Shown in pieces: positions 1-64,000 of a stretch of 64,000 bases of DNA. A program made the translations under genes and the position numbers. Position 1 is the first letter of the stretch. Each line of letters starts with the position of its first letter. The notes below the pieces were generated by a model. The model did not search any database, had not been told where the DNA came from, and saw only the letters and a program-made list of their open reading frames with translations. Origin of the DNA: Astropecten irregularis (taxonomy: Eukaryota > Echinodermata > Asteroidea > Paxillosida > Astropectinidae); assembly GCA_963971285.1 (NCBI GenBank), contig OZ020254.1, positions 10,974,001 to 11,038,000 on the forward strand, in the 5' to 3' direction.

Positions 1-204
1 TACAAAGTCGAGTTAGACCTGACAAAAATAAAATGCTGACCAGATTTCTACCGATTAATCAATACTGGAACAAGATTGTTGCAGCTTTTTGACAAATGAG
101 ACTGGTTTGGCAGGTCACGAATGCTATTGAGAAGCTTTGCCCAAACGTTCCATTGTAGCAAAAGTGTACGCGATACCTTTACAAATGTCGCTGGATAACG
201 TGTG

Positions 205-565
205 GTTTTAAATGACATGTACATCATTGGTAAAGGTGACAGAGCAGCTGCAGGCTGCTCATAATTTGATTTGTCATGGAATAAAAACAAACCTGTGAAA
301 TGTTCAGCTCAATTGATCATGGGAAACAGTGTAGAAAACGACGAAAAGCCGTTGCAATTGTTAAACCAAAATTGTGTGGGAATAGCTGTCTCATTTTTGA
401 TCCTGCCAAGAGCAACACATGTTTGGGTGTTTAGTTTTACTCTTTTCTGGATAAATACCAGCATTTCAGGCAGAATAATTGTTCACAGTGTGTTTCTACC
501 ATCACCATAGGTAAATCTGTATAGATTTTTTATTTCGGTATGCTACCAAGTATGATATTACCTTT
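205..565 (+). mobile_element. MITE, family B-like, diverged
   Basis: CATTGGTAAAGGTGACAGAG at the left and GATATTACCTTTGA at the right, with GGATAAATACCAGCATTTCA inside. In an EGF-A intron. Confidence 0.55.
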
Positions 566-648
566 GAATGGTACGACTTTTGAATGTTCTTGGTTTGCTT
601 TTCTCATTTTTCCAATTTCTTACGGTCTGTTTTTTCTTTGTTTCACAG

Positions 649-765
649 CTTCCGGTATGTGTGCACTTGACACGTGTCAGAACGGTGGTACCTGCTTGGA
701 CATGGGCAGCATGTACATGTGCGTCTGCTCAGATCAGTTTCTTGGAGAGCACTGTGAAAGACCAG
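649..765 (+). CDS. EGF-A exon: one EGF-like domain
   Basis: A pyrimidine-rich tract and tttcacag precede the exon, and a GTAAAT donor follows. It is 117 bp, phase 1-1. Six cysteines include CQNGGTC and CVC; the end reads GEHC. C2-x4-T-C3 fits the O-fucose consensus. Confidence 0.78.
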
Positions 766-3700
766 GTAAATTGAACTCACACCAAACAATAATTAAATAA
801 TGACAATGTTGCTTGTCTCAAATTGTCCATTTCACACTGTGCAAAGGTATAATACATGATTGGTAATAGGTCACAGAACAGCACTTACACTTTGTCTGAT
901 CCAACATGTACATTTTATAAAAGGCCAGTGAAAATTTGAGCTCAATCGGACGTCCGAGTCACGATACCAATAAATACCAATTTCTGGATAAATACACCAT
1001 TTCAGCCGGAAATGTTCTAATGGCATGTTTCTACCAGCATTATCTTCATACCCTGTAAGTTATACGTAATTAATCTGTGAGCACTTATGTTTGAGTATGT
1101 TACCAATCCTGTATTGTACCTTTTTATTTTGTTCACTCCATCAGTGGAAACTTGGCCAAGGTGCCTTATGTGATATTAGTATGATACACCCCTTATTTCT
1201 AACATTGTTTTTGTTTGTTTGTTTATTGTTGTTTATAAAACGATGTCTTGTGGACTTACCAAGTCTTCATCAATTCAATTAAATCCGACCAACCACCAAT
1301 AAGATATCAGAAGCTATTGTATGCGGACTCCAGCAGCGAGGCAGCCTCGCTTTCGCTATAAGTATTTGCAGAGGGCCTTACCCTAATCCGCAGATGAATT
1401 CCTCACAAGTACCTAATATCGAAGGCAGGACTGGTATAAAACCATGTGCATATATTCTTAACGTTTAATCCAACCATTTGATGTTCTAACCATGTATTTT
1501 GTCTACCATAGGTATTAAAGAAAATAATGATCCGTTATATGTAAATTAATACATCTAGTACTAACATGATTACATCAGCAGATGCAACTTCGCGGGTAAT
1601 CGGCCTAACTGCCGACCCGTGCACACCGAATCCGTGCCAGAACGGTGGGCTCTGTTTCACCCGGGACCGTGTGGGAGCCAGCGGCATGACGTATCACTGC
1701 TCATGCCTACGACCTTACGGAGGTCTCAACTGCGGTATATAATAGCCACTTTGTTTGTTTGTTTCTTCATTTGCTTGTCTGTTTGCTCTTGCTTTTATAT
1801 CACGCCATGCTATGCAGTTTGTATCACCCTAACCCACCGCTGATGGCACCCAATACTTTTGTGATTAAAAAGACACGCAGTTCTTGTGTGATCGCAAAGA
1901 CACGCAATATACTGTATACTTCTTGTGTGATTGCAAAGACACGCAATACGTGTGTGATTGCAAGGGCACCCAATACTTGTGTTATTGCAAAGACACGCAA
2001 TACTTGTGTGATTGCAAAGGCACGCATTACTTGTGTGATTGCTTATAGGCACCCACTACTTAAGTTGTGTGATTGCACAGGAACGCAATACTTGTGTGAT
2101 TGCAAAGACACGCAATACTCGTGTGATTGCAAATGCACCCAATACTTGTGTGATTGTGAAAACAGTCGTGTCGGATGCTAAATAATGATTGGATTCGGCT
2201 TGGGATAGCAGTAGTTTAGACTCCTAGCCGTAGCCTAAACGAATTCAGACGCCCCTCTAGCCGTCTCATGGCTACCCCTGACAAAACACGATACTGCAAT
2301 CTCAAAGTTACAATTGCCCTAAATGGTACGGCACTTAAGGGCCACCGTATTAAATCACCGAATAATGCGTTGCTACCTTGATTCATAGCGTGTACTGAGA
2401 TCGGCAACTTCTGATTGCATACGTTTCATCATTTTCAATCATATTTCCTTATCATACACATTTCAGATCAACCATGTTTAGATCATCGACACCAGTCACC
2501 ATACTTTTCATCACGTAGATAAAAAAAATATATTCATAAATTGCCAGTCTTACTCCTTCCACTTAGTAGTTATGTAGAATATTTCTTCCGACGAAAACGA
2601 AAAAAAAACTTCGTCTTTATAACCATCAATGTTGTAGATTGTAGTCCTATAGCTCTTTCTATCGACTACAATTCTGGGAGTTCTATTGGTAGAGTAGTGG
2701 TTCTATGTGCACTGTTGATATTGAATTCTTTGCCTTGCATGGTTATGGAATTAATGGCTTATGATGTTGGCTGCTTCTTCAACTCTATATGTACATGCGA
2801 ACATTGAACTGCAACGCAGAAATCAGCACGCTGGGCAATACTATATAAGGCGTTCAGCTATACTGATGAAAACAAGCTAAAGATTATCCTTCAAAACCTA
2901 GCCATTTGGGTGCCTGTACATAATGTTCTCTAGATGTTCAAAATGAAGCCACAGACGCAGTCGGAGCAGTCAAGCTCATACACCATTTCCAAAATGAGCC
3001 TTCTGGGCGCAAGTTTTCAATATTACCTATTATTACACTAGCAACCACATGATGTTCAACAGGAAATATCAGTAAAATCAGGGGCGGGACAAAATAAGGG
3101 TCAAGTTTGCAGATGTAAGATGGACTCCAGTAAAGATTGTTGAATACTGTTTAGTGAGTACATTTGCTGATGTTGGTTTTACCAGCTTGCACTAATTATG
3201 AGCTGACGGTGCACGTGCAGAGACAGACGGGGCAAAAAATAATGCATCTTTGGATCATGCTTGTACTAGATTGAATTTAAGAAAAAAACTCGGTTCACTC
3301 GTTGTACAGAACAATTGGAGACTTTGGAGAACCGGTCTTCAAGTCAACAGCGCACGCGCATGCAAGTTGTGAGCATGCGCGCGTTGTTTGGCGCATGCGC
3401 TGTTGTGCATGCGCGTGCGCTGTTGACTTGAAGACCGGTTCTCCAAAGTCTCCCATTCTTCTTCAATTTTATAAAGTTGTTTCTCACTGCGTACCACTGA
3501 AGCGAATTATCAACGGTTGTTCCTGTGCGACGCACGTTTATTAACCCATCCCCACAGTGTGATTTTGGACTTTACCAGTGCACTCTTCAGTAGTGTATTA
3601 CTGCTTCTGCTTTGCTCTTGTTTAATGCTGAGATTTTCTTTTTAAAAGGTGCAGCTGGAGTCGCGGCAATTACTAATCCATTATACAAACCATCATCTAT

Positions 3701-6700
3701 TTATAAACTGTCATTGTCTTTCTACTTAGCACCCTTGCACATTTCAGCTTAAGCTTGGTATTGACTGTGCTTGCTTAATTATATGCATTTTACCTGCGCT
3801 TTTCATTTTTCACCTTCCCTTTTCTATTTCAGAATCATTTATTTTGGAAGCGGTCTTTTGAATCTGTTGTTTAAATCGTTTCTCACGTGTGAAGGTTTAA
3901 TTTGCAACTTACTTGGAGAAGTTGGCGCCCTCTATCGTACACTTTGGTCCACTTGGCGAATTGCGAAGTGTCCATTACAAAAAAAAATAAAAGAAGACAA
4001 AATTAAGAGATTGGGGGGGGGGGGGGGGGTTGTCGACCAAAAAGACAAAGAGCATTTAACATGATGTTCCGTGTTCCGTGATTGACCTTTTCAATACTGG
4101 GGGTCTGTTTTACGTCTGAAATGGAGTTGTAGTCTTGCACTCAAGTCGAGATAAAAAACCAAACCGCCTCTCGAACACTGCTTCGGTTTTCGCACTGTTA
4201 ATAATGCATTCTCGGTCTCCTTCGTGTAGTTTGACTGAGTCATTTTGGTTTGCTTTTTCCCAGATGAGGCCGTAGTGGAGGCTAGGCAGACATCACCGTG
4301 CGATGTTAACCCGTGTCAGAACGGAGGTGCATGCGAGGAGTCGGCCACCGCCGAAGGAGGGTACGTCTGCCAGTGCACCGAATCTTGGAAGGGGAGTAAC
4401 TGCCAGACACGTAAGTAGCCAAACTTTGAGATGCCGTTCAGTTATGATGCACTTTTGGGCCGTTCCGTCTATTCGATAGTGTCCCTCTGAAACTGGCGAC
4501 GTATTTGGAGTTTGTTGCATGAACAAGCCAGTAATCGACTTCACAAAGTCCTACGATCGATCGTAACTAGAGTTACGAAGGATAACTCGTCGTATTCTAT
4601 GCTATGCACCTCCAACGATTTAAGATGAGTTTGGTAACATCATCGACCTCTGATACTACTGATGCAATTATTACATGCGATCCGTACCCAAGCCACCATG
4701 TCTTTTAGTCTTTACAGTTGTACCTTGAGGGATCGCAGACTGTCTTACGATTCTTAACTTTGTTTCGTTGTTGGCGGTTTTTCCTTCAGTGCCCTGTGAT
4801 ATGGATCCGTGCTTAAACGGAGGAGATTGCTTCACTGGCTACAGGAACAAGGGCAGCTACATGTGCAGGTGCGCCCCAGGCTACAAGGGAAATAACTGCG
4901 AGATCGGCGGTAAGTTGACCAAACGAAACGGTGGAATTTCACAAAAAGAAACTGCTATTATCGTAATGAGGGCGTATACGAAACGGAGGCTCATGCTCCA
5001 GCATTGACATCCATGGGCATGGTTTTTCATTGAAGCTGAAGCTTTGTTTCAAACCACAGAATCTACTTCCGAACCGCAGCCAAAAGGCTCGATTTTGATA
5101 CCCGTATTTTGGATATGGATTCACGAAACGGAGCCGAAGCCCGAGACGGAGCTTGAGCCTGAGCCTCCGTTTCGTACGCCCCGAGAGATAATCTGGGCAA
5201 TGAAGCCAGCAGATTGCGCCCTCTTGCTTCTAAAGCATGCTACATGCGACATTCGATCAATTCATGGTATATGTATGCCTACTGTCATATTGAAGAAACA
5301 CTTTTCACATGCGTTTGTTAGAGGGCACGTACAACATTGATAACAGACCAAAAGAGAAATACTGTTTATTTCAGTGCCTGAAATGCTAAATTTTTCCATA
5401 AAGGAGTACAACCAAAGACCAAAGAACAGTTTTGATCTCGGGTGACAATTTGCATTTCTTTGACAAAAACCATAAAAGTATTTGGAGTTAGCTTTAAGAT
5501 CAATTTCCTTTACTTTTTATGCAGAATCTTGTATGCCTTTTCTTGCAATTTGCTTTTTGTCTTTTCTCTCAGATCCGTGCATGGATAACCCATGCGGACA
5601 AGGCAACCTGTGTATACCGAACAGGGACGATAACACGTTCTCGTGCATGTGCCCTTGCTCGCCAGGGGGCTCCTGTCAGAACTCAGGTAAGGTTTTAGCC
5701 GACTTATCTTGGTTTTTCTACCAGGTTTTATTACCTCCTGTTAGTAAAATGTTTCCGAACAATTTTCCTGCATTGCAGAACCTCGCCATTGTCTTTGAAT
5801 TCGGGCGATTTCGAATAGTGCGCCATGAGAGTTTGCGTATATAGGCCAATCACAATACACGGGTTTACACCTTGGCGGCCATCTTAGATTTTGATCGCAA
5901 CTTCAAAACGAGGCACTTCCACGCATGCGCACTTTTCGAAGTGTAAACCCGTCCATTCGTCGGTTTTGATCGCGACTTCAAAACAAGGCACTATCACGCA
6001 TGCGCACTTTTAGAAGTGTAAACCCGTGTATGCGCGTTATTCACGGTGCATCCATGTTGTCACCTTCCTTGTATACCCGTTCGAAAGGGTAACATCAGTT
6101 CTAAAAAAGAAAGTGGGTACCAGACTATTTTGAATCCAAGCCTCAGTTTGATTGCACTGCTTCGAATGTAGGACGGATGCACCGTGAATAAGGTCCATTC
6201 ACGGAATTTGTCGACCTAATGCGCGTCTAGGGGCCAAGTTCACAGCGCTGCTAAGCACAAACATTTGCTTAGCACAAAAAATGTCCCTTGCCCAATAAAA
6301 CAAACCGCAGCTAAACATTTCATTTGATGTTCATGGTCAGTCAACAACAGCCAAAGAACAATCACAAGCGATACACAATACATGGATATTTGGTTGTTAA
6401 CCCTTGTTTTTATTAAAACTGGTATGTCATGCTTAGCAAATGTTTGTGCTAAGCAGGACCGTGAAATTGGCCCATGGAAATGGTGCAGAGATTACGCGCC
6501 TTCTCATTGGCCGAGCGCGTTGCAAACTCTCGGTGGCATGAAAAGGTTGAAAGGCATGATCTTATACATAAAGGTGGAAATTGAGTGGTCATTACCTTTG
6601 TGGATGTCTTTTTTTCAAATTAAAAAATATATTGAACGTCAGCAACGTGGATTAGGCCTATGAATTTTGTTTTCGAAACACGGATAAAGACAGAACAGGT

Positions 6701-7445
6701 GCGTCAAGAATGACAATTCATTTTAAAGCAATCTCCGTTTCGATTTAACTAACCATCCACAGGAGGTGATGGAACGGATAATTCTGGCTCTACGGACGGG
6801 GGCTCCGGCACGACGGACGGCAGCACGGGATCGGGCAGCGATTCGGGCAACTCTGGCAGCGGCACCGGTAACACCGATAACACCCTACCCCAGACCGGCA
6901 ATGATGGCTACAACGGCGCCGTCGGCCACAGGTGCGATATGATGATGAGAGAGTCCCACAACTGCAGCAATCACGGAGTCTGCAGCTACGACGGCGACCG
7001 AGACATCGTGATCTGTACGTGTGAGGCCGGCTACAGCGGCGACATCTGCCAGCGCGGTAATGGTGCCTCCAGCGGGAGTGACTCGGGTAGCTCCGGTAGT
7101 GACTCGGGCAGCTCCGGTACTGACTCGGGCAGCTCCGGTACTGACTCGGGAACCTCCGGTACTGACTCGGGCAGCTCCGGTACTGGCTCGGGAACCTCCG
7201 GTACTGGCTCGGGAACCTCCGGTGGGACTGATGACGGCACCTTGGCGCAGACCGGCGACGGGGCAAGCAGCAGCAGCGGCGGCCAGGTGTCTGGCAATTC
7301 TGATGAATCGCGGTGTGCACGTATGATGCGGGAGACCAGCCAGTGCAGTGGCCACGGCTACTGCAACATTGACACGACCAGGGACATTGCAATTTGCAGA
7401 TGTAACGATGGCTATTCTGGTGTCAGGTGTCAGAACGAGGAGTAG
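649..7445 (+). CDS. EGF-A: 3' part of a multi-EGF-domain secreted protein gene (5' end outside window)
   Basis: Six coding exons are visible: 649-765, 1582-1734 (or from 1579), 4264-4410, 4790-4909, 5573-5686 and the terminal 6763-7445. All are flanked by AG acceptors and GT donors, and all internal junctions are phase 1. The five internal exons each encode one EGF-like domain with the C-C-C-CxC-C pattern. The terminal exon encodes two more, separated by Ser/Gly/Asp-rich linkers. No signal peptide or transmembrane segment lies in the window; by analogy with EGF-B and EGF-C the missing first exon should encode a signal peptide, which is inference. EGF-A is the most divergent member: it has the shared 7-cysteine domain (exon 5573-5686), but its last domain has 6 cysteines where B and C have 8. 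Function is unknown; an extracellular structural, adhesive or ligand-like role is typical of such domain strings. Confidence 0.8.
844..1123 (+). mobile_element. MITE, family B
   Basis: AAGGTATAATACATGATTGG to TTACCAATCCTGTATTGTACC, with internal deletion of the GATC-rich block. Confidence 0.7.
1582..1734 (+). CDS. EGF-A exon: one EGF-like domain
   Basis: The domain runs from DPCTPNPCQNGGLC to CSC and GGLNC. The acceptor is a tandem cagcag, so the start may be 1579 or 1582; both keep phase 1. The donor GTATAT is weaker than elsewhere in the family. About ten residues precede the first cysteine. Confidence 0.7.
1866..2160. repeat. 27-bp minisatellite in an EGF-A intron
   Basis: Roughly ten imperfect copies of a 27-bp unit with the core tgtgattgcaaagacacgca. 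Because 27 is a multiple of three, it gives open frames on both strands; these are by-products of periodicity, not genes. Confidence 0.85.
2165..3312. other. EGF-A intron sequence without recognised content
   Basis: AT-rich intron between the minisatellite and a palindromic MITE. No EGF cysteine pattern, tRNA or convincing repeat copy was seen. Confidence 0.5.
3313..3457. mobile_element. Palindromic MITE, family F
   Basis: Near-perfect inverted repeat with arms reading GGAGACTTTGGAGAACCGGT, then CATGC/GCGC-rich sequence toward the centre. A second good copy is at 34835-34975. Decayed copies are at 25815-25919 and about 41400-41503. Confidence 0.85.
4264..4410 (+). CDS. EGF-A exon: one EGF-like domain
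   Basis: Acceptor tttttcccag and donor GTAAGT are both strong; 147 bp, phase 1-1. About a dozen residues precede the domain, which runs from CDVNPCQNGGAC to CQC and GSNC. Confidence 0.8.
4531..4650. mobile_element. MITE, family O (TIR near GTCGATTTCAC), decayed
   Basis: Resembles the better copy at 15035-15174: ATCGACTTCAC at one end, a central ACGATCGATCGTAA block, and GTTTGGTAAC near the other end. Located in an EGF-A intron. Confidence 0.5.
4790..4909 (+). CDS. EGF-A exon: one EGF-like domain
   Basis: Acceptor tttttccttcag, donor GTAAGT, 120 bp, phase 1-1. Cysteine pattern CDMDPCLNGGDC, then CRC and GNNC. Position in the exon order matches EGF-B exon 4 and EGF-C exon 2, just before the 7-cysteine exon. 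Confidence 0.82.
4969..5182. mobile_element. MITE, family I (TIR ACGAAACGGAGGCTC)
   Basis: Inverted ends ACGAAACGGAGGCTC / GAGCCTCCGTTTCGT enclose a conserved interior including TTCATTGAAGCTGAAGC and GAATCTACTTCCGAACCGC. This family recurs at least eight times in the window. Confidence 0.75.
5573..5686 (+). CDS. EGF-A exon: variant 7-cysteine EGF-like domain
   Basis: Acceptor tttctctcag and donor GTAAGG; 114 bp, phase 1-1. The order is DPC, NPC, LC, then SCMCPC and GSC, giving seven cysteines, an odd number for an EGF fold. The same variant occurs in EGF-B exon 5 (28381-28491) and EGF-C exon 3 (49517-49627), always with the extra cysteine two residues after C5. Confidence 0.82.
5855..6030. 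mobile_element. MITE, family D (TIR ACACGGGTTTACAC), two units
   Basis: Ends read ACACGGGTTTACAC and GTGTAAACCCGTGT, with an internal GTGTAAACCCGTCC junction, so this is a dimer of the roughly 90-bp element. The interior holds ACTTCAAAACGAGGCAC and GCATGCGCAC. Confidence 0.75.
6230..6473. mobile_element. MITE, family H (TIR GGGGCCAAnTTnA)
   Basis: About 244 bp with GGGGCCAAGTTCAC at the left end and GTGAAATTGGCCC at the right, and CTTAGCACAAA blocks inside. Related copies are at 11850-12092, 29288-29526 and 35817-36050. Confidence 0.75.
6763..7445 (+). CDS. EGF-A terminal exon: Ser/Gly/Asp-rich linkers and two EGF-like domains
   Basis: Acceptor aaccatccacag; TAG stop at 7443-7445. The encoded tail is about 226 residues in two matching modules: a Ser/Gly/Thr/Asp linker, an L-x-QTG-x-DG segment, then an EGF-like domain (RCDMMMRES...NCSNHGVC...ICTC...DIC and RCARMMRET...QCSGHGYC...ICRC...VRC). 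The second linker (about 7060-7290) is an 18-bp tandem repeat encoding SGTDSGS-type hexapeptides. Such linkers are flexible and often O-glycosylated. Both domains have a CSxHGxC motif like the last domain of B and C, but only six cysteines. Confidence 0.85.
7075..7225 (+). repeat. 18-bp coding repeat in the EGF-A terminal exon
   Basis: Consecutive 18-bp units of the type GGTACTGACTCGGGCAGC, each coding six residues of Gly/Ser/Thr/Asp. Copy number is likely variable, as in similar repeats; that is inference. Confidence 0.85.
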
Positions 7446-8248
7446 GGCGGTCCGTAAGAAGGTGTTTGGAACTAGCGATTTTACAATACAGTTCTCTCTA
7501 GTTAGAACCAACTGTACTTGCGGTAGGCAAGCTTGGTAAGGATACAAAAATATCGTTATTTGAATCCGGTCTGAAAGTTTATGAATGATGACACCTTCAA
7601 AAAGTACCAATATTTCCGATCCAAAATACTTTCTTGAATCGAACGGCCCCAATTGTTTCGTCTTAAGCGTTGCTTGTCGAATACCGGAAACAAATTCCAC
7701 AAATTGAATTTGGACAAAATATAAAGTATGATGATGAGTTGCATCATTTTTTAAATTTTAACCCTCAAAATGTGAATATGAATTGTTATTTGTAACAGTT
7801 TTTCCTTTTAAAAACAAAATGATATACCACCATTAATTTGCATTATATATGTAATGATTATTTTAAAATATAATGTTTTCTCTGGTGTCATATTGATGAT
7901 TATACTGATTAACAATGTACTCTTGCTCCTTTGTTATTATAGAGATAATTATGTAAGGAATTTTGCATTTATATGATCAGATAATTGATAATTAAGGTCT
8001 GTGTCTCTCTGAATATTTTGAATAGTCTCGTTCTGTGTAAGTGGAAATGTTGATGTAGTATGAAGTGTGTGGCAAACTTGGGGTCCGTTTCAACACTTTG
8101 GATCCAATGGCCCATTGTGCTGTTAGAGTCAGATGGACGACTTTATAAGTCTATAGCAAACCAGCGAAAGAAAATTGGTCAGACATGGACATTGAACTGA
8201 AGAATGCAGAGTCTGAGGCTGACCACTCACCACATCCAAGTCACCACA
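7446..8248 (+). other. EGF-A 3' UTR and downstream AT-rich sequence
   Basis: AT-rich sequence after the stop. No canonical AATAAA was found in this stretch; the first clear AATAAA hexamers are at 9433-9438 and 9482-9487, which would imply a long 3' UTR containing MITEs. The true cleavage site cannot be set from sequence alone. Confidence 0.4.
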
Positions 8249-8490
8249 ATACACGGGTTTACACTTCCAGAATTGCGCATGCGTGATAGTGCCTCGTTTT
8301 GAAGTCGCGATCAAAACCGCCGAAGTGTAAACCCGTGTACACTGTATTGTCTTCGACACTGGACGGGTTTACACTTCGAAAAGTGCGCATGCGTTGAAGT
8401 GCCTCGTTTTGAAGTTGCGATCAAAATCTAAGATGGCCGTCATGGTGTAAACCATAGATATATAAAATCTATGGTGTAAACCCGTGTATT
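8249..8490. mobile_element. MITE, family D, tandem units
   Basis: Two family D units in tandem with an ACACGGGTTTACAC end at about 8251 and GTGTAAACCCGTGT at about 8488. A small perfect hairpin (CCATAGAT/ATCTATGG) interrupts the right unit. Confidence 0.75.
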
Positions 8491-8503
8491 GGGAGATTCA
8501 CAA

Positions 8504-8949
8504 TATAGTGCGCCACCATTAGTGTGCAGCGCGTTGGCCAATTACATTGCGCGAAATTATCATCATTCCGCATGCGCAGTCTGTCAACACAATTTATTTA
8601 GTGAATACACGGGTTTACACTTCGAAAAGTGCGCATGCGTGATAGTGCCTCGTTTTGAAGTCGCGATAAAAACCGCAGAAGTGTAAACCCGTGTATTGTC
8701 TTCGACAATGGACGGGCTTACACTTCGAGAATTGCGCATGCGTGGTAGTGCCTCGTTTCGAAGTCGCGATCAAAACCGCCGAAGTGTAAACCCGTGTATT
8801 GTCTTCGACAATGGACGGGCTTACACTTCGGAAAGTGCGCATGAGTGGAAGTGCCTCGTTTTGAAGTTGCGATGAAAAGATGGCTGCCATGGTGTAAACC
8901 CGTGTATTGTGATTGGCCAACGCGTTGCAAACTCATGGTGGCGCACTAT
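8504..8949. mobile_element. MITE, family E, with a family D cluster nested inside
   Basis: Outer inverted ends ATAGTGCGCCACCAT and ATGGTGGCGCACTAT, each followed inward by an (ACG)CGTTGGCCAAT block, frame family D units at 8604-8908. A D-free family E copy is at about 30255-30324 within another MITE. Confidence 0.7.
8604..8908. mobile_element. MITE, family D cluster, three units
   Basis: Three successive D units separated by ATTGTCTTCGACAATGGACGGG junctions of near-identical sequence, suggesting local tandem amplification rather than independent insertion. Confidence 0.75.
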
Positions 8950-9041
8950 TGTGTGTCGCCAGAATTAGCAACCTCGCTTGCTAAGTATTAAAGAAGCTCA
9001 GTTCAAACACAGAATAATTATGAGCTCAAGCAAGTTTCATG

Positions 9042-9080
9042 CAAATTAGGCTTGCCCTCCAACCGACGTAGAAGCGAATT
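9042..9080 (-). mobile_element. SINE S1 tail fragment
   Basis: AAATTAGGCTTGCCCT followed by CCGACGTAG matches the 3' tail of the SINE at 54279-54444 (minus strand) and 12371-12522 (plus strand). The tRNA-like head is absent. Confidence 0.5.
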
Positions 9081-9101
9081 TGTGAGTGACTGAGTGAATT
9101 G

Positions 9102-9145
9102 ACTGGTGACTCAATGTGGTGACTCAATGTGGTGACTCAATGTGG
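9102..9145. repeat. Short 14-bp tandem repeat
   Basis: About three to four copies of TGGTGACTCAATGT. Confidence 0.7.
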
Positions 9146-9639
9146 TGAGTTGATACCCAATTGTCCACTTATACAGTTGCACAACATTGCCTTTTCTGAT
9201 GTACAGGTAATGACAACGCAAGCTTGGCAAGAGAAAGATAATTCTATTATTATTAATTTTTAACCGGTGACAGTGCTAAGTATATAAACCTAAAATATAC
9301 TTACATGTAATGTATACTCTCTTGGTATAATGATAAGGGTTGACACTTCTTCCTGCCGGCGGGTGTTTTATTTTTCGTTTTAAAACGCATACAATATGTA
9401 GTTGTATATATAGAATTTTAATCGTACAAGTAAATAAAAATATATATGTAAAACCATTGAACACTGTGTTGGTCTAGAAACAATAAATTTGAACATTAGA
9501 GCAATGGAGCAATTAACAACGATGTCACGATTTGTTTTTGTGACTACAATATTTGTTCAAATATTTTCATCAAATAATCGCAAGGCAAACTGACTGAATT
9601 ATAAGTACATGTAACTGAAAAGTGAGCAAAGAAAAACTG

Positions 9640-9712
9640 ACTGGAGTGGGATACGAACCAGCGACCTCCGCAATACCGTACCGGTGCTCTTACCAATGAT
9701 CTGGCCAGCCCT
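9640..9712 (-). mobile_element. tRNA-like SINE head
   Basis: On the minus strand the segment reads GGCTGGCCAGATCATTGGTA at the A-box end and GGTTCGTATCCC at the B-box end, with tRNA-like spacing. No proper acceptor stem closes, so a tRNA-derived SINE is more likely than a tRNA gene. Confidence 0.5.
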
Positions 9713-9735
9713 GTGTTGGTGGTGTCCCTTAAGCA

Positions 9736-10050
9736 GTGTGTACACTGTCAACATTTTCGGTAACATGTTGCCCAGTTAGGGCATCACACCTAGCCCTGTG
9801 TTTACACTAGCAACATTTGGCCAACATGTTACCGAGATGTTGCTGCGACATGCTACCCAACTCGTTTTGCTCTGTGTACACTGATAAAATTTTCAGCAAT
9901 AAGGTACCTGGGCAACATGTTACCGAGATGTTGCTGCGACATGTTACCCATTTCGTTCTGCTCTGTGTACACTGACAACATTTTCAGCAACAACGTACCT
10001 GGTCAACATGTTACCGAGATTGTTTCCGAAAATGTTGAGTGTACACTCTG
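9736..10050. mobile_element. MITE, family J (TIR GTGTACACTGTCAACATTTT)
   Basis: Ends read GTACACTGTCAACATTTTCG and CGAAAATGTTGAGTGTACAC. The interior repeats GGCAACATGTTACCGAGAT two to three times. Related copies are at 41984-42125 and 53662-53880. Confidence 0.75.
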
Positions 10051-10817
10051 GTTTAGTCAATTGGCAGTCAGAAGCCATGAAACCACGCACACATACCGCA
10101 CATGTTCAAATACATGTATTTGTTAATCTTCTGATTCGTTTTCTCATTTTGTAAATGACATTCTTTGGTGTTGACAGTACATAGAAGCCACACTCATTGA
10201 CTGAAAGAATTATGTTTCAAACTTGGAATGGTAGAAAGTTTGTATTATAAAACACGTCTGCACTGTGGATCGTGTATGGAAAAGACTGTCAATGTATGTA
10301 CATTGTACATTGTACAATGTACCCATTAGCAACCGCTCTGCCACTCAATGCAATACATGATTTGATGAATAGTCATTCATTCTATTGGAATATTTCCATT
10401 GATATCCACGATCAAGTTCAATCTACAGGTTTACACATTTTTCTCTTTGTTGCCAAGTTTCTCAGTATTTTGTTGTATGCAAGCTTGGCCCAAACATTGC
10501 CCGAGTCGTTATGCCAACGCCTCGGTGCAGTGTTTGGCTGGGGAGTATGTTGATGATGACGTAATGGCCTGGATTGGATACCATGGTGAGAGAGGCGGTT
10601 GCCGGGTGACGGTATAATAACGGAGAGGATGGTGAATACAATCTAAACTCACCACGGACACAAAGCCATCATGAAACAAAATGACATCCCGAAAGTACAG
10701 CTCCCCCTGCCAATCGTGGGAAGAAAGACTCAACGAACTTAGCCCGGCACTCACACACACACAAAGTTGCCCTCATACAAAGTACACATGTACATCAAAT
10801 ACATGTACATGTATTAA

Positions 10818-11114
10818 AGGTACAATGCATAATTGGTAAAGGTCACAGGACTGCACTCATACTTTGTCTGATCAAACATGTACATGAAATAATAAACCTG
10901 TGAAGTTAAGCGCTCAATCGGACATCTGATTCACGAGAAAAATTGCGAAAACCCGACTCAATTTTTCATATAAAACATGAAGACGTTTTGATCTTACTCC
11001 GAGATCAAAACTGTTTTCGGTCTTTGTTTGACTAATTTCTGGATAAACACAGCATTTCAGGTGGAAATATGTTAACGGTATGTTTCTACCAGCACAATCT
11101 CCATACCTTGAGTG
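10818..11114 (+). mobile_element. MITE, family B (TTAA-flanked)
   Basis: Preceded by TTAA and starting AGGTACAATGCATAATTGGT; the interior holds GAGATCAAAACTGTTTTCGG and TTTCTGGATAAACAC. The right end is degraded. Other copies begin or end with the same TTGGTAA/TTACCAAT inverted ends. Confidence 0.7.
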
Positions 11115-11849
11115 AAAGGGGATAACTAAAACAACTCAAGTTAGGGTGATGTCCTTGATGTTTGTTCCAAAAATCGTTCGGACGAACGATCTTTGGAAAA
11201 CTGCACTAAATCTTGATTTGCTTGAAAAACCCAGCATCTGATGAACCAAGATTTCCAACGGTGACTGTTTGCACAAGTTACAAACTGTTGAGTCCATTTT
11301 CTGTCTCAAACTCAATACATTTTTGTTGAAGCCTTGCAAATCCTATATGCTCTCTTTAAATACCCATGGCACAAACAGTATGCATGCTGTATCACAATGA
11401 AAATAATGTACTGCTCGTCGATATACAGTATACATGTACACTGTACACTGTAATATGATGCAACATAACATTGCACAATAGCTGAAATATGTACCCCCTC
11501 AGGCGACCCTATTTTGAAAGGTTTTCGTGTGCCCTTGACATACATTTTATTGCCTGTCGGTACGGTCGGTATGCTATATAGCACCCACAAAGAAAGACAA
11601 AGAAAAACTCGAGGCAGGAACACACAGAGAATTGAACTGGTGTACGTGCGGAATGCATCAACGCCACAATGCAATGCAACAAAAAGGCCACTAACTCTAC
11701 ACCTGTATGTTGCCCGCAGATATTAAAACTCGTTTCTGTTCCAAATGGTTATATACACACGTGAAATATATTTTGTTCACAATGTAAATTAAATGGCATT
11801 GCTATATACTGGTACACAATCGAGCAAACCCAGTTATATTGCAGCCCCT

Positions 11850-12092
11850 GGGGCCAATTTCATAAAAATGTTAAGCACAACAAATTTGCTTAGCACAAAA
11901 ATGTCTCGCCCAATAAAACAAACCACCATTGAGAATTCCATTTGATATTCATGGTCAGCGAACAACAGCCAAAGAACAATCACAAGTGCTACACAACACG
12001 TGGATATTTGGTTGGTAACCTTGTTTTTATTAAGACAGATCAATGTCATGCTTAGCACATTTTTGTGCTTAAAAGTTTTATGAAATTGGCCC
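11850..12092. mobile_element. MITE, family H
   Basis: GGGGCCAATTTCATAAAA at the left end and TTTTATGAAATTGGCCC at the right form long inverted ends; this is the best-preserved copy in the window. Confidence 0.8.
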
Positions 12093-12370
12093 AAGGGGAA
12101 TGCTGAAAACAGGATAAGGATCTTTTTCAATCTCCTTATGGGCATCTGTGTTTGACAAAACAAACAAATACCCCTAACAAATAAACAAACAAATAAACAA
12201 ATAAAAAAAAAACAACAACAAGCAAACATCACCCTGGAACAAAAGCAATTCGACAATGCATGGCACTTCCTCACCGAGATCAGGGCCTACCGGTATGATT
12301 TTTGGTCGGGACAGTATGTACATGTAATACGGGGTGAATAATCCAATTTGGATTCGATTCACCCCGCTGA

Positions 12371-12522
12371 CCCCAGCTAGTTCGGTGGCCTAGCGGATAT
12401 GACATCTGCACTAGTAAGCAGGAGGTCGTGTGTTCGAATCCCACCTGAGCCAGCGCATGATTTGTTCATATGCGCTTAGTAACCGCTGCTCATCCACGTC
12501 GATGAAGGGCAAACATAATTTA
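12371..12522 (+). mobile_element. tRNA-derived SINE S1, near complete
   Basis: The head CAGCTAGTTCGGTGGCCTAG contains a TGGCCTAGCGG A-box-like block, and TGTTCGAATCCC is a B box about 45 bp later. The tail ends GATGAAGGGCAAACATAATT. The minus-strand copy at 54279-54444 shares head and tail. Confidence 0.7.
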
Positions 12523-13155
12523 CGTTTCAACTTCCTTTATACCATCAAGCATTAATTTCGGCGGCCAGACATGATTGTATTTACACTGGTCAACTGCAAT
12601 TTAACAACTAAACGCGAATAGAACGTGCTCAATAAAAGGACACAGGCTATACATGTATTGGTTTATTATATTCCAACTGGTCTCAATTTTCTCAACTGGC
12701 CTAGGTATTAAATTTATCATTGTATTGTCATGCTTAACAAACACGCTATAGGAATTATAAGCCCAATGTACACACGGCGCCGTTATGTTTACTTCATTGC
12801 ATATCCAGTCGAACAGAATTAGTGGTTTACAAAAACTGCATGTTCAGACTTAAATAAATATTTGTTCCAGGAACAGACTGTCGCCATTTTCTATTCCACT
12901 TGGCCACTTATAAAAGAAGACGACAAAATAAGGGAATTTTGTTTGTTTAACGGGGAAAAGAAATACAGTTGTGTACAACAAGTAGATTCTTGTCGCTATA
13001 GGCTTTCAGTATATAACAAGACCTTGACCGAAACATGACAATCGTCTTTATGAAGACACAGACGTATATTTTGGTGCACCAAAACTGATCAAAACTACCA
13101 GTAGCCCTCACTATGTATGCATGTACAATGAAAACGTTCTTGACATCTATATTAA

Positions 13156-13515
13156 AGGTAGTATCATACTTTGGTAAGAAACCAAAACAGAAATGTTCTC
13201 CAGATTTACGTATAACTTACAGGGTATGAAGATGGTGATGGTAGAAACAAACCGTTAACATTTATCTGCCTGAAATGGTGTATTTATCCAGAAATTAGTA
13301 AAACAACGACCGGAAATCTTTTTGATCTTTTGAAAGATAAAAAATAAAAGAAAAAAAGACTTAAGAAATACTGTGGCTGTTTTTCACTGTTTTCTAAAAA
13401 ATCACGGCACCGTATGGGACTGAAATTTTCACAGATGACTGTTACTGTATCTGCCTTGATATTTTTGCCCACGAATCTGTATTTCTGTGATAAAAACCAA
13501 AGTATGATATTACCT
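13156..13515 (+). mobile_element. MITE, family A (TTAA target-site duplication)
   Basis: A 360-bp element flanked on both sides by TTAA. Terminal inverted repeats are AGGTAGTATCATACTTTGGT and ACCAAAGTATGATATTACCT. A near-palindromic GATCTTTTGAAAGAT lies mid-element. TTAA duplications are typical of piggyBac-type transposition; membership in that superfamily is inferred. Confidence 0.85.
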
Positions 13516-14416
13516 TTAAAAACCCCCAAAACAAACAGTGAAAGATTATTATGATTGGAGGTCGAACATCTGATAATCATATATCAAACTGATAATTACA
13601 CTGTATTTACTTCCGGATTTGAACTTACTGGGGCAAAGATTCTATACGTGTCGTTTTGAAAGCGGTTTCTTTTTTGATGGGCCCTATAAAAACTTCGAAG
13701 TAAGCGGCTGTATAGGCGGTGGGTATTTCGAATTACAGAGATATTTGTGTACATAAAAGCTTATTCTTTTCGCGGGAATTATTTCTGTCTTCGAGATAAG
13801 CGAAGTTTCGACGTAAGCGGTTTTCAGTTATAACGAGCTTTCACTGTAAGTACAATTTCAACTAAAAACATGTCATACATTCTACATTTATATTGTGGCA
13901 CAGGTCACGATCGTGCAATAAGTTATTCATGGTAAAAATGCCAACTGCAGTTTCTGATGTCAAGGTTGGAAGGCAATACACCACAGGCACAAGCTCTGAA
14001 CAATTGTCATAATAGCCTTGACACTTGATATCAACCAGTGCATCGTCACACATCAAACAAAATTAAGGTGAGCAAGAATGACTTGCAAAGTGAATGGGCC
14101 ACGGAATTGTGAGAAAAGGCCTTTTCACACGATGCTAAAAATAAAAACTTCGCAAGGCTTTGGATTTTAGATAACTTTAAGTTCATGCTTGAGAAATCTG
14201 ACGGAAGTGTTATCGTGTGAAAGGACATTATAATGCTTGAGACTGACCGACGTCCCTGGTGAATCCTTGAGAAATTTCTCAAGCATGAGAAAAACTCGCA
14301 AGGTTTTTTAAATCGTGTGAAAAAGTTGAAAAAGTGACGAAAAGCCGCGAGGCAAATGAAAGTCTATTAGGCCTATACAACGAGTTAACTATACTATTGT
14401 GACACACCACAACAGC
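13516..14416. other. Intergenic sequence, no recognised feature
   Basis: A region around 14090-14330 has internally repeated CTTGAGAAAT and TCGTGTGAAA words and could be an old element; no clear ends were found. Confidence 0.35.
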
Positions 14417-14761
14417 CACTTTGGTAAGAAACCAAATCAAAAATGTTCACAGATTTACCTATAACTTACAGGGTATGAACTTGAAGATGGTAGTAGTAGA
14501 AACACACCGTTAAAGTTTTCCCGCCTGAAATTGTGTAAGTTATCCAGAACTTAGTAAAACAACGACCGAAAATCTTTTTGATCTTTTAAAAGATCAAAAA
14601 TAAAAGAGAAAAGACTTAAGAAATACTGTGGCCATTTTTCACTGTTTTCTCAAAAAGTGGGAAGCGTATGGGACTGAAATTTTCACAAATGACTGTTATT
14701 GTATCTTCCTTGATATTTTTGCCCACGAATCTTTGATAAAAACCAAAGTATGATATTACCT
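14417..14761 (+). mobile_element. MITE, family A (left end degraded)
   Basis: Matches the copy at 13156-13515 from CTTTGGTAAGAAACC onward and ends TGATATTACC-T followed by TTAA. Confidence 0.75.
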
Positions 14762-15034
14762 TTAAGAAATGGTCAGCGTGGCAAATGGTGACTTCGGCCA
14801 AAGTTTGGCCAGATTAACGATTTTATTTCAGTCGTTTTCATTTCTTTCTGGCAATTGGTATATATACACACTGACAAACAAAGATTATGTCCAAGGAGTT
14901 GGTGCGATCACAGAAACCAAATAAACAATTTTAAACAAAAGAATAATGAGAAATGGGTCATGTACGTGTTGCACGCAATGTAAGCTAAACTTCCTGAGTG
15001 CAAGGCTAATGCGTGTTCATTGCTTAAAAGTACA

Positions 15035-15174
15035 GGGGTCGATTTCACCAAACTCATCGTAACTTACTATCAATCGTAGGACTTGTGATGTATTGCAGCC
15101 CTACGTAGGATACGATGGGCTATCCCTCGTAACTCGAGTTACGATCGATCGTAGGGCTTCGTGAAATCGACCCC
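15035..15174. mobile_element. MITE, family O
   Basis: Ends GGGGTCGATTTCACC and GTGAAATCGACCCC form inverted repeats; the interior holds ACGATCGATCGTAGG. Related copies are at 4531-4650 and 21545-21662. Confidence 0.75.
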
Positions 15175-15175
15175 A

Positions 15176-15480
15176 GGATTGGTAACATACCCAAACAGAA
15201 ACCTACACAGATTTACCTATATAACTTTCAGGGTATGAAGATGGTGCTGGTAGGAACATACCGTTAACATATTTCCACCTGAAGCGGTGTATCATAATTT
15301 TTTTTTATAGTAAAACAAGGACCGAAAACAGTTTTGATCTCGGGGTAAGATCAAAACCATGCATTCATTATGTTTTATAAGGAAAATTGAGTCGGGTTTT
15401 CGTTATTTTCCTGTGACTCCGATTGAGCTCAAATTTCCACAGGTTTATGATTTCATGTACTGTGACCTTTACCAATCATG
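15176..15480 (-). mobile_element. MITE, family B
   Basis: Reverse orientation relative to 10818-11114: begins AGGATTGGTAACATACCC and ends CTTTACCAATCATGA. Contains the GATCTCGGGGTAAGATCAAA block. Confidence 0.65.
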
Positions 15481-15689
15481 AGAGTTGTTGCCGGATTCTA
15501 ACGGGTCTCGAAGTAAGCACGGACCCATTATTTGAAAAACAGAAACATGGAGAAATTCATCCTTATTGGCCTGAGAAGCTAGAAACAAAACTTTTCCTAA
15601 AACATGACATTAAAGGACGTTAGTTATTCTATAATAAATATGTGATACATAGGAACTAATTATATAATTCAATTTTTAAGCACATTTCA

Positions 15690-15790
15690 ACTTCCAGTTA
15701 CTGTTTCTGTTACTGGTTCTTCCTTGATTTTTTGGCCCACGGATCTGCATTTCTTTGACAAAAACCAATGTATGATAATTATTACCTTTA
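15690..15790 (+). mobile_element. MITE, family A fragment (right end)
   Basis: Retains TTCCTTGATTTTTTGGCCCA and the terminal ACCTTTAA segment only. Confidence 0.55.
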
Positions 15791-16714
15791 ACAAAAATCC
15801 AATAAACTGCTGCAAACTGCTCATCAGGTCAAAAGGTAATGACCTGAAATTGATAGAATGCTTAAGCAGGAGCTTTCTCAAAGGCTAGCCTTTCTAAAAG
15901 CCTTTGAGAAAGATTCTGCTAGGATCTAGACGATTCAGGCCCTCCTAACTCCAAGCATTAACAAAAAATGAATGAAAACATTTCTATACAAATGAAGATG
16001 GTTATACGTTTTGAACACAATTCTTATATATACACGGCTTGAATCCGGTGGAACTTTATGAAAGCCACAGGTATCGATACGTTACGAATTTAAAAATGTC
16101 CTTTTAGCCCTTGAGACGGATCCTGCTTTAGGATCGAAACGTCTGGCCCTGCTTACTCTAAGCATTTTATACTTTAGGTCCTCTTAGTCGATGAGCAGTA
16201 TGCAGCAGTTTATTAGGCCTACTTTAATTAAACATTTTCACAGAATTAAAAACAAAATCTGACAAACTTCAAACTTTCAAAACCATTACCCAGGGAATGC
16301 TTTCTGCATTTTTGTGGTATGGTTGAAAGAATAAAAGGGAAAACAATTCTAGCATTTTCTTATTAAATTTAGAGCTTTGTGTCTGATTCACCCTAAAAAC
16401 TCGCCAAAAATGAAGTGAACGCCTTGTCTGGCAAAATGTACTTGGAAAAACCACGTGGATCGAGTATTACTCTTTCTCTTAATCTTTTGACGACCATGAC
16501 AAAAAAACACGCTTCGTTTGGTCCCGTGGCTTGGCTTTAGAAATCATATTCCTTTGTTGGGCGTGCTTGAAAGTGAAATGGTATGCGGCTGCATACGTCA
16601 CAGTCCACAAAAGAACACAATAGTAAGGCTTTTATTTTTTCTAAAGCCAGGAATTTCGCTTAGATTGAAGTAAAAGCAGTCTTTTGCTCGGTGACCGCGA
16701 GCACGGGGTTGCTG

Positions 16715-16721
16715 TATAAAA
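16715..16721 (+). promoter_or_regulatory. TATA-box candidate
   Basis: TATAAAA lies 225 bp upstream of a good GTAAGA donor (16941). It is a candidate core promoter for a short leader exon; no conserved coding sequence supports it. Confidence 0.3.
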
Positions 16722-16747
16722 CAAGTAGACAGCTCTCGCTGTGGCTT

Positions 16748-16940
16748 AGTTCTCATTGAAGTTTAGTTTACAGGAGTGGTTATAACTGAGCAGCTGTCGG
16801 GCGTACTGTACACTAGACGTTGTATACACAGTGAACACGATTTCTGGCAAGGCACTTCGACAAAAGGTACTAGGCTATACCTGCACACTTTTTGCCGGCT
16901 GAAGTGGCAATTTGTTGTCAACCAATACCAACCACCACAG
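16748..16940 (+). other. Possible non-coding first exon of an unknown transcript
   Basis: The stretch starts about 30 bp after the TATAAAA and ends CCACCACAG before GTAAGAGT. No ATG-initiated frame of note is present. It could be a 5' leader spliced to EGF-B or to an unrecognised transcript, or chance. Confidence 0.22.
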
Positions 16941-17263
16941 GTAAGAGTGTGTTTTCCATTATTTTTCCAGCTTGAAAGTCTTATTTTTCATGCTTAATGT
17001 CGAAAATTTTCCAACCTTTAGCCCAGAAAAGTATGCAAAATAGGCAGAGTCGAAAGAATATGGAAGGATACTGGCTTTATAGTTTGTATACTGAGTTGAA
17101 AACTCCAATCACAGCACCTGGTGCCCTTTTTTCTCTCTTTTTTTTGGTAGCATATTGAACGAAATTTTGTGGGCTTTCTACAAAACGCGGACAACAACGA
17201 ATATAATGCCGTTTTTTAAATAGTATTTTATACTACATAGATAAACATTTATTTGGTAATTAA

Positions 17264-17636
17264 AGGGATGGTACAGAACTGGTTTTTGCGACAAAACCGT
17301 TGCTGACAGTGAAAGTACATTATGTAATCCATCATAGGCCTATACCTTAACTGATAAACCTGTAGAAGTTTGAGGTCAATCAGCCATCTGGGTCACGAGA
17401 AAATAGTGAAAACCCGTGTACAGAGAACTGTACACATTTCAACGAATGAATAAAACGCTTCGAGGCGATTTATTCCGATCGGAAAATAGTTTCATTTATT
17501 TCTCAACGAATATGGCATTTCAGACAAAAACATTTCATGGGATGTTTTCTCCTATCATCACCATTATACTGTGTAAGTTTTATGTGAATCTGTGATAATG
17601 AAGTGTGTTTTGTCTTACCAATTCTGTACCATCCCT
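17264..17636. mobile_element. MITE, family C (TTAA target-site duplication)
   Basis: 373 bp with ends AGGGATGGTACAGAA and TTCTGTACCATCCCT, flanked by TTAA on both sides. The interior is distantly similar to family B (TGGATAAA and GTAAGTTTTATG words). Confidence 0.85.
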
Positions 17637-17895
17637 TTAAGCAACCCGTAAGATTTGAATATGCAAAATAGGCCAGTGGTATGCCACAATTAGGTCTGCA
17701 ATTTGCTGCTGCGGTTATGGTTTTGTTTCGTTGTTAATGACGCTGTTATTAATGATGTTGCTGTTCGCAATCGTGGATATTGTATAGTGTTTAAATAAAA
17801 TAAAGACGTTTTGCTATAATGTTGAATGGCCTGTCATATAATTTATGCGATATTTATTTAGCCTACATGCCAAGTTCACTAATGGTATTATTTTT

Positions 17896-18268
17896 AATAC
17901 CAATATCATACTTTGTTTTTTTATCATTGAAATACAGATTCATGGGCAAAAATATCAAGACATAGGCCTATACAGTAACAGTCATCTGTGTAAATTTCAG
18001 TCCCATGCATACGGTGCCCACTTTAGTTGAGAACTTAACAGTTTAAAAACAGCCACAGTATTTCTTAGGTCTCTTTTATTTTTGATCTTTTAACAGATTA
18101 AAAAGATTTTCGGTCATTGTTTTATTTCTGCATGGATAAATACGTCATTTCAGGCGGAAACATTTTAACGGTATTTTTCTACCACCACCATCTTCATACC
18201 CTGTAAGTTTTACGTAAATCTGTGAACATTTCTGTTTTGGTTTCTTACCAAAGTATGATATACTACCT
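17896..18268 (-). mobile_element. MITE, family A, reverse orientation
   Basis: TTAA flanks both ends. The right end reads TTACCAAAGTATGATATAC; the interior matches the reverse complement of 13156-13515. Confidence 0.8.
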
Positions 18269-18335
18269 TTAAACAAAACAAAAACGAGTAAATAGCAAAA
18301 TATACAAAGTAGAAGAAAATTACTTATTCCTAAAA

Positions 18336-18463
18336 GGTGCATTCGTTTAGCTCCCCCGGGTCGACACCAGACAACCTCGTCCCCATTCTCTCGCTTGTTT
18401 TGTGCAGTATACCACGACCATTCCCAGTAAGGGCTGACCCGTGTTAGCTAAACGAATGCACCC
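18336..18463. mobile_element. MITE, family G (TIR GGTGCATTCGTTTAGCT)
   Basis: About 128 bp; ends GGTGCATTCGTTTAGCT and AGCTAAACGAATGCACC. Near-identical copies are at 28529-28657 and 52635-52764, including the interior GACCATTCCCAGTAAGGGCT. Confidence 0.85.
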
Positions 18464-19453
18464 AAAGAAAGTGTGGAAATCCGTGACGTAATTTCCAATA
18501 CATTCTCTATAATGTCGCAATCTGTGACCGTCACGCAATTTTATCATCGCCATTTTCAACCCAAACTTATTGAATGCTTCTATTTCCTATTTCCGCCGAT
18601 TCGTGTAATGTTTGACTTCACATTCCAGTCTGTTATTGTAAATCACACTGCATTAAGCCCATGCATATTTTTTTTTTTTTTTCATTTTTTTTTTCCGTAT
18701 CCAAAATTTGTTCCATTTTTCACATACCCCAAAACCACTCATGCGCGAGCTCCTGAAAAAAAAAACCTGACACGCACACAGCCGCATTTTCTCCTCCAAT
18801 GCTATTTTAATGCGAGCCTTGTAATACAAAGGATTTGAGTACAAATCAAAAACAGTCCGACTCAATCGTTAGATCGAAACGTCGTCACACCCTAGCACAT
18901 GAATAGTGGGTGGTTTAGTGACATCATTTGTGTCGTCACGGAAGTTTACAATAATCCAGTGTAAGACCCTGATCGTTCGTCATGGGTTGTTACCGGTGGG
19001 TCAGGATGGGGGACACGGTGCGTGATCCGTGTCTATAATTACATGTATTAGGTGATTTGTCTTTTTTTTTTACAAACAAATATTGCAAACAAAATGAAAA
19101 GACAAGAAGACTAGGTCATTTTGGGGATGAAGTATGCATGGTCAAACCGTAGCTCCGTGCATGCATGGTCAAGCGAGTCGTGTTTATCACCCAAGAATTA
19201 TTTTTGTTCACACGATCAAACTTTTGCGATGGACCTTGTTTGTGTGCCTTGGTCGGTCGCTTTTGCTTGAAAGCTATGCCCCCTGGCAGAAGCACAGAAC
19301 TATACATTGAAATGGCACGACCATAGCACCACGGTCGGCCTATACATGCCACGGGGAAAAAAACCCAAATTCATCGGTTGCCGGTTGTCAACCGATCACC
19401 GCCGCCGAGGCCCGGCCAAACACACCTGACGTTGTTTGCGTCGGATGTCATTC
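18464..19453. other. Intergenic sequence, no recognised gene
   Basis: Poly-T tracts near 18670 and 19060; no domain-encoding frame or clear repeat family. Confidence 0.4.
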
Positions 19454-19693
19454 GGGGGCCGTTCTCAAAGCTCGGCTCCGGCTCTGGCTCCGGCTCCATT
19501 TCGTGAATCCATTCTTAAATTGCGGGTATCAAAAAAGAGGCTTTTCCTGGCTGGTGCGGTTCGATTTGAAAAGGAAAACAGAGCTTCAGCTTCAATGAAA
19601 AGAAAAACCCAACCACAACCTATATTTTTAGCAATAGGCCTACTGGGACGAAGCCGGAGCCTGAGCCGGAGCCAAGCTTTGAGAAAGGCCCCA
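19454..19693. mobile_element. MITE, family I, GGCTCC-ended subfamily
   Basis: Ends read CTCAAAGCTCGGCTCCGGCT and GAGCCAAGCTTTGAGAAAGG. The interior shares AACAGAGCTTCAGCTTCAAT with the other copies. Confidence 0.7.
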
Positions 19694-20061
19694 GGTACTG
19701 ACTCTGTTCCTCCCGTTCCCAATCCACAAACATGTTCGCTTCAATATACAAAATCACTGGGCAAAATCGAACCCGTGACCATTATCAGCAAAAGTGGGGT
19801 TTTGATATTTTTGGGGGGACAAAACAAACAAACAAACATACAAGACTTTTTTCCCCATTCTAAGTATAGCGAGACTGGGCATGTTTGTACATTATATTTG
19901 GCTAATAAAAGCAAAAAATAACTTAGCAAGAGCAAACTATACTTGTAGAATTGATTGGTCCTCTAGTTTTGTTTGCTGAAGTAAGGAACTTGTTTGCTTT
20001 ATGTCGATGTTTTTCTTAGCAGAGATCTATGTCTATATGTTGGTTGGCGGTTCTCTCAAAG

Positions 20062-20517
20062 AAAAGTGTATACTATACACTAGGTGTCCCAGACAGATGT
20101 GTTGGGAGCCATTATGTTCAAATTAAGCTGTTAATTACTTCAAGATTCAAATATGTGATACAACCATGTCTTGGCTATCACCATGTAGAATTTAAGCACA
20201 ATCGACTTGAAATTGGCGCAAATATGACCAATTGAAAGAGTACTCTTTAAAAACAAATTTGCAGTTTTCCAGAATAAGCGGTCAACACAGCACAATATGC
20301 ATTGAACGAAAGATGAAAATAGGGTTTTGAGTTTTGGTAATTCAGTCTTAGTTTTTCCCCCTTAAATTCAGTCCAATTTTGCTCAAAATCTACATGGTTA
20401 TAGCCAAGACATGGCTGTATCACATATCTGAATCTTGAAGTGGTAAACAGTTAAATTTTCATATTATAGTTCTCGACACCAAGTGTTGCGTTTTTGGGGA
20501 CACCATGTATATACTGT
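20062..20517. mobile_element. Hairpin MITE with long imperfect arms
   Basis: Outer ends GTATACTATACACTAGGTGTC and GACACCATGTATATACTG are inverted. An inner arm (20139-20187) with CCATGTCTTGGCTAT is mirrored at 20390-20441 as ATAGCCAAGACATGG. No second copy was found here. Confidence 0.65.
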
Positions 20518-21544
20518 GCCACGCCCTATAGTTGCAAATTGACTGGAAATTTCAGGTAGATCATTTTTTTGTATGTCTGCATGATAACTTGTGCCGTATG
20601 CTGCATTATGTCTTTTTTGTCTCATCTTTGTCATGGCAAAAAAAACATCGAATTTCAGTCTCAGCACAAGGAAGTATTTTCACTGGTTCACGCGCGTCTC
20701 CGAGCTTTCTATCTAACAACCAAAGAGACTGGTATTGGTGCAGTACTTTCGCTGGTAAGCACAGTAAAGTTATCAGCATCAGTAGTCCTCCTCCATAGCT
20801 GCTATAAATTCATCTCGACATTTTAAATCCACAATTGCCTCTCATGGCTGTGAATATTTTATTCACTTCTGCTTAAATCCTGTTCAAGTACTCTCCTGTA
20901 TAGATACACACATGTACATTCAGCCAGGACGATTGCAAATCCAAAGAAAACGATCTTTGGATAACAGATGACCAACTCAATTTTTTAACATGTCCTGCCG
21001 CTGACAATTCAAACTTGTCGGATTTGATAGATCCAGAGTATCAAATATGCAAAGCAGAAAGACGATAAAAACATTGTTAAAATAATCTCCATTCTTTTTT
21101 GGTCAGATCTTTTGTTATCAGGCATATAAAAGAGTTTCTTTAAGACATAGCACAAACATGTTCCCGAGACAAGCTAAATCAAATGTTGGGTCTAATTTTG
21201 CAAAATTGTGTTTGGTTTCTTGCATGTGTGACAGGCAAACGACTATGCTTGACCTGTACATTTGAGACATCCTTTTGAGACATAGGTATATGTCTCGTCA
21301 AAGCAAATATAAGAATAGGGGCAAAATAAATCAATTGAGAGTTTCTTTTTTTGTTACTGGTCATCGGCTTTCAAAATCATGTTTGGCATTTCTTTGCTCT
21401 TTCTTAAGTTTTGCGCCAAACAAGCAAGAACTATCCTACGCTTTTTTGCACGCACTTTGCTTTGGTGAAATTGCCCGGGTTGGCGGTTGGATTGTGTCAT
21501 ATCTATATCGCTTATTAGGTATAATACATGATTTTGTAAACTAG

Positions 21545-21662
21545 GTATAATCTTATCTCGACTTACGAAAGATAAACCCATCGTATCACACGAATGGCTG
21601 CAATGCACCATAAGCCCTACGATTGGTAGTAAGTTACGATGAGTTTGGTGAAATCGATCACA
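21545..21662. mobile_element. MITE, family O, decayed
   Basis: Shares TACGATGAGTTTGGTGAAATCG with the family O end at 15035-15174 in inverse orientation. Confidence 0.55.
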
Positions 21663-22464
21663 GGTCACGGAACTCTGTTGAAAAAAAAAGGCCCTCTTAA
21701 AAAAATAACTTTCACTGCCGCCTACGTATACTGAATGCAAATGTAAACCAGTGTATAACACGAAAAAAAAATCCTTGGAAAATGACAAATCTACTTTGGT
21801 TGTATCCTCTGGTTTCGATACGGTCCAGCATGCAAAACACAACAAGCCCAAGGCCGGACTCCCTTTATGATATTTTCCTTTTCATCGAAAAGGGCAGAAA
21901 AATCCAGGACATTCTTGTGTACCAGCTTATGGGGTTCGGGTTTAACAAAAAAACAGCCTTTTGTTGAGAAAATTGTGTATTTCTTTCCAGATGACAGATT
22001 CGTAGTGCTGGTTGTCTCTTGAGGTCGCTGGGACTTATGGTGGTATTACTCAAAATGTCAATCCTGGATTAAGCGGCCACAGGGTTGATAAAATAACTAC
22101 AAAAACCCTACCAGTTTAAAGGCCTTTTCTTAATATTGATTATAACAAAAATTGCCAGTGACCCAAATAAACTAGCACGCTATAGGTAAATCTTCGCAAG
22201 CAAAATAAATCAAATTCCTAAAAAGGAAAATAAGTATGATTTATGAAATGAGCTTAGCAAGCATTTAGAGGAAAACCAAGTAAGTGTTCGGTCGGCCGGA
22301 AAACAGCAATACTTGATCAGGTGATAGACGCCTTAGTACATCGCATTGTGTGCTAGATTTTGCTTTTGCCTCCTGTACACGAAATCCTACCAGTTTGCCT
22401 GGTGAATGACACAAACCTATTTTTGCTGTTCGTATAGGCGAACAATACTCCTGCAATGACCGGC

Positions 22465-22764
22465 ACAGTACATGATTGGTAAAATACCCAAACAGAAATG
22501 TTCAAAGATTTACGTATAACTTTAAGGGTATGAATTAAGATGGTGGTGGTAGAAACATACCGTTAAAACATTTTCGAAAAATCATCATTCAAAACCATTC
22601 TTTATGTTTTATAAGGAATATTGAGTCGGGTTTTCGTTAATTTCTCGTGACTCAGATGTCCGATTGAGCTCAAATATTCACAGGTGTGTCATTTTATGTA
22701 CATGTTGGATTAGACAAAGTGTGGGTGCTGTTCTGTGACCTTGACCAATTATGTATTATACTTT
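22465..22764 (-). mobile_element. MITE, family B
   Basis: Begins TACATGATTGGTAAAATACC and ends CTTGACCAATTATGTATTAT; internally deleted around the GATC-rich block. Confidence 0.6.
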
Positions 22765-23857
22765 TAATAAGCATGCTACATGGGAATATAAAAAAAATAA
22801 TGATTAGTGTTTTGGTGGATGTTGCTGTGGCGGTGGGTAAACACTTAGTTGTTTGTTCCCATATTCGTCAATGATGAGTCACAAACTAGCCTTGACAAAA
22901 ACCTCCTGATCAAAGTAGACAAACAAATGTGTAGGCTTTGGATTGTATGTAGAATCATTTTAAGCTCCAACGAAACAGTAACCGGTCCCTCTTCCGCTAA
23001 GTCAAGGCTTTGTGAGGCTGCTCAGCTTCCTAAAGTCAAGGTTTGAGAGATAACTAGTAAAAAACAAAACAAATAATGGTTGTTTGTTTTGGACCGAAGG
23101 ACAATATCGTGAGAACTGGATGTGTCGTGCCCTCATATTAAAAAATGGCAATGCACTTGATATTACGGCTTAATTGATATTAACTGGAGTAATAAATGAA
23201 TGATGGAAAAGGCTTGGGATGTTTTTGGTTTTGCTTTTCACAATTTCATGCGTCGTTGACCCTTTTCATTTTGTGTCCATTCCTGAACGGTATCACGCTT
23301 GGGCGAACTGAAGGAATTACAACCGAGCGAGGGGGGGGGGGGGGGGATGTTAAAGCGACTTAATTAAATAACTATTGTCAGTCGTTGTTGTTGTTTTTAG
23401 ATTTGTTGTCCCACACGTTTCGCTCATTTCCTGTTTACGGGATGATTGCTTTTGTCTTGGGAAACAAAGGAAATGGAATGTTGTACACGCTTTCAATATT
23501 ATTTTGAAAGTCAAGTGACGGGCTGGTGGAAACTAAAAAAACAATATCTTCAAGCGTTGATATCATTTAATTCATTCATCGATCATTTGCCAACTGATAA
23601 TCAATCGATAATCGATAATCGATTCGTGGATCATCTGCTAACATTGAGTAGGGAAAGAAAGACATAAAGAATTGGTAAACGCCGGAAGGATTCGCATCGA
23701 ATTTGGAAGTATACTGAGGGAACTCGAACGGTATCATGCAAGCAATCCGTTTCTGGCTGAGGTTGACGCATGACGCTCAGTGTTCAAAAGTAGAGAAATA
23801 ATTTGTTGATAATGACGGTAAGGGGCTTCGCTTGAATACACTTAATACTGATTCCAT
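22765..23857. other. Intergenic sequence upstream of EGF-B
   Basis: No gene recognised. A poly-G run is at 23331-23346. The stretch 23770-23870 aligns with 41505-41605, placing it in a duplicated upstream region of EGF-B. Confidence 0.45.
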
Positions 23858-23904
23858 GGGTCTTTCTCAATGCTCGACTCCGGCTCAGGCTCGACTCCGG
23901 CTCA

Positions 23905-23958
<54 letters not shown>

Positions 23959-24478
23959 ATTTTGTGAATCTATTCTAAAATAACAGATATAAAAATAGAG
24001 GCTTTTCGGGCTGCGGTTCGGAAGTAGATTCTCTGGTTTGAAAAAAAACAAAAAAACAGTGCTTCATCTTCAATGGAAACCACAACCTAAAAAATTGCTG
24101 TGTTGCCCTCAGCGACCGACCGTAAAATGCCAAAACTTTGGGTCGGGATTTTTTTCCCTCCGAGTCCTAAAGTATAAAAACTCACCATTTTTGACAGAAA
24201 ATGTAAGATTTAGCAGCAAAAAAGCGTGTCTCCTAAAAACGACTCAAGACCGTTGATTTAAAAGCCCTTGTGACCATACATCCTGTATTTATTCTTAAAT
24301 GTTTGAAAGTCGGCAAAAAAACCCCCCAAAACAAAAAACCAAAAAAATCGACCGACCGACCCAAAATTTTAATTTTTCCACTTGAGGGCAACACAAAAAT
24401 TTGTTTTCGGCCTAATTATTGATGACAAAGACGAAGCCGGAGCCTGAGCCGTAGCCGAGCTTTGAGAAAGGCTCCATA
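23858..24478. mobile_element. MITE, family I, with expanded GGCTCC array and a nested element
   Basis: Left end TTTCTCAATGCTCGACTCCGG and right end GAGCTTTGAGAAAGGCTCC. About ten GGCTCC hexamers lie at 23897-23957. The interior is split by a second element at 24095-24400. Confidence 0.7.
24095..24400. mobile_element. Nested MITE (TIR GTGTTGCCCTCA)
   Basis: TGTGTTGCCCTCAGCGACCG at the left is mirrored by CACTTGAGGGCAACACA at the right, with CGACCGACC words at both sides. It sits inside a family I element, so it inserted later. Confidence 0.65.
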
Positions 24479-24954
24479 ATACCGGTGGTTGTTCTTGCGA
24501 TCTTGCAGTAAACCAATGAGAGAAGCCAGTGCGAGAGCACAATTTAAATATAAACTGCTATACAGAATTACAGATTGCCCTCGGCCAACCTCCAAATGTG
24601 AAATTTCGACATTTTAACCTTCGAGAAACATCCTTCCAGAGTCCAAAATGTCAAGGCCCATCGTACTCTGTATAAGGACGGTATAGCCTACGCTTACATA
24701 GGCCCGGATGCAATATATAGCATTTCCGGACAGCCGGAACTTTGTCCTTATTTGTTGCATTTCTATCTTCTACTAGAAATTATCAGAAGTAATGACGGTT
24801 CCAGATGAGCGATCGAGCGCATAAGTCACGTGGTCCTCGAGTTCCACCAACGTGTTGGATTGTTTAGTGTATGCCGATCTGTAGGAGCGAGAACGTCATT
24901 ATTTAAAGGCTAGCCCATCTATAATACTCTGACCATTCTGTGTTTTTCACCCGC

Positions 24955-24962
24955 TTTATACA
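24955..24962 (+). promoter_or_regulatory. EGF-B TATA-like element
   Basis: TTTATACA about 57 bp before the EGF-B ATG. EGF-D has TATAAAA at a similar distance (52 bp) and both share AGCGTATAC just before the ATG, so this is the likely core promoter. The element is weaker than in C and D. Confidence 0.5.
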
Positions 24963-25013
24963 GGGTTACTTGATTCGTCTCTCAGCTAGCGTATACTGCA
25001 ACATCAGCACACG

Positions 25014-25068
25014 ATGAGGCTGCCGTTGGTTTTAGTGATTGCACTCGCTGCTCTCTGTCAATGTGCAC
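25014..25068 (+). CDS. EGF-B exon 1: signal peptide
   Basis: ATG at 25014; 18 codons plus one base before GTAAGT. The residues form a short basic start and a Leu/Ala/Val core ending in CQCA, a secretion signal. The exon is clearly homologous to 46225-46279 and 63186-63240. Confidence 0.88.
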
Positions 25069-28000
25069 GTAAGTAGATTGTATGTGATTACAGTTGTTTA
25101 TTTTCGCGAAAGATTTTGTGTGATTGCCAGTCTCGCGTGCGAGTAGCTGTCCTCGCTTTGCGAGCTGTCTTCGGTTTGCAAGGTGTCCACGGTTTGCAAG
25201 GCTGACCTAGGATTGAGAGATGTCCTCGGTTTGCAAACTGCACTCGGTTGGCAAGCTGGTCTCAGTTTGCAAACTGTCCTCGGTTTGCAAACTGTCCTCG
25301 GTTTGCAAACAGTCCTCGCTTTGAAAACTGTCCTCAGTTTGCAAACTGTCCTCGGTTTGGAAACTGTCCTCAGTTTGGGAGCTGTCCTTGGTTCGCAAAC
25401 TGCACTCGGTTTGCAAGCTGGTCTCAGTTTGCAAACTGTCCTCGGTTCAAAACTGTCCTCAGTTTGGGAGCTGCCCTCGGTTTGCAAGCTTCCCTGTCTG
25501 CTAGCTGTTCTCGGTTTGCTTATTGTCACCGGTATTGCGAGTTGTCCTCACCTGGTCGGTTTCGGGGAGCTGTCCTCGGTCTGCGAGGTGTCCTCTTTGA
25601 AGTTATGTGCAGACCTTAAGCTGTCAGAAGAAAAGTGAACACAATTTGAGAACATATGGGGGTTTTCTCGACCATCACATGCAAAAGTCACATTGGCATT
25701 CGGATAAATTTGACATTTTCTTAGTGATTTACAGACTGCCCATGCTCACTGGTGGCTCAAATATGTATTCCTGCTTGATGAAATAAATCCATTGGGATGA
25801 TGATCGAGAAGCTAATGGGAGACTTTGGAGACGTTGGCGGCAGCAGACTGATGTCTCTTTTTTGCTATAGTTCTGAGCATGAGCATCAAATTGAAGACCC
25901 AGCTCCAAAGTCTCCCATTGTTTCAGTAATAGGGTGGTATCACCAAATTGTCAGATATCCTCTGATTGTCTGTCTCTGTTTTACAAGCCATAAGTTGCTT
26001 GCGATGTTTCATGAGGATTGCTAGTCCTATATGTTTGTGTGTATGATTTTTTTTTCTGCAGCCCAAGGAAATGACCCATGCCAGTCTAACCCGTGCGGTA
26101 ACGGGGGCTCATGCTATCTTCGCTATGCCACGTCCGGCGACACCTACCTGTGTGTCTGCCCCGACGGATTCCACGGAGCCCAATGCCAACTCACAGGTAA
26201 AATAATGACACCAAAAAAATCAAAATAATTCTGTGTTTTTTTCTTCCTTGCTTCTTCATGGGAGGGGTACATAGGGGGTGACGAAACGGAGACTCGGGCT
26301 CCGGTTTTGTCATCCCTATGTTGAAAAGATAGGTTCAGAAATTTTTCATTGAAGCTGAAGCTCTGCTTTCCTTTTCAAACCAGAGAATCTACTTCCGAAC
26401 CGCAGCCAAAAGTCTCTATTTTGATACCTGTTATTTTATAATGGATTCACGAAATGGAGACGGAGCCTGAGCCTCCGTATCGTACACCTCAATTTTTTTT
26501 CTTGTAGTTCAGCCTTTGCCAAATGCTGTAAATGAACAGATCTGCTTTTTGAGCATACCACATTGAAACAGGACAGGAAAGAAGTCATGTCTACAAAGCT
26601 CTATATAATTGTTGATTCACGTTTTAGTTGTTTTAGTTTGTGTGTGTGTCTTAGTCCTTTATTTATATCTCTGTCTTTAATTTTTTTCAGTGACGGCATG
26701 TGCGCCAGTTGATCCTTGTCAAAATGGAGCCACGTGTATGCTGAGTGCCCAAGACGACCAGCAGAACATATGCATCTGTCCCTCTGGTTTCATCGGGGAC
26801 AATTGTGAAAGCGGTAAGTCAGTTCCACTCAAATCAAATCAATCATGTCAAATCACACTGAAGATGATTTGAAGAGTTCATTTGCAAAAACAGATAACTC
26901 CACTTATGAAAAATTTACTTAATCATGCTTTACATTTGATTATTCATGTAAACAGCGTACATTTGGACATATCAAACTTATTGATTTATTGCAAATTTAA
27001 CAAAATACAAAAATATTGTAAAAAAAATTATAATAATGTATTTGTGTATCCTTCAATAAAAAAATTGAAGCATCCGTGATAATAATGTAATTTTTTTCAA
27101 CAAAGGAGTTATCTGTTTTTGCAAATGAACTCTTCATTTGTAGGCAATCCGTTCCTGGTCGTACAAGGAACATTTCTTGTGGGATACTGGCTAACAATTT
27201 CTTTTGATAGCTTACAGGATGCGCAAATTTTGAAATAACTTTTCGGAAAGTAGTCTAAATCTGAAACTCCGGCTCTCCGGGACCTTTCTCAAAGCTCGTG
27301 CTCCGGCTCCGGCTTCAGCTCCAGCTCCGGCTCCGGCTCCATTTCGTGAATCCATTACTAAATTTACAGGGACCAAAACAGATATTTTTGGCTGCGGTTC
27401 GGAAGTAGATTCTCTGGTTTGAAAAAGAAAACAGAGCTTCAGCTTCAATGGAAAACCGGAACCTATTTTTCAGAATTTGGATTACAGAGACGAAGCTGGA
27501 GCCTGAGCTCTGGAGCCTTGAGAAAGACCCGGCCAGAAATCTTGGAAACAATAGCACAGACTCCCCCGTGACAAAACTGGTGCATTCCTGAGAGTGCCAC
27601 GGTGATAGAGGGCGCACTTTGGGGGCTTGGTGGAAATGCAGCCACAGACATAAATTTTTATTTTTAATTTGCATTTTTTGGGGGGGAGGCGTTATCAGTT
27701 TTCGAGCTGAACATGTAATTTTACTTCTTCTTTTTTTGTAGCGGTAATACCATTGGTGAACGGGTGCAACTCGAACCCGTGTATTAATGACGCAACGTGC
27801 ATGGTTTCAAACACTAATGTTACACTGTTCAAGTGCTTCTGTAAAGAAGGATACATGGGAGGATCGTGTGAGATACAGGGTAAGTTAGCTGCCGGGTGGG
27901 GTGAGGTGGGATGGGATGGGATGGGCTGGGGTGGGATGGGATGGGATGGGGTGGGATGGGATGAGATGGGATGGGATGGGATGGGGGTGGGATGGGGTGG

Positions 28001-31000
28001 GATGGGCTGGGGTGGGATGGGATGGGATCGGATGGGATGGGATGGGGTGGGATGGGATGGGATGGGATGGGATGGGATGGGATGGGATGGGATCGGATGG
28101 GATGGGATGGGGTGGGATGGGATGGGATGGGGTGGGATGGGGTGGGATGGGATGGGATGGGATGGGGGTGGGATGGGGTGGGATGGGCTGGGGTGGGATG
28201 GGATGGGATCGGATGGGATGGGATGGGGTGGGATGGGATGGGATGGGATGGGATGGGATGGGATGGGATGGGATGGGATGGGATGGGATGGGATGGGATG
28301 GGATGGGATGGGACGGGATGGGATGGGATGGGATATAATTCTAGGTGTATGTTAATAATATCAGTCTTCTTTCCCCTTAGATCCCTGTCTCAGCAACCCT
28401 TGTGGCAGCAATCGCCTGTGCCTACCAGGTATTAACGGCTCCTATCAGTGCGTGTGTACTTGTAGCGCTGATGGCTCATGTGGAAGCCAAGGTGAGCCTA
28501 CTACATCACATGTAGACAGTTCCTTAAAGGGTGCATTCGTTTAGCTCCCCTGGGTCAACACCAGTCAACCTCGTCTCCCTTCTCTCGCTTGTTTAGTGCA
28601 GTACAGCACGACCATTCCCAGTAAGGGCTGACCCGTGTTAGCTAAACGAATGCACCCAATTATAATGCTTCAAGTTTGTCCATATTTGCAGTTCGGTGCA
28701 CGTTGTGTTACCTAATACCATGCAGTCTCGCCTGCTCAGAAAACAATCGTCAAATTTTGACCAGGTGCTGAGGTTTGCCAATATGAGGGCGACACAAAAT
28801 TGACCATCGACAAACATTTTATATATTGCGTTTGTAGATGTGGTAGTATAGAGTATCAACTTGATGATACACTTCCAAATAATTATAAAAAGATGATTCT
28901 TTTTGATGTATAGTGTGTTTTTCTTTCCACTTAAAGGTGGCTGTACCAGTTCGCCGTGTCAGAACGGCGGCTCCTGTATCGCTGATGACGGTAGCGATTA
29001 CAGTTGCCAGTGCCGGCCAGAATACACCGGGAACAACTGCGAGAGCTATGTCACGAATCACTGCACTCAGAACCCATGCCTGAACGGGGCCTCGTGCTTA
29101 TCTGCCGGTCAAGGTTTCTGGCTGTGTGCTTGTGCAGCCGGATACTCCGGACCATTGTGCGAGAATGAAAGTAAGTTACCATACACTGAAATTATTTGTT
29201 CGAATTGATTACAGTGTTTGGGAAATGTGGGATTTTCAATGAGCAAGTCAGAAAAAACAAATCCAAATGTGAGATTTTGTTGACCTAGGGTCAATTTCAT
29301 AAAACTGTTAAGCACAACAATTTGTTAAGCATGACATTTCTGTCTTAATAAAAACAGGGTTAACAACCAAATTTCCACGTGTTGTTTATCACATGTGATT
29401 GTTCTATGGCTGTTGTTTGCTGACCATGAATATCAAATAGAATTTTCAATGGTGGTTTGTTTTATTGGGCGAGACATTTTTGTGCTAAGCACATTTTTGT
29501 GCTTAACAGTTTTATGAAATTGGCCCCTGGAGATGCATGCTGGTGAAACCGTAAATGTGCCAGTTGAGATTTGGAATAAAGTCACCAAGAATATTGCCAT
29601 AGAATAACGGGGACAAGCTAAACGGAGAACAGGAATAGCACTTATGCCACCCCGCTCTATCACTTTGGTAAGAAACCAAAACAGAAATGTTCACAGATTT
29701 ACGTATAACTTACAGGGGTATGAATATGGTGTTGGTAGACACATACCGTTAAAAGTTTTCCGCCTGAAATGATGCATTTATCCAGAAATTGGTAAAACAA
29801 TGACCGGAATTCTTTTTGATCTTTTAAAAGATCAAAAATTAAAGAGAAAAGACTTGAGAAATACTTTGGCCGTTTTTCTATGTTTTCTAAAAAAAAAGTG
29901 GGCACGGTATGGGACTGAAATGTTCACACATGACTGTTACTGTATCTTCCTTGATATTTGTGCCCATGAATCTTTATTTCGCTGATGAAAACCAAAGTAT
30001 GATATTACCTTTAAAACAAGATCTTAAGCCTTGAACAGAATTGCACACAGAACACCAGTTTGCACAGCGATAGGTAACCGCCGAACCAAAACAATTCTTA
30101 AAGGTATTTATACAATGTACATGATTGGTAAAGGTCACAGAGCAGCTTTCACACTTCGGTCCAATATGCGCATGAAAATGCTAACACTTTGAAAGTTTGA
30201 GCTCAATCAGACATCTGAATCGCGAAAGAATAGCGAAAAACCGACTCAATACGGGTTGGCCAATCACAATGCGCGGAATTAAGTTTGTCGACAAATTGGG
30301 CAACTCATGGTGGCGCACTATAGTAAAACGCCCGTATTAATGAACGGTTTTAACCTTACCCTATTTCGGACGTAAGTATTTGTTTCTACCAGCACCAGCT
30401 TCATGCGCTGAAAGTTATACGTAAATCTGTGAACATTTCTGTTTGGGTATGTTACCAATCCTGTACTGTACCAGTTTAAACTACAAACCTAAAGTCAATG
30501 TGTTGTTCCCAGATACTTGTTTGAATCGATATGGCGACTTTATTTCTATCCGATAGTTGCTGCCTGTAGCAGTTCGCCGTGTCAAAATGGCGGCTCCTGT
30601 ATCGTCGACGGAAGCGGTTACCGATGCCAGTGCCCGTCAGGATTTAACGGTACCAACTGCGAGAGTACTTCGGGTGGCTGCGGTCCAGATCGATGCCTCA
30701 ACGGGGCCACGTGTTTCGATTTCGGCCAAGTTTTCTGCATTTGCGCAACAGGGTACTCTGGCGTCAGGTGCGAGATTTCAAGTAAGTAACTCTCACTGTA
30801 TTCTGGAAGAGGCGAATAGCTTAAAATAATTTACAGCAGGGTTTATACTGGAAATGAAAATATAGTTGGTGAGTTGGTGTTGCATTAAAAAGCACAGAGC
30901 TCCAGTATATACAGCGAAGGATACAGCCTTAGCAAAACGTCTTAAACCAAATTATTACACGCCAGTGGATTAAAACCAAAATGAAAGGTTTACTGTAATC

Positions 31001-34000
31001 AAATTTGGGAAAGGGGTGAAAGTGCATAACAATTATTGCTTAAAGGTTACAGATTTACGTATAACTTACAGGGTATAAAGATGGTGGGGGTAGAAACATA
31101 CCATTAAAATTTGTCCGCCTGAAATGGTGTATTTATCCAGAAATTAGTAAAACAACGACCGAAAATCTTTTTGATCTTTTAAAAGATCAAAATAAAAGAG
31201 AAAAGACTTAAGAAATACTGTGGCTGTTTTCCACTGTTTTCTCAAAAAGTGGGCAACGTATGGGACTGATTTTTTTTTTACAGATGACTGGTACGGTATC
31301 TGTCTTGGTATTTTTGCCCATGAATCTGTATTTCTTTGATAAAAACCAAAGTATGATACTTCCTTTAATGGAGAAGGAAAAAATGTTTGAAACTAAAGCG
31401 GTGACTTTTCTTTATCCTGATAGATGATGCCTGTAGCAGTTCACCGTGTCAAAATGGCGGTAGCTGTACTGTCGACGGTAGCGAGTACCAATGTCAGTGC
31501 CAGACGGGATACACTGGTAGCAACTGCGAGAATAGTCCATGCAGCCAGATCCAATGCCTCAACGGGGGCACGTGTCTTCCTTATGGCCAAGGTATCTGCG
31601 TCTGTACAAACGGGTACACCGGTAACAGGTGCCAGAATGCAAGTAAGTTACACTCACCATACCGTCTAGAAGAGGCGATTGACCTAAATTGACAACAAGA
31701 TTTTACTTGAAACGAAAACATAGCTGGCGATTCATCCAAGTTATAATACATGATTGGTAAAGGTCACAGAAAAGCACTCACACTTTGTCTAACGCAACAT
31801 GTGCATCACATTACACACCTGTGAAAATGTGAGCTCAATCGGACATCAGAGTCACTTGAAAATAGTGAAAACCTCACTCAAAAGAATGGTTTTATCTTTC
31901 CTCGAGGTCAAAATTGTTTTCGGTCTATGTTTCACTAATTGTCTCGATAAACACACCATTTCAGGCGGAATTATTTTAACGGATAGTTTCTACCAGCACC
32001 ATCTTCATATCCTGAAAGTTGTACTTAAATCTGTGAACATTTATGTTGAATGGGTATATTACCAATTCTGTACTGTACCTTAAAACGGCACAGAACTGTT
32101 TGTATACAGCGAAGAATAATCCAAAATTCTTTGATTAAATGCGTCGTTTGTAAATACCTATTCGAATAAAATAAAACAAAACAAAACAAAGAAGAACATG
32201 CATTGTTTGAATTAATTTCGGGCATCAGTGACCAAAGGAAATTCTTAATCACAGAATTATTAACAAAAATGGAGTTTCTCAATAACTGCTGATGCGACCA
32301 GCAGATGCTGGTTATTAACTGCAAACGTGTCAGTTGAGAATTGCAATTTTAAAATAGGGCGTTTACGAAACGGAGGCTCAGGCTCAGGCTCCGTCTCCGT
32401 CTCAGGCTCCGGCTCCATTTCATGAATCCATTCTGCAATACACGGGTTTACACTTCGAAAGGTGCGCATACGTGGAAGTGCCTCGTTTTGAAGTTGCGAT
32501 CAAAATCTAAGATGGTCGCCAAGGTGTAAACCCGTGTATAACGGGTACCAAAATAGAGGCTTTTTGGCTGCGGTTCAGAAGTAGATTTTCTGGTTTGAAA
32601 AAGGGAAACAGAGTTTCAGCTTCAATGCAATACCACAACCTATATTTTCAGCACATGGATGTCAGTGCTGGCGCCTGAGCTTATGCCCGAGTCTCCGTTT
32701 CGTAAGCGCACATAGGCCTAGTTGGTGAGTTGGTTTTGCATTAAAAAGCACAGAAGTTCAGTTCGTGTCAGTATACAGCGAATGATACCGCAGCCTTACC
32801 AAAATATCTAAAAGTATTACACGTGGCGTTTGTCGATGCCAGTGGAGAAGAAATGGAGAAGAAAAAATGTTTGAACTATGGGTTGATTTGGCTGGCAGCT
32901 AAGGGCGCCCATGAACGCCTGCAACTCGATCACGTTGTATAGCCGCATCCTTTGCAATTTTGCACCCCAGCAGCCAGTAAGGATGATTAGCCTTCCCAAA
33001 TCGTTATTATTATTAAAGCGTTGACTTTTCTTTATCCTGATAGATGGAATCTGTAGCAGTTCACCGTGTCAAAATGGCGGTAGCTGTACTGTCGACGGTA
33101 GCGAGTACCAATGTCAGTGCCAGACGGGATACACTGGTAGCAACTGCGAGAATAGTCCATGCAGCCAGATCCAATGCCTCAACGGGGGCACGTGTCTTCC
33201 TTATGGCCAAGGTATCTGCGCCTGTACAAACGGGTACACCGGTAACAGGTGCCAGGATGCAAGTAAGTTACACTCACCATACCGTCTAGAAGAGGCTATT
33301 GACCTAAATTGACAACATGCAGGATTTTACTTGAAACGAAAACATAGCTGGCGATTCATCCAAGTTATAATACAAGTCATGATTGGTGAAGGTCACAGAA
33401 AAGCACTCACACTTTGTCAAAATTTGAGTTCAATCGGACATCCGAGTCACTTGAAAACTCACAAGAATGGTTTTGATCTTACCCCGAGATCAAAACTGTT
33501 TTCGATCTTTGTTTTACAAATTTCTGGATAAATACACCATTTCAGGCGGAAATATTCTAACGATATGTTTCTACCACCACCATCTTCATACCCTGAGAGT
33601 TAAACGTAAATCTGCGAACATGTCTCAGTGTTTGGGTATGTTACCAATCATGTACTGTACCTTAAAACCGCACAGAACTCCAGTTTGTGTACAGCAAATT
33701 TGTAGATACCCGTTTTCGAAATAAAATATACCAAAACAAAGGAGAACATGTTTGAATTAATTTTTAATTCAATTTCTTTTCTCTGAAAGTTATCTGTAGC
33801 AGTAATTCCCCTTGTCAAAATGGCGGCTCCTGTGTCGGAGACGGTAGTGGCGGATACCAATGCGATTGTGTATCTGGGTACTTTGGACTACGGTGCCAGA
33901 GTGCAAGTAAGTGACCATAATACTCTGTATTACCTGCTGAAATGACACTTTGAAGAGTGTTTAGAGGGAATGTGGGATTTCATATCAGTGACCAAAGGAA

Positions 34001-35384
34001 ATTCTTAATCATAGATTTATTGACAAAAAATGGAGCTTCTCAATAACTGCTGATGCGACCAGCTGGTGTTGCTGCAAACGTGTCATTTGAATTTTGCGAT
34101 TTTTAAATAGACTTGTATGAGATCGTGACCCGGACACTCCAGAGTCGGGTGCGAGGATGCAAAGTAACACTCATCGTGCCGTATAGAAGATGCGAATAGC
34201 TATGATTAATATGCTGTACGTTGCATTTATTAAATCGCATAGAACTCAAGTTTCTGTAAACCGATGGCAACATATTGGTCGTTTCGTAGGTCTGATACAT
34301 GATATTTTTGGGAAAACTCGTTTTAAACCAACTTGGCAATTTTTGTTTTCTACTTTGAAAGGTGTCTGTGCCAGTTCGCCATGTTTAAACAACGGTACCT
34401 GTACTGTTGAGACGAGCGGTTACCGTTGCACGTGCCCGCAAGGATACACTGGTAATACCTGTGAGAATGGTAAGTCGCTTCTTACAAAATGATGTGAATA
34501 TTCAGACGTGCTCCATGACGAGTCTGGTATTTCTTAATTTTCTGTTTCTGATGTCCTTTAGCCCATGGTTACTGATACTAAAAAAAGCCAAGGCAAGCCA
34601 AGGCAAGCCAAGGCAAGCCAAGGCAAGCCAAGGCAAGCCAAGGCAAGCCAAGGCAAGCCAAGGCAAGCCAAGGCAAGCCAAGGCAAGCCAAGGCAAGCCA
34701 AGGCAAGCCAAGGCAAGCCAAGGCAAGCCAAGGCAAACAAAACCAGGCCAGGCCACTGCCAAGCCATGTCAATTGATCCAAGAGTCAGTCTTGATCGGGC
34801 AAGTGTCTTATAACCGAAGCTAGTAAACCGAATACTGGAGACTTTGGAGAACCGGTCTTCAAGTCAACAGCGCACGCGCATGCACGCGCAAAACAACGCG
34901 CGCATGCTCACATTTGCGCAAGCATGGTTTGCGCGTGCGCTGTTGACTCAAGACCGATTCTCCAAAGTCTCCCATAATTTCTTGTTAAAGCGCTTATGTA
35001 TTTAGTACATACTTATACGGCATAATGACACTGCCGAGGACACTGTAATGTGATGGCTCTCTGATTTGGCCTCTACTGTTTCATTTATAAGGTAACTTTT
35101 AATATCTTGCCAAGTCAGGAATAGTAAACCATTTCGGAACTTTTCTGGCGTCATTCACAGCTAAGATCCCCCAAGTGGACGGCGGTGACAACAATTTAGC
35201 AGAACATTATTGTGACCAGAGCCTGGGTGGATCCACGGTCCATTGCATGCCGGTCTTAACGGAAACCAACAACTGCAGTTCCCACGGCTGCTGTGGCATA
35301 TCCCTGTATAACCCAGACGTGTTCGCGTGCATATGCGATGATGGGTACGGGGGAAACGACTGCAGTCAACTCTACAACCTGTGA
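25014..35384 (+). CDS. EGF-B: complete secreted protein of 15 EGF-like domains
   Basis: Twelve exons: 25014-25068, 26062-26196, 26691-26813, 27742-27879, 28381-28491, 28937-29170, 30557-30781, 31424-31642, 33044-33262, 33790-33906, 34362-34469 and 35161-35384. Joined length is 1,908 bp, about 635 residues, and the frame stays open. Exon 1 encodes a signal peptide ([18 protein letters not shown]). Exons 2-5, 10 and 11 each encode one EGF-like domain, exons 6-9 two each, and the last exon a divergent 8-cysteine domain. No transmembrane segment is seen, so the product should be secreted. Eight domains carry CxSxPC (O-glucose consensus) and 13 carry C-x4-[ST]-C (O-fucose consensus). The N-terminal Asp/Asn/Glu motif of calcium-binding EGFs is not evident. 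Function unknown; fibropellin-like matrix or receptor-ligand roles are possible. Confidence 0.85.
25135..25610. repeat. 18-bp minisatellite in EGF-B intron 1
   Basis: Over twenty imperfect copies of GTCCTCGGTTTGCAAACT. The period of 18 leaves several frames open on both strands; these lack domains and start codons in context and are not genes. Confidence 0.85.
25815..25919. mobile_element. MITE, family F, decayed
   Basis: Retains TGGGAGACTTTGGAG at the left and CTCCAAAGTCTCCCA at the right; the centre has diverged. It interrupts a stretch of intron 1 that is continuous in EGF-C and EGF-D. Confidence 0.65.
26062..26196 (+). CDS. EGF-B exon 2: one EGF-like domain
   Basis: Acceptor ttttttctgcag, donor GTAAAA, 135 bp, phase 1-1. 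[12 protein letters not shown] fits both the O-glucose and the O-fucose consensus; CVC and GAQC complete the fold. No counterpart is found in EGF-C. Confidence 0.87.
26274..26491. mobile_element. MITE, family I
   Basis: Begins GACGAAACGGAGACTCGGGC and ends GAGCCTCCGTATCGTACACC, with the conserved AGAATCTACTTCCGAACCGC inside. Confidence 0.7.
26691..26813 (+). CDS. EGF-B exon 3: one EGF-like domain
   Basis: Acceptor aatttttttcag, donor GTAAGT, 123 bp, phase 1-1. Six cysteines: [16 protein letters not shown] and GDNC. No counterpart is found in EGF-C. Confidence 0.86.
26872..27138. mobile_element. Hairpin element in EGF-B intron 3
   Basis: GAAGAGTTCATTTGCAAAAA at the left is mirrored by TTTTTGCAAATGAACTCTTC at the right, and the inverted arms continue inward (AGATAACTCC / GGAGTTATCT). 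This is a long-arm MITE-like element of about 265 bp; no other copy was noticed. Confidence 0.6.
27279..27532. mobile_element. MITE, family I, GGCTCC-ended subfamily
   Basis: Left end CTTTCTCAAAGCTCGTGCTCC, right end GGAGCCTTGAGAAAG. The interior contains CGGAAGTAGATTCTCTGG in reverse orientation. Confidence 0.7.
27742..27879 (+). CDS. EGF-B exon 4: one EGF-like domain
   Basis: Acceptor ctttttttgtag, donor GTAAGT, 138 bp, phase 1-1. [15 protein letters not shown] and GGSC. Its closest relative is EGF-C exon 2 (48944-49084): both continue KEGYMG/QEGYMG and end CEIQ. It contains an NVT glycosylation sequon. Confidence 0.88.
27893..28334 (+). repeat. (TGGGA)n array in EGF-B intron 4
   Basis: About 440 bp of near-perfect TGGGA pentamers on the plus strand, with TGGGG and TCGGA variants, beginning 13 bp after the exon 4 donor. 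A less regular array occupies the same intron of EGF-C (49093-49471). Such G-rich runs can form G-quadruplexes in DNA and in the nascent RNA. Confidence 0.95.
28381..28491 (+). CDS. EGF-B exon 5: variant 7-cysteine EGF-like domain
   Basis: Acceptor ctttccccttag, donor GTGAGC, 111 bp, phase 1-1. CLSNPC, LC, QCVCTC and GSC give seven cysteines, as in 5573-5686 and 49517-49627. Confidence 0.87.
28529..28657. mobile_element. MITE, family G
   Basis: GGGTGCATTCGTTTAGCT at the left and AGCTAAACGAATGCACCC at the right; closely matches 18336-18463. Confidence 0.85.
28937..29170 (+). CDS. EGF-B exon 6: two EGF-like domains
   Basis: Acceptor ccacttaaag, donor GTAAGT, 234 bp, phase 1-1. Twelve cysteines: [19 protein letters not shown], then [19 protein letters not shown]. 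Confidence 0.87.
29288..29526. mobile_element. MITE, family H
   Basis: GGTCAATTTCATAAAACTGT at the left and ACAGTTTTATGAAATTGGCC at the right form long inverted ends. Confidence 0.78.
29658..30010 (+). mobile_element. MITE, family A
   Basis: From CTTTGGTAAGAAACC to AAAGTATGATATTACCT, followed by TTAA; the left terminus is truncated. Confidence 0.78.
30100..30477 (+). mobile_element. MITE, family B, with a family E segment inside
   Basis: Begins TAAAGGTATTTATACAATG and ends TTACCAATCCTGTACTGTAC. At about 30255-30324 it carries GTTGGCCAATCACAATGCGC to CATGGTGGCGCACTATAG, a family E remnant. Confidence 0.65.
30557..30781 (+). CDS. EGF-B exon 7: two EGF-like domains
   Basis: Acceptor ctatccgatag, donor GTAAGT, 225 bp, phase 1-1. 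[19 protein letters not shown], then [19 protein letters not shown]. An NGT sequon lies just before the sixth cysteine. Confidence 0.87.
31044..31364 (+). mobile_element. MITE, family A (internal deletion near left end)
   Basis: TTAA precedes and follows. It jumps from AGGTTAC directly to AGATTTACGTATAAC and ends AAAGTATGATACTTCCT. Confidence 0.78.
31424..31642 (+). CDS. EGF-B exon 8: two EGF-like domains (duplicate of exon 9)
   Basis: Acceptor tatcctgatag, donor GTAAGT, 219 bp, phase 1-1. [19 protein letters not shown], then [19 protein letters not shown]. It differs from exon 9 at six of 219 positions, four of them clustered in the first eight bases. Confidence 0.88.
31740..32080 (+). mobile_element. 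MITE, family B (first duplicated copy)
   Basis: From TATAATACATGATTGGTAA to TTACCAATTCTGTACTGTACC; it lies in the same place relative to exon 8 as the copy at 33366-33662 does to exon 9, so it was duplicated together with the exon. Confidence 0.7.
32357..32712. mobile_element. MITE, family I, with nested family D element
   Basis: Ends GGGCGTTTACGAAACGGAGG and GTCTCCGTTTCGTAAGCGC. A family D unit (32438-32540) splits the interior between TGAATCCATTCTG and ACGGGTACCAAAATAG. Confidence 0.75.
32438..32540. mobile_element. MITE, family D, nested single unit
   Basis: ATACACGGGTTTACACTTCG to GTGTAAACCCGTGTAT; younger than its family I host. Confidence 0.78.
33044..33262 (+). CDS. EGF-B exon 9: two EGF-like domains (duplicate of exon 8)
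   Basis: Acceptor tatcctgatag, donor GTAAGT, 219 bp, phase 1-1. 213 of 219 bases match exon 8 and homology continues into both flanking introns, showing a recent tandem duplication. Confidence 0.88.
33366..33662 (+). mobile_element. MITE, family B (second duplicated copy)
   Basis: Starts ATAATACAAGTCATGATTGG and ends TTACCAATCATGTACTGTACC, with a deletion near 33417 relative to 31740-32080. Confidence 0.7.
33790..33906 (+). CDS. EGF-B exon 10: one EGF-like domain
   Basis: Acceptor ttctctgaaag, donor GTAAGT, 117 bp, phase 1-1. CSSNSPC has one extra residue between C1 and C2 compared with its siblings; then QNGGSC, CDC and GLRC. Confidence 0.84.
34124..34163 (+). pseudogene. Decayed exon end in EGF-B intron 10
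   Basis: GGGTGCGAGGATGCAA followed by AGTAACACTC and GTATAGAAGATGCGAATAG aligns with the ends of exons 7-9 and the first bases of their introns. The upstream part of the exon is unrecognisable and the donor GT is lost, so this is the relic of a further two-domain exon. Confidence 0.6.
34362..34469 (+). CDS. EGF-B exon 11: one EGF-like domain
   Basis: Acceptor tactttgaaag, donor GTAAGT, 108 bp, phase 1-1. [19 protein letters not shown]. The counterpart in EGF-C is exon 8 (54122-54232). Confidence 0.87.
34587..34737 (+). repeat. 10-bp tandem repeat (AGGCAAGCCA)n in EGF-B intron 11
   Basis: Fifteen nearly perfect copies. The matching intron of EGF-C (54545-54705) holds a diverged GCCAA-rich tract, consistent with a shared ancestral array. 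Confidence 0.95.
34835..34975. mobile_element. Palindromic MITE, family F
   Basis: TGGAGACTTTGGAGAACCGG to CCGATTCTCCAAAGTCTCCCA, with CAACAGCGCACGCGCATGC inside; very similar to 3313-3457. Confidence 0.85.
35161..35384 (+). CDS. EGF-B terminal exon: 8-cysteine EGF-like domain
   Basis: Acceptor tcattcacag; TGA at 35382-35384; about 74 residues. Eight cysteines include [19 protein letters not shown] and DC. EGF-C's last exon has the same eight-cysteine layout; EGF-A's two terminal domains have six. Confidence 0.86.
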
Positions 35385-35429
35385 GCGGACAAGGACAAGG
35401 ACAAGGACACGCACGCCAAGCAGTCCACA

Positions 35430-35610
35430 TGACACCACATCGCGGTGCCAGTTTCCCTTCTCAGACTAAAAGCAGCCCAATATCCGGACAGTTGTCATCC
35501 TCTTTGACACGTCACACAAAAATCTGCATCATGACCACATGGGAGCCCTTCTCTTCACGGATAGAAGGCAGCCCAGGCCAGTATCTGGATAGATTTCATC
35601 CTCTTGAATT
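35430..35610 (+). repeat. 93-bp repeat, about two copies, EGF-B 3' UTR
   Basis: Units contain CCACATnGnGnGCC, AGGCAGCCCA, TATCCGGACAG and TCATCCTCTTTGACACGTCA. The same unit occurs about six times after the EGF-C stop (55280-55807). Confidence 0.75.
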
Positions 35611-35816
35611 GAATGTATATAAACCAGCCACTTCACAGTTTTTGAAGAGTTGTGTTTGTTTCTTCTAAATCGAACAAATCCATTCTGAGGGAATTTTATC
35701 GATTTGTAAATAATTTGAAATCATACAAAGGGAATTAATTCGTTATCAGTTATCAGTTTCGTTAACAGTTATAGTTCAAAAAGTTAAGTTATGTACGGGC
35801 ATTAACATTGATAACA

Positions 35817-36050
35817 GGGGCCAATTTAACGGCCCTGCTTAGCACAAACATTTGCTAACTATTACATTTCTGTCTTCATAAAAACAGGATTAACATCCAT
35901 GCGTTTTGTATCACTTGTGATTGTTCTTTGGCTGTTGTTCACTGACTACGAGTATCAAAATGGAATTTGTAATGGTCGTTTGTTTTATTGGGCGAGACAT
36001 TTTTGTGCTGAGCAATGTTTTTGTGCTATAGCAGCTCCATGAAATTGGCC
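35817..36050. mobile_element. MITE, family H
   Basis: GGGGCCAATTTAACGGCC at the left and CATGAAATTGGCC at the right; closer to 6230-6473 in its ends. Confidence 0.7.
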
Positions 36051-36494
36051 GCATATCTGAAGCCATTTTTATGGAGAAACATATTTCTTGTGTATACGTT
36101 TATTTAGTTCGAAAACAAATATTTGATATTAATTTATATAATTCAATATGCTTATGAACCCTATGATTGCTTTCTTTTATTTTTAAAACGGTTTCCTCCT
36201 CGGAATATATGTTTTCTTACTATAAGCTCATTATGTGTAATCACATGTTCACCTCTGAAATCTTATTATAATCTTAAAATGTAAAATGTATCTCTTTTTT
36301 GTTAATTCTTTTAGGCCGTCGGAGTTGTAAAAATTAAGAAATATATCTGCAAATGCATATAGTCATATAATGTTATTTCTTTAGGTGAGGCCAGCAGTGG
36401 CCGGAAGATTGTATGAACGAGAAACAAACACAAAGTTTGACCGCAAGTTGGCAAGTAACTCATTCCACAGACACGGACCCATCAAATTAGTTAA
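36051..36494. other. EGF-B 3' flank homologous to the EGF-C 3' flank
   Basis: Words such as TTTGATATnAATTAT and AATCACATTC/GTTCACCTnTGAAATCTTA are shared in order with 56040-56200. No gene recognised. It is part of the duplicated block. Confidence 0.5.
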
Positions 36495-36835
36495 ATGTAT
36501 AATACATGATTGGAAAATGTCACAGAACAGCATTCACACTTTGTCTGATCCAGCATGTACATGAAATGATAAACCTGTGGAACTTTGAGCCCAAGCGAAA
36601 CCCTGACTATTTTTCTTTTTATAAAACATAAAGAATGGTTTTGATCCTACCCTGAGATCAAACTGTTTTCGGTTTTAGTTTTACTAACTTCTGGATAAAT
36701 ACACCATTTCTGGGGGAATTATTTTAACGGTATGTTTCTACCAGCACCATCTTTATACCCTGTAAGTTATAGGTTAATCTGTGAACATTTCTGTTTGGGT
36801 AGGTTACCAATCCTGTACTGTACATTTAATGGTCC
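36495..36835 (+). mobile_element. MITE, family B
   Basis: TTAA flanks both sides. Begins ATGTATAATACATGATTGGA and ends TTACCAATCCTGTACTGTACA. Confidence 0.78.
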
Positions 36836-37236
36836 TAGCTTTCATATAGAACTCGCTTTGCTATAATTATATAAACAGGCTCGCTTGATCTGCAGAAACT
36901 TTGAGAGAATAATGACTACCTTTATATAAACACTTTCCTTCGGTGACATGTAAAAACAAAAATAAGGGGATAATCTTATAATTGCGATAACCATGAACTT
37001 TTATTAACGGTGTATTATTAAGATGCTTGTATGATGTAATGTAGGCCCTTATATGCTTGGGCTTTTACATTTTTTGCACGAAATATATGTTAAATGCAAT
37101 CCAGTTGAATTGGATTTTGCATTGTTCTTTCATTTAATATCTATTGTTCTGTACCCAGTAGCCCCAATTCGCAATGACACACGGAGTAATTGATCTTTTT
37201 TTTCGGGGAGAGAAAAGACACTTCATAATAATTTAT

Positions 37237-37450
37237 GGGCGATTACGAAACGGTGGCTCAGGCTCCGTCTCACGCTCCGGCTCGATCTCAAGAATTTCAA
37301 AACCACTGTAAAAAGATTGAAAAATACCGTGAGCGTTTTTTTTTTCACTGGTTTCTCAAAAAGTGGGCAACGTATGGGACCGGGAATTTCACAGATAAGT
37401 GTTACTGTATCCGTCTTGATATTTGTATGAATCTGCATTTCCTTTCTTTA
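37237..37450. mobile_element. Fragments of MITE families I and A
   Basis: 37237-37295 carries a family I end (TTACGAAACGGTGGCTCAGG); 37300-37450 carries the right half of a family A element (TTTCTCAAAAAGTGGGCAAC). Confidence 0.55.
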
Positions 37451-37500
37451 AATGACTTTTAACCTTGGCCGAGTATTAACAAAAATAAAAAGAATAATAG

Positions 37501-38769
37501 GTACACAGTTAACATAAAGTAGTCAATTGACAAAAAAAAATTAGTCAATGTCATGGTCTAATTTGACAAATATTCAATTAGTCAACCAGTCAAAAGATTA
37601 GTCAATACACGCGGTGAAATGACTAATAATTATTAGTCTTCAAAAAACGTCTAATTTGACCAATTGTTGGAAGGATTAGTATCTAATTAGTAATCCCTCA
37701 AAAATAATTAGTATTCCCTAAAAAATAATTAGTAATCCCTAAAAAATAATTAGTCATTCACTCAAATTAATTGGTCTTTGGATTAGTTTTTCGACACAAA
37801 TAATTAGTCTGCAACACAAAAAATGTTGATTAGTAAATTCTAGAATTGTGCCCATACAGTTGATTGGTGACTTGCAGTCGTGCTTGTTAACTCATGATTA
37901 CCTTCAGACTCGTCCAGGTTTACCGATACCGACTTTAAGTTGTAACGTGTAATTGCATACCGGTACTTAAGGTAATTACAAATGATTTGTACATACACTC
38001 AGGTCAATGTCAATAGTGGAGCCCAACTGAACTCTCACTCAGGCCAGATAGACGAGCCTATGCCCATGCAGGATAGGCCTGGGCCATTCTAGACCCAGTA
38101 TGGCACGGACACTTCCATACTATAGCGTACACATTGATATAAGGGCAAGGCCATCTATGAATATGACGCGACATAACAGACAGACTCAGTACTCACCGTA
38201 GGCTGTACTTTCTTCATTCAAAAGCAATGACAGTTAGGCCTTACTTATCGTGTCTATTTTGATACAAAGACCTACCTTAATAAGACTTCGTATCTTCACA
38301 CATCTTTGCTCAATTCGCGACGTGCACAACGATACATGTCAGTTTCCTTGTCGTCGACGAGTACTATGAGCCAGTACATTATATTGTATACAGATATGTA
38401 CGCGTCGTTTAAAAAAACAAAAAACAAAATGGGCGCCAAAATGGACTAATCGTAGTCAATTAGTATTTCAGGAAATAATTAGTCATTCAATTCGTCTTTC
38501 ACATATGAATTAGTCTTTCGACAATATACTGACAAATCAGATTAGTAATTATGATCTGCACTAATTAGTCTGACGGCAAAATTTGTCTCAACAAAATTGT
38601 CATTAGTCTTCACAAAAATTAGATTAGTATTTCAACAGATTAAATTAGTCAAACTATACATTCGATTAGTCTTTGAATTTGAAAATTAGTCAATTCTTAA
38701 AAGACTAAGTTGTTTCCTCCATTTGACAAATTTTTAGTGCAACATGACTAACTTATGTTTAGTGTGTAC
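37501..38769. mobile_element. Non-autonomous DNA transposon with ATTAGTC subterminal repeats
   Basis: Terminal inverted repeats GTACACAGTTAACATAAAGT and ACTTATGTTTAGTGTGTAC. Inside both ends, dozens of ATTAGTC-type heptamers occur, in varied spacing, flanking a repeat-poor centre (37850-38440). No transposase frame. Subterminal motif arrays usually bind a transposase supplied in trans. Confidence 0.75.
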
Positions 38770-38887
38770 ACTCTTCAATACGCGTGCGTATAATTATGTA
38801 GGCCTATACAGTTTTCTGCCAAGTTTAAGTCTTAGGCCTATATAATCATTTCTTACTTACAATGGACATTATCGAAAAAAGGGCCTT

Positions 38888-39099
38888 TGCGAATTAATGC
38901 TTGAGGCTAGGCTTGGGATTTATTTTTCCACCGCCATTTTGTGTCTTAAAAAATGAAACGAAGGGCTTGAAAAACACGGAAAAGCTGGAGCCTTTCTTAA
39001 GGCCTCTTGGTCCAATTTTCTTTCCTTTCGTTGTGTGGGCCTAAAAAAAAAAGCAATATAAGTCCCCCTAGCTTATAGCCTCAAGCCTAATTAATTCGT
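38888..39099. mobile_element. Possible hairpin MITE
   Basis: GCGAATTAATGCTTGAGGCTA at the left is mirrored by TAGCCTCAAGCCTAATTAATTCG at the right. Confidence 0.5.
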
Positions 39100-39274
39100 A
39101 AAGGTAATAATGAATATTTAATAGCCTGTCTTCGGCATTACGCATGCGCACGCAAAGTACATTGGGTAATCTTATGGTAAACACACTGCCCCATTCACTG
39201 ATGATTTAGCAGTGAATTGTACATGATTTGCGGCATATTAATTATGTGTGGCGAAGGGTTTGGCAATTTTGATC

Positions 39275-39894
39275 ATGGGATGTGCTACGTGCTACAAGAT
39301 GTTTATTGCAGCCGTGGTGCACCGCTCTTCGGCTACCTGGCCGCGATTTGTTTTCCCCTTACCGTTCCGGCATGCCAATAGAGGGCGCCCTTTATAGAGT
39401 TTTCGCCACGCCCACACGCGCTATACACAGCATGTAATGTACATGTACTGTACAGTAAATGTGTATGTAGTGTATTGAGAGTTTTGAGACAGAGGGAAAA
39501 TTAAAAGGGACTGGTCCAGGGAACTGAAGATCGTGATGCACACTCGCTGCCTGTCTGTATTTAGTGCGGTCTGACAGTGTGCTTATGAAGCATGATTGTG
39601 CATGCATGGTCAACCATCAAGAAACCCGGAATTGCTAGAAGTGCGAGCGAAATAGAAGTGCGACCGTCTTCAGCCAACCTGGAGACCGGCCACAGCGAGC
39701 TTGAGGCCGGTAGGTGCTGGAGGGCTCGTCCGCTAAGACCACGGACATGGAAGTGTTGTGGACAAGCTGTTACTAAGCTGAGCATGCGACCGGAGTGGAC
39801 ATGGGGCAGGATGCAAGCCGTGAAGAGCAAGCGAGCCTGGAGTTTCCCTAGCTGATCCTGTTCTGCTTAACCACTACCGGTATCACAACCATAG
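39275..39894 (+). pseudogene. Relic of the K2P (KCNK-like) potassium channel first exon
   Basis: ATGGGATGTGCTACGTGCT at 39275 opens as in the copy at 61139. The TM1 coding part is replaced from about 39341 by about 320 unrelated bases. Homology returns at 39661 (CCGTCTTCAGC, GAGACCGGCCACAGC), then most of the cap region is missing. The pore-helix end (RPEWTWGRMQAVKSKRAWSF) is readable, then a TGA interrupts it. The GTGAGT donor at 39895 and the following intron are conserved to about 40260, so the copy arose by genomic duplication, not from mRNA. Confidence 0.8.
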
Positions 39895-40359
39895 GTGAGT
39901 CTGTATTTACGTCTACGCACTTAGTCGAAATAAAAATTTAAAAAGCCTGCGTGTAGCTAGGAGTGTGTAGGATGAGTGTCACTGGTGGCAATTGTTACCT
40001 CATAGTCTTATTTCAAATCTCATCTCATAGAAACCTCGAAGATCCCGGACGATAGCATGAGGCCCCTACTTTCAGAAAGTAAGACACTGTTACTCAAGGC
40101 ATTCCTAAGACATCACTCCAACAATAAAACAACAGTAGAGACAATTCCTAATAAATTGGCAGCTAAAGAAAAGAAGGATTTTGGTCTGATCTTTTTTTCC
40201 AATTCCCAGGCCTTTTTTTCCTAATCTTCTGATCTGCTGTCCAACCAAACATTGATGACAAACACGTTAAAGATTAAACAAAGCTTTTGTAATAGGAGAC
40301 TTTTGGAGCGGGCTGTCGATAGAGGGCAGCACACAATCGCTCTCCTGAAAACTTTTGTT

Positions 40360-41399
40360 CATGCTTTAAGTACGGCGATTGTCAAAAAACTCTCCAAAAG
40401 ACACAGGAAAATGCTGTGAACATTAAATTTATGACATTTACAATTAACCTTTACCTTCACATTGCCACCCAACCCAATTATAATGCCCGAAAATACAAAG
40501 TTAGGTGATATTCTTAAGAGTGGCGAGGAATAATGTGCTAGCTCTCGCTTGCCAAAGTTAAAACTTTGTGCACAAAACAATATGCTGTTTGCAGTGGGCC
40601 ACGATGATCGTTTGTAACTCGCCCTTTTGATGGCCAATCTCCACAGATTCTGCATTTGTTTGTTCTTGGTGAACCCATGTCCTCCCCTGGCCCACAACCG
40701 GGCACTGCACAGTATGTACTAGGCATTTTCATGCACTTATTTTACGCCGGTTGTGTTTATGACGAACATTCGTCGTGCACAAAAGCAATGACAACAAAAT
40801 CAACACACTTTTCCCGAGACTGATGAAGCGCGCCCTCTTGAGATTAACAATGGTTTGTCAAAAGACACCTTTGAGACGTTGGAGGAAGCAGACTGAAGTT
40901 TATTTTTCCTATGGGTGCACCTACTTAATAGCTCCCAAATCAATGCGCCGAGCTGATTATCATAATGTGTGTACCCTCAAATGTTTTTTAAATATGCAAT
41001 TTGGGGGGTCGTGCAATTAATATATTGTGTAATTTTGACTGATTATGACAACCTGGGGGTTCAGTTCTTCAGCCTGTTGTGGAGACTTGAGATATTTTGG
41101 TTTAAAATCCGGTCCTACATTGTCTTGAACGTGGAGGGTTGCTTCATGAAAACTCATAGCAAGTCGGTTACGGAAAAAGGACATTTCGGGTGTTTTTTAT
41201 TTCTTGGGGCAATTAGCAAAAAATCCAATCGGTTACCCAACCAAAAATTGAAAAGAATTGGGTAGATGAGAGTTCACACTACCATTTACACTGTTGCACC
41301 AACAACTGAGAAACTTCTAGATGGGGTTTTTTGAACTGTGAAGTTGAGGGATTTTACACTAAGGTCAATGGGACACTATTTAGTGTGGTGCACCCCTAT
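40360..41399. other. Intergenic sequence, no recognised gene
   Basis: No domain-encoding frame. GGAGACTTTTGGAG near 40295 and GAGACGTTGGAG near 40873 are weak echoes of family F ends. Confidence 0.4.
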
Positions 41400-41503
41400 A
41401 ATCCTATAGCTCTGAGTATGAGCGTTCGTGCGTGCGTGCGTTGTTTTGCGCTTGCGCATTGCGTGCGCTATCAAGATGAAAACCCATCTCCAAAGTCTCC
41501 CAT
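41400..41503. mobile_element. MITE, family F, decayed
   Basis: Ends CATCTCCAAAGTCTCCCAT, with GCGTGCGTGC/TTGCGCATTGCG inside; the left end is lost. Confidence 0.5.
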
Positions 41504-41504
41504 A

Positions 41505-41990
41505 GGCGCTCAGTGTTCCAAACTAGGGAAACAAAATAATTTGGATTATGTACGACCGATGGGCTTCTCTCGAAGACACTTCATACTGATTCCACGGTGG
41601 TGATCCGTGTGATCATACCCAGTAAACCATTCGAAGAAGCCATGATCAGACCACAGTAAACATATTTTTTACAGAGTATACAAACTGCCCATCGACCTAC
41701 ATTGCACCCGGCGGCAAATATCAAATCTCCGGGTGAGAAAATTCCGCTGTGTCGACCTTTTTACCTCCGTCCAAGAATCATCCTTCTAAAATCCAAATGT
41801 CAATGACCACAGTACTCTATATAGCCTACACATTTTTGGCCATGACCTATAAGGTCGGATGCTATATGCATCATACTGACGACAAGAGCGCAAAACCTTT
41901 GGCCTTGTTTGTTGCGTTTCTTCTTTTACTGGGAATTGCCAGAAGTAATGACGGTTCCAGATGAGCGATTGAACGCATATAAATCAGTGT
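41505..41990 (+). other. Orphan copy of the EGF-B upstream region
   Basis: GCGCTCAGTGTTC, CTGATTCCA, TAATGACGGTTCCAGATGAG and GACCACAGTACTCTATATAG match 23772-24830 in the same order, without the family I element found there. No signal-peptide exon follows; a family J MITE starts at about 41984. It is best read as the truncated 5' end of another array member. Confidence 0.6.
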
Positions 41991-42125
41991 ACACTGTCAA
42001 CAATATCGGTAACAATCTCCGTAACATGTTGCCCAGGTCACGTACTTGTTGCTGAAACTGTTGACAGTGTATACACAGAGCAAAACGAGTTGGGTATTAA
42101 ACATGTCGCCCAACTGTCGCTCAGA
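41984..42125. mobile_element. MITE, family J
   Basis: GTGTACACTGTCAACAATATCGG at the left; GTTGACAGTGTATACACAG inside at about 42060, then GAGCAAAACGAGTTGGGT as in 9736-10050. Confidence 0.6.
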
Positions 42126-42475
42126 TCTGTTGACGAACTTGAATGGAAATGCATTTATTTCGGCAACATTTTACCCACATCGACCAATCAGGAGTGGAAT
42201 CACGTAAATTGGACAAAATGGCGGCTACTGAGTGGTCTAAAGACAGCGACAAAACCCAAATGGAGTTGGGTCTGTCCACACTAATGCATACATTTGATAA
42301 CTTTTGGGGGGTAGCGTGGGAGGTGGATTTAAAATCAGTTTTTATGCTAAATTTTGTTTCCTAAACATTCCTGTATTCATTGGTAGTTAAACTGAAAAAT
42401 GAATAGGCTGATTCATTGGATAAGTAGGAAATTATAAAAGGGCATCTTAAAGATGAAATGAATGATAACGTTTGT

Positions 42476-44437
42476 TACACTGCAAATCTTGTTGGTTAAA
42501 GTTTATACAACTTTCTTAACCAACGTTGGGTCAAATATCAACTGTTCCGAAAATTGGTCAAACATTTCACCAACAGGCGTTGGTCAAAATGACTGCCCAA
42601 TTATTGGGCAAATATTTTACCAAATTTATTGGTAAAAACTTTGCCCAATAAATGGGTAATAACATTGACCAATTGTTGGGCGAGTTTTTCAGCACAACGT
42701 TGGTTAAACATTGACCAAGACCTAGCCAGCTGTTGGGTAATAGTTGGTTAAAGGCTCTTTCTTAAACATGCAGCAAAATCTGTCACAAGTAAACACTTTT
42801 ACACGTTTTCGTCAATTTTAACATCTATTTTATTCAGGAATTCGACAACTCTTCTGTCATTTTAACATACAATGTAACTTAGTCATCCAAATTCTGCTGC
42901 TTCAAATACACTATCAAATTGAAAAACGTTTTTTTTTTTCAACATAAAAACGTTTTTCCACGTTTTGACAGGCACTGGTTATACAAGTCATGTACAAGGC
43001 AGCAATCACAGCGATTTAAGGTCATGGGTGAAAATCCAGTGGGTCATCCAGTCAAAATAAATCCTAACGCCTTGAGGGATGGAACATCTGCTGAGAGTAG
43101 ACATGTCATTCTGGGAGCATGACTTTAAAAGTGTCCATCATGTTGCAAATTTCTTGAATGGTAGTTCATGTCAAGAACATATAATTTGTAGCATCAGCTT
43201 GTAGCATGTCCTGCACTGGAATGGCTTACTTCTCCACTATGATGAAAGACTGTGATGGACGGAGCTTGGATTCCCTCCACAGACTGAGAATAAATGGCTG
43301 CAGACGTTTGCCCTGGCTTTATGTCAGCTAGAAAGGTTGGCATAATATGTGTCATCTCCTGAAATTGAAAAACCAAAAATTGATCGATAAGTTGATGTGA
43401 CCATTATAATAATCCTGAAAGTGCACATTTATGTTTAGAAATTATTTTCAGCAATAATGTAATTGAGTCAGGAAAAATGTAGACCTCTGTCAGTTTCCTT
43501 GTGACTATAATAATTTGAAACCAAAAGTAATGTAGTAGTACATGTATGATGTAGTAGGCCTAGTACGTAACATAGGCCCACCATGGAGGTAGAACCCATG
43601 GTATGCCTAATTGTAGGTGGCCTGTAACAATAGGGCCTAATTACTGCATACATGTACGCACAACACTGGCATGATCCTGACAAAATTACCAAATGACTGA
43701 TGTCAGCTATAATGTTTAGTGATGATAGTTCTACAGTATGCTAAACCAAACTTCATTACCTGAGAACGTTTGAGTGAGGCTTTCAAGGCCCCATTCCCGC
43801 AGGAGATCTTCAATTTTAACCTCGACGTCTCCCATGATGTTTCACGTTACGCGTTGGGTCCGATCCTCAATGCACACTGCATGCATACGTACATGTACAT
43901 TACATGTAGTGTATAATGTATTAATATTGCGCGCGGCTGGCCCGGCAACTTTGCCCATGGCGTTGGTTAAAAAGTTATGGTGTAATAAACTTGATCCAAG
44001 TCCGCTACATAAGATTTTAAGTGATTAACAATAATAATTATTACCTAAATGCTTAAAAGCAAGGCAAACTATTTATACAAACAAAAGATTGAAATGCACT
44101 TTATAAAAGATGTTGGTATTACGCACACGTAACATGCCAATTTCATGCAATAACGATACCAATGATACATTCGAGCATGGGCAAGTTTATTCTCACGCCG
44201 CGACTCCGACGCCCTTACCATGATGAACAGTAACCAATAGTTGGTAAACGACGCACAAAAATATTGGGCAAAAACAAATTTTAACCAACATACATCAAGT
44301 TTAACCAACAGATGTTTGCCCAAAATTAAAATTGACCAATATTTTGTTGGGCGAACAACACATTTAACCAACATACATGATTTTTAACCAACAGACGCTT
44401 GCCCAACATTTAAATTGACCAATAAATTTGCAGTGTA
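42476..44437. mobile_element. Non-autonomous DNA transposon with TTGGTTAA/TTGGGCAA subterminal repeats
   Basis: About 1.96 kb. Inverted ends TACACTGCAAATCTTGTTGG and CCAATAAATTTGCAGTGTA. The outer 280 bp on the left and 220 bp on the right are crowded with TTGGTTAAA, TTGGGCAA and TTGGTCAA words; their orientation is mostly reversed between the two ends. The core (42770-44210) has no transposase or other recognisable frame. Confidence 0.75.
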
Positions 44438-44548
44438 CATGGACAGACATTCTTGTATTGTACATGTATATTCTTGTCATAATTCAATGCAGACTTGTTC
44501 CATTTATATTACTTTAGTGATGTGCAAATGATAAGCATCCTATGTGTT

Positions 44549-44723
44549 AAAATAAAAGAGAAAAGACTTCAGAAATACTGTGGCCGTTTTTCACGATTTT
44601 CTCAAAAAGTGGACACCGTATGGAACTGAAATTTTCACAGATGACTGTGACCGTATCTTCCTTGATATTTTTGCCCATGAATCTGTATTTCTTTAACAAA
44701 ACCCAAAGTATGATACTACCTTC
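44549..44723 (+). mobile_element. MITE, family A, right half only
   Basis: Starts at AAATAAAAGAGAAAAGACTT and ends AAAGTATGATACTACCT, directly abutting the next family A element. Confidence 0.75.
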
Positions 44724-44725
44724 AA

Positions 44726-45079
44726 AGGTAGTATCATACTTTGGTAAGAAACCAAAACAGAATTGTTCACAGATTTACGTATAAATTTCAAGGTATGAAG
44801 ATGGCGGTGGTAGAAACCTACCGTTAGAATATTTCCGCCTGAAATGGTGTATTTATCCAGAAATTAGTAAAACAACGACCGAAAATCTTTTTGATCTTTT
44901 AAAAGATCGAAAATAAAAGAGAAAAGACTTAAGAAATACTGCGGCCGTTTTTCACGATTTCCCCCAAAAGTCCCGTATGGGACTGAAATTTTTCACAGAT
45001 GACTGTTACTGTATCTGTCTTGATATTTTTGCCCATGAATCTGTACTTCTTTGACAAAAACCTAAGTATGATACTACCT
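44726..45079 (+). mobile_element. MITE, family A (in duplicated segment, copy 1)
   Basis: AGGTAGTATCATACTTTGGT to CTAAGTATGATACTACCT, then TTAA. Its twin is at 46954-47272. Confidence 0.82.
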
Positions 45080-45799
45080 TTAATACACTATTTCAGGCGG
45101 AAACATTTTAACGGTATGTTCGTTTCTACCAGCACCATCTTCAAACACTCAAAGTTATAAGCAAATCTGTTAACTTGTCTGTTTTGGCTTATTACCAATG
45201 TTGTACATGCCATTTTAAGGAGTTGTATTAGATCCTCTTGAATGGTATATACATTATACCGGATACATGCATGTATATTAACTATTGTGTTTGATCACTA
45301 GTCGATGGAGGGGGGGGGGGGGGGGGTTGCAAATTACTCTTCCAAGTACGTATTCCCAATGACAATGGCTATTATACACATCTTCTTGGGAAACAGGACT
45401 GTGTGTACGTCACGGTCATACACCTGGGGCGACCTCCACATTTCAAAAGGCATTGTAAACATAAAACCAGCTCATTGTGTTGTTAGCATAAAAGTAACGT
45501 CAGGTAATTTGTTGTTTTGCCTGCGGGGACACCCAAGCAATCGTGGTTCAAATTAATCGCGCTTTTTCAACGTGTTTGAATGTACCTCACTAATGGAAAA
45601 GATGTGTTTTCCATTATAATAGGATAATCATTGTGTGTTTGGTGGGCAGTGCACTTTCGGATAGAAAACATTCAATTGCTTGGTACTTATTACCGTGCTG
45701 TAAGGTTTTGTGTCATAATGGCGGAAAGACTGATGGTATACAGCACCTGCTGGCCACTGATGTTTTTTTGAACAATGAAGGTCGTCGCCAGCTAGGTCA
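44726..45799 (+). repeat. Segmental duplication copy 1, upstream of EGF-C
   Basis: About 1.07 kb, nearly identical to 46954-48032 inside EGF-C intron 1. It holds a family A MITE, a family B fragment (45080-45220), a poly-G run and the distal part of the EGF-C promoter region. Homology stops at GCTAGGTCA. Confidence 0.88.
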
Positions 45800-46035
45800 T
45801 GGCCATGACGTACGTACGTATACACAGCCCTATTTCCAAGAAGGTAGGGCCATGTATTATCCTAGTGCGGAGAACTAACCTTGGATGTATGTAATTTACA
45901 TATTGTTCCAACCCACATCAAGCAGTGACCAATCATATTGCATATGCTGTAATTATTCACTACGTATTCAAGATGGTCCAATACAACGCCTGTATATGGT
46001 ACGGTAAATGATTGTATGAACTTTCAACGAAAGTG

Positions 46036-46042
46036 TATAAAA
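46036..46042 (+). promoter_or_regulatory. EGF-C TATA box
   Basis: TATAAAA in the conserved context CAACGAAAGTGTATAAAAACC, identical to that before EGF-D. Confidence 0.7.
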
Positions 46043-46116
46043 ACCTGTTGATCATTGTGAGAAGTCAGAACCGTCGTCCCTCAGCGTATACCGTAATCGG
46101 GGTGAGGTCCACTCGT

Positions 46117-46190
46117 ACCTTCGCCAACTCATACCTTCGCCAACTCGTACCTTCGCCAACTCGTACCTTTACCAACTCGTACCTTCAGTT
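46117..46190 (+). repeat. 18-bp tandem repeat in the EGF-C 5' leader
   Basis: About four to five copies of CGTACCTTCGCCAACTCG. The repeat is absent from the corresponding EGF-D and EGF-B leaders. Confidence 0.8.
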
Positions 46191-46224
46191 AAGACGAACT
46201 AAGCCAACTCGTAATCATCACAGA

Positions 46225-46279
46225 ATGAGGCTACCATTGGGTTCACTGATTGCACTCGCTGCTCTCTGTCTATGCGCAC
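46225..46279 (+). CDS. EGF-C exon 1: signal peptide
   Basis: ATG at 46225, 18 codons plus one base, donor GTAAGT. Nearly the same residues as EGF-B exon 1 and EGF-D exon 1. Confidence 0.88.
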
Positions 46280-49200
46280 GTAAGTAGATTGTATTACAGT
46301 TTTTTTTCGGAGCGTGTGTGATCATGGAGGAAAGGAAAATTGCTCCATGGTGTGATAAAGAGAGCCACCAGAATCCGTTCATTTAATGGACTCTGGTGCA
46401 ATGTGGTGGTCGCTGCCTGCTTAGAAAAATTGTAGTCCGATAAATTTGACTTTTTTCCCCAAAGGCCTGTTGGTTTGTGGCACAAAAGGTTATATATTCC
46501 TACTTAATTATATAAATCTATTGGGATGAAGATGGAGATCAAAGGTATCAGTTAGGGTGGTATCGCCAAATTGCCAGACGTACGTCCTTCCACGACGTTT
46601 CTTTAAAGGTACTATTATACAGACATCTTCACAGATTTACCTATAACGTACAGGGTATAAAGATGGTGATGGTAGAAACATACCGTTTAATTAATTTTTC
46701 ACTGAAATGTTGTATTTATCTAGAAAAGATTTAAACCGGTGACCAAATTGATTTTTGATCTTTTAAATATCAAGAATAAAAGAGAAAAAGACATAAATAA
46801 GAAATACTTTGGCCGTTTTCGCTGTTTTCTCGACAAGTGGGCACCGTGTGGGATTGAAATGTTCACAGATGACTGTTATTGTATCTTCCTTGATATTTTT
46901 GCCCATTAATCTGTATTTTTTTGACAAAAACCAAAGTATGATACTACCTTCAAAGGTAGTATCATACTTTGGTAAGAAACCAAAACAGAATTGTTCACCG
47001 TAATTTCAGGGTATGAAGATGGCGGTGGTAGAAACCTACCGTTAGAATATTTCCGCCTGAAATGGTGTATTTATCCAGAAATTAGTAAAACAACGACCGA
47101 AAATAAAAGAGAAAAGACTTAAGAAATACTGCGGCCGTTTTTCACGATTTCCCCCAAAAGTGGGCACCGTATGGGACTGAAATTTTCACAGATGACTGTT
47201 ACTGTATCTGTCTTGATATTTTTGCCCATGAATCTGTACTTCTTTGACAAAAACCTAAGTATGATACTACCTTTAATACACTATTTCAGGCGGAAACATT
47301 TTAACGGTATGTTTGTTTCTACCAGCACCATCTTCAAACACTCAAAGTAATAATCAAATCTGTTAACTTGTCTGTTTTGGTTTATTACCAATGTTGTACA
47401 TGCCATTTTAAGGAGTTGTATTAGATCCTCTTGAATGGTATATACATTATACCGGATACATGCATGTATATTAACTATTGTGTTTGATCACTAGTCGATG
47501 GAGGGGGGGGGGGGGGTTGCAAATTACTCTTCCAAGTACGTATTCCCAATGACAATGGCTATTATACACATCTTCTTGGGAAACAGGACTGTGTGTACGT
47601 CACGATCATACACCTGGGGCGACCTCCACATTTCAAAAGGCATTGTAAACATAAAACCAGCTCATTGTGTTGTTAGCATAAAACTAACGTCAGGTAAAAG
47701 CCAAGTCGGGGCTCATTTTGGGTCTCAATATTTGTTGTTTTGCCTGCGGGGACACCCAAGCAATCATGGTTCAAATTAATCGCGCTTTTTCAACGTGTTT
47801 GAATGTACCTCACTAATGGAAAAGATGTGTTTTCCATTATAATAGGATAATCATTGTGTGTTTGGTGGGCAGTGCACTTTCGGATAGAAAACATTCAATT
47901 GCTTGGTACTTATTACCGTGCTGTAAGGTTTTGTGTAACTACTTGGGATAATGGCTGAAAGACTGATGGTATACAGCACCTGCTGGCCACTGATGTTTTT
48001 TTAAACAATGAAGGTCGTCGCCAGCTAGGTCAGTCAGGAAACAGTCAGGATAAGCAAAAGATTACAGTCACTCCAAAACAGTCTTAAAAATATACCTCAA
48101 TTCAAATGTCAAAATAATAAAGTTCTGTACATAAATAGCCGTAAAAATACATATTTTTGACGCAGTAAACGTTGTGCTTCATATCCGACTCCATGTTGGC
48201 CAAACACTGCCATTTTAAATGGGTTTCCCGCTCAATTTTCAGGCCACTCCTGAACTCTTGTGAAAGTTCGCGAACTCTCGAAGGGTCCGAGAGCGTCTGA
48301 ACGCTGCAAATAAATGTCGCTGTGTGCCTAATTATCGCGTACGCTGCGCACTGACTGTGAGTTCCCTGTATCCGGTATTGGTGCATAGTGGGAGCTAAGT
48401 TCCCTGTCAAGATAAAGTATTTCATTATTAAGGTTCTGGAGTGAATTCTGGCACTGCTGGGAGAGAATATTAATGAGTTTAAGGGAGGTCTGGTTGAGGA
48501 CTCGGTTCCACTTCTTCTGTAGAGTGGGGGAGAGGGTACCTAAAGACGGGGTGGATGACACTTTGAGTTATAAAGGTGATGGGAATACCGGAGTGCTTTC
48601 TCCTTGGTCTTCCTGAGCTGCTGAAAAAAAAAATCAATGGCGTTAGTCATACCTGTAGAGAGAAGAGACAAGGTGACAGCATGGAACTAAACAAAGACTA
48701 AACAGACCATGTATGAAAACATGAAAACAACTTACAAGATGAGGAGGATCACCACGAAGGTATACAACAGCAGAAGGAATATTAGGAATAAGGTCAATAC
48801 AAGTAATGAACTGCTATAACTGCTCATCAGCCAAAATGACCTAAAATGACCTGAAACTTAAATGTCTAGTTTATGTTCATCTTGGTGTTAGCTGTTATGG
48901 AACTCAGTATCAAAATAATGTGACGTATTTCTTTATGACGTAGATACAAATCCCGTGATCGAGAATGCGTGCGATGGTGAACCATGTCTTAATGGCGCAA
49001 CGTGCATGATTCCAAGCACTGATGCTGCATTCTTCAAGTGCTTTTGTCAAGAAGGATACATGGGAATATTTTGTGAGATACAGGGTAAGTTAGCTGCCGG
49101 GTGGGGTGGGGTGGGGTGGGGTGGGATGTGATGGGATGGGATGGGATGGGATGACATGGGATGGGATGGGGTGGGGTGGGGTGGGAAGGGATGTGATGGG

Positions 49201-52200
49201 GTGGGATGGCATGACATGGGATGGGATGGGGTGGGGTGGGGTGGGATGGGATGGGATGGGATGTGATGTGATGTGATTGGATGGGATGGGATGGCGTGGG
49301 GTGGGATGGCATGGGATGGGATTGGATGGGATGGGATGGCATAGGATCGGGTGGGATCATGGGATGGGACGGGATGGCATGGCATGGGATGGTATGGGGT
49401 GGGGTGGGATGAGATAGTCTGGGATGGGATGGGATGGCATGGGGTGAGGTGTGTTGCGATGGGATGGGATATAATTCTAGGTGTATGTTAATAATATCAT
49501 TCATCTGTACCCTTAGATCCCTGTCTCAGCAACCCTTGTGGCAACAACCGCAAGTGCCTCCCAGATAAAGACGGCCTCTATGAGTGTTTGTGTTCGTGTA
49601 GCGATGATGGCACATGTACACTACAAGGTGAGTCTACTACCTCAATTTAATCATAGAGCTACAAACATTGTAGACAGCTCCATGCTTCAAGTATGTCTGT
49701 ATAATATACATGTACTTAATTACCAGTGCACTTTTGGTATATTTCTCCTATATAGCCAGATTAGCCACTTTGAGACATGAGGTCGCATTACCTAATACCG
49801 GTCACCATTATGCCGTCTATACTCACACATATACATGTATTGTCAACATTTGGTCAGTTGAGGTTTTCCAATATTGGGCCTAAAACACGTCTAACAATTT
49901 ATATTTCGCGTTGGCCGCATCGGTGGTACCAAGGGCCAATTGCTTGCAGATTCTGGTCCAAAAGAGGATTGTTGCTGAGTGATGTGGTATTTTTTTCTTT
50001 TCTCGTGAAGATGCCTGTAGCAGTTCACCGTGTCAGAACGGCGGCTCCTGTATCGTCGACGGTAGCGATTACCAATGCCAGTGCCCACAGGGATTTTATG
50101 GTAACAACTGTCAGAATTCCAGTAAGTGACACTCACTGTACCGTAGCAAAAGGCGAATAGCCTTGGTTTTTCATGTGGGAATTAAATTGTGTCCACCCAA
50201 GTGCAATTGAAAAAAATAAAAACCTGCTGGAAAATATTGGATCTTTCAGTGTTTCCGCGCCAATTACTTGAAAAACACGCTGGTTATGTATAGATTGTAT
50301 TTCTACTCCTAATAAAACATAGAACACAATTATAGCAGGAGCGAATTTTACAAGATGACGTCACGTGCGAAGGGTTTAGCCCTCCCCACGCCTTCCCCAC
50401 CGTACGTCCCCTGACTCTTTTTATCCCTCGTCACTCTCTCCCCCATCAAAAGAAATATTGGCTCTTCTAACCCCCGCAAATATTGGCTCTAGAACCGGCC
50501 CTGGCTAAAGCTCAATGCATTGATATTAAAAATATGGTGTCCTAAAAAAGGTCATTTGTAATGCATGTGTACCGCCACTGCGTGACATGCACATCAAGCT
50601 GTGACAGATACACATCGCCCAGTGAAATACATACTTCGCGCTGAGTGACAGATACACATCGCGCAGTGAAAGACATAGGCCTACACTTCGTGCAGTGACA
50701 GATACATACATGTACACATATATCACGCAGTGACACACACACATCGCCCAGTGACAGATACACTTCGCGCAGTGAAAGACATACACTTCGCGCAATTACA
50801 GATACACATCGGACAGTGACACACACACGTCGCCCGGTGACAGATACACTTCGCGCAGTGAAAGATATACACTTCGCGCAATTACAGATACACATCGGAC
50901 AGTGACACACACACATCACGCAGTGATAGACACACATCACACAGCGATATACACATACATTACAAGTGACCTTTTTGTGACACCATGTCGAAAATATAGG
51001 TGTTGTTGCATCAAAGCGCACAGAACTTATGGCGATGGATAACCGTCAAACTGAAACAATTCCTATTATACGTATTCGTGTCGTTTGTAGATATCTTTTC
51101 GAAAAAAAAAAAAAAACCAGAAGGAAACAAAATGTTTAAACTAATTTGTGTGCGTTCTGTTTTCTGTGATAGCTGGTGTCTGTGACAGTTCGCCTTGTCA
51201 AAATGGCGGTACCTGTTCACCCTTCCTTACCGATTACATTTGCATTTGTGATACGGGATACACTGGTATCAACTGCGAGAGCACTTACCAAGATCCATGC
51301 AGTCAGGTTCAATGCCTCAACGGGGGCACGTGCGTCAACCTCTTAGACAGCGCGTACTGCAATTGTGCACCCGGGTATACTGGACAGGCTTGCGAAACAG
51401 GTAAGTTACACTTATACCGTTCAGTGGAAGAAGCGAATAGCATAAACCAACAACAGGATTTTACTTGGAACAAAATGATAGGCGTTGTTGTTGAATGTTA
51501 TTGTTTATATCAGCAGCATGGAGAACAATGACATACTAAATGGTTGCCATTTTATTTTCAGCTATTTTTTTCACCTGCAAATCGCTAATGGCACATGTAC
51601 ACTACAAGGTGAGCCTACTGCGTCAATTTAATGTAGACCGCTCCATATGCTTCACGTATGTCTGTATTAGGCACAATAGTTCATTACTGGTGCGCCTCTG
51701 GTATATTTGTCCTCGATTTCAGGAACGGCTAAGACAGATCGTAACATGCTTATCAATCTTAATTGCTAAGCGAAGTGTGATGTCAAACAATACTAGTTAC
51801 CATGGGAACGTGAACAACTCATCTAAAAGATAAATCGCAAATCGACCATAAATTAATTTGAAACTTTGAGGAATGAAGTCGTATTACATAATACCGAAAC
51901 GATAGGCATTGTTGCATCGGATCTGGGTTTGGGGGGGGGGGGGGGGGGGGGGAGGGGTCACCCAAACCTATTAAAGCGGCAGAGCAATTGTTTATAATTA
52001 TCAGCAGTATGGAGAACAATAACATACTCAATAGGTGCCATTTTATTTGCAGCTATTTTTCAACTGCAAATCGTCCGCGGGTTTCAAGATTCAACTCCGA
52101 TTCCGATTGCAGACTTTGAGACTTGATTTCATCGAAATTCGGGCTCTTTTTTATTTTCAGCCCCCTACCTTTTTTCCCGAAAGCTAGCAACCAAAATAAT

Positions 52201-55200
52201 TCTTAAACCAGATTATTGAACGTGGTGTTTGTAGATATCAACCTTTTGAATGAAGAAAACAAAAACCAAGAAAATGTGCCTTTTTTATATTATTTTTGTT
52301 TGTATAGTTGATCCCTGTACCAGTTCGCCGTGTCAACATGGCGGGTTCTGTATTTCCAACGATAGCGGTTACGTTTGCAATTGCCAGCTGGGATTCATTG
52401 GTACCAACTGCGAGGGCGCTCCGTGCGGCGCAGGGTACTGCTATCACGGGGCCACGTGTTTGGTAGACGCATATGGCGAGCCTTGGCAATGCCTTTGTTC
52501 ACAGGGTTACATCGGGCAAATGTGTGACATTCCAGGTAAGTTTAACTCACTAATCACTGCGTACGCCATGCGTACAGAGGGGGAGGGGGTAAAAATTTCG
52601 TGCGTTCGTACTTTATGGACGGCCCCTTACACAGGGGGTGCATTCGTTTAGCTCCCCCGGGTCGACCCCAGTCAACCTCGTCCCCATTCTCTGGCTTGTT
52701 GTGTGCAGTTAAACACGACCATTCCCAGTAAGGGCTGACTCGTGTTAGCTAAAGGAACGCACCCAGTATTTCGGTCAGAAACGAATAAACTCTATGTTTA
52801 TACCATCACCATCTTTATTCCCTGTACGTTTTAGGCAAATATGTGAGGATTACTGTTTTGGTTCCTACCAATGATTGCAGTACCTTTTAAAGGTAGTATC
52901 ATACTTTGGTAAGAGACCAAAACAGAAATGTTCACAGATTTACGTATAACTTTCAGGGTATGGAGATGATGTAAGTAGAAACCTACCGTTAAAATGTTTC
53001 CGCCTGAAATGGTGTATTTATCCAGGAATTAATAAAACAACGACCGAAAATCTTTTTGATCTTTTAAAAGATCAAAAATAAAAGAGAAAAGACTTAAGAA
53101 ATACTGTGGCAATTTTTCAATGTTTTCTCAAAAAGTGAGCACCGTATGGGACTGAAATTTCCACAGATGACTGTTACTGTATCTGTCTTGATATTTTTGC
53201 ACATGAATGGGTATTTATTTGACAAAAACCAAAGTATGATATTACCTTTAAGTCAACAAAGTTTGACCAGTTTGTGTGAACCGATGGATAACCTTCTAGC
53301 CAGCACAATTCTTAAAAGAAATGATTGCACGTGTTGTTAGTAAATACTTTTTCGGATAAAAAAGGGGACAATTTTTTGCACCAATGTGGTTTTCTTTTCT
53401 CTTCTATATAGGTCATATCTGTGACACTTCGCCGTGTCAAAATGGCGGCATCTGTTGGCAAACTGCCATCTATTCCGAATACTCTTGCCAATGCCCGTCG
53501 GAATTCACTGGTACCAACTGCGAGAGTAGTACAGACCCCTGCATCATCAGTGATATCCAATGCATCAACGGGGGTGCGTGTGAGAGTTCCCTCGGTGTGG
53601 CGTACTGCAATTGTGTACACGGGTACACTGGACAATTCTGCGAGGATAAAGGTAAGTAAGCAGAGTATATACTGTCATCGATTTCGGTAACATGTTGCCT
53701 AGTTAGGGCAACACACCTGGGCAACATGGCTTTGGGCCCTGTGTACACTAGCAACATTTGTCCACGTGTTTACCCAGCTCGTTTTGCTCTGTGTACACTG
53801 ACAGCATTTTCAGCTATACAAGGTACCTGGGCAACACGTAACCGAGATTGTTACCGAAAATGTTGACAGTGTACACTCTGCTATATTGTCATCGTGTCGT
53901 AGAAGGAGAGGCGAACTTAGCGTAAAGTAACACGATTTTACTCGAAACAAAGATAGATTAACATGTGGTGTGCTTCAATTTCTGTACAGAGATGGCAAAC
54001 TGCCTAGACAATATTTAAAAACCAAATTATCATATTTTGTCGTCTGTAGGTCAGGTACAGGATTTTGTTTGTGGCTGGGGAAAATGCTTTAACCAACATG
54101 ACTTTGCTTTTACTTTGACAGGTATCTGTGCCAGTTCGCCATGTTTAAACAACGGTACCTGTACTGCTTTGCATTATGACACTTATATCTGCTTTTGCGA
54201 GCAAGGATACGATGGTGCTAACTGTGAGAATGGTAAGTTGCTTGTAGAAAATTAATTGGATATTCTGATTTAGTGCGCAAATTAGGCTTGCCCTTCACCG
54301 ACGTGGATGAGCACTGTATACTCAGTGCTTGTGAGAGCACGTGAGAAAAAATCACATGCCTTCCCAGGCGGGACCCGAACCCACGACCTTCCGCTCACCA
54401 GCGCAGATGCCCCACCCGCCAGGCCACCGAGCCAGCTGGGGTCTGCAGGGTGATAATAATCACAATCAATATTCATGATTTACTGCGGTACCCGCCGCGA
54501 TATTGGATTCGATTCACCCTGCAGACCCCAGCTGGCTCGGTGGCCTGGCCAAGCCAATACAAAAAAACCAAGCTAAGCCGAGTCAAGCCAAACCAAACAA
54601 AACAAAACCAAACCAAGCCAAGCCAAGCCAAACCAAGGCAAGCCAAGGTAACTCAAGTCAAGCCAAACGTAACAATCCAAGCCAAACCAAGCCAATTAAG
54701 CCAAGATTCCTTACAGCTTTGTATAAGCCTTATTCGGCCAACAAGTTTTCTTTGCTTGCAACCAGTAACCTGAATAATTTGTTGGTAAAGAGCACATGTA
54801 GGCATATGGGTATGGGCTCGTTCTCTTATGAATGGTGATGATGATAATAAATACTTTTTGTGTGGCGCAAATTCCGCCAAATGACGCCCAATGCGCTCTA
54901 CTGAGTACCGTATTACTGTATTGCGATGGCTCTCTGATTTGACTTCCTCTGTTTCATTACAGTGCCTTTTAATATCTTGCCATGTCGGAAATGAAAGTAA
55001 TTCGGAATTTTTTTGGTGTACTTGTAGATATCGCGAGAAGCCGGATCTGTTACGATGGATCCGAGGAGCATTGTTCCGATGTCTTTAGGGACAACAACAA
55101 CTGCAGTCTCCACGGTTGCTGCGGCTTGTCCTCGGATAGTTCCAGTGTTTATGAGTGCAGATGTGATCCGGGCTACGAAGGAGACGACTGCAGCACCCCA

Positions 55201-55275
55201 GCACCGCTAGACTTCGATCCGTCTGTCTACATTGCGGCCCTTACCCCGGGCGAACGTGTACACATCACCCCATAA
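46225..55275 (+). CDS. EGF-C: complete secreted protein of 11 EGF-like domains
   Basis: Nine exons: 46225-46279, 48944-49084, 49517-49627, 50011-50121, 51173-51400, 52308-52535, 53412-53651, 54122-54232 and 55028-55275. Joined length is 1,473 bp, about 490 residues, with an open frame. A signal peptide ([18 protein letters not shown]) is followed by one EGF, the 7-cysteine domain, one EGF, three two-EGF exons, one EGF and an 8-cysteine terminal domain with a short tail. Counterparts of EGF-B exons 2 and 3 are missing; intron 1 carries a duplicated promoter segment instead. Five domains have CxSxPC and six have C-x4-[ST]-C. No membrane anchor is seen. A long 3' UTR with 93-bp repeats ends near AATAAA at 55850. 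Function unknown, presumably as for EGF-B. Confidence 0.85.
46436..46590 (+). other. Conserved intron-1 segment shared by EGF-B, -C and -D
   Basis: AAAGGCCTGTTGGT, CACAAAAGGTTATATATTCC, TTGGGATGAAGATGGAGATC and AGGGTGGTATCGCCAAATTG recur at 63840-63985 in EGF-D. EGF-B has a shorter match at 25765-25960, broken by a family F element. Confidence 0.6.
46607..46949 (+). mobile_element. MITE, family A
   Basis: TTAA then AGGTACTATTATACAGA; ends AAAGTATGATACTACCT and abuts the next family A element, mirroring the arrangement at 44549-45079. Confidence 0.75.
46954..48032 (+). repeat. Segmental duplication copy 2, inside EGF-C intron 1
   Basis: Near-identical to 44726-45799. It includes a family A MITE (46954-47272), a family B fragment, the poly-G run at 47502-47516 and the upstream part of the promoter, but stops before the TATA box. 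It has a 28-bp insertion relative to copy 1 at about 47695-47730. Confidence 0.88.
48328..48561 (-). other. Possible transposon-derived coding relic
   Basis: A 77-codon minus-strand frame has protein-like composition ([20 protein letters not shown], then [11 protein letters not shown], likely helical). No family can be named with certainty. It lies in EGF-C intron 1 in unique sequence. A retroelement or other transposon fragment is the best guess. Confidence 0.25.
48944..49084 (+). CDS. EGF-C exon 2: one EGF-like domain
   Basis: Acceptor atgacgtag, donor GTAAGT, 141 bp, phase 1-1. [19 protein letters not shown], ending CEIQ. Closest to EGF-B exon 4. Confidence 0.86.
49093..49471 (+). repeat. 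Degenerate (TGGGA/TGGGG)n array in EGF-C intron 2
   Basis: About 380 bp of G-rich pentamers with more variants (TGGCA, TGACA, TGTGA) than the EGF-B array at 27893-28334. It starts 9 bp after the donor and is followed by ATATAATTCTAGGTGTATGT, identical to the EGF-B intron. Confidence 0.93.
49517..49627 (+). CDS. EGF-C exon 3: variant 7-cysteine EGF-like domain
   Basis: Acceptor gtacccttag, donor GTGAGT, 111 bp, phase 1-1. CLSNPC, KC, ECLCSC, GTC: seven cysteines as in the A and B counterparts. Confidence 0.86.
50011..50121 (+). CDS. EGF-C exon 4: one EGF-like domain
   Basis: Acceptor ttttctcgtgaag, donor GTAAGT, 111 bp, phase 1-1. [19 protein letters not shown]; it resembles the first half of EGF-B exon 7. 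Confidence 0.86.
50570..50955. repeat. 21-23-bp minisatellite in EGF-C intron 4
   Basis: About seventeen imperfect units such as CACTTCGCGCAGTGAAAGACATA and CACATCGGACAGTGACACACA. It yields long minus-strand open frames that are periodicity artefacts. Confidence 0.88.
51173..51400 (+). CDS. EGF-C exon 5: two EGF-like domains
   Basis: Acceptor tttctgtgatag, donor GTAAGT, 228 bp, phase 1-1. [19 protein letters not shown], then [19 protein letters not shown]; the second half is akin to EGF-B exons 8/9. Confidence 0.87.
51510..52075. repeat. Local duplication within EGF-C intron 5
   Basis: GGAGAACAATGACATACTnAAT, TGCCATTTTATTTnCAGCTATTTTT and CTGCAAATCG occur at 51515-51585 and again at 52008-52075. 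A 22-bp poly-G run (51931-51952) lies between. Confidence 0.7.
51585..51608 (+). pseudogene. Exon-3-type fragment in EGF-C intron 5
   Basis: AATGGCACATGTACACTACAAG followed by GTGAGC is the 3' end of the 7-cysteine exon (49606-49627) with its donor; similarity continues about 60 bp into the intron. No acceptor or upstream coding part remains. Confidence 0.65.
52308..52535 (+). CDS. EGF-C exon 6: two EGF-like domains
   Basis: Acceptor tttgtatag, donor GTAAGT, 228 bp, phase 1-1. [19 protein letters not shown], then [19 protein letters not shown]. Confidence 0.87.
52635..52764. mobile_element. MITE, family G
   Basis: GGGTGCATTCGTTTAGCT to AGCTAAAGGAACGCACCC; third copy of the family. Confidence 0.83.
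52891..53247 (+). mobile_element. MITE, family A
   Basis: TTAA on both flanks; AGGTAGTATCATACTTTGGT to AAAGTATGATATTACCT. It is preceded by a family B right-end fragment (52775-52888). Confidence 0.85.
53412..53651 (+). CDS. EGF-C exon 7: two EGF-like domains
   Basis: Acceptor cttctatatag, donor GTAAGT, 240 bp, phase 1-1. [19 protein letters not shown], then [21 protein letters not shown]. Neither domain fits the O-glucose consensus. Confidence 0.87.
53662..53880. mobile_element. MITE, family J
   Basis: Begins 11 bp after the exon 7 donor with ACTGTCATCGATTTCGGTAA; ends GAAAATGTTGACAGTGTACAC. The family-typical intron start (AGAAGGAGAGGCGAA) resumes downstream, so the element inserted next to the splice site without destroying it. 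Confidence 0.72.
54122..54232 (+). CDS. EGF-C exon 8: one EGF-like domain
   Basis: Acceptor actttgacag, donor GTAAGT, 111 bp, phase 1-1. [19 protein letters not shown]; counterpart of EGF-B exon 11. Confidence 0.87.
54279..54444 (-). mobile_element. tRNA-derived SINE S1, minus strand
   Basis: On the minus strand: CAGCTGGCTCGGTGGCCTGG, then GTGGGTTCGGGTCCCGCC (B box), and the tail GTGAAGGGCAAGCCTAATTT. An inverted head fragment lies at 54527-54551, so two copies inserted close together. Confidence 0.7.
54527..54705 (+). repeat. SINE head fragment followed by a GCCAA-rich degenerate array
   Basis: 54527-54551 repeats the SINE head CCAGCTGGCTCGGTGGCCTGG. From 54545 the sequence runs through AAGCCAA/AACCAAA variants, the same intron position as the (AGGCAAGCCA)n array of EGF-B. 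Confidence 0.65.
55028..55275 (+). CDS. EGF-C terminal exon: 8-cysteine EGF-like domain and C-terminal tail
   Basis: Acceptor tgtacttgtag; TAA at 55273-55275; about 82 residues. [19 protein letters not shown] and DDC give eight cysteines, as in EGF-B. The tail ([10 protein letters not shown] onward) is about 28 residues longer than in EGF-B. Confidence 0.86.
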
Positions 55276-55279
55276 ACCG

Positions 55280-55807
55280 CATGACCACATTAGTGCCTTT
55301 CCCTTCTCAGACTGAAGGCAGCAGTATCACTATCAGGACAGTTTTTCATCCTCTTTGACACGTCACACAACAATCTGCTTGACCACATCGGTGCCCTTCT
55401 CTTCACAGACTGAAGGCAGCCCAGTATCCGGACAGTTTGCATTCTCTTTGACACGTCACGCAACAATCTGCTTGACCACATCGGTGCCCTTCTCTTCACA
55501 GACTGAAGGCAGCCCAGTATCCGGACAGTTTTCATCCTCTTAGACACATCACACAGACGTGCCTTTCCCTTACCAGACTGAAGGCAGCAGTATCACTATC
55601 AGGACAGTTTTCATCCTCTTTGACACGTCACGCAACAATCTTCATGACCTCAATGGTGCCCTTCTCTTCTCAAACTGAAGGCAGCCCAGTATCCGGACAG
55701 GTTGCATCCTCTTATTCACGTCACACAACAATCTTCATGACCTCAATAGTGCCCTTCTCTTCTCAAACTGAAGGCAGCCCAGTATCCGGACAGGTTGCAT
55801 CCTCTTG
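55280..55807 (+). repeat. 93-bp repeat array in the EGF-C 3' UTR
   Basis: About six copies, some shortened, with AGACTGAAGGCAGCCCAG, TATCCGGACAG and TTTGACACGTCACnCAACAA. Units starting at 55354 and 55447 are 93 bp apart. Open frames in the array are not in the CDS frame. Confidence 0.88.
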
Positions 55808-55849
55808 AACTGAATTTATGCACAGAAGCCACGTCATTGAAATTTGTGA

Positions 55850-55855
55850 AATAAA
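55850..55855 (+). terminator. Candidate EGF-C polyadenylation signal
   Basis: AATAAA, 575 bp after the stop and just past the repeat array. Confidence 0.5.
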
Positions 55856-56217
55856 TTAGTTTTATTTCTACATCGAATGGAACGTAAACGCTTAGTGTAT
55901 ATTTTAACAAATCTATTCTCATGGAAGTTAGAGATTTGTTGCACCTTTTTGTACAGATGGAATTCATCCTATAATACTTGTGTGTTGCTAATAGCTAGAT
56001 CGGAAGGTAATTTCAGTGGATGATATTAGTTTCTATCCGAAAAAAATTTGATATCAATTATGTGATACTTCTATGCAGCCTATTGCTTTAGTTTACAATT
56101 TTGATTAATATTTTCCTTGTCGAAAGCTGTTTTTATTCATGTGCTTATTATATTTAATCACATTCCCACCTTTGAAATCTTAATTAAATATCTTAGATTA
56201 TTCTTGCTCAAAGTCTT

Positions 56218-56341
56218 AGGGCCTGTTTGTTTCGGACGAATCCTCGGATCCGGATCCCATTTTAGCGTACCCTGCATAGGAGGTGGATCCGAAAAAAGGG
56301 GGATCCGGATCCGCAAGATTCGTCCAAAAGAAACAGGCCCT
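56218..56341. mobile_element. MITE, family N (TIR AGGGCCTGTTTGTTTC)
   Basis: AGGGCCTGTTTGTTTCGGAC to GAAACAGGCCCT, with palindromic GGATCCGGATCC blocks. The second copy is at 56635-56766. Confidence 0.82.
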
Positions 56342-56634
56342 AGAGCGCTAGCTCCGTGTACAAAGTGAAGCCTGCTGGGCGCATCCATGTTTGTGCACAA
56401 ACCTATGGGAACACAACATTTTGTGCGTTTTTGTGTACGTTCATTTGCATATCTGCACTATCGGAACCGCTCGCACATACTTGCGCGTTGCATAAAGAGT
56501 ACACTCTTCGAAAGGCATTCCAGTCAAAGTGTTCTTGTTCCACAGACATGCACTCAAATTCAAAATGACTGCACCCAGGGCGGCTTCAAAGCGTCTACGC
56601 GCGGAGAACGCGGAGCTAGTGCTCTAGTAATTTT

Positions 56635-56766
56635 AGGGCCTGTTTGTTTCATGAAAAGGATCATGAATCCTTCGGATCCGGATCCCATTTTAGCGTACCC
56701 TGCATAGGAGGTGGATCCGAAAAATGGGATCCGGATCCGAGGATTCGTCCGAAACAAACAGGCCCC
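56635..56766. mobile_element. MITE, family N, second copy
   Basis: AGGGCCTGTTTGTTTCATGA to CGAAACAAACAGGCCCCT; shares CATTTTAGCGTACCCTGCAT with the first copy. Confidence 0.82.
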
Positions 56767-57255
56767 TAATATATCTTTATGGTTTGAAGTCATCAGTTAA
56801 TCGATTATTGAGCACACCGTTCTGTCCATAATTATGAGGAAATTGTTAAGTAAGGCGTTATTCCACAGACATTGAACCATCAAATTCATTAATGCTCCTT
56901 ATAGAACTCGCTTTGAATACAAGCCGCCTTTTATAGCTCGCTCGATCTGCAGAAACTTTGAGAGAATAATGACTGCAGCTTTTAGTCAGTTGTACACGTA
57001 CACGCAGATTGCCATTATACCCTCTACACTTTGGTTAATTCGAAGGTTTAATAAACACAAATTGGCATTGGTGCAGAAGATTAATTGTATAATCACTAGC
57101 CTCTAGTGAATTCTTTGTTTTAGAATCACTCAAGTTTAATAAAACGACACAGAATCTACACTAGCGCAGAATGTTCGGTTTGTAAGTGGATTTGCTTTTA
57201 ACCGCTTGCTCTGTAGTCATTTGGACGATCTCGGGCCAATTTTATAGTATATATA

Positions 57256-58336
57256 GGTTTTCCCGCACATTTACCAAACTTTTTCATTCAATTTCCTAAG
57301 CACTTCACTTCAATTTCGTCCCAAGAAGACTGGAATGTGCAAATGCTACATTAAATTTAGTCGTTGGTCATTCAAATTGATCAACGGTCAATCGGTTTCG
57401 TCAGTTTTCATTCGTTTCCGTCATATATCACTGTAATTCGTCTCACTTGATCATCATCTGTATAATGAATGATCAAATTCGTCTTTTGCCAAACGATTTC
57501 AAGAATTTGTCGTTCAAATTAAACTGAAAATCTAACTGTAAACAGCTTCGTAAAAAAAACTTGTTTTGGTATGTTCTGTATAAGCCCCCTTTTTAGGCTA
57601 CATGTAGTTTCTTTCACTTGCTCTCATGATTCCGAACCGTCTCACACCACTTTATACATGTACTTCGAACATCAGAGATCTTCGTAACGTAGGCAAATGG
57701 ATCCAAATGGAAACTGGTCCAGAGGGCAATACAATCAAGTGATGGTGTCGACTATTCCGGAAAAGATGTGAAATAACGAATACATCTTCTTTTACTTTGA
57801 TGAAGTATAGGCCTGCTTATTTCTTGTATGCATATTTTAAAGACCATCTTTCCTCAACTGAGGTTTTTCCGGCAAAACAAAAATACCGATCTGAATGTAT
57901 ACACATTACAAATAGGCTAACAATATTTTCGAAAAGCACATCATACATTCTCAGTTTGGGCATGTTTCTGCGTCAGACAAGTATTCTTCCGACAGTATTA
58001 AGTAACGTTTAAAGTAAAAATGAAACGATGAAACGGAAAAAAAATAAAGAGCGGCATAATCATGTGAGGAATTTAAATGAATGTTAGACGAATTTGATTG
58101 CAAAACGACGAAATTGATTCGTCTATCGTTCGTTTGGCAACTGCAGTCGACGAAATTGAATTGTCTTTGATCAAAATGTTTGGCAAATATATCAAATTGG
58201 TTGGCAAAGTGTCAAAATGGGTGACCAAAAACGAAATTGAACATGGGATATGCAAGGTTAGGAATCTCCGAGACGAAATTGAAGTTACTCGCTTTGGAAA
58301 TTGAATGAAAAAAGTTTTAAAATGTGCGGGAAAACC
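57256..58336. mobile_element. Non-autonomous DNA transposon with TTCGTC-type subterminal repeats
   Basis: About 1.08 kb. The inverted ends extend about 45 bp: GGTTTTCCCGCACATTT and AAATGTGCGGGAAAACC, then TTCATTCAATTTCC / GGAAATTGAATGAA. Inside, AATTCGTC, TTTCGTC and ACGAAATTGA motifs recur near both ends. No transposase frame. Confidence 0.8.
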
Positions 58337-58339
58337 AAA

Positions 58340-59262
58340 GAGGCATTTTAGACCCATAATTTAGCACCCCACGATCTTCGTGACGAAAAACCTTGCTACC
58401 GGCAGAACGCCACGCAGTTTTCAAGTCGCAAACCTGCCGACCCCGCGTTTTTGTTCAAATCTAAGAGCAAAATCCTACATACAATGTGCGCGAGCCAATA
58501 TTAGCTACGGGGCATATGAGTACTGATTTTTAACTTTGGGGTCAAATTAAGGACTTGCATAAAATTAATTATGCATTAAGCAATAATTTTAAAGCACTTT
58601 CAAATGTTGGAATACACTCCCTCCTACTACCTTCTATGATCTGTCCAATCTAACCGCGTCTGTCTGTTGATTAGTAACATGGCAAGCCTATCCCTATGGG
58701 GATGGTGGACAGCTTGATGTCAACTTCGTGTACTCGAGAGAGGGAGGGGGGGGGGGAGGGAGAGTGGCAGGGAAGAAACAAGGATCACAAGAACGAATTC
58801 CAATCACCTTTGTAGAGGTGATTTTATGGGCGCAGTTCCTGGCCATGCATGGAATGGCAGGTTGATCTCCGGATCTTATAGAGGAGGACCTTCCAACTTC
58901 CAAGCTGGCGATTCTGATCCCTAAGCTCCACCAGTAAACTCGCTACATCGATGGCGTATGTTACCCTGCAAACCTTCTACCGGCGTTGAATACAAATACA
59001 AAGATTTGCCGTGTAAGATTAAAAGAAAATCATCTTTAAAAACCCCAAAACACAGGTGCCGATGAACTTGGAAATGATGAAAAGGAAAACTGCAAACTAA
59101 ACTGTTCTGATCAATAGAGGGCGATAGTCAACTCAATGTTGACTGGAAAGGTGAACAAAGTCACGCGATGTCGTTTTGGCTGTAGCGACGTTTCTGCTGC
59201 CGCAACTGCTAGAATTTGACTGTTGCTATGCTTACTGCTAAATTGACTGTTCCTACATTAGA
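58340..59262. other. Intergenic sequence, no recognised gene
   Basis: A G-rich tract (GGGAGGG type) is at 58740-58765; nothing else was identified. Confidence 0.4.
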
Positions 59263-59267
59263 CTGTT

Positions 59268-59464
59268 CACGAAATGGAGGTTCGGGCTCAGGCTCAGACT
59301 CCGGCTCTGTCATCCATATGCTGAAAATATATAGGTTGTGATTTTTCATTGAAGCTGAAGCTCTGTTTTCTTTTTCAAAACAAGAGAATCTACTTTTGAA
59401 CCGCAGCCAAAAGCCTCTTTTTTGATACCCGTAATTACAGAATGGATTCACGAAATAACCGGAG

Positions 59465-59519
<55 letters not shown>

Positions 59520-59545
59520 CTGAGCCTCCGTTTCGTAGTGACCCC
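59268..59545. mobile_element. MITE, family I, with expanded GAGCCA array
   Basis: CACGAAATGGAGGTTCGGGC at the left, GAGCCTCCGTTTCGTAGTG at the right; about ten GAGCCA hexamers at 59460-59520 within the right terminal repeat. Confidence 0.75.
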
Positions 59546-61138
59546 ATAGATATATAGTTGCTATGTTCAAAAGGATGACGCGCCATTTTTAAAATTCTCC
59601 AAAATGTTTTGGACGAGTGTCATGTTTTCTTCTAAACTACACAAGAAAGAGCTACAAAATCGCAGCCTCATCGGTAAGAATATAGAATCAGTAAGCGTAT
59701 CGAAGTTGGCATTTACAACCACGCCTAACCCCATTTATGTCTTTTCCTTCAAAAATCGAAGCAATTAAAAAACCAAGACGATTTTACTTTTATTGAAAAA
59801 AAAATAAAAAGATGAATATGGATGAGTCTAAAAGCATCCATCCATCTTGCCTAATAGTATAACCACAACAAATCCCTCTGGGCGGATAATGTCTTGTCTC
59901 TCACGGCCAAATAATATAATTTTGATGAGGTCGTGTCAAATTACAAATAATCTCCTCTGGTAACTGTATTTTGGTGTCCAGCCATAATAATCCCTTTACA
60001 GATAGTACGGACGCCTTTTTTGAATAATTTAGAATGCAGCCATAGAAAGCACAGAGCCCTACGCAACTATTTCACTCATTTTCTGACAGCCACAGAGCGT
60101 GTCTCATGCTGCACGGCCAGCTCCATGGCCAGTCATAATCATATCATTTCTCTCACCTCCCTCCCAGATCATAGCTCCGTCAACCGTGACAGGCGGACCT
60201 GCAGCATGTTATTTCGTACTCATTATTTTTTTTTTTTGTCCGTGGGCCGTCGATAAAGCGAGCAGGCGCGTAGATGAGTTTACCGAGCGATCCTGCTAGC
60301 TTTGGACGGCTCGGGATCGGTAGCGAATCCCTATCGGTGGTATAGAGGCTTCTCATCATATCATACATTTGGTACGACGAGCTTGCGTGACACACGCACT
60401 CATCTCGCCTTCACTGAAGCTGCTCCTCCGAATAAATGACATCGTTTCTCTCTGACTAGTTCACTTCGCCGACGGGAACTGCAAGAGAGTAGTGGGAAGA
60501 AAAAAGAGATGCTGTTGTTTGATCAGCTGACTCGAGACAGATTGACGGGAAGGCAGCCCTGCTTCTGCTCCCGGTAGAAGTGCTTTCAACTTCGACACGC
60601 CTGACGGTACGGTACGCTGATAGTCTGTGCCGCGAGACCCACGCTGGGATTACCCGGGGGTAGTCGCGATATCTGGTGTCAACTATAGACAATCGTCAGA
60701 CCGTGTCTCAGCTCTTTATTCTTCCACCAAGTTGCCTGGAGAATAATAACGCCTTGACATTTTTTAATTGTTAGTCAAGTGAGAGATTAATTTGCAGATG
60801 ATTCCATTTTTTTTTTTTGCTCCTGGCATGCGGTGTGGTTTATAGCTTCGGTGGAGATTCAGCTGTATATAGAATGTGATTGCCCGACACACACGGGCAC
60901 AGACATTCCTTGATAATTCCTATACCATTCAGTTTGTGTGTGTTGCGGTTTGGAGATGAATATTGAGTAATTAAACAAGGCTGTAATCAGTCGTCCGTAT
61001 TCTGCGAGCTGGAGATGGTGAACGCACGTGCTTATGTTGTGTATTGAGAGTGGTCATAGGGCGATTTTGCACTGAATTGTATCGTTTTCATATATAATAC
61101 GTACGGTCAAGCACGGTGGAGGATTGGTTATTTTTATC
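59546..61138. other. Upstream region of the K2P exon
   Basis: No coding frame of note. The last 100 bp before the ATG partly match 39200-39274 upstream of the relic. No clear TATA box. Confidence 0.4.
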
Positions 61139-61600
61139 ATGGGATGTGCTACGTGCTTCAAGAGGTTTATTCGAGCCGTGGTGCCCCACATAATCGTCAT
61201 TTCGGCCCTCTTTGGCTACCTGATCCTAGGGGCGGCCGTCTTCAGCTACCTCGAGACCGGCCACAGCGACGTGGAGGTGGTCTACTCCGAGGTGGGAGAG
61301 TTCTTGGATAAGGTCCGGAACACCACGGCAGACCGGGAGGTGCTGGTGGGTGTTCCAGGGGAGTACGACGTTAACGGCACGGCTGATGTACCGGGGGTCG
61401 TGATGGCCTCGGCGGCCCGGCCGCCGGACGTGGGCTCGACCGCTAAGACCACGGACATGGATGAGGTGGTGGACGAAGTGTAACTGAGGAGCATATGCGA
61501 CCGGAGTGGACATGGGGCAGGATGCAAGCCGTGAAGAGCAAGCGAGCCTGGAGTTTCTCTAGCTCCATGCTGTTCTGCTTAACCACTATCACAACCATAG
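61139..61600 (+). CDS. K2P (KCNK-like) two-pore potassium channel, first coding exon, frameshifted as read
   Basis: ATG at 61139 opens MGCATCFKRF and the first transmembrane helix (LFGYLILGAAVFSYLE, a typical K2P M1), then an extracellular cap region ending at TAA 61481-61483. Two bases out of phase, the same exon continues as RPEWTWGRMQAVKSKRAWSF and LFCLTTITTI-G before GTGAGT at 61601: the pore helix and start of the TIGYG filter. K2P channels carry background potassium current in the plasma membrane as dimers. The relic copy has one more base in the 61465-61490 interval, so a one-base deletion here is likely; sequencing error is the alternative. Remaining exons are not in the window, or lie beyond the EGF-D start. 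Confidence 0.8.
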
Positions 61601-62436
61601 GTGAGTCTGTATATTTATGTCTACGCAATTGGTCGAAATAAATGAATAAACACGTATCATAGAATGAGTGTCACTTAATGGTAATTAGCCTTATTTAAAA
61701 TATCATATCATAGGAACCGATAGCTCAAACACCTAGGCCAATTACTTATTTAAAACGTATAAGATCCCTTACACATGTCATTCCCACAAACTCACTACAA
61801 AAGTACAATAAAAAAAATAGTGAGGATAGAGGAAATTCCCTTGAAATATTGGTCACTAAAGAAAAAAAAATCTCACATTTTTCACGCAGATCTCCCCTTT
61901 CCCCAATTTCCCGTCCTCTTTTCCACTTTTCCTATGTCCAACCAAACATTGACGACACTATAAACACGTCTGACCACCAAAAGATCAAAAATTCCAAAAC
62001 TTGTGACTGTCCAACTGATGAATTCTGAAAACTGCATGTCTGTCTATGCTGTCTATATAACTACACGTGTCTCCATGTACTGTGGTATGTGCAAAGCTTC
62101 TATAATAGGCCACGTAATAGTCAATTTGTCATAAATAATTGAACGTATAATGGCGGCAGTCTTTAATAGCCCCTTGAAAATACAATGAAGAGGCAATTGG
62201 CTATAAGTAGGCCTTTAAAATTATGTTATGAACAAGAACTTGAATTATGCCTCAAGTGTTTTCGACTGACAGGAAAAAGAGATATTCTAATGTCTAGCCG
62301 GCGGTTACTGTACGTAGGGGTGTGTGCGTGGCCGGTCGTGTGGGTGCATGCACGGTACATCCGTGCATCTCAGCTAGCTCGGTACGTACCGGGTGCCCCG
62401 TACTGATCGCTCGCCGGGAACAGCTTCTTAGCCTTG
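61601..62436 (+). other. K2P intron 1 sequence
   Basis: Matches 39895-40260 in order (GTCTACGCA, GTCGAAATAAA, GAGTGTCACT, TCCAACCAAACATTGA) with gaps. The second pore exon was not found before the window edge. Confidence 0.5.
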
Positions 62437-63185
62437 GTCAAGGCTGGGGGGGGGGGGTGCAAATTATTCTTCCAAGTACGTGCTCCAAGGGACAATGGGT
62501 ATTCACCTTCGTGGGAACTGGACTGTGTGACTGTGTGTACGTCACAATCATACACCTGGGGGTCGGACTTTCACATTTCAAAAGGCATTGTAAACATAAA
62601 ACGAGCACGTCAGGTCAGAGTCAGGTCAGGCATCAATTTGGATCTCAACTTTTTGGCTGCGGGGACACCCAATCAATCGTGGTTCAAAATTATTAATCGC
62701 GCTTTTGTCAGCGTGTTTGAATGGACCTACTAATGGAAAATATGTTTCATCAATCACCATTATGATCATTGTGTGTTTGGCAGTGCACTTTCGGATAGAA
62801 AGGTTTTGTGAAGCTCGGGCTGTTCTCCCTTGGGAAAAATGGCCGAAAGACTCCAGTATATAGCAGCTGCCGGCCACTGATGATTTTTTGAATCATTGAG
62901 GTCGTCACCAGCTAGGTCATGGTCATGACGTACGTATACACAGCCCTGTTTCCAAGAAGGTTGGGCTATGCATTATCCTAGTTAGGAGAACTACTTTGGA
63001 TGTATACAATTTACATTGTTCCAACCCACATCAAGCAGTGACCAATCAGTATCGCATATGCTGTAATTATTCACTACGTATTCGAAATGGCCCATGTTAG
63101 GTAAAATTATTGTATGACCTTCCAACGAAAGTGTATAAAAACCGGTTGATCATTGTGAGTGAGCGTATACCGTAATCAACATAGA
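62437..63185 (+). promoter_or_regulatory. EGF-D promoter region
   Basis: Homologous to 45303-46224. It contains poly-G at 62447-62457, TTCCAAGTACGTGC, a CACCTGGGG block, and the TATA context. The leader from the TATA to the ATG is 52 bp. Confidence 0.65.
63134..63140 (+). promoter_or_regulatory. EGF-D TATA box
   Basis: TATAAAA in CAACGAAAGTGTATAAAAACC, the same 20-bp context as EGF-C. Confidence 0.72.
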
Positions 63186-63240
63186 ATGAAGGTACTGGTG
63201 TGTTTACTGATTGCACTCGCTGCTCTCTGCCTATGCGCAC
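63186..63240 (+). CDS. EGF-D exon 1: signal peptide (rest of gene outside window)
   Basis: ATG at 63186; [18 protein letters not shown] plus one base, then GTAAGT. Length and phase equal those of EGF-B and EGF-C exon 1. Downstream exons lie to the right of the window. Confidence 0.85.
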
Positions 63241-63316
63241 GTAAGTAGATTGTATTACAGTTGTTGTTGTTTCGGGTGTGTGTGATCATGGAGCAAAGGA
63301 ACTTGACTTTGCTCCA

Positions 63317-63640
63317 AGGTAGTATCATACTTTGGTAAGAGACCAAAACAGAAATGTTCACATATTTACATATAACTTTCAGGGTATGAAGATGGTGCTA
63401 GTAGAAACATACCGTTCAAATTTTTCCACCTGAAATGGTGTATTTATCCAGAAATTAGTCAAACAACGACCGAAAATCTGTTTGATCCTTTAAAAGATCA
63501 AAAATAAAAGAGAAAAGACTTAAGAAATACCGTGGCCGTTTTTTTACAATTTTCTCAAAAGTGGGCACCGTATGGATCTGAAATTTTCACAGATGACTGT
63601 GACTGTATCTTCCTTGATATTTTTGCCCATGAATCTGTTC
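63317..63640 (+). mobile_element. MITE, family A (right end truncated)
   Basis: AGGTAGTATCATACTTTGGT start in EGF-D intron 1; breaks off after TTTTTGCCCATGAATCTG. Confidence 0.75.
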
Positions 63641-64000
63641 TTATATGTCTTATAAACAAGAATTGTATTTGTTTCATTTTTTTTTTACCAATCGTTATTC
63701 TCCATCTTTAAAGAGGGCCACTAGAACCCGTTACTTTTATGGACTGTGGTGTTCGTACAGATACCGCGGGCGGGAAACAACACAAACAACAGGCCAGTCC
63801 GGGGAGCTCGCTGCAGCTTGATTAGTAGTAAACTTGTGGTCCGATAAATTTTTTAAAGGCCTGTTGGTAATTATGTGGCACAAAAGGTTATATATTCCTA
63901 CTTAATTATATAAATCTATTGGGATGAAGATGGAGATCAAAGGTATCAGCCTTAGGGTGGTATTGCCAAATTGTCAGACGTCCTTCCGTCTCTGATTCGA

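What the first reader, a model, noticed from the sequence alone, without database searches (positions are those of the whole stretch)
649..63240. Tandem array of four secreted EGF-repeat genes with diverging exon content
The sequence shows four same-strand genes (A partial, B and C complete, D start only). The signal-peptide exons of B, C and D are near copies; the 7-cysteine exon is shared by A, B and C; the terminal domain type is shared by B and C. Domain number differs (15 in B, 11 in C). A clustered, fast-changing family of secreted all-EGF proteins without a membrane anchor is not one I can match to a named system. It could serve matrix, adhesive, reproductive or recognition roles; that is inference.
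Basis: partly seen in the sequence, partly recalled or inferred. Interest (0 to 1): 0.75.

Follow-up and report, generated by a model that had tools for sequence, protein, structure and literature searches.

The report
Tandem secreted EGF-repeat genes, sand star
A starfish chromosome carries four neighbouring genes, made by repeated local duplication, that encode secreted cysteine-rich chain-like proteins built almost wholly of EGF modules; they look like fast-changing structural secretions, but what they do is not known.

Summary
The window lies in a genome whose size, chromosome lengths and mitochondrial length fit the sand star Astropecten irregularis. Four same-strand genes code for EGF-repeat proteins with a signal peptide and no predicted membrane anchor. 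B (635 aa, 15 EGF-type modules) and C (490 aa, 11) lie in the window. D (691 aa, 16) is completed by flanking DNA. A (463 aa, 7) has a tentative signal exon 5.8 kb upstream.

The signal exon's DNA was found at three places in the genome: B, C and D. The array grew by duplication of a block of about 20 kb with an EGF gene plus the first exon of a channel gene; copies of that exon follow B, C and D. Exons were gained, lost and homogenised. The C/D ends evolve at dN/dS about 1, yet all 41 cysteine sites compared in six exon pairs are kept.

Most likely these are acidic structural glycoproteins of a matrix, mucus or adhesive secretion; that is inference. Two features of the footprint proteins Sfp3/Sfp4 are not met. 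This is a new member of a known kind.

The parts
649..765 (+). Gene A, EGF exon 1 (gene A's tentative signal exon lies outside the window, 5.8 kb upstream)
1579..1734 (+). Gene A, EGF exon 2 (weak splice sites, tentative)
4264..4410 (+). Gene A, EGF exon 3
4790..4909 (+). Gene A, EGF exon 4
5573..5686 (+). Gene A, 7-cysteine EGF exon
6763..7445 (+). Gene A, last exon: two terminal-type EGF modules with Ser/Gly-rich linkers, stop codon
25014..25068 (+). Gene B, signal-peptide exon
26062..26196 (+). Gene B, EGF exon 2
26691..26813 (+). Gene B, EGF exon 3
27742..27879 (+). Gene B, EGF exon 4 (matches C exon 2)
28381..28491 (+). Gene B, 7-cysteine EGF exon
28937..29170 (+). Gene B, double-EGF exon 6
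30557..30781 (+). Gene B, double-EGF exon 7
31424..31642 (+). Gene B, double-EGF exon 8 (recent duplicate of exon 9)
33044..33262 (+). Gene B, double-EGF exon 9
33790..33906 (+). Gene B, EGF exon 10
34362..34469 (+). Gene B, EGF exon 11
35161..35384 (+). Gene B, terminal 8-cysteine domain exon with stop
39257..39934 (+). Decayed pieces of the first exon of a channel gene (read as two-pore potassium channel), copy after gene B
46225..46279 (+). Gene C, signal-peptide exon
48944..49084 (+). Gene C, EGF exon 2
49517..49627 (+). Gene C, 7-cysteine EGF exon
50011..50121 (+). Gene C, EGF exon 4 (protein identical to D exon 2)
51173..51400 (+). Gene C, double-EGF exon 5
52308..52535 (+). Gene C, double-EGF exon 6
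53412..53651 (+). Gene C, double-EGF exon 7
54122..54232 (+). Gene C, EGF exon 8
55028..55275 (+). Gene C, terminal 8-cysteine domain exon with stop
61139..61602 (+). Frameshifted first exon of a channel gene (read as two-pore potassium channel), copy after gene C
63186..63240 (+). Gene D, signal-peptide exon (rest of D lies at window coordinates 65578-74291, outside the window)

Best explanation
A tandem array of four secreted EGF-repeat genes in the sand star Astropecten irregularis. B, C and D arose by unequal exchange that repeatedly copied a block of about 20 kb holding one EGF gene plus the 5' exon of a neighbouring channel gene (which I read as a two-pore potassium channel). Phase-1 exons of one or two modules then allowed EGF modules to be added and lost without breaking the frame. 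The products are exported, cysteine-rich (about 10-15%), very acidic chains of Notch-type EGF modules without the calcium-binding motif, ending in a variant EGF that in B, C and D has two extra cysteines. Shown by sequence: gene structure, predicted signal peptide and lack of a membrane anchor, duplication history, cysteine conservation. Inferred: they act as stiff, O-glycosylated building blocks of an extracellular matrix, mucus or adhesive secretion, in which surface residues and chain length can drift while the disulfide fold is kept, and the terminal domain may cross-link chains.
For: Four open gene models with signal peptide and stop. Pfam finds only EGF-type families at E <= 0.001 in A, B, C and D. 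No 19-residue stretch after the signal peptide has mean hydropathy above 1.22; pI is 4.05-4.21. The signal exon's DNA was found at 3 places, B, C and D; the other 63 of 66 matches hit only a repeat in the query's first 94 bases (40 of 128 candidates scored). The terminal domain's best hits are C, D and B; all others are at E >= 5e-4 (150 of 224 candidates scored). Channel-exon copies after B, C and D, with 1.7 kb around the copies after C and D 94% identical; its pore segment matches Ion_trans_2 over cut-off. Intron as well as exon similarity between C and D, 76-97%, and internal duplications in B and D. C/D ends dN/dS 1.04 over 134 codons, with Cys kept at 14 of 14 (C/D, two exon pairs) and 27 of 27 (B/C, four pairs) sites against 59 of 102 and 71 of 149 others. 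O-fucose motif in 33, O-glucose in 17, O-GlcNAc in 14 of 41 regular modules; calcium-binding motif in 0 of 41 (motifs recalled).
Against: No RNA or protein evidence of expression; exon 2 and the signal exon of A are tentative, and phase 1 was a condition of the searches that gave the exons of A and D. dN/dS near 1 also fits relaxed constraint on dispensable genes. Motif hits do not show glycosylation, and no background rate of these motifs was measured. The terminal-domain structure model was poor (mean pLDDT 55.6), so cross-linking is a guess. No other starfish genome was searched, and the genome-wide search for the 7-Cys exon did not complete.
Confidence: 0.5

Rival explanations
1. They are tube-foot adhesive footprint proteins, that is orthologues of Asterias rubens Sfp3/Sfp4a/Sfp4b, proposed to form the cohesive meshwork of the footprint.
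For: Sfp3, Sfp4a and Sfp4b have repetitive EGF modules, high cysteine and AC1-gland expression, and Sfp4b (334 aa, with signal peptide) is Ser/Gly-rich (passages of PMC9382459); gene A has EGF modules joined by Ser/Gly linkers.
Against: The paper calls the Sfp3/4 modules calcium-dependent; 0 of 41 regular modules here carry the calcium motif. Sfp3 and Sfp4a carry a FAMeT domain; none of the 22 FAMeT matches in this genome lies on this chromosome, 7 of 22 are on C11. No Sfp sequence could be fetched for a direct comparison.
Confidence: 0.15
2. They are rapidly evolving recognition proteins (egg coat or immune), in which module shuffling and amino-acid change are selected for variety.
For: dN/dS 1.04 at the C/D ends, 1.66 and 1.68 in the B/C and B/D penultimate exon, cysteines kept in the pairs compared, module number variable.
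Against: No ratio above 1 is significant (Fisher p 0.58 to 1.0), the C/D middle exons have 0.50 (p = 0.054) and the B/C terminal exon 0.39 (p = 0.008); relaxed constraint fits as well. No lectin, ZP, scavenger or other recognition domain.
Confidence: 0.2
3. They are soluble Notch-pathway modulators that compete through Notch-type EGF repeats.
For: The best solved relatives of protein C, the only one searched, are Delta-like 1 and Notch1 EGF repeats; Notch-type O-glycosylation motifs.
Against: No DSL domain in any of the four, no calcium motif (0 of 41), variable module number.
Confidence: 0.07
4. The array is decaying: recent copies without selected function.
For: dN/dS near 1 at the C/D ends; broken channel-exon copies between the genes.
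Against: All four frames are open over 463-691 codons, with splice borders that are good except in A exon 2, and all 41 cysteine sites compared are kept.
Confidence: 0.08

Closest known systems
Sea-star footprint proteins Sfp3, Sfp4a, Sfp4b (Asterias rubens)
   Same: Footprint proteins with repeated EGF modules, cysteine-rich; Sfp4b has a signal peptide and is Ser/Gly-rich, as gene A is (PMC9382459 passages).
   Different: Those EGFs are described as calcium-dependent and Sfp3/Sfp4a carry FAMeT; here no calcium motif and no FAMeT.
Notch and Delta-like EGF regions
   Same: Same EGF subtype; best PDB matches of protein C by sequence.
   Different: No DSL or other non-EGF domain and no hydrophobic span.
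Fibropellins of sea urchin (architecture recalled)
   Same: Echinoderm secreted EGF-repeat matrix proteins (recalled).
   Different: The recalled CUB and avidin-like domains are not found here.
EGF-repeat adhesive proteins of mussels and other marine animals
   Same: Secreted, EGF-rich; the protein PVFP-5 (recalled as a green-mussel foot protein) is among the PDB matches of protein C; PMC9382459 (passage) calls tandem EGF repeats a common feature of marine adhesives.
   Different: No evidence of adhesive-gland expression here; similarity is only at the EGF level.

Membership tests
Sfp3/Sfp4-type sea-star footprint proteins | Repeated EGF-like modules | tested here: met
Sfp3/Sfp4-type sea-star footprint proteins | Calcium-dependent EGF modules | tested here: not met
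   by motif only: 0 of 41 regular modules carry it before the first cysteine; feature from PMC9382459 passage
Sfp3/Sfp4-type sea-star footprint proteins | FAMeT domain (Sfp3, Sfp4a) | tested here: not met
   none in A-D at E <= 0.001; 0 of 22 genome matches on C18
Sfp3/Sfp4-type sea-star footprint proteins | Ser/Gly-rich (Sfp4b) | tested here: inconclusive
   highest in gene A: Gly 18.0%, Ser 13.5%; B-D Gly 11.0-14.1%, Ser 9.1-10.9%
Sfp3/Sfp4-type sea-star footprint proteins | Expression in type 1 adhesive gland cells | not testable with these tools
   no RNA data
Sfp3/Sfp4-type sea-star footprint proteins | Full-length sequence similarity to the Asterias proteins | not testable with these tools
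   their sequences were not held in the collections I could search
Notch ligands (Delta/Jagged) | DSL domain and transmembrane anchor | tested here: not met
Fibropellins | CUB and avidin-like domains (recalled) | tested here: not met
Teneurins | Teneurin parts beyond the EGF region (membrane span, YD shell; recalled) | tested here: not met
   EGF_TEN, an EGF model, passes its cut-off in B, C and D (137.4, 94.4, 164.4 bits against 65) but no other teneurin domain matches; no hydrophobic span
Tandemly duplicated gene family | Head-to-tail copies with shared flanking non-coding DNA, strong matches only at one locus | tested here: met
   for B, C and D; A is a divergent relative in the same array
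Tandemly duplicated gene family | Lineage-specific: absent from related species | not testable with these tools
   no other starfish genome held

The most novel reading that the evidence does not exclude
A sand-star-specific family of secreted EGF-chain proteins under diversifying selection for surface variety (self or mate recognition, or defence), whose chain length and surface change by exon duplication and gene conversion inside an array that is still expanding and probably varies in copy number between individuals.
Probability: 0.15. Interest if true: 0.6.

Novelty: new member of a known kind. Interest (0 to 1): 0.35.

Why it matters
It is a clearly readable example of how a secreted modular protein family grows: block duplication that drags a neighbouring channel exon along, then exon gain, loss and homogenisation between copies. 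If expression places it in tube feet, mucus or egg coats, it would add an array to the known starfish structural secretions. If copy number varies between animals, it offers a direct test of drift against selection on EGF-chain length.

Tried and rejected
Amphioxus as host was my first guess; the GFP family search gave nothing (which rang in no control either, so by itself it shows nothing), and the mitochondrial tRNA order and code and the genome statistics pointed to a starfish. Identity with Sfp3/Sfp4 was considered and not supported. A structure model of the terminal domain was too poor to search with. The channel frame at 61 kb was first taken for an intact gene; it is frameshifted, while the copy at 80 kb is in frame over its first exon. 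Genome-wide searches for the 7-Cys exon and for A's terminal exon did not complete, so whether the 7-Cys exon occurs elsewhere in the genome is open. Three paper searches on starfish EGF families or arrays listed, by title and abstract start, nothing on this cluster: 11 of 11 papers listed; 12 of 17; 8 of 1,722, mostly unrelated. Passages only were read of PMC11480709, PMC9382459, PMC7037938, PMC10448888 and PMC10970066.
Full report
What organism. The window is C18:10974001-11038000 of a 475,729,200-base assembly in 168 sequences. The contig with the mitochondrial COX1 is 16,335 bases long and COX1 reads through with the echinoderm code. The genome note of the sand star Astropecten irregularis gives 475.80 Mb, 22 chromosomes, a 16.34 kb mitochondrial genome, and chromosome lengths that include 27.23, 20.61, 18.85, 15.41 and 14.44 Mb (passages of PMC11480709); contigs C11, C17, C20, C23 and C25 are 27.22, 20.61, 18.85, 15.41 and 14.44 Mb. 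I take the species as near certain.

Gene models. Reading frames and splice sites gave four genes on the + strand. In window coordinates: A from a tentative signal exon at -5177 (outside) to 7445, 463 aa; B 25014-35384, 635 aa; C 46225-55275, 490 aa; D 63186-74291 (end outside), 691 aa. Each joined frame runs from ATG to its first stop at the end, and all introns in the models are phase 1. For B and C the phase fell out of the analysis; for the inner exons of A and D, and for A's signal exon, phase 1 was a condition of the search. EGF-type modules: A 7, B 15, C 11, D 16, which is 49 in all: 41 regular modules found by the pattern, three 7-cysteine modules (A, B, C) and five terminal-type modules (two in A, one each in B, C, D), the last eight counted by eye from the translations. 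A's second EGF exon (1579-1734) has weak borders, and its signal exon was picked by eye from five candidate rows in about 40 kb, one of which, at -17526, is also 55 nt; both exons are tentative. A pattern scan from 80 kb before the window to 100 kb after it found no regular EGF module outside A-D (two far matches, at 132.6 and 151.5 kb, do not look like EGF; the pattern does not see 7-Cys or terminal-type modules).

The family. Pfam finds only EGF-type families at E <= 0.001 in the four proteins; the terminal exon of B alone matches no family. Outside the signal peptide no 19-residue stretch reaches a mean hydropathy above 1.22, so a membrane anchor is unlikely; pI is 4.05 to 4.21 and cysteine is 9.7 to 15.1%. 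In the terminal domain B and C carry two more cysteines than the A copies, and so does D. The 7-cysteine exon is common to A, B and C. D shows neither it nor the exon type that precedes it in B and C. Within 244 kb the C terminal domain finds D, B and both A copies. In the whole genome its strong hits are C, D and B (E 8e-53, 2.5e-22, 8e-10); the next is C11 at 5e-4, and A follows at 0.004 and 0.02 (150 of 224 candidates scored). The signal exon's own DNA was found at three places in the genome, B, C and D; the other 63 of 66 rows match only a dispersed repeat in the first 94 bases of the query (40 of 128 candidates scored). A's tentative signal exon is only 28-39% identical in protein to the others, so it would not be found that way.

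How the array grew. Between C and D not only exons but introns and flanks align: 1.7 kb at 90.7%, 0.56 kb at 94.0%, 0.47 kb at 96.6%, the 3' end (0.95 kb) at 75.7% and the 5' flank (0.55 kb) at 79.9%. After each of B, C and D lies the first exon of the same channel gene: in decayed pieces at 39.3 kb, frameshifted at 61.1 kb, in frame at 80.1 kb. The stretch 60000-61716 matches 78945-80655 at 94.4%. The pore segment of the 61 kb copy matches Ion_trans_2 just over its cut-off (24.1 bits against 22.5), while the longer first part matches no family; that it is a two-pore potassium channel is my reading from recall. More such pore segments follow at 106-148 kb. Signal exons are 21.2 and 17.0 kb apart and channel exons 21.9 and 18.9 kb apart, so the copied unit was about 20 kb. 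Inside genes, B exons 8 and 9 are 97% identical in nucleotides, though the 0.7 kb around them is 85% identical, and D carries an internal duplication of 1.1 kb at 94%. No channel exon was found between A and B, so A looks like an older, separate relative.

Selection. For C against D, the middle exons have dN 0.039 and dS 0.077 (261 codons, ratio 0.50, p = 0.054), while signal, penultimate and terminal exons together have dN 0.279 and dS 0.267 (134 codons, ratio 1.04). Because introns show the same gradient, I infer that the middle was homogenised by exchange between the copies. At the ends amino-acid change runs at the silent rate. Still, cysteines are kept at 14 of 14 sites against 59 of 102 other sites (C/D, penultimate and terminal exons, p = 0.002) and at 27 of 27 against 71 of 149 (B/C, four exon pairs, p = 4e-8). 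The signal exons were left out of that count. The fold is under constraint and the surface far less so. Ratios above 1 (B/C and B/D penultimate exon 1.66 and 1.68; B exons 8/9 2.79; D internal duplication 1.27) are not significant (p 0.58 to 0.74), B/C over four exon pairs gives 0.92, and the B/C terminal exon has 0.39 (p = 0.008), which speaks against a general claim of positive selection.

How it most likely works. Of 41 regular modules 33 carry the O-fucose motif, 17 the O-glucose motif, 14 the O-GlcNAc motif, 1 the hydroxylation motif and none the calcium-binding motif (the motifs are recalled, and no background rate was measured). By sequence the closest solved structures to protein C, the only one searched, are Delta-like 1 and Notch1 EGF stretches. 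I infer secreted, disulfide-stiffened, O-glycosylated acidic chains used as structural units of a matrix, mucus or adhesive secretion. The extra-cysteine terminal domain might join chains, but its model is too poor to say (mean pLDDT 55.6).

Comparison with known systems. The nearest functional precedent is the footprint proteins Sfp3, Sfp4a and Sfp4b of Asterias rubens, expressed in type 1 adhesive gland cells (passages of PMC9382459). Gene A's Ser/Gly linkers recall Sfp4b. But those modules are described as calcium-dependent, and Sfp3 and Sfp4a carry FAMeT; here 0 of 41 modules have the calcium motif and 0 of 22 FAMeT matches lie on this chromosome, while 7 of 22 lie on C11. So membership is not claimed. 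Sequences of the Sfps could not be fetched. A sea-urchin adhesive candidate with similarity to these Sfps has CUB and calcium-binding EGF domains (passage of PMC7037938), which again differ.

Verdict. It is an array of a known kind of gene, probably lineage-specific, with an unusually legible history; its function is unknown and the mechanism offered is inference.

Noticed in passing
own genome C30:5583045-5654045: About 140 of the 149 matches (all but nine) lie in this 71 kb stretch, all on one strand, about 380 bases apart or multiples of that. Each match is weak (E 0.02 to 0.5) but without stops: it looks like a giant tandem array of tenascin-like EGF exons.
   Followed up: no
window 61139-61602 and 39257-39934; window coordinates 80086-80550 and 106-148 kb (outside): Copies of the first exon of a channel gene between and after the EGF genes, and further channel pore segments downstream: a neighbouring channel gene cluster.
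   Followed up: partly
window 27907-28334 and 49102-49470: TGGGA repeat expansions sit in the matching intron of B and of C, just before the 7-cysteine exon.
   Followed up: no
window 46111-46213: A 16-base tandem repeat, dispersed through the genome, sits between the TATA box and the ATG of gene C; the TATA box is at -189 in C against -52 in D.
   Followed up: partly
own genome C131:32162-33484 and C25:9951047-9952018: A COX1 frame open in the standard code on a 103 kb contig (possibly bacterial, from a symbiont or contaminant), and what looks like a nuclear copy of mitochondrial COX1.
   Followed up: no
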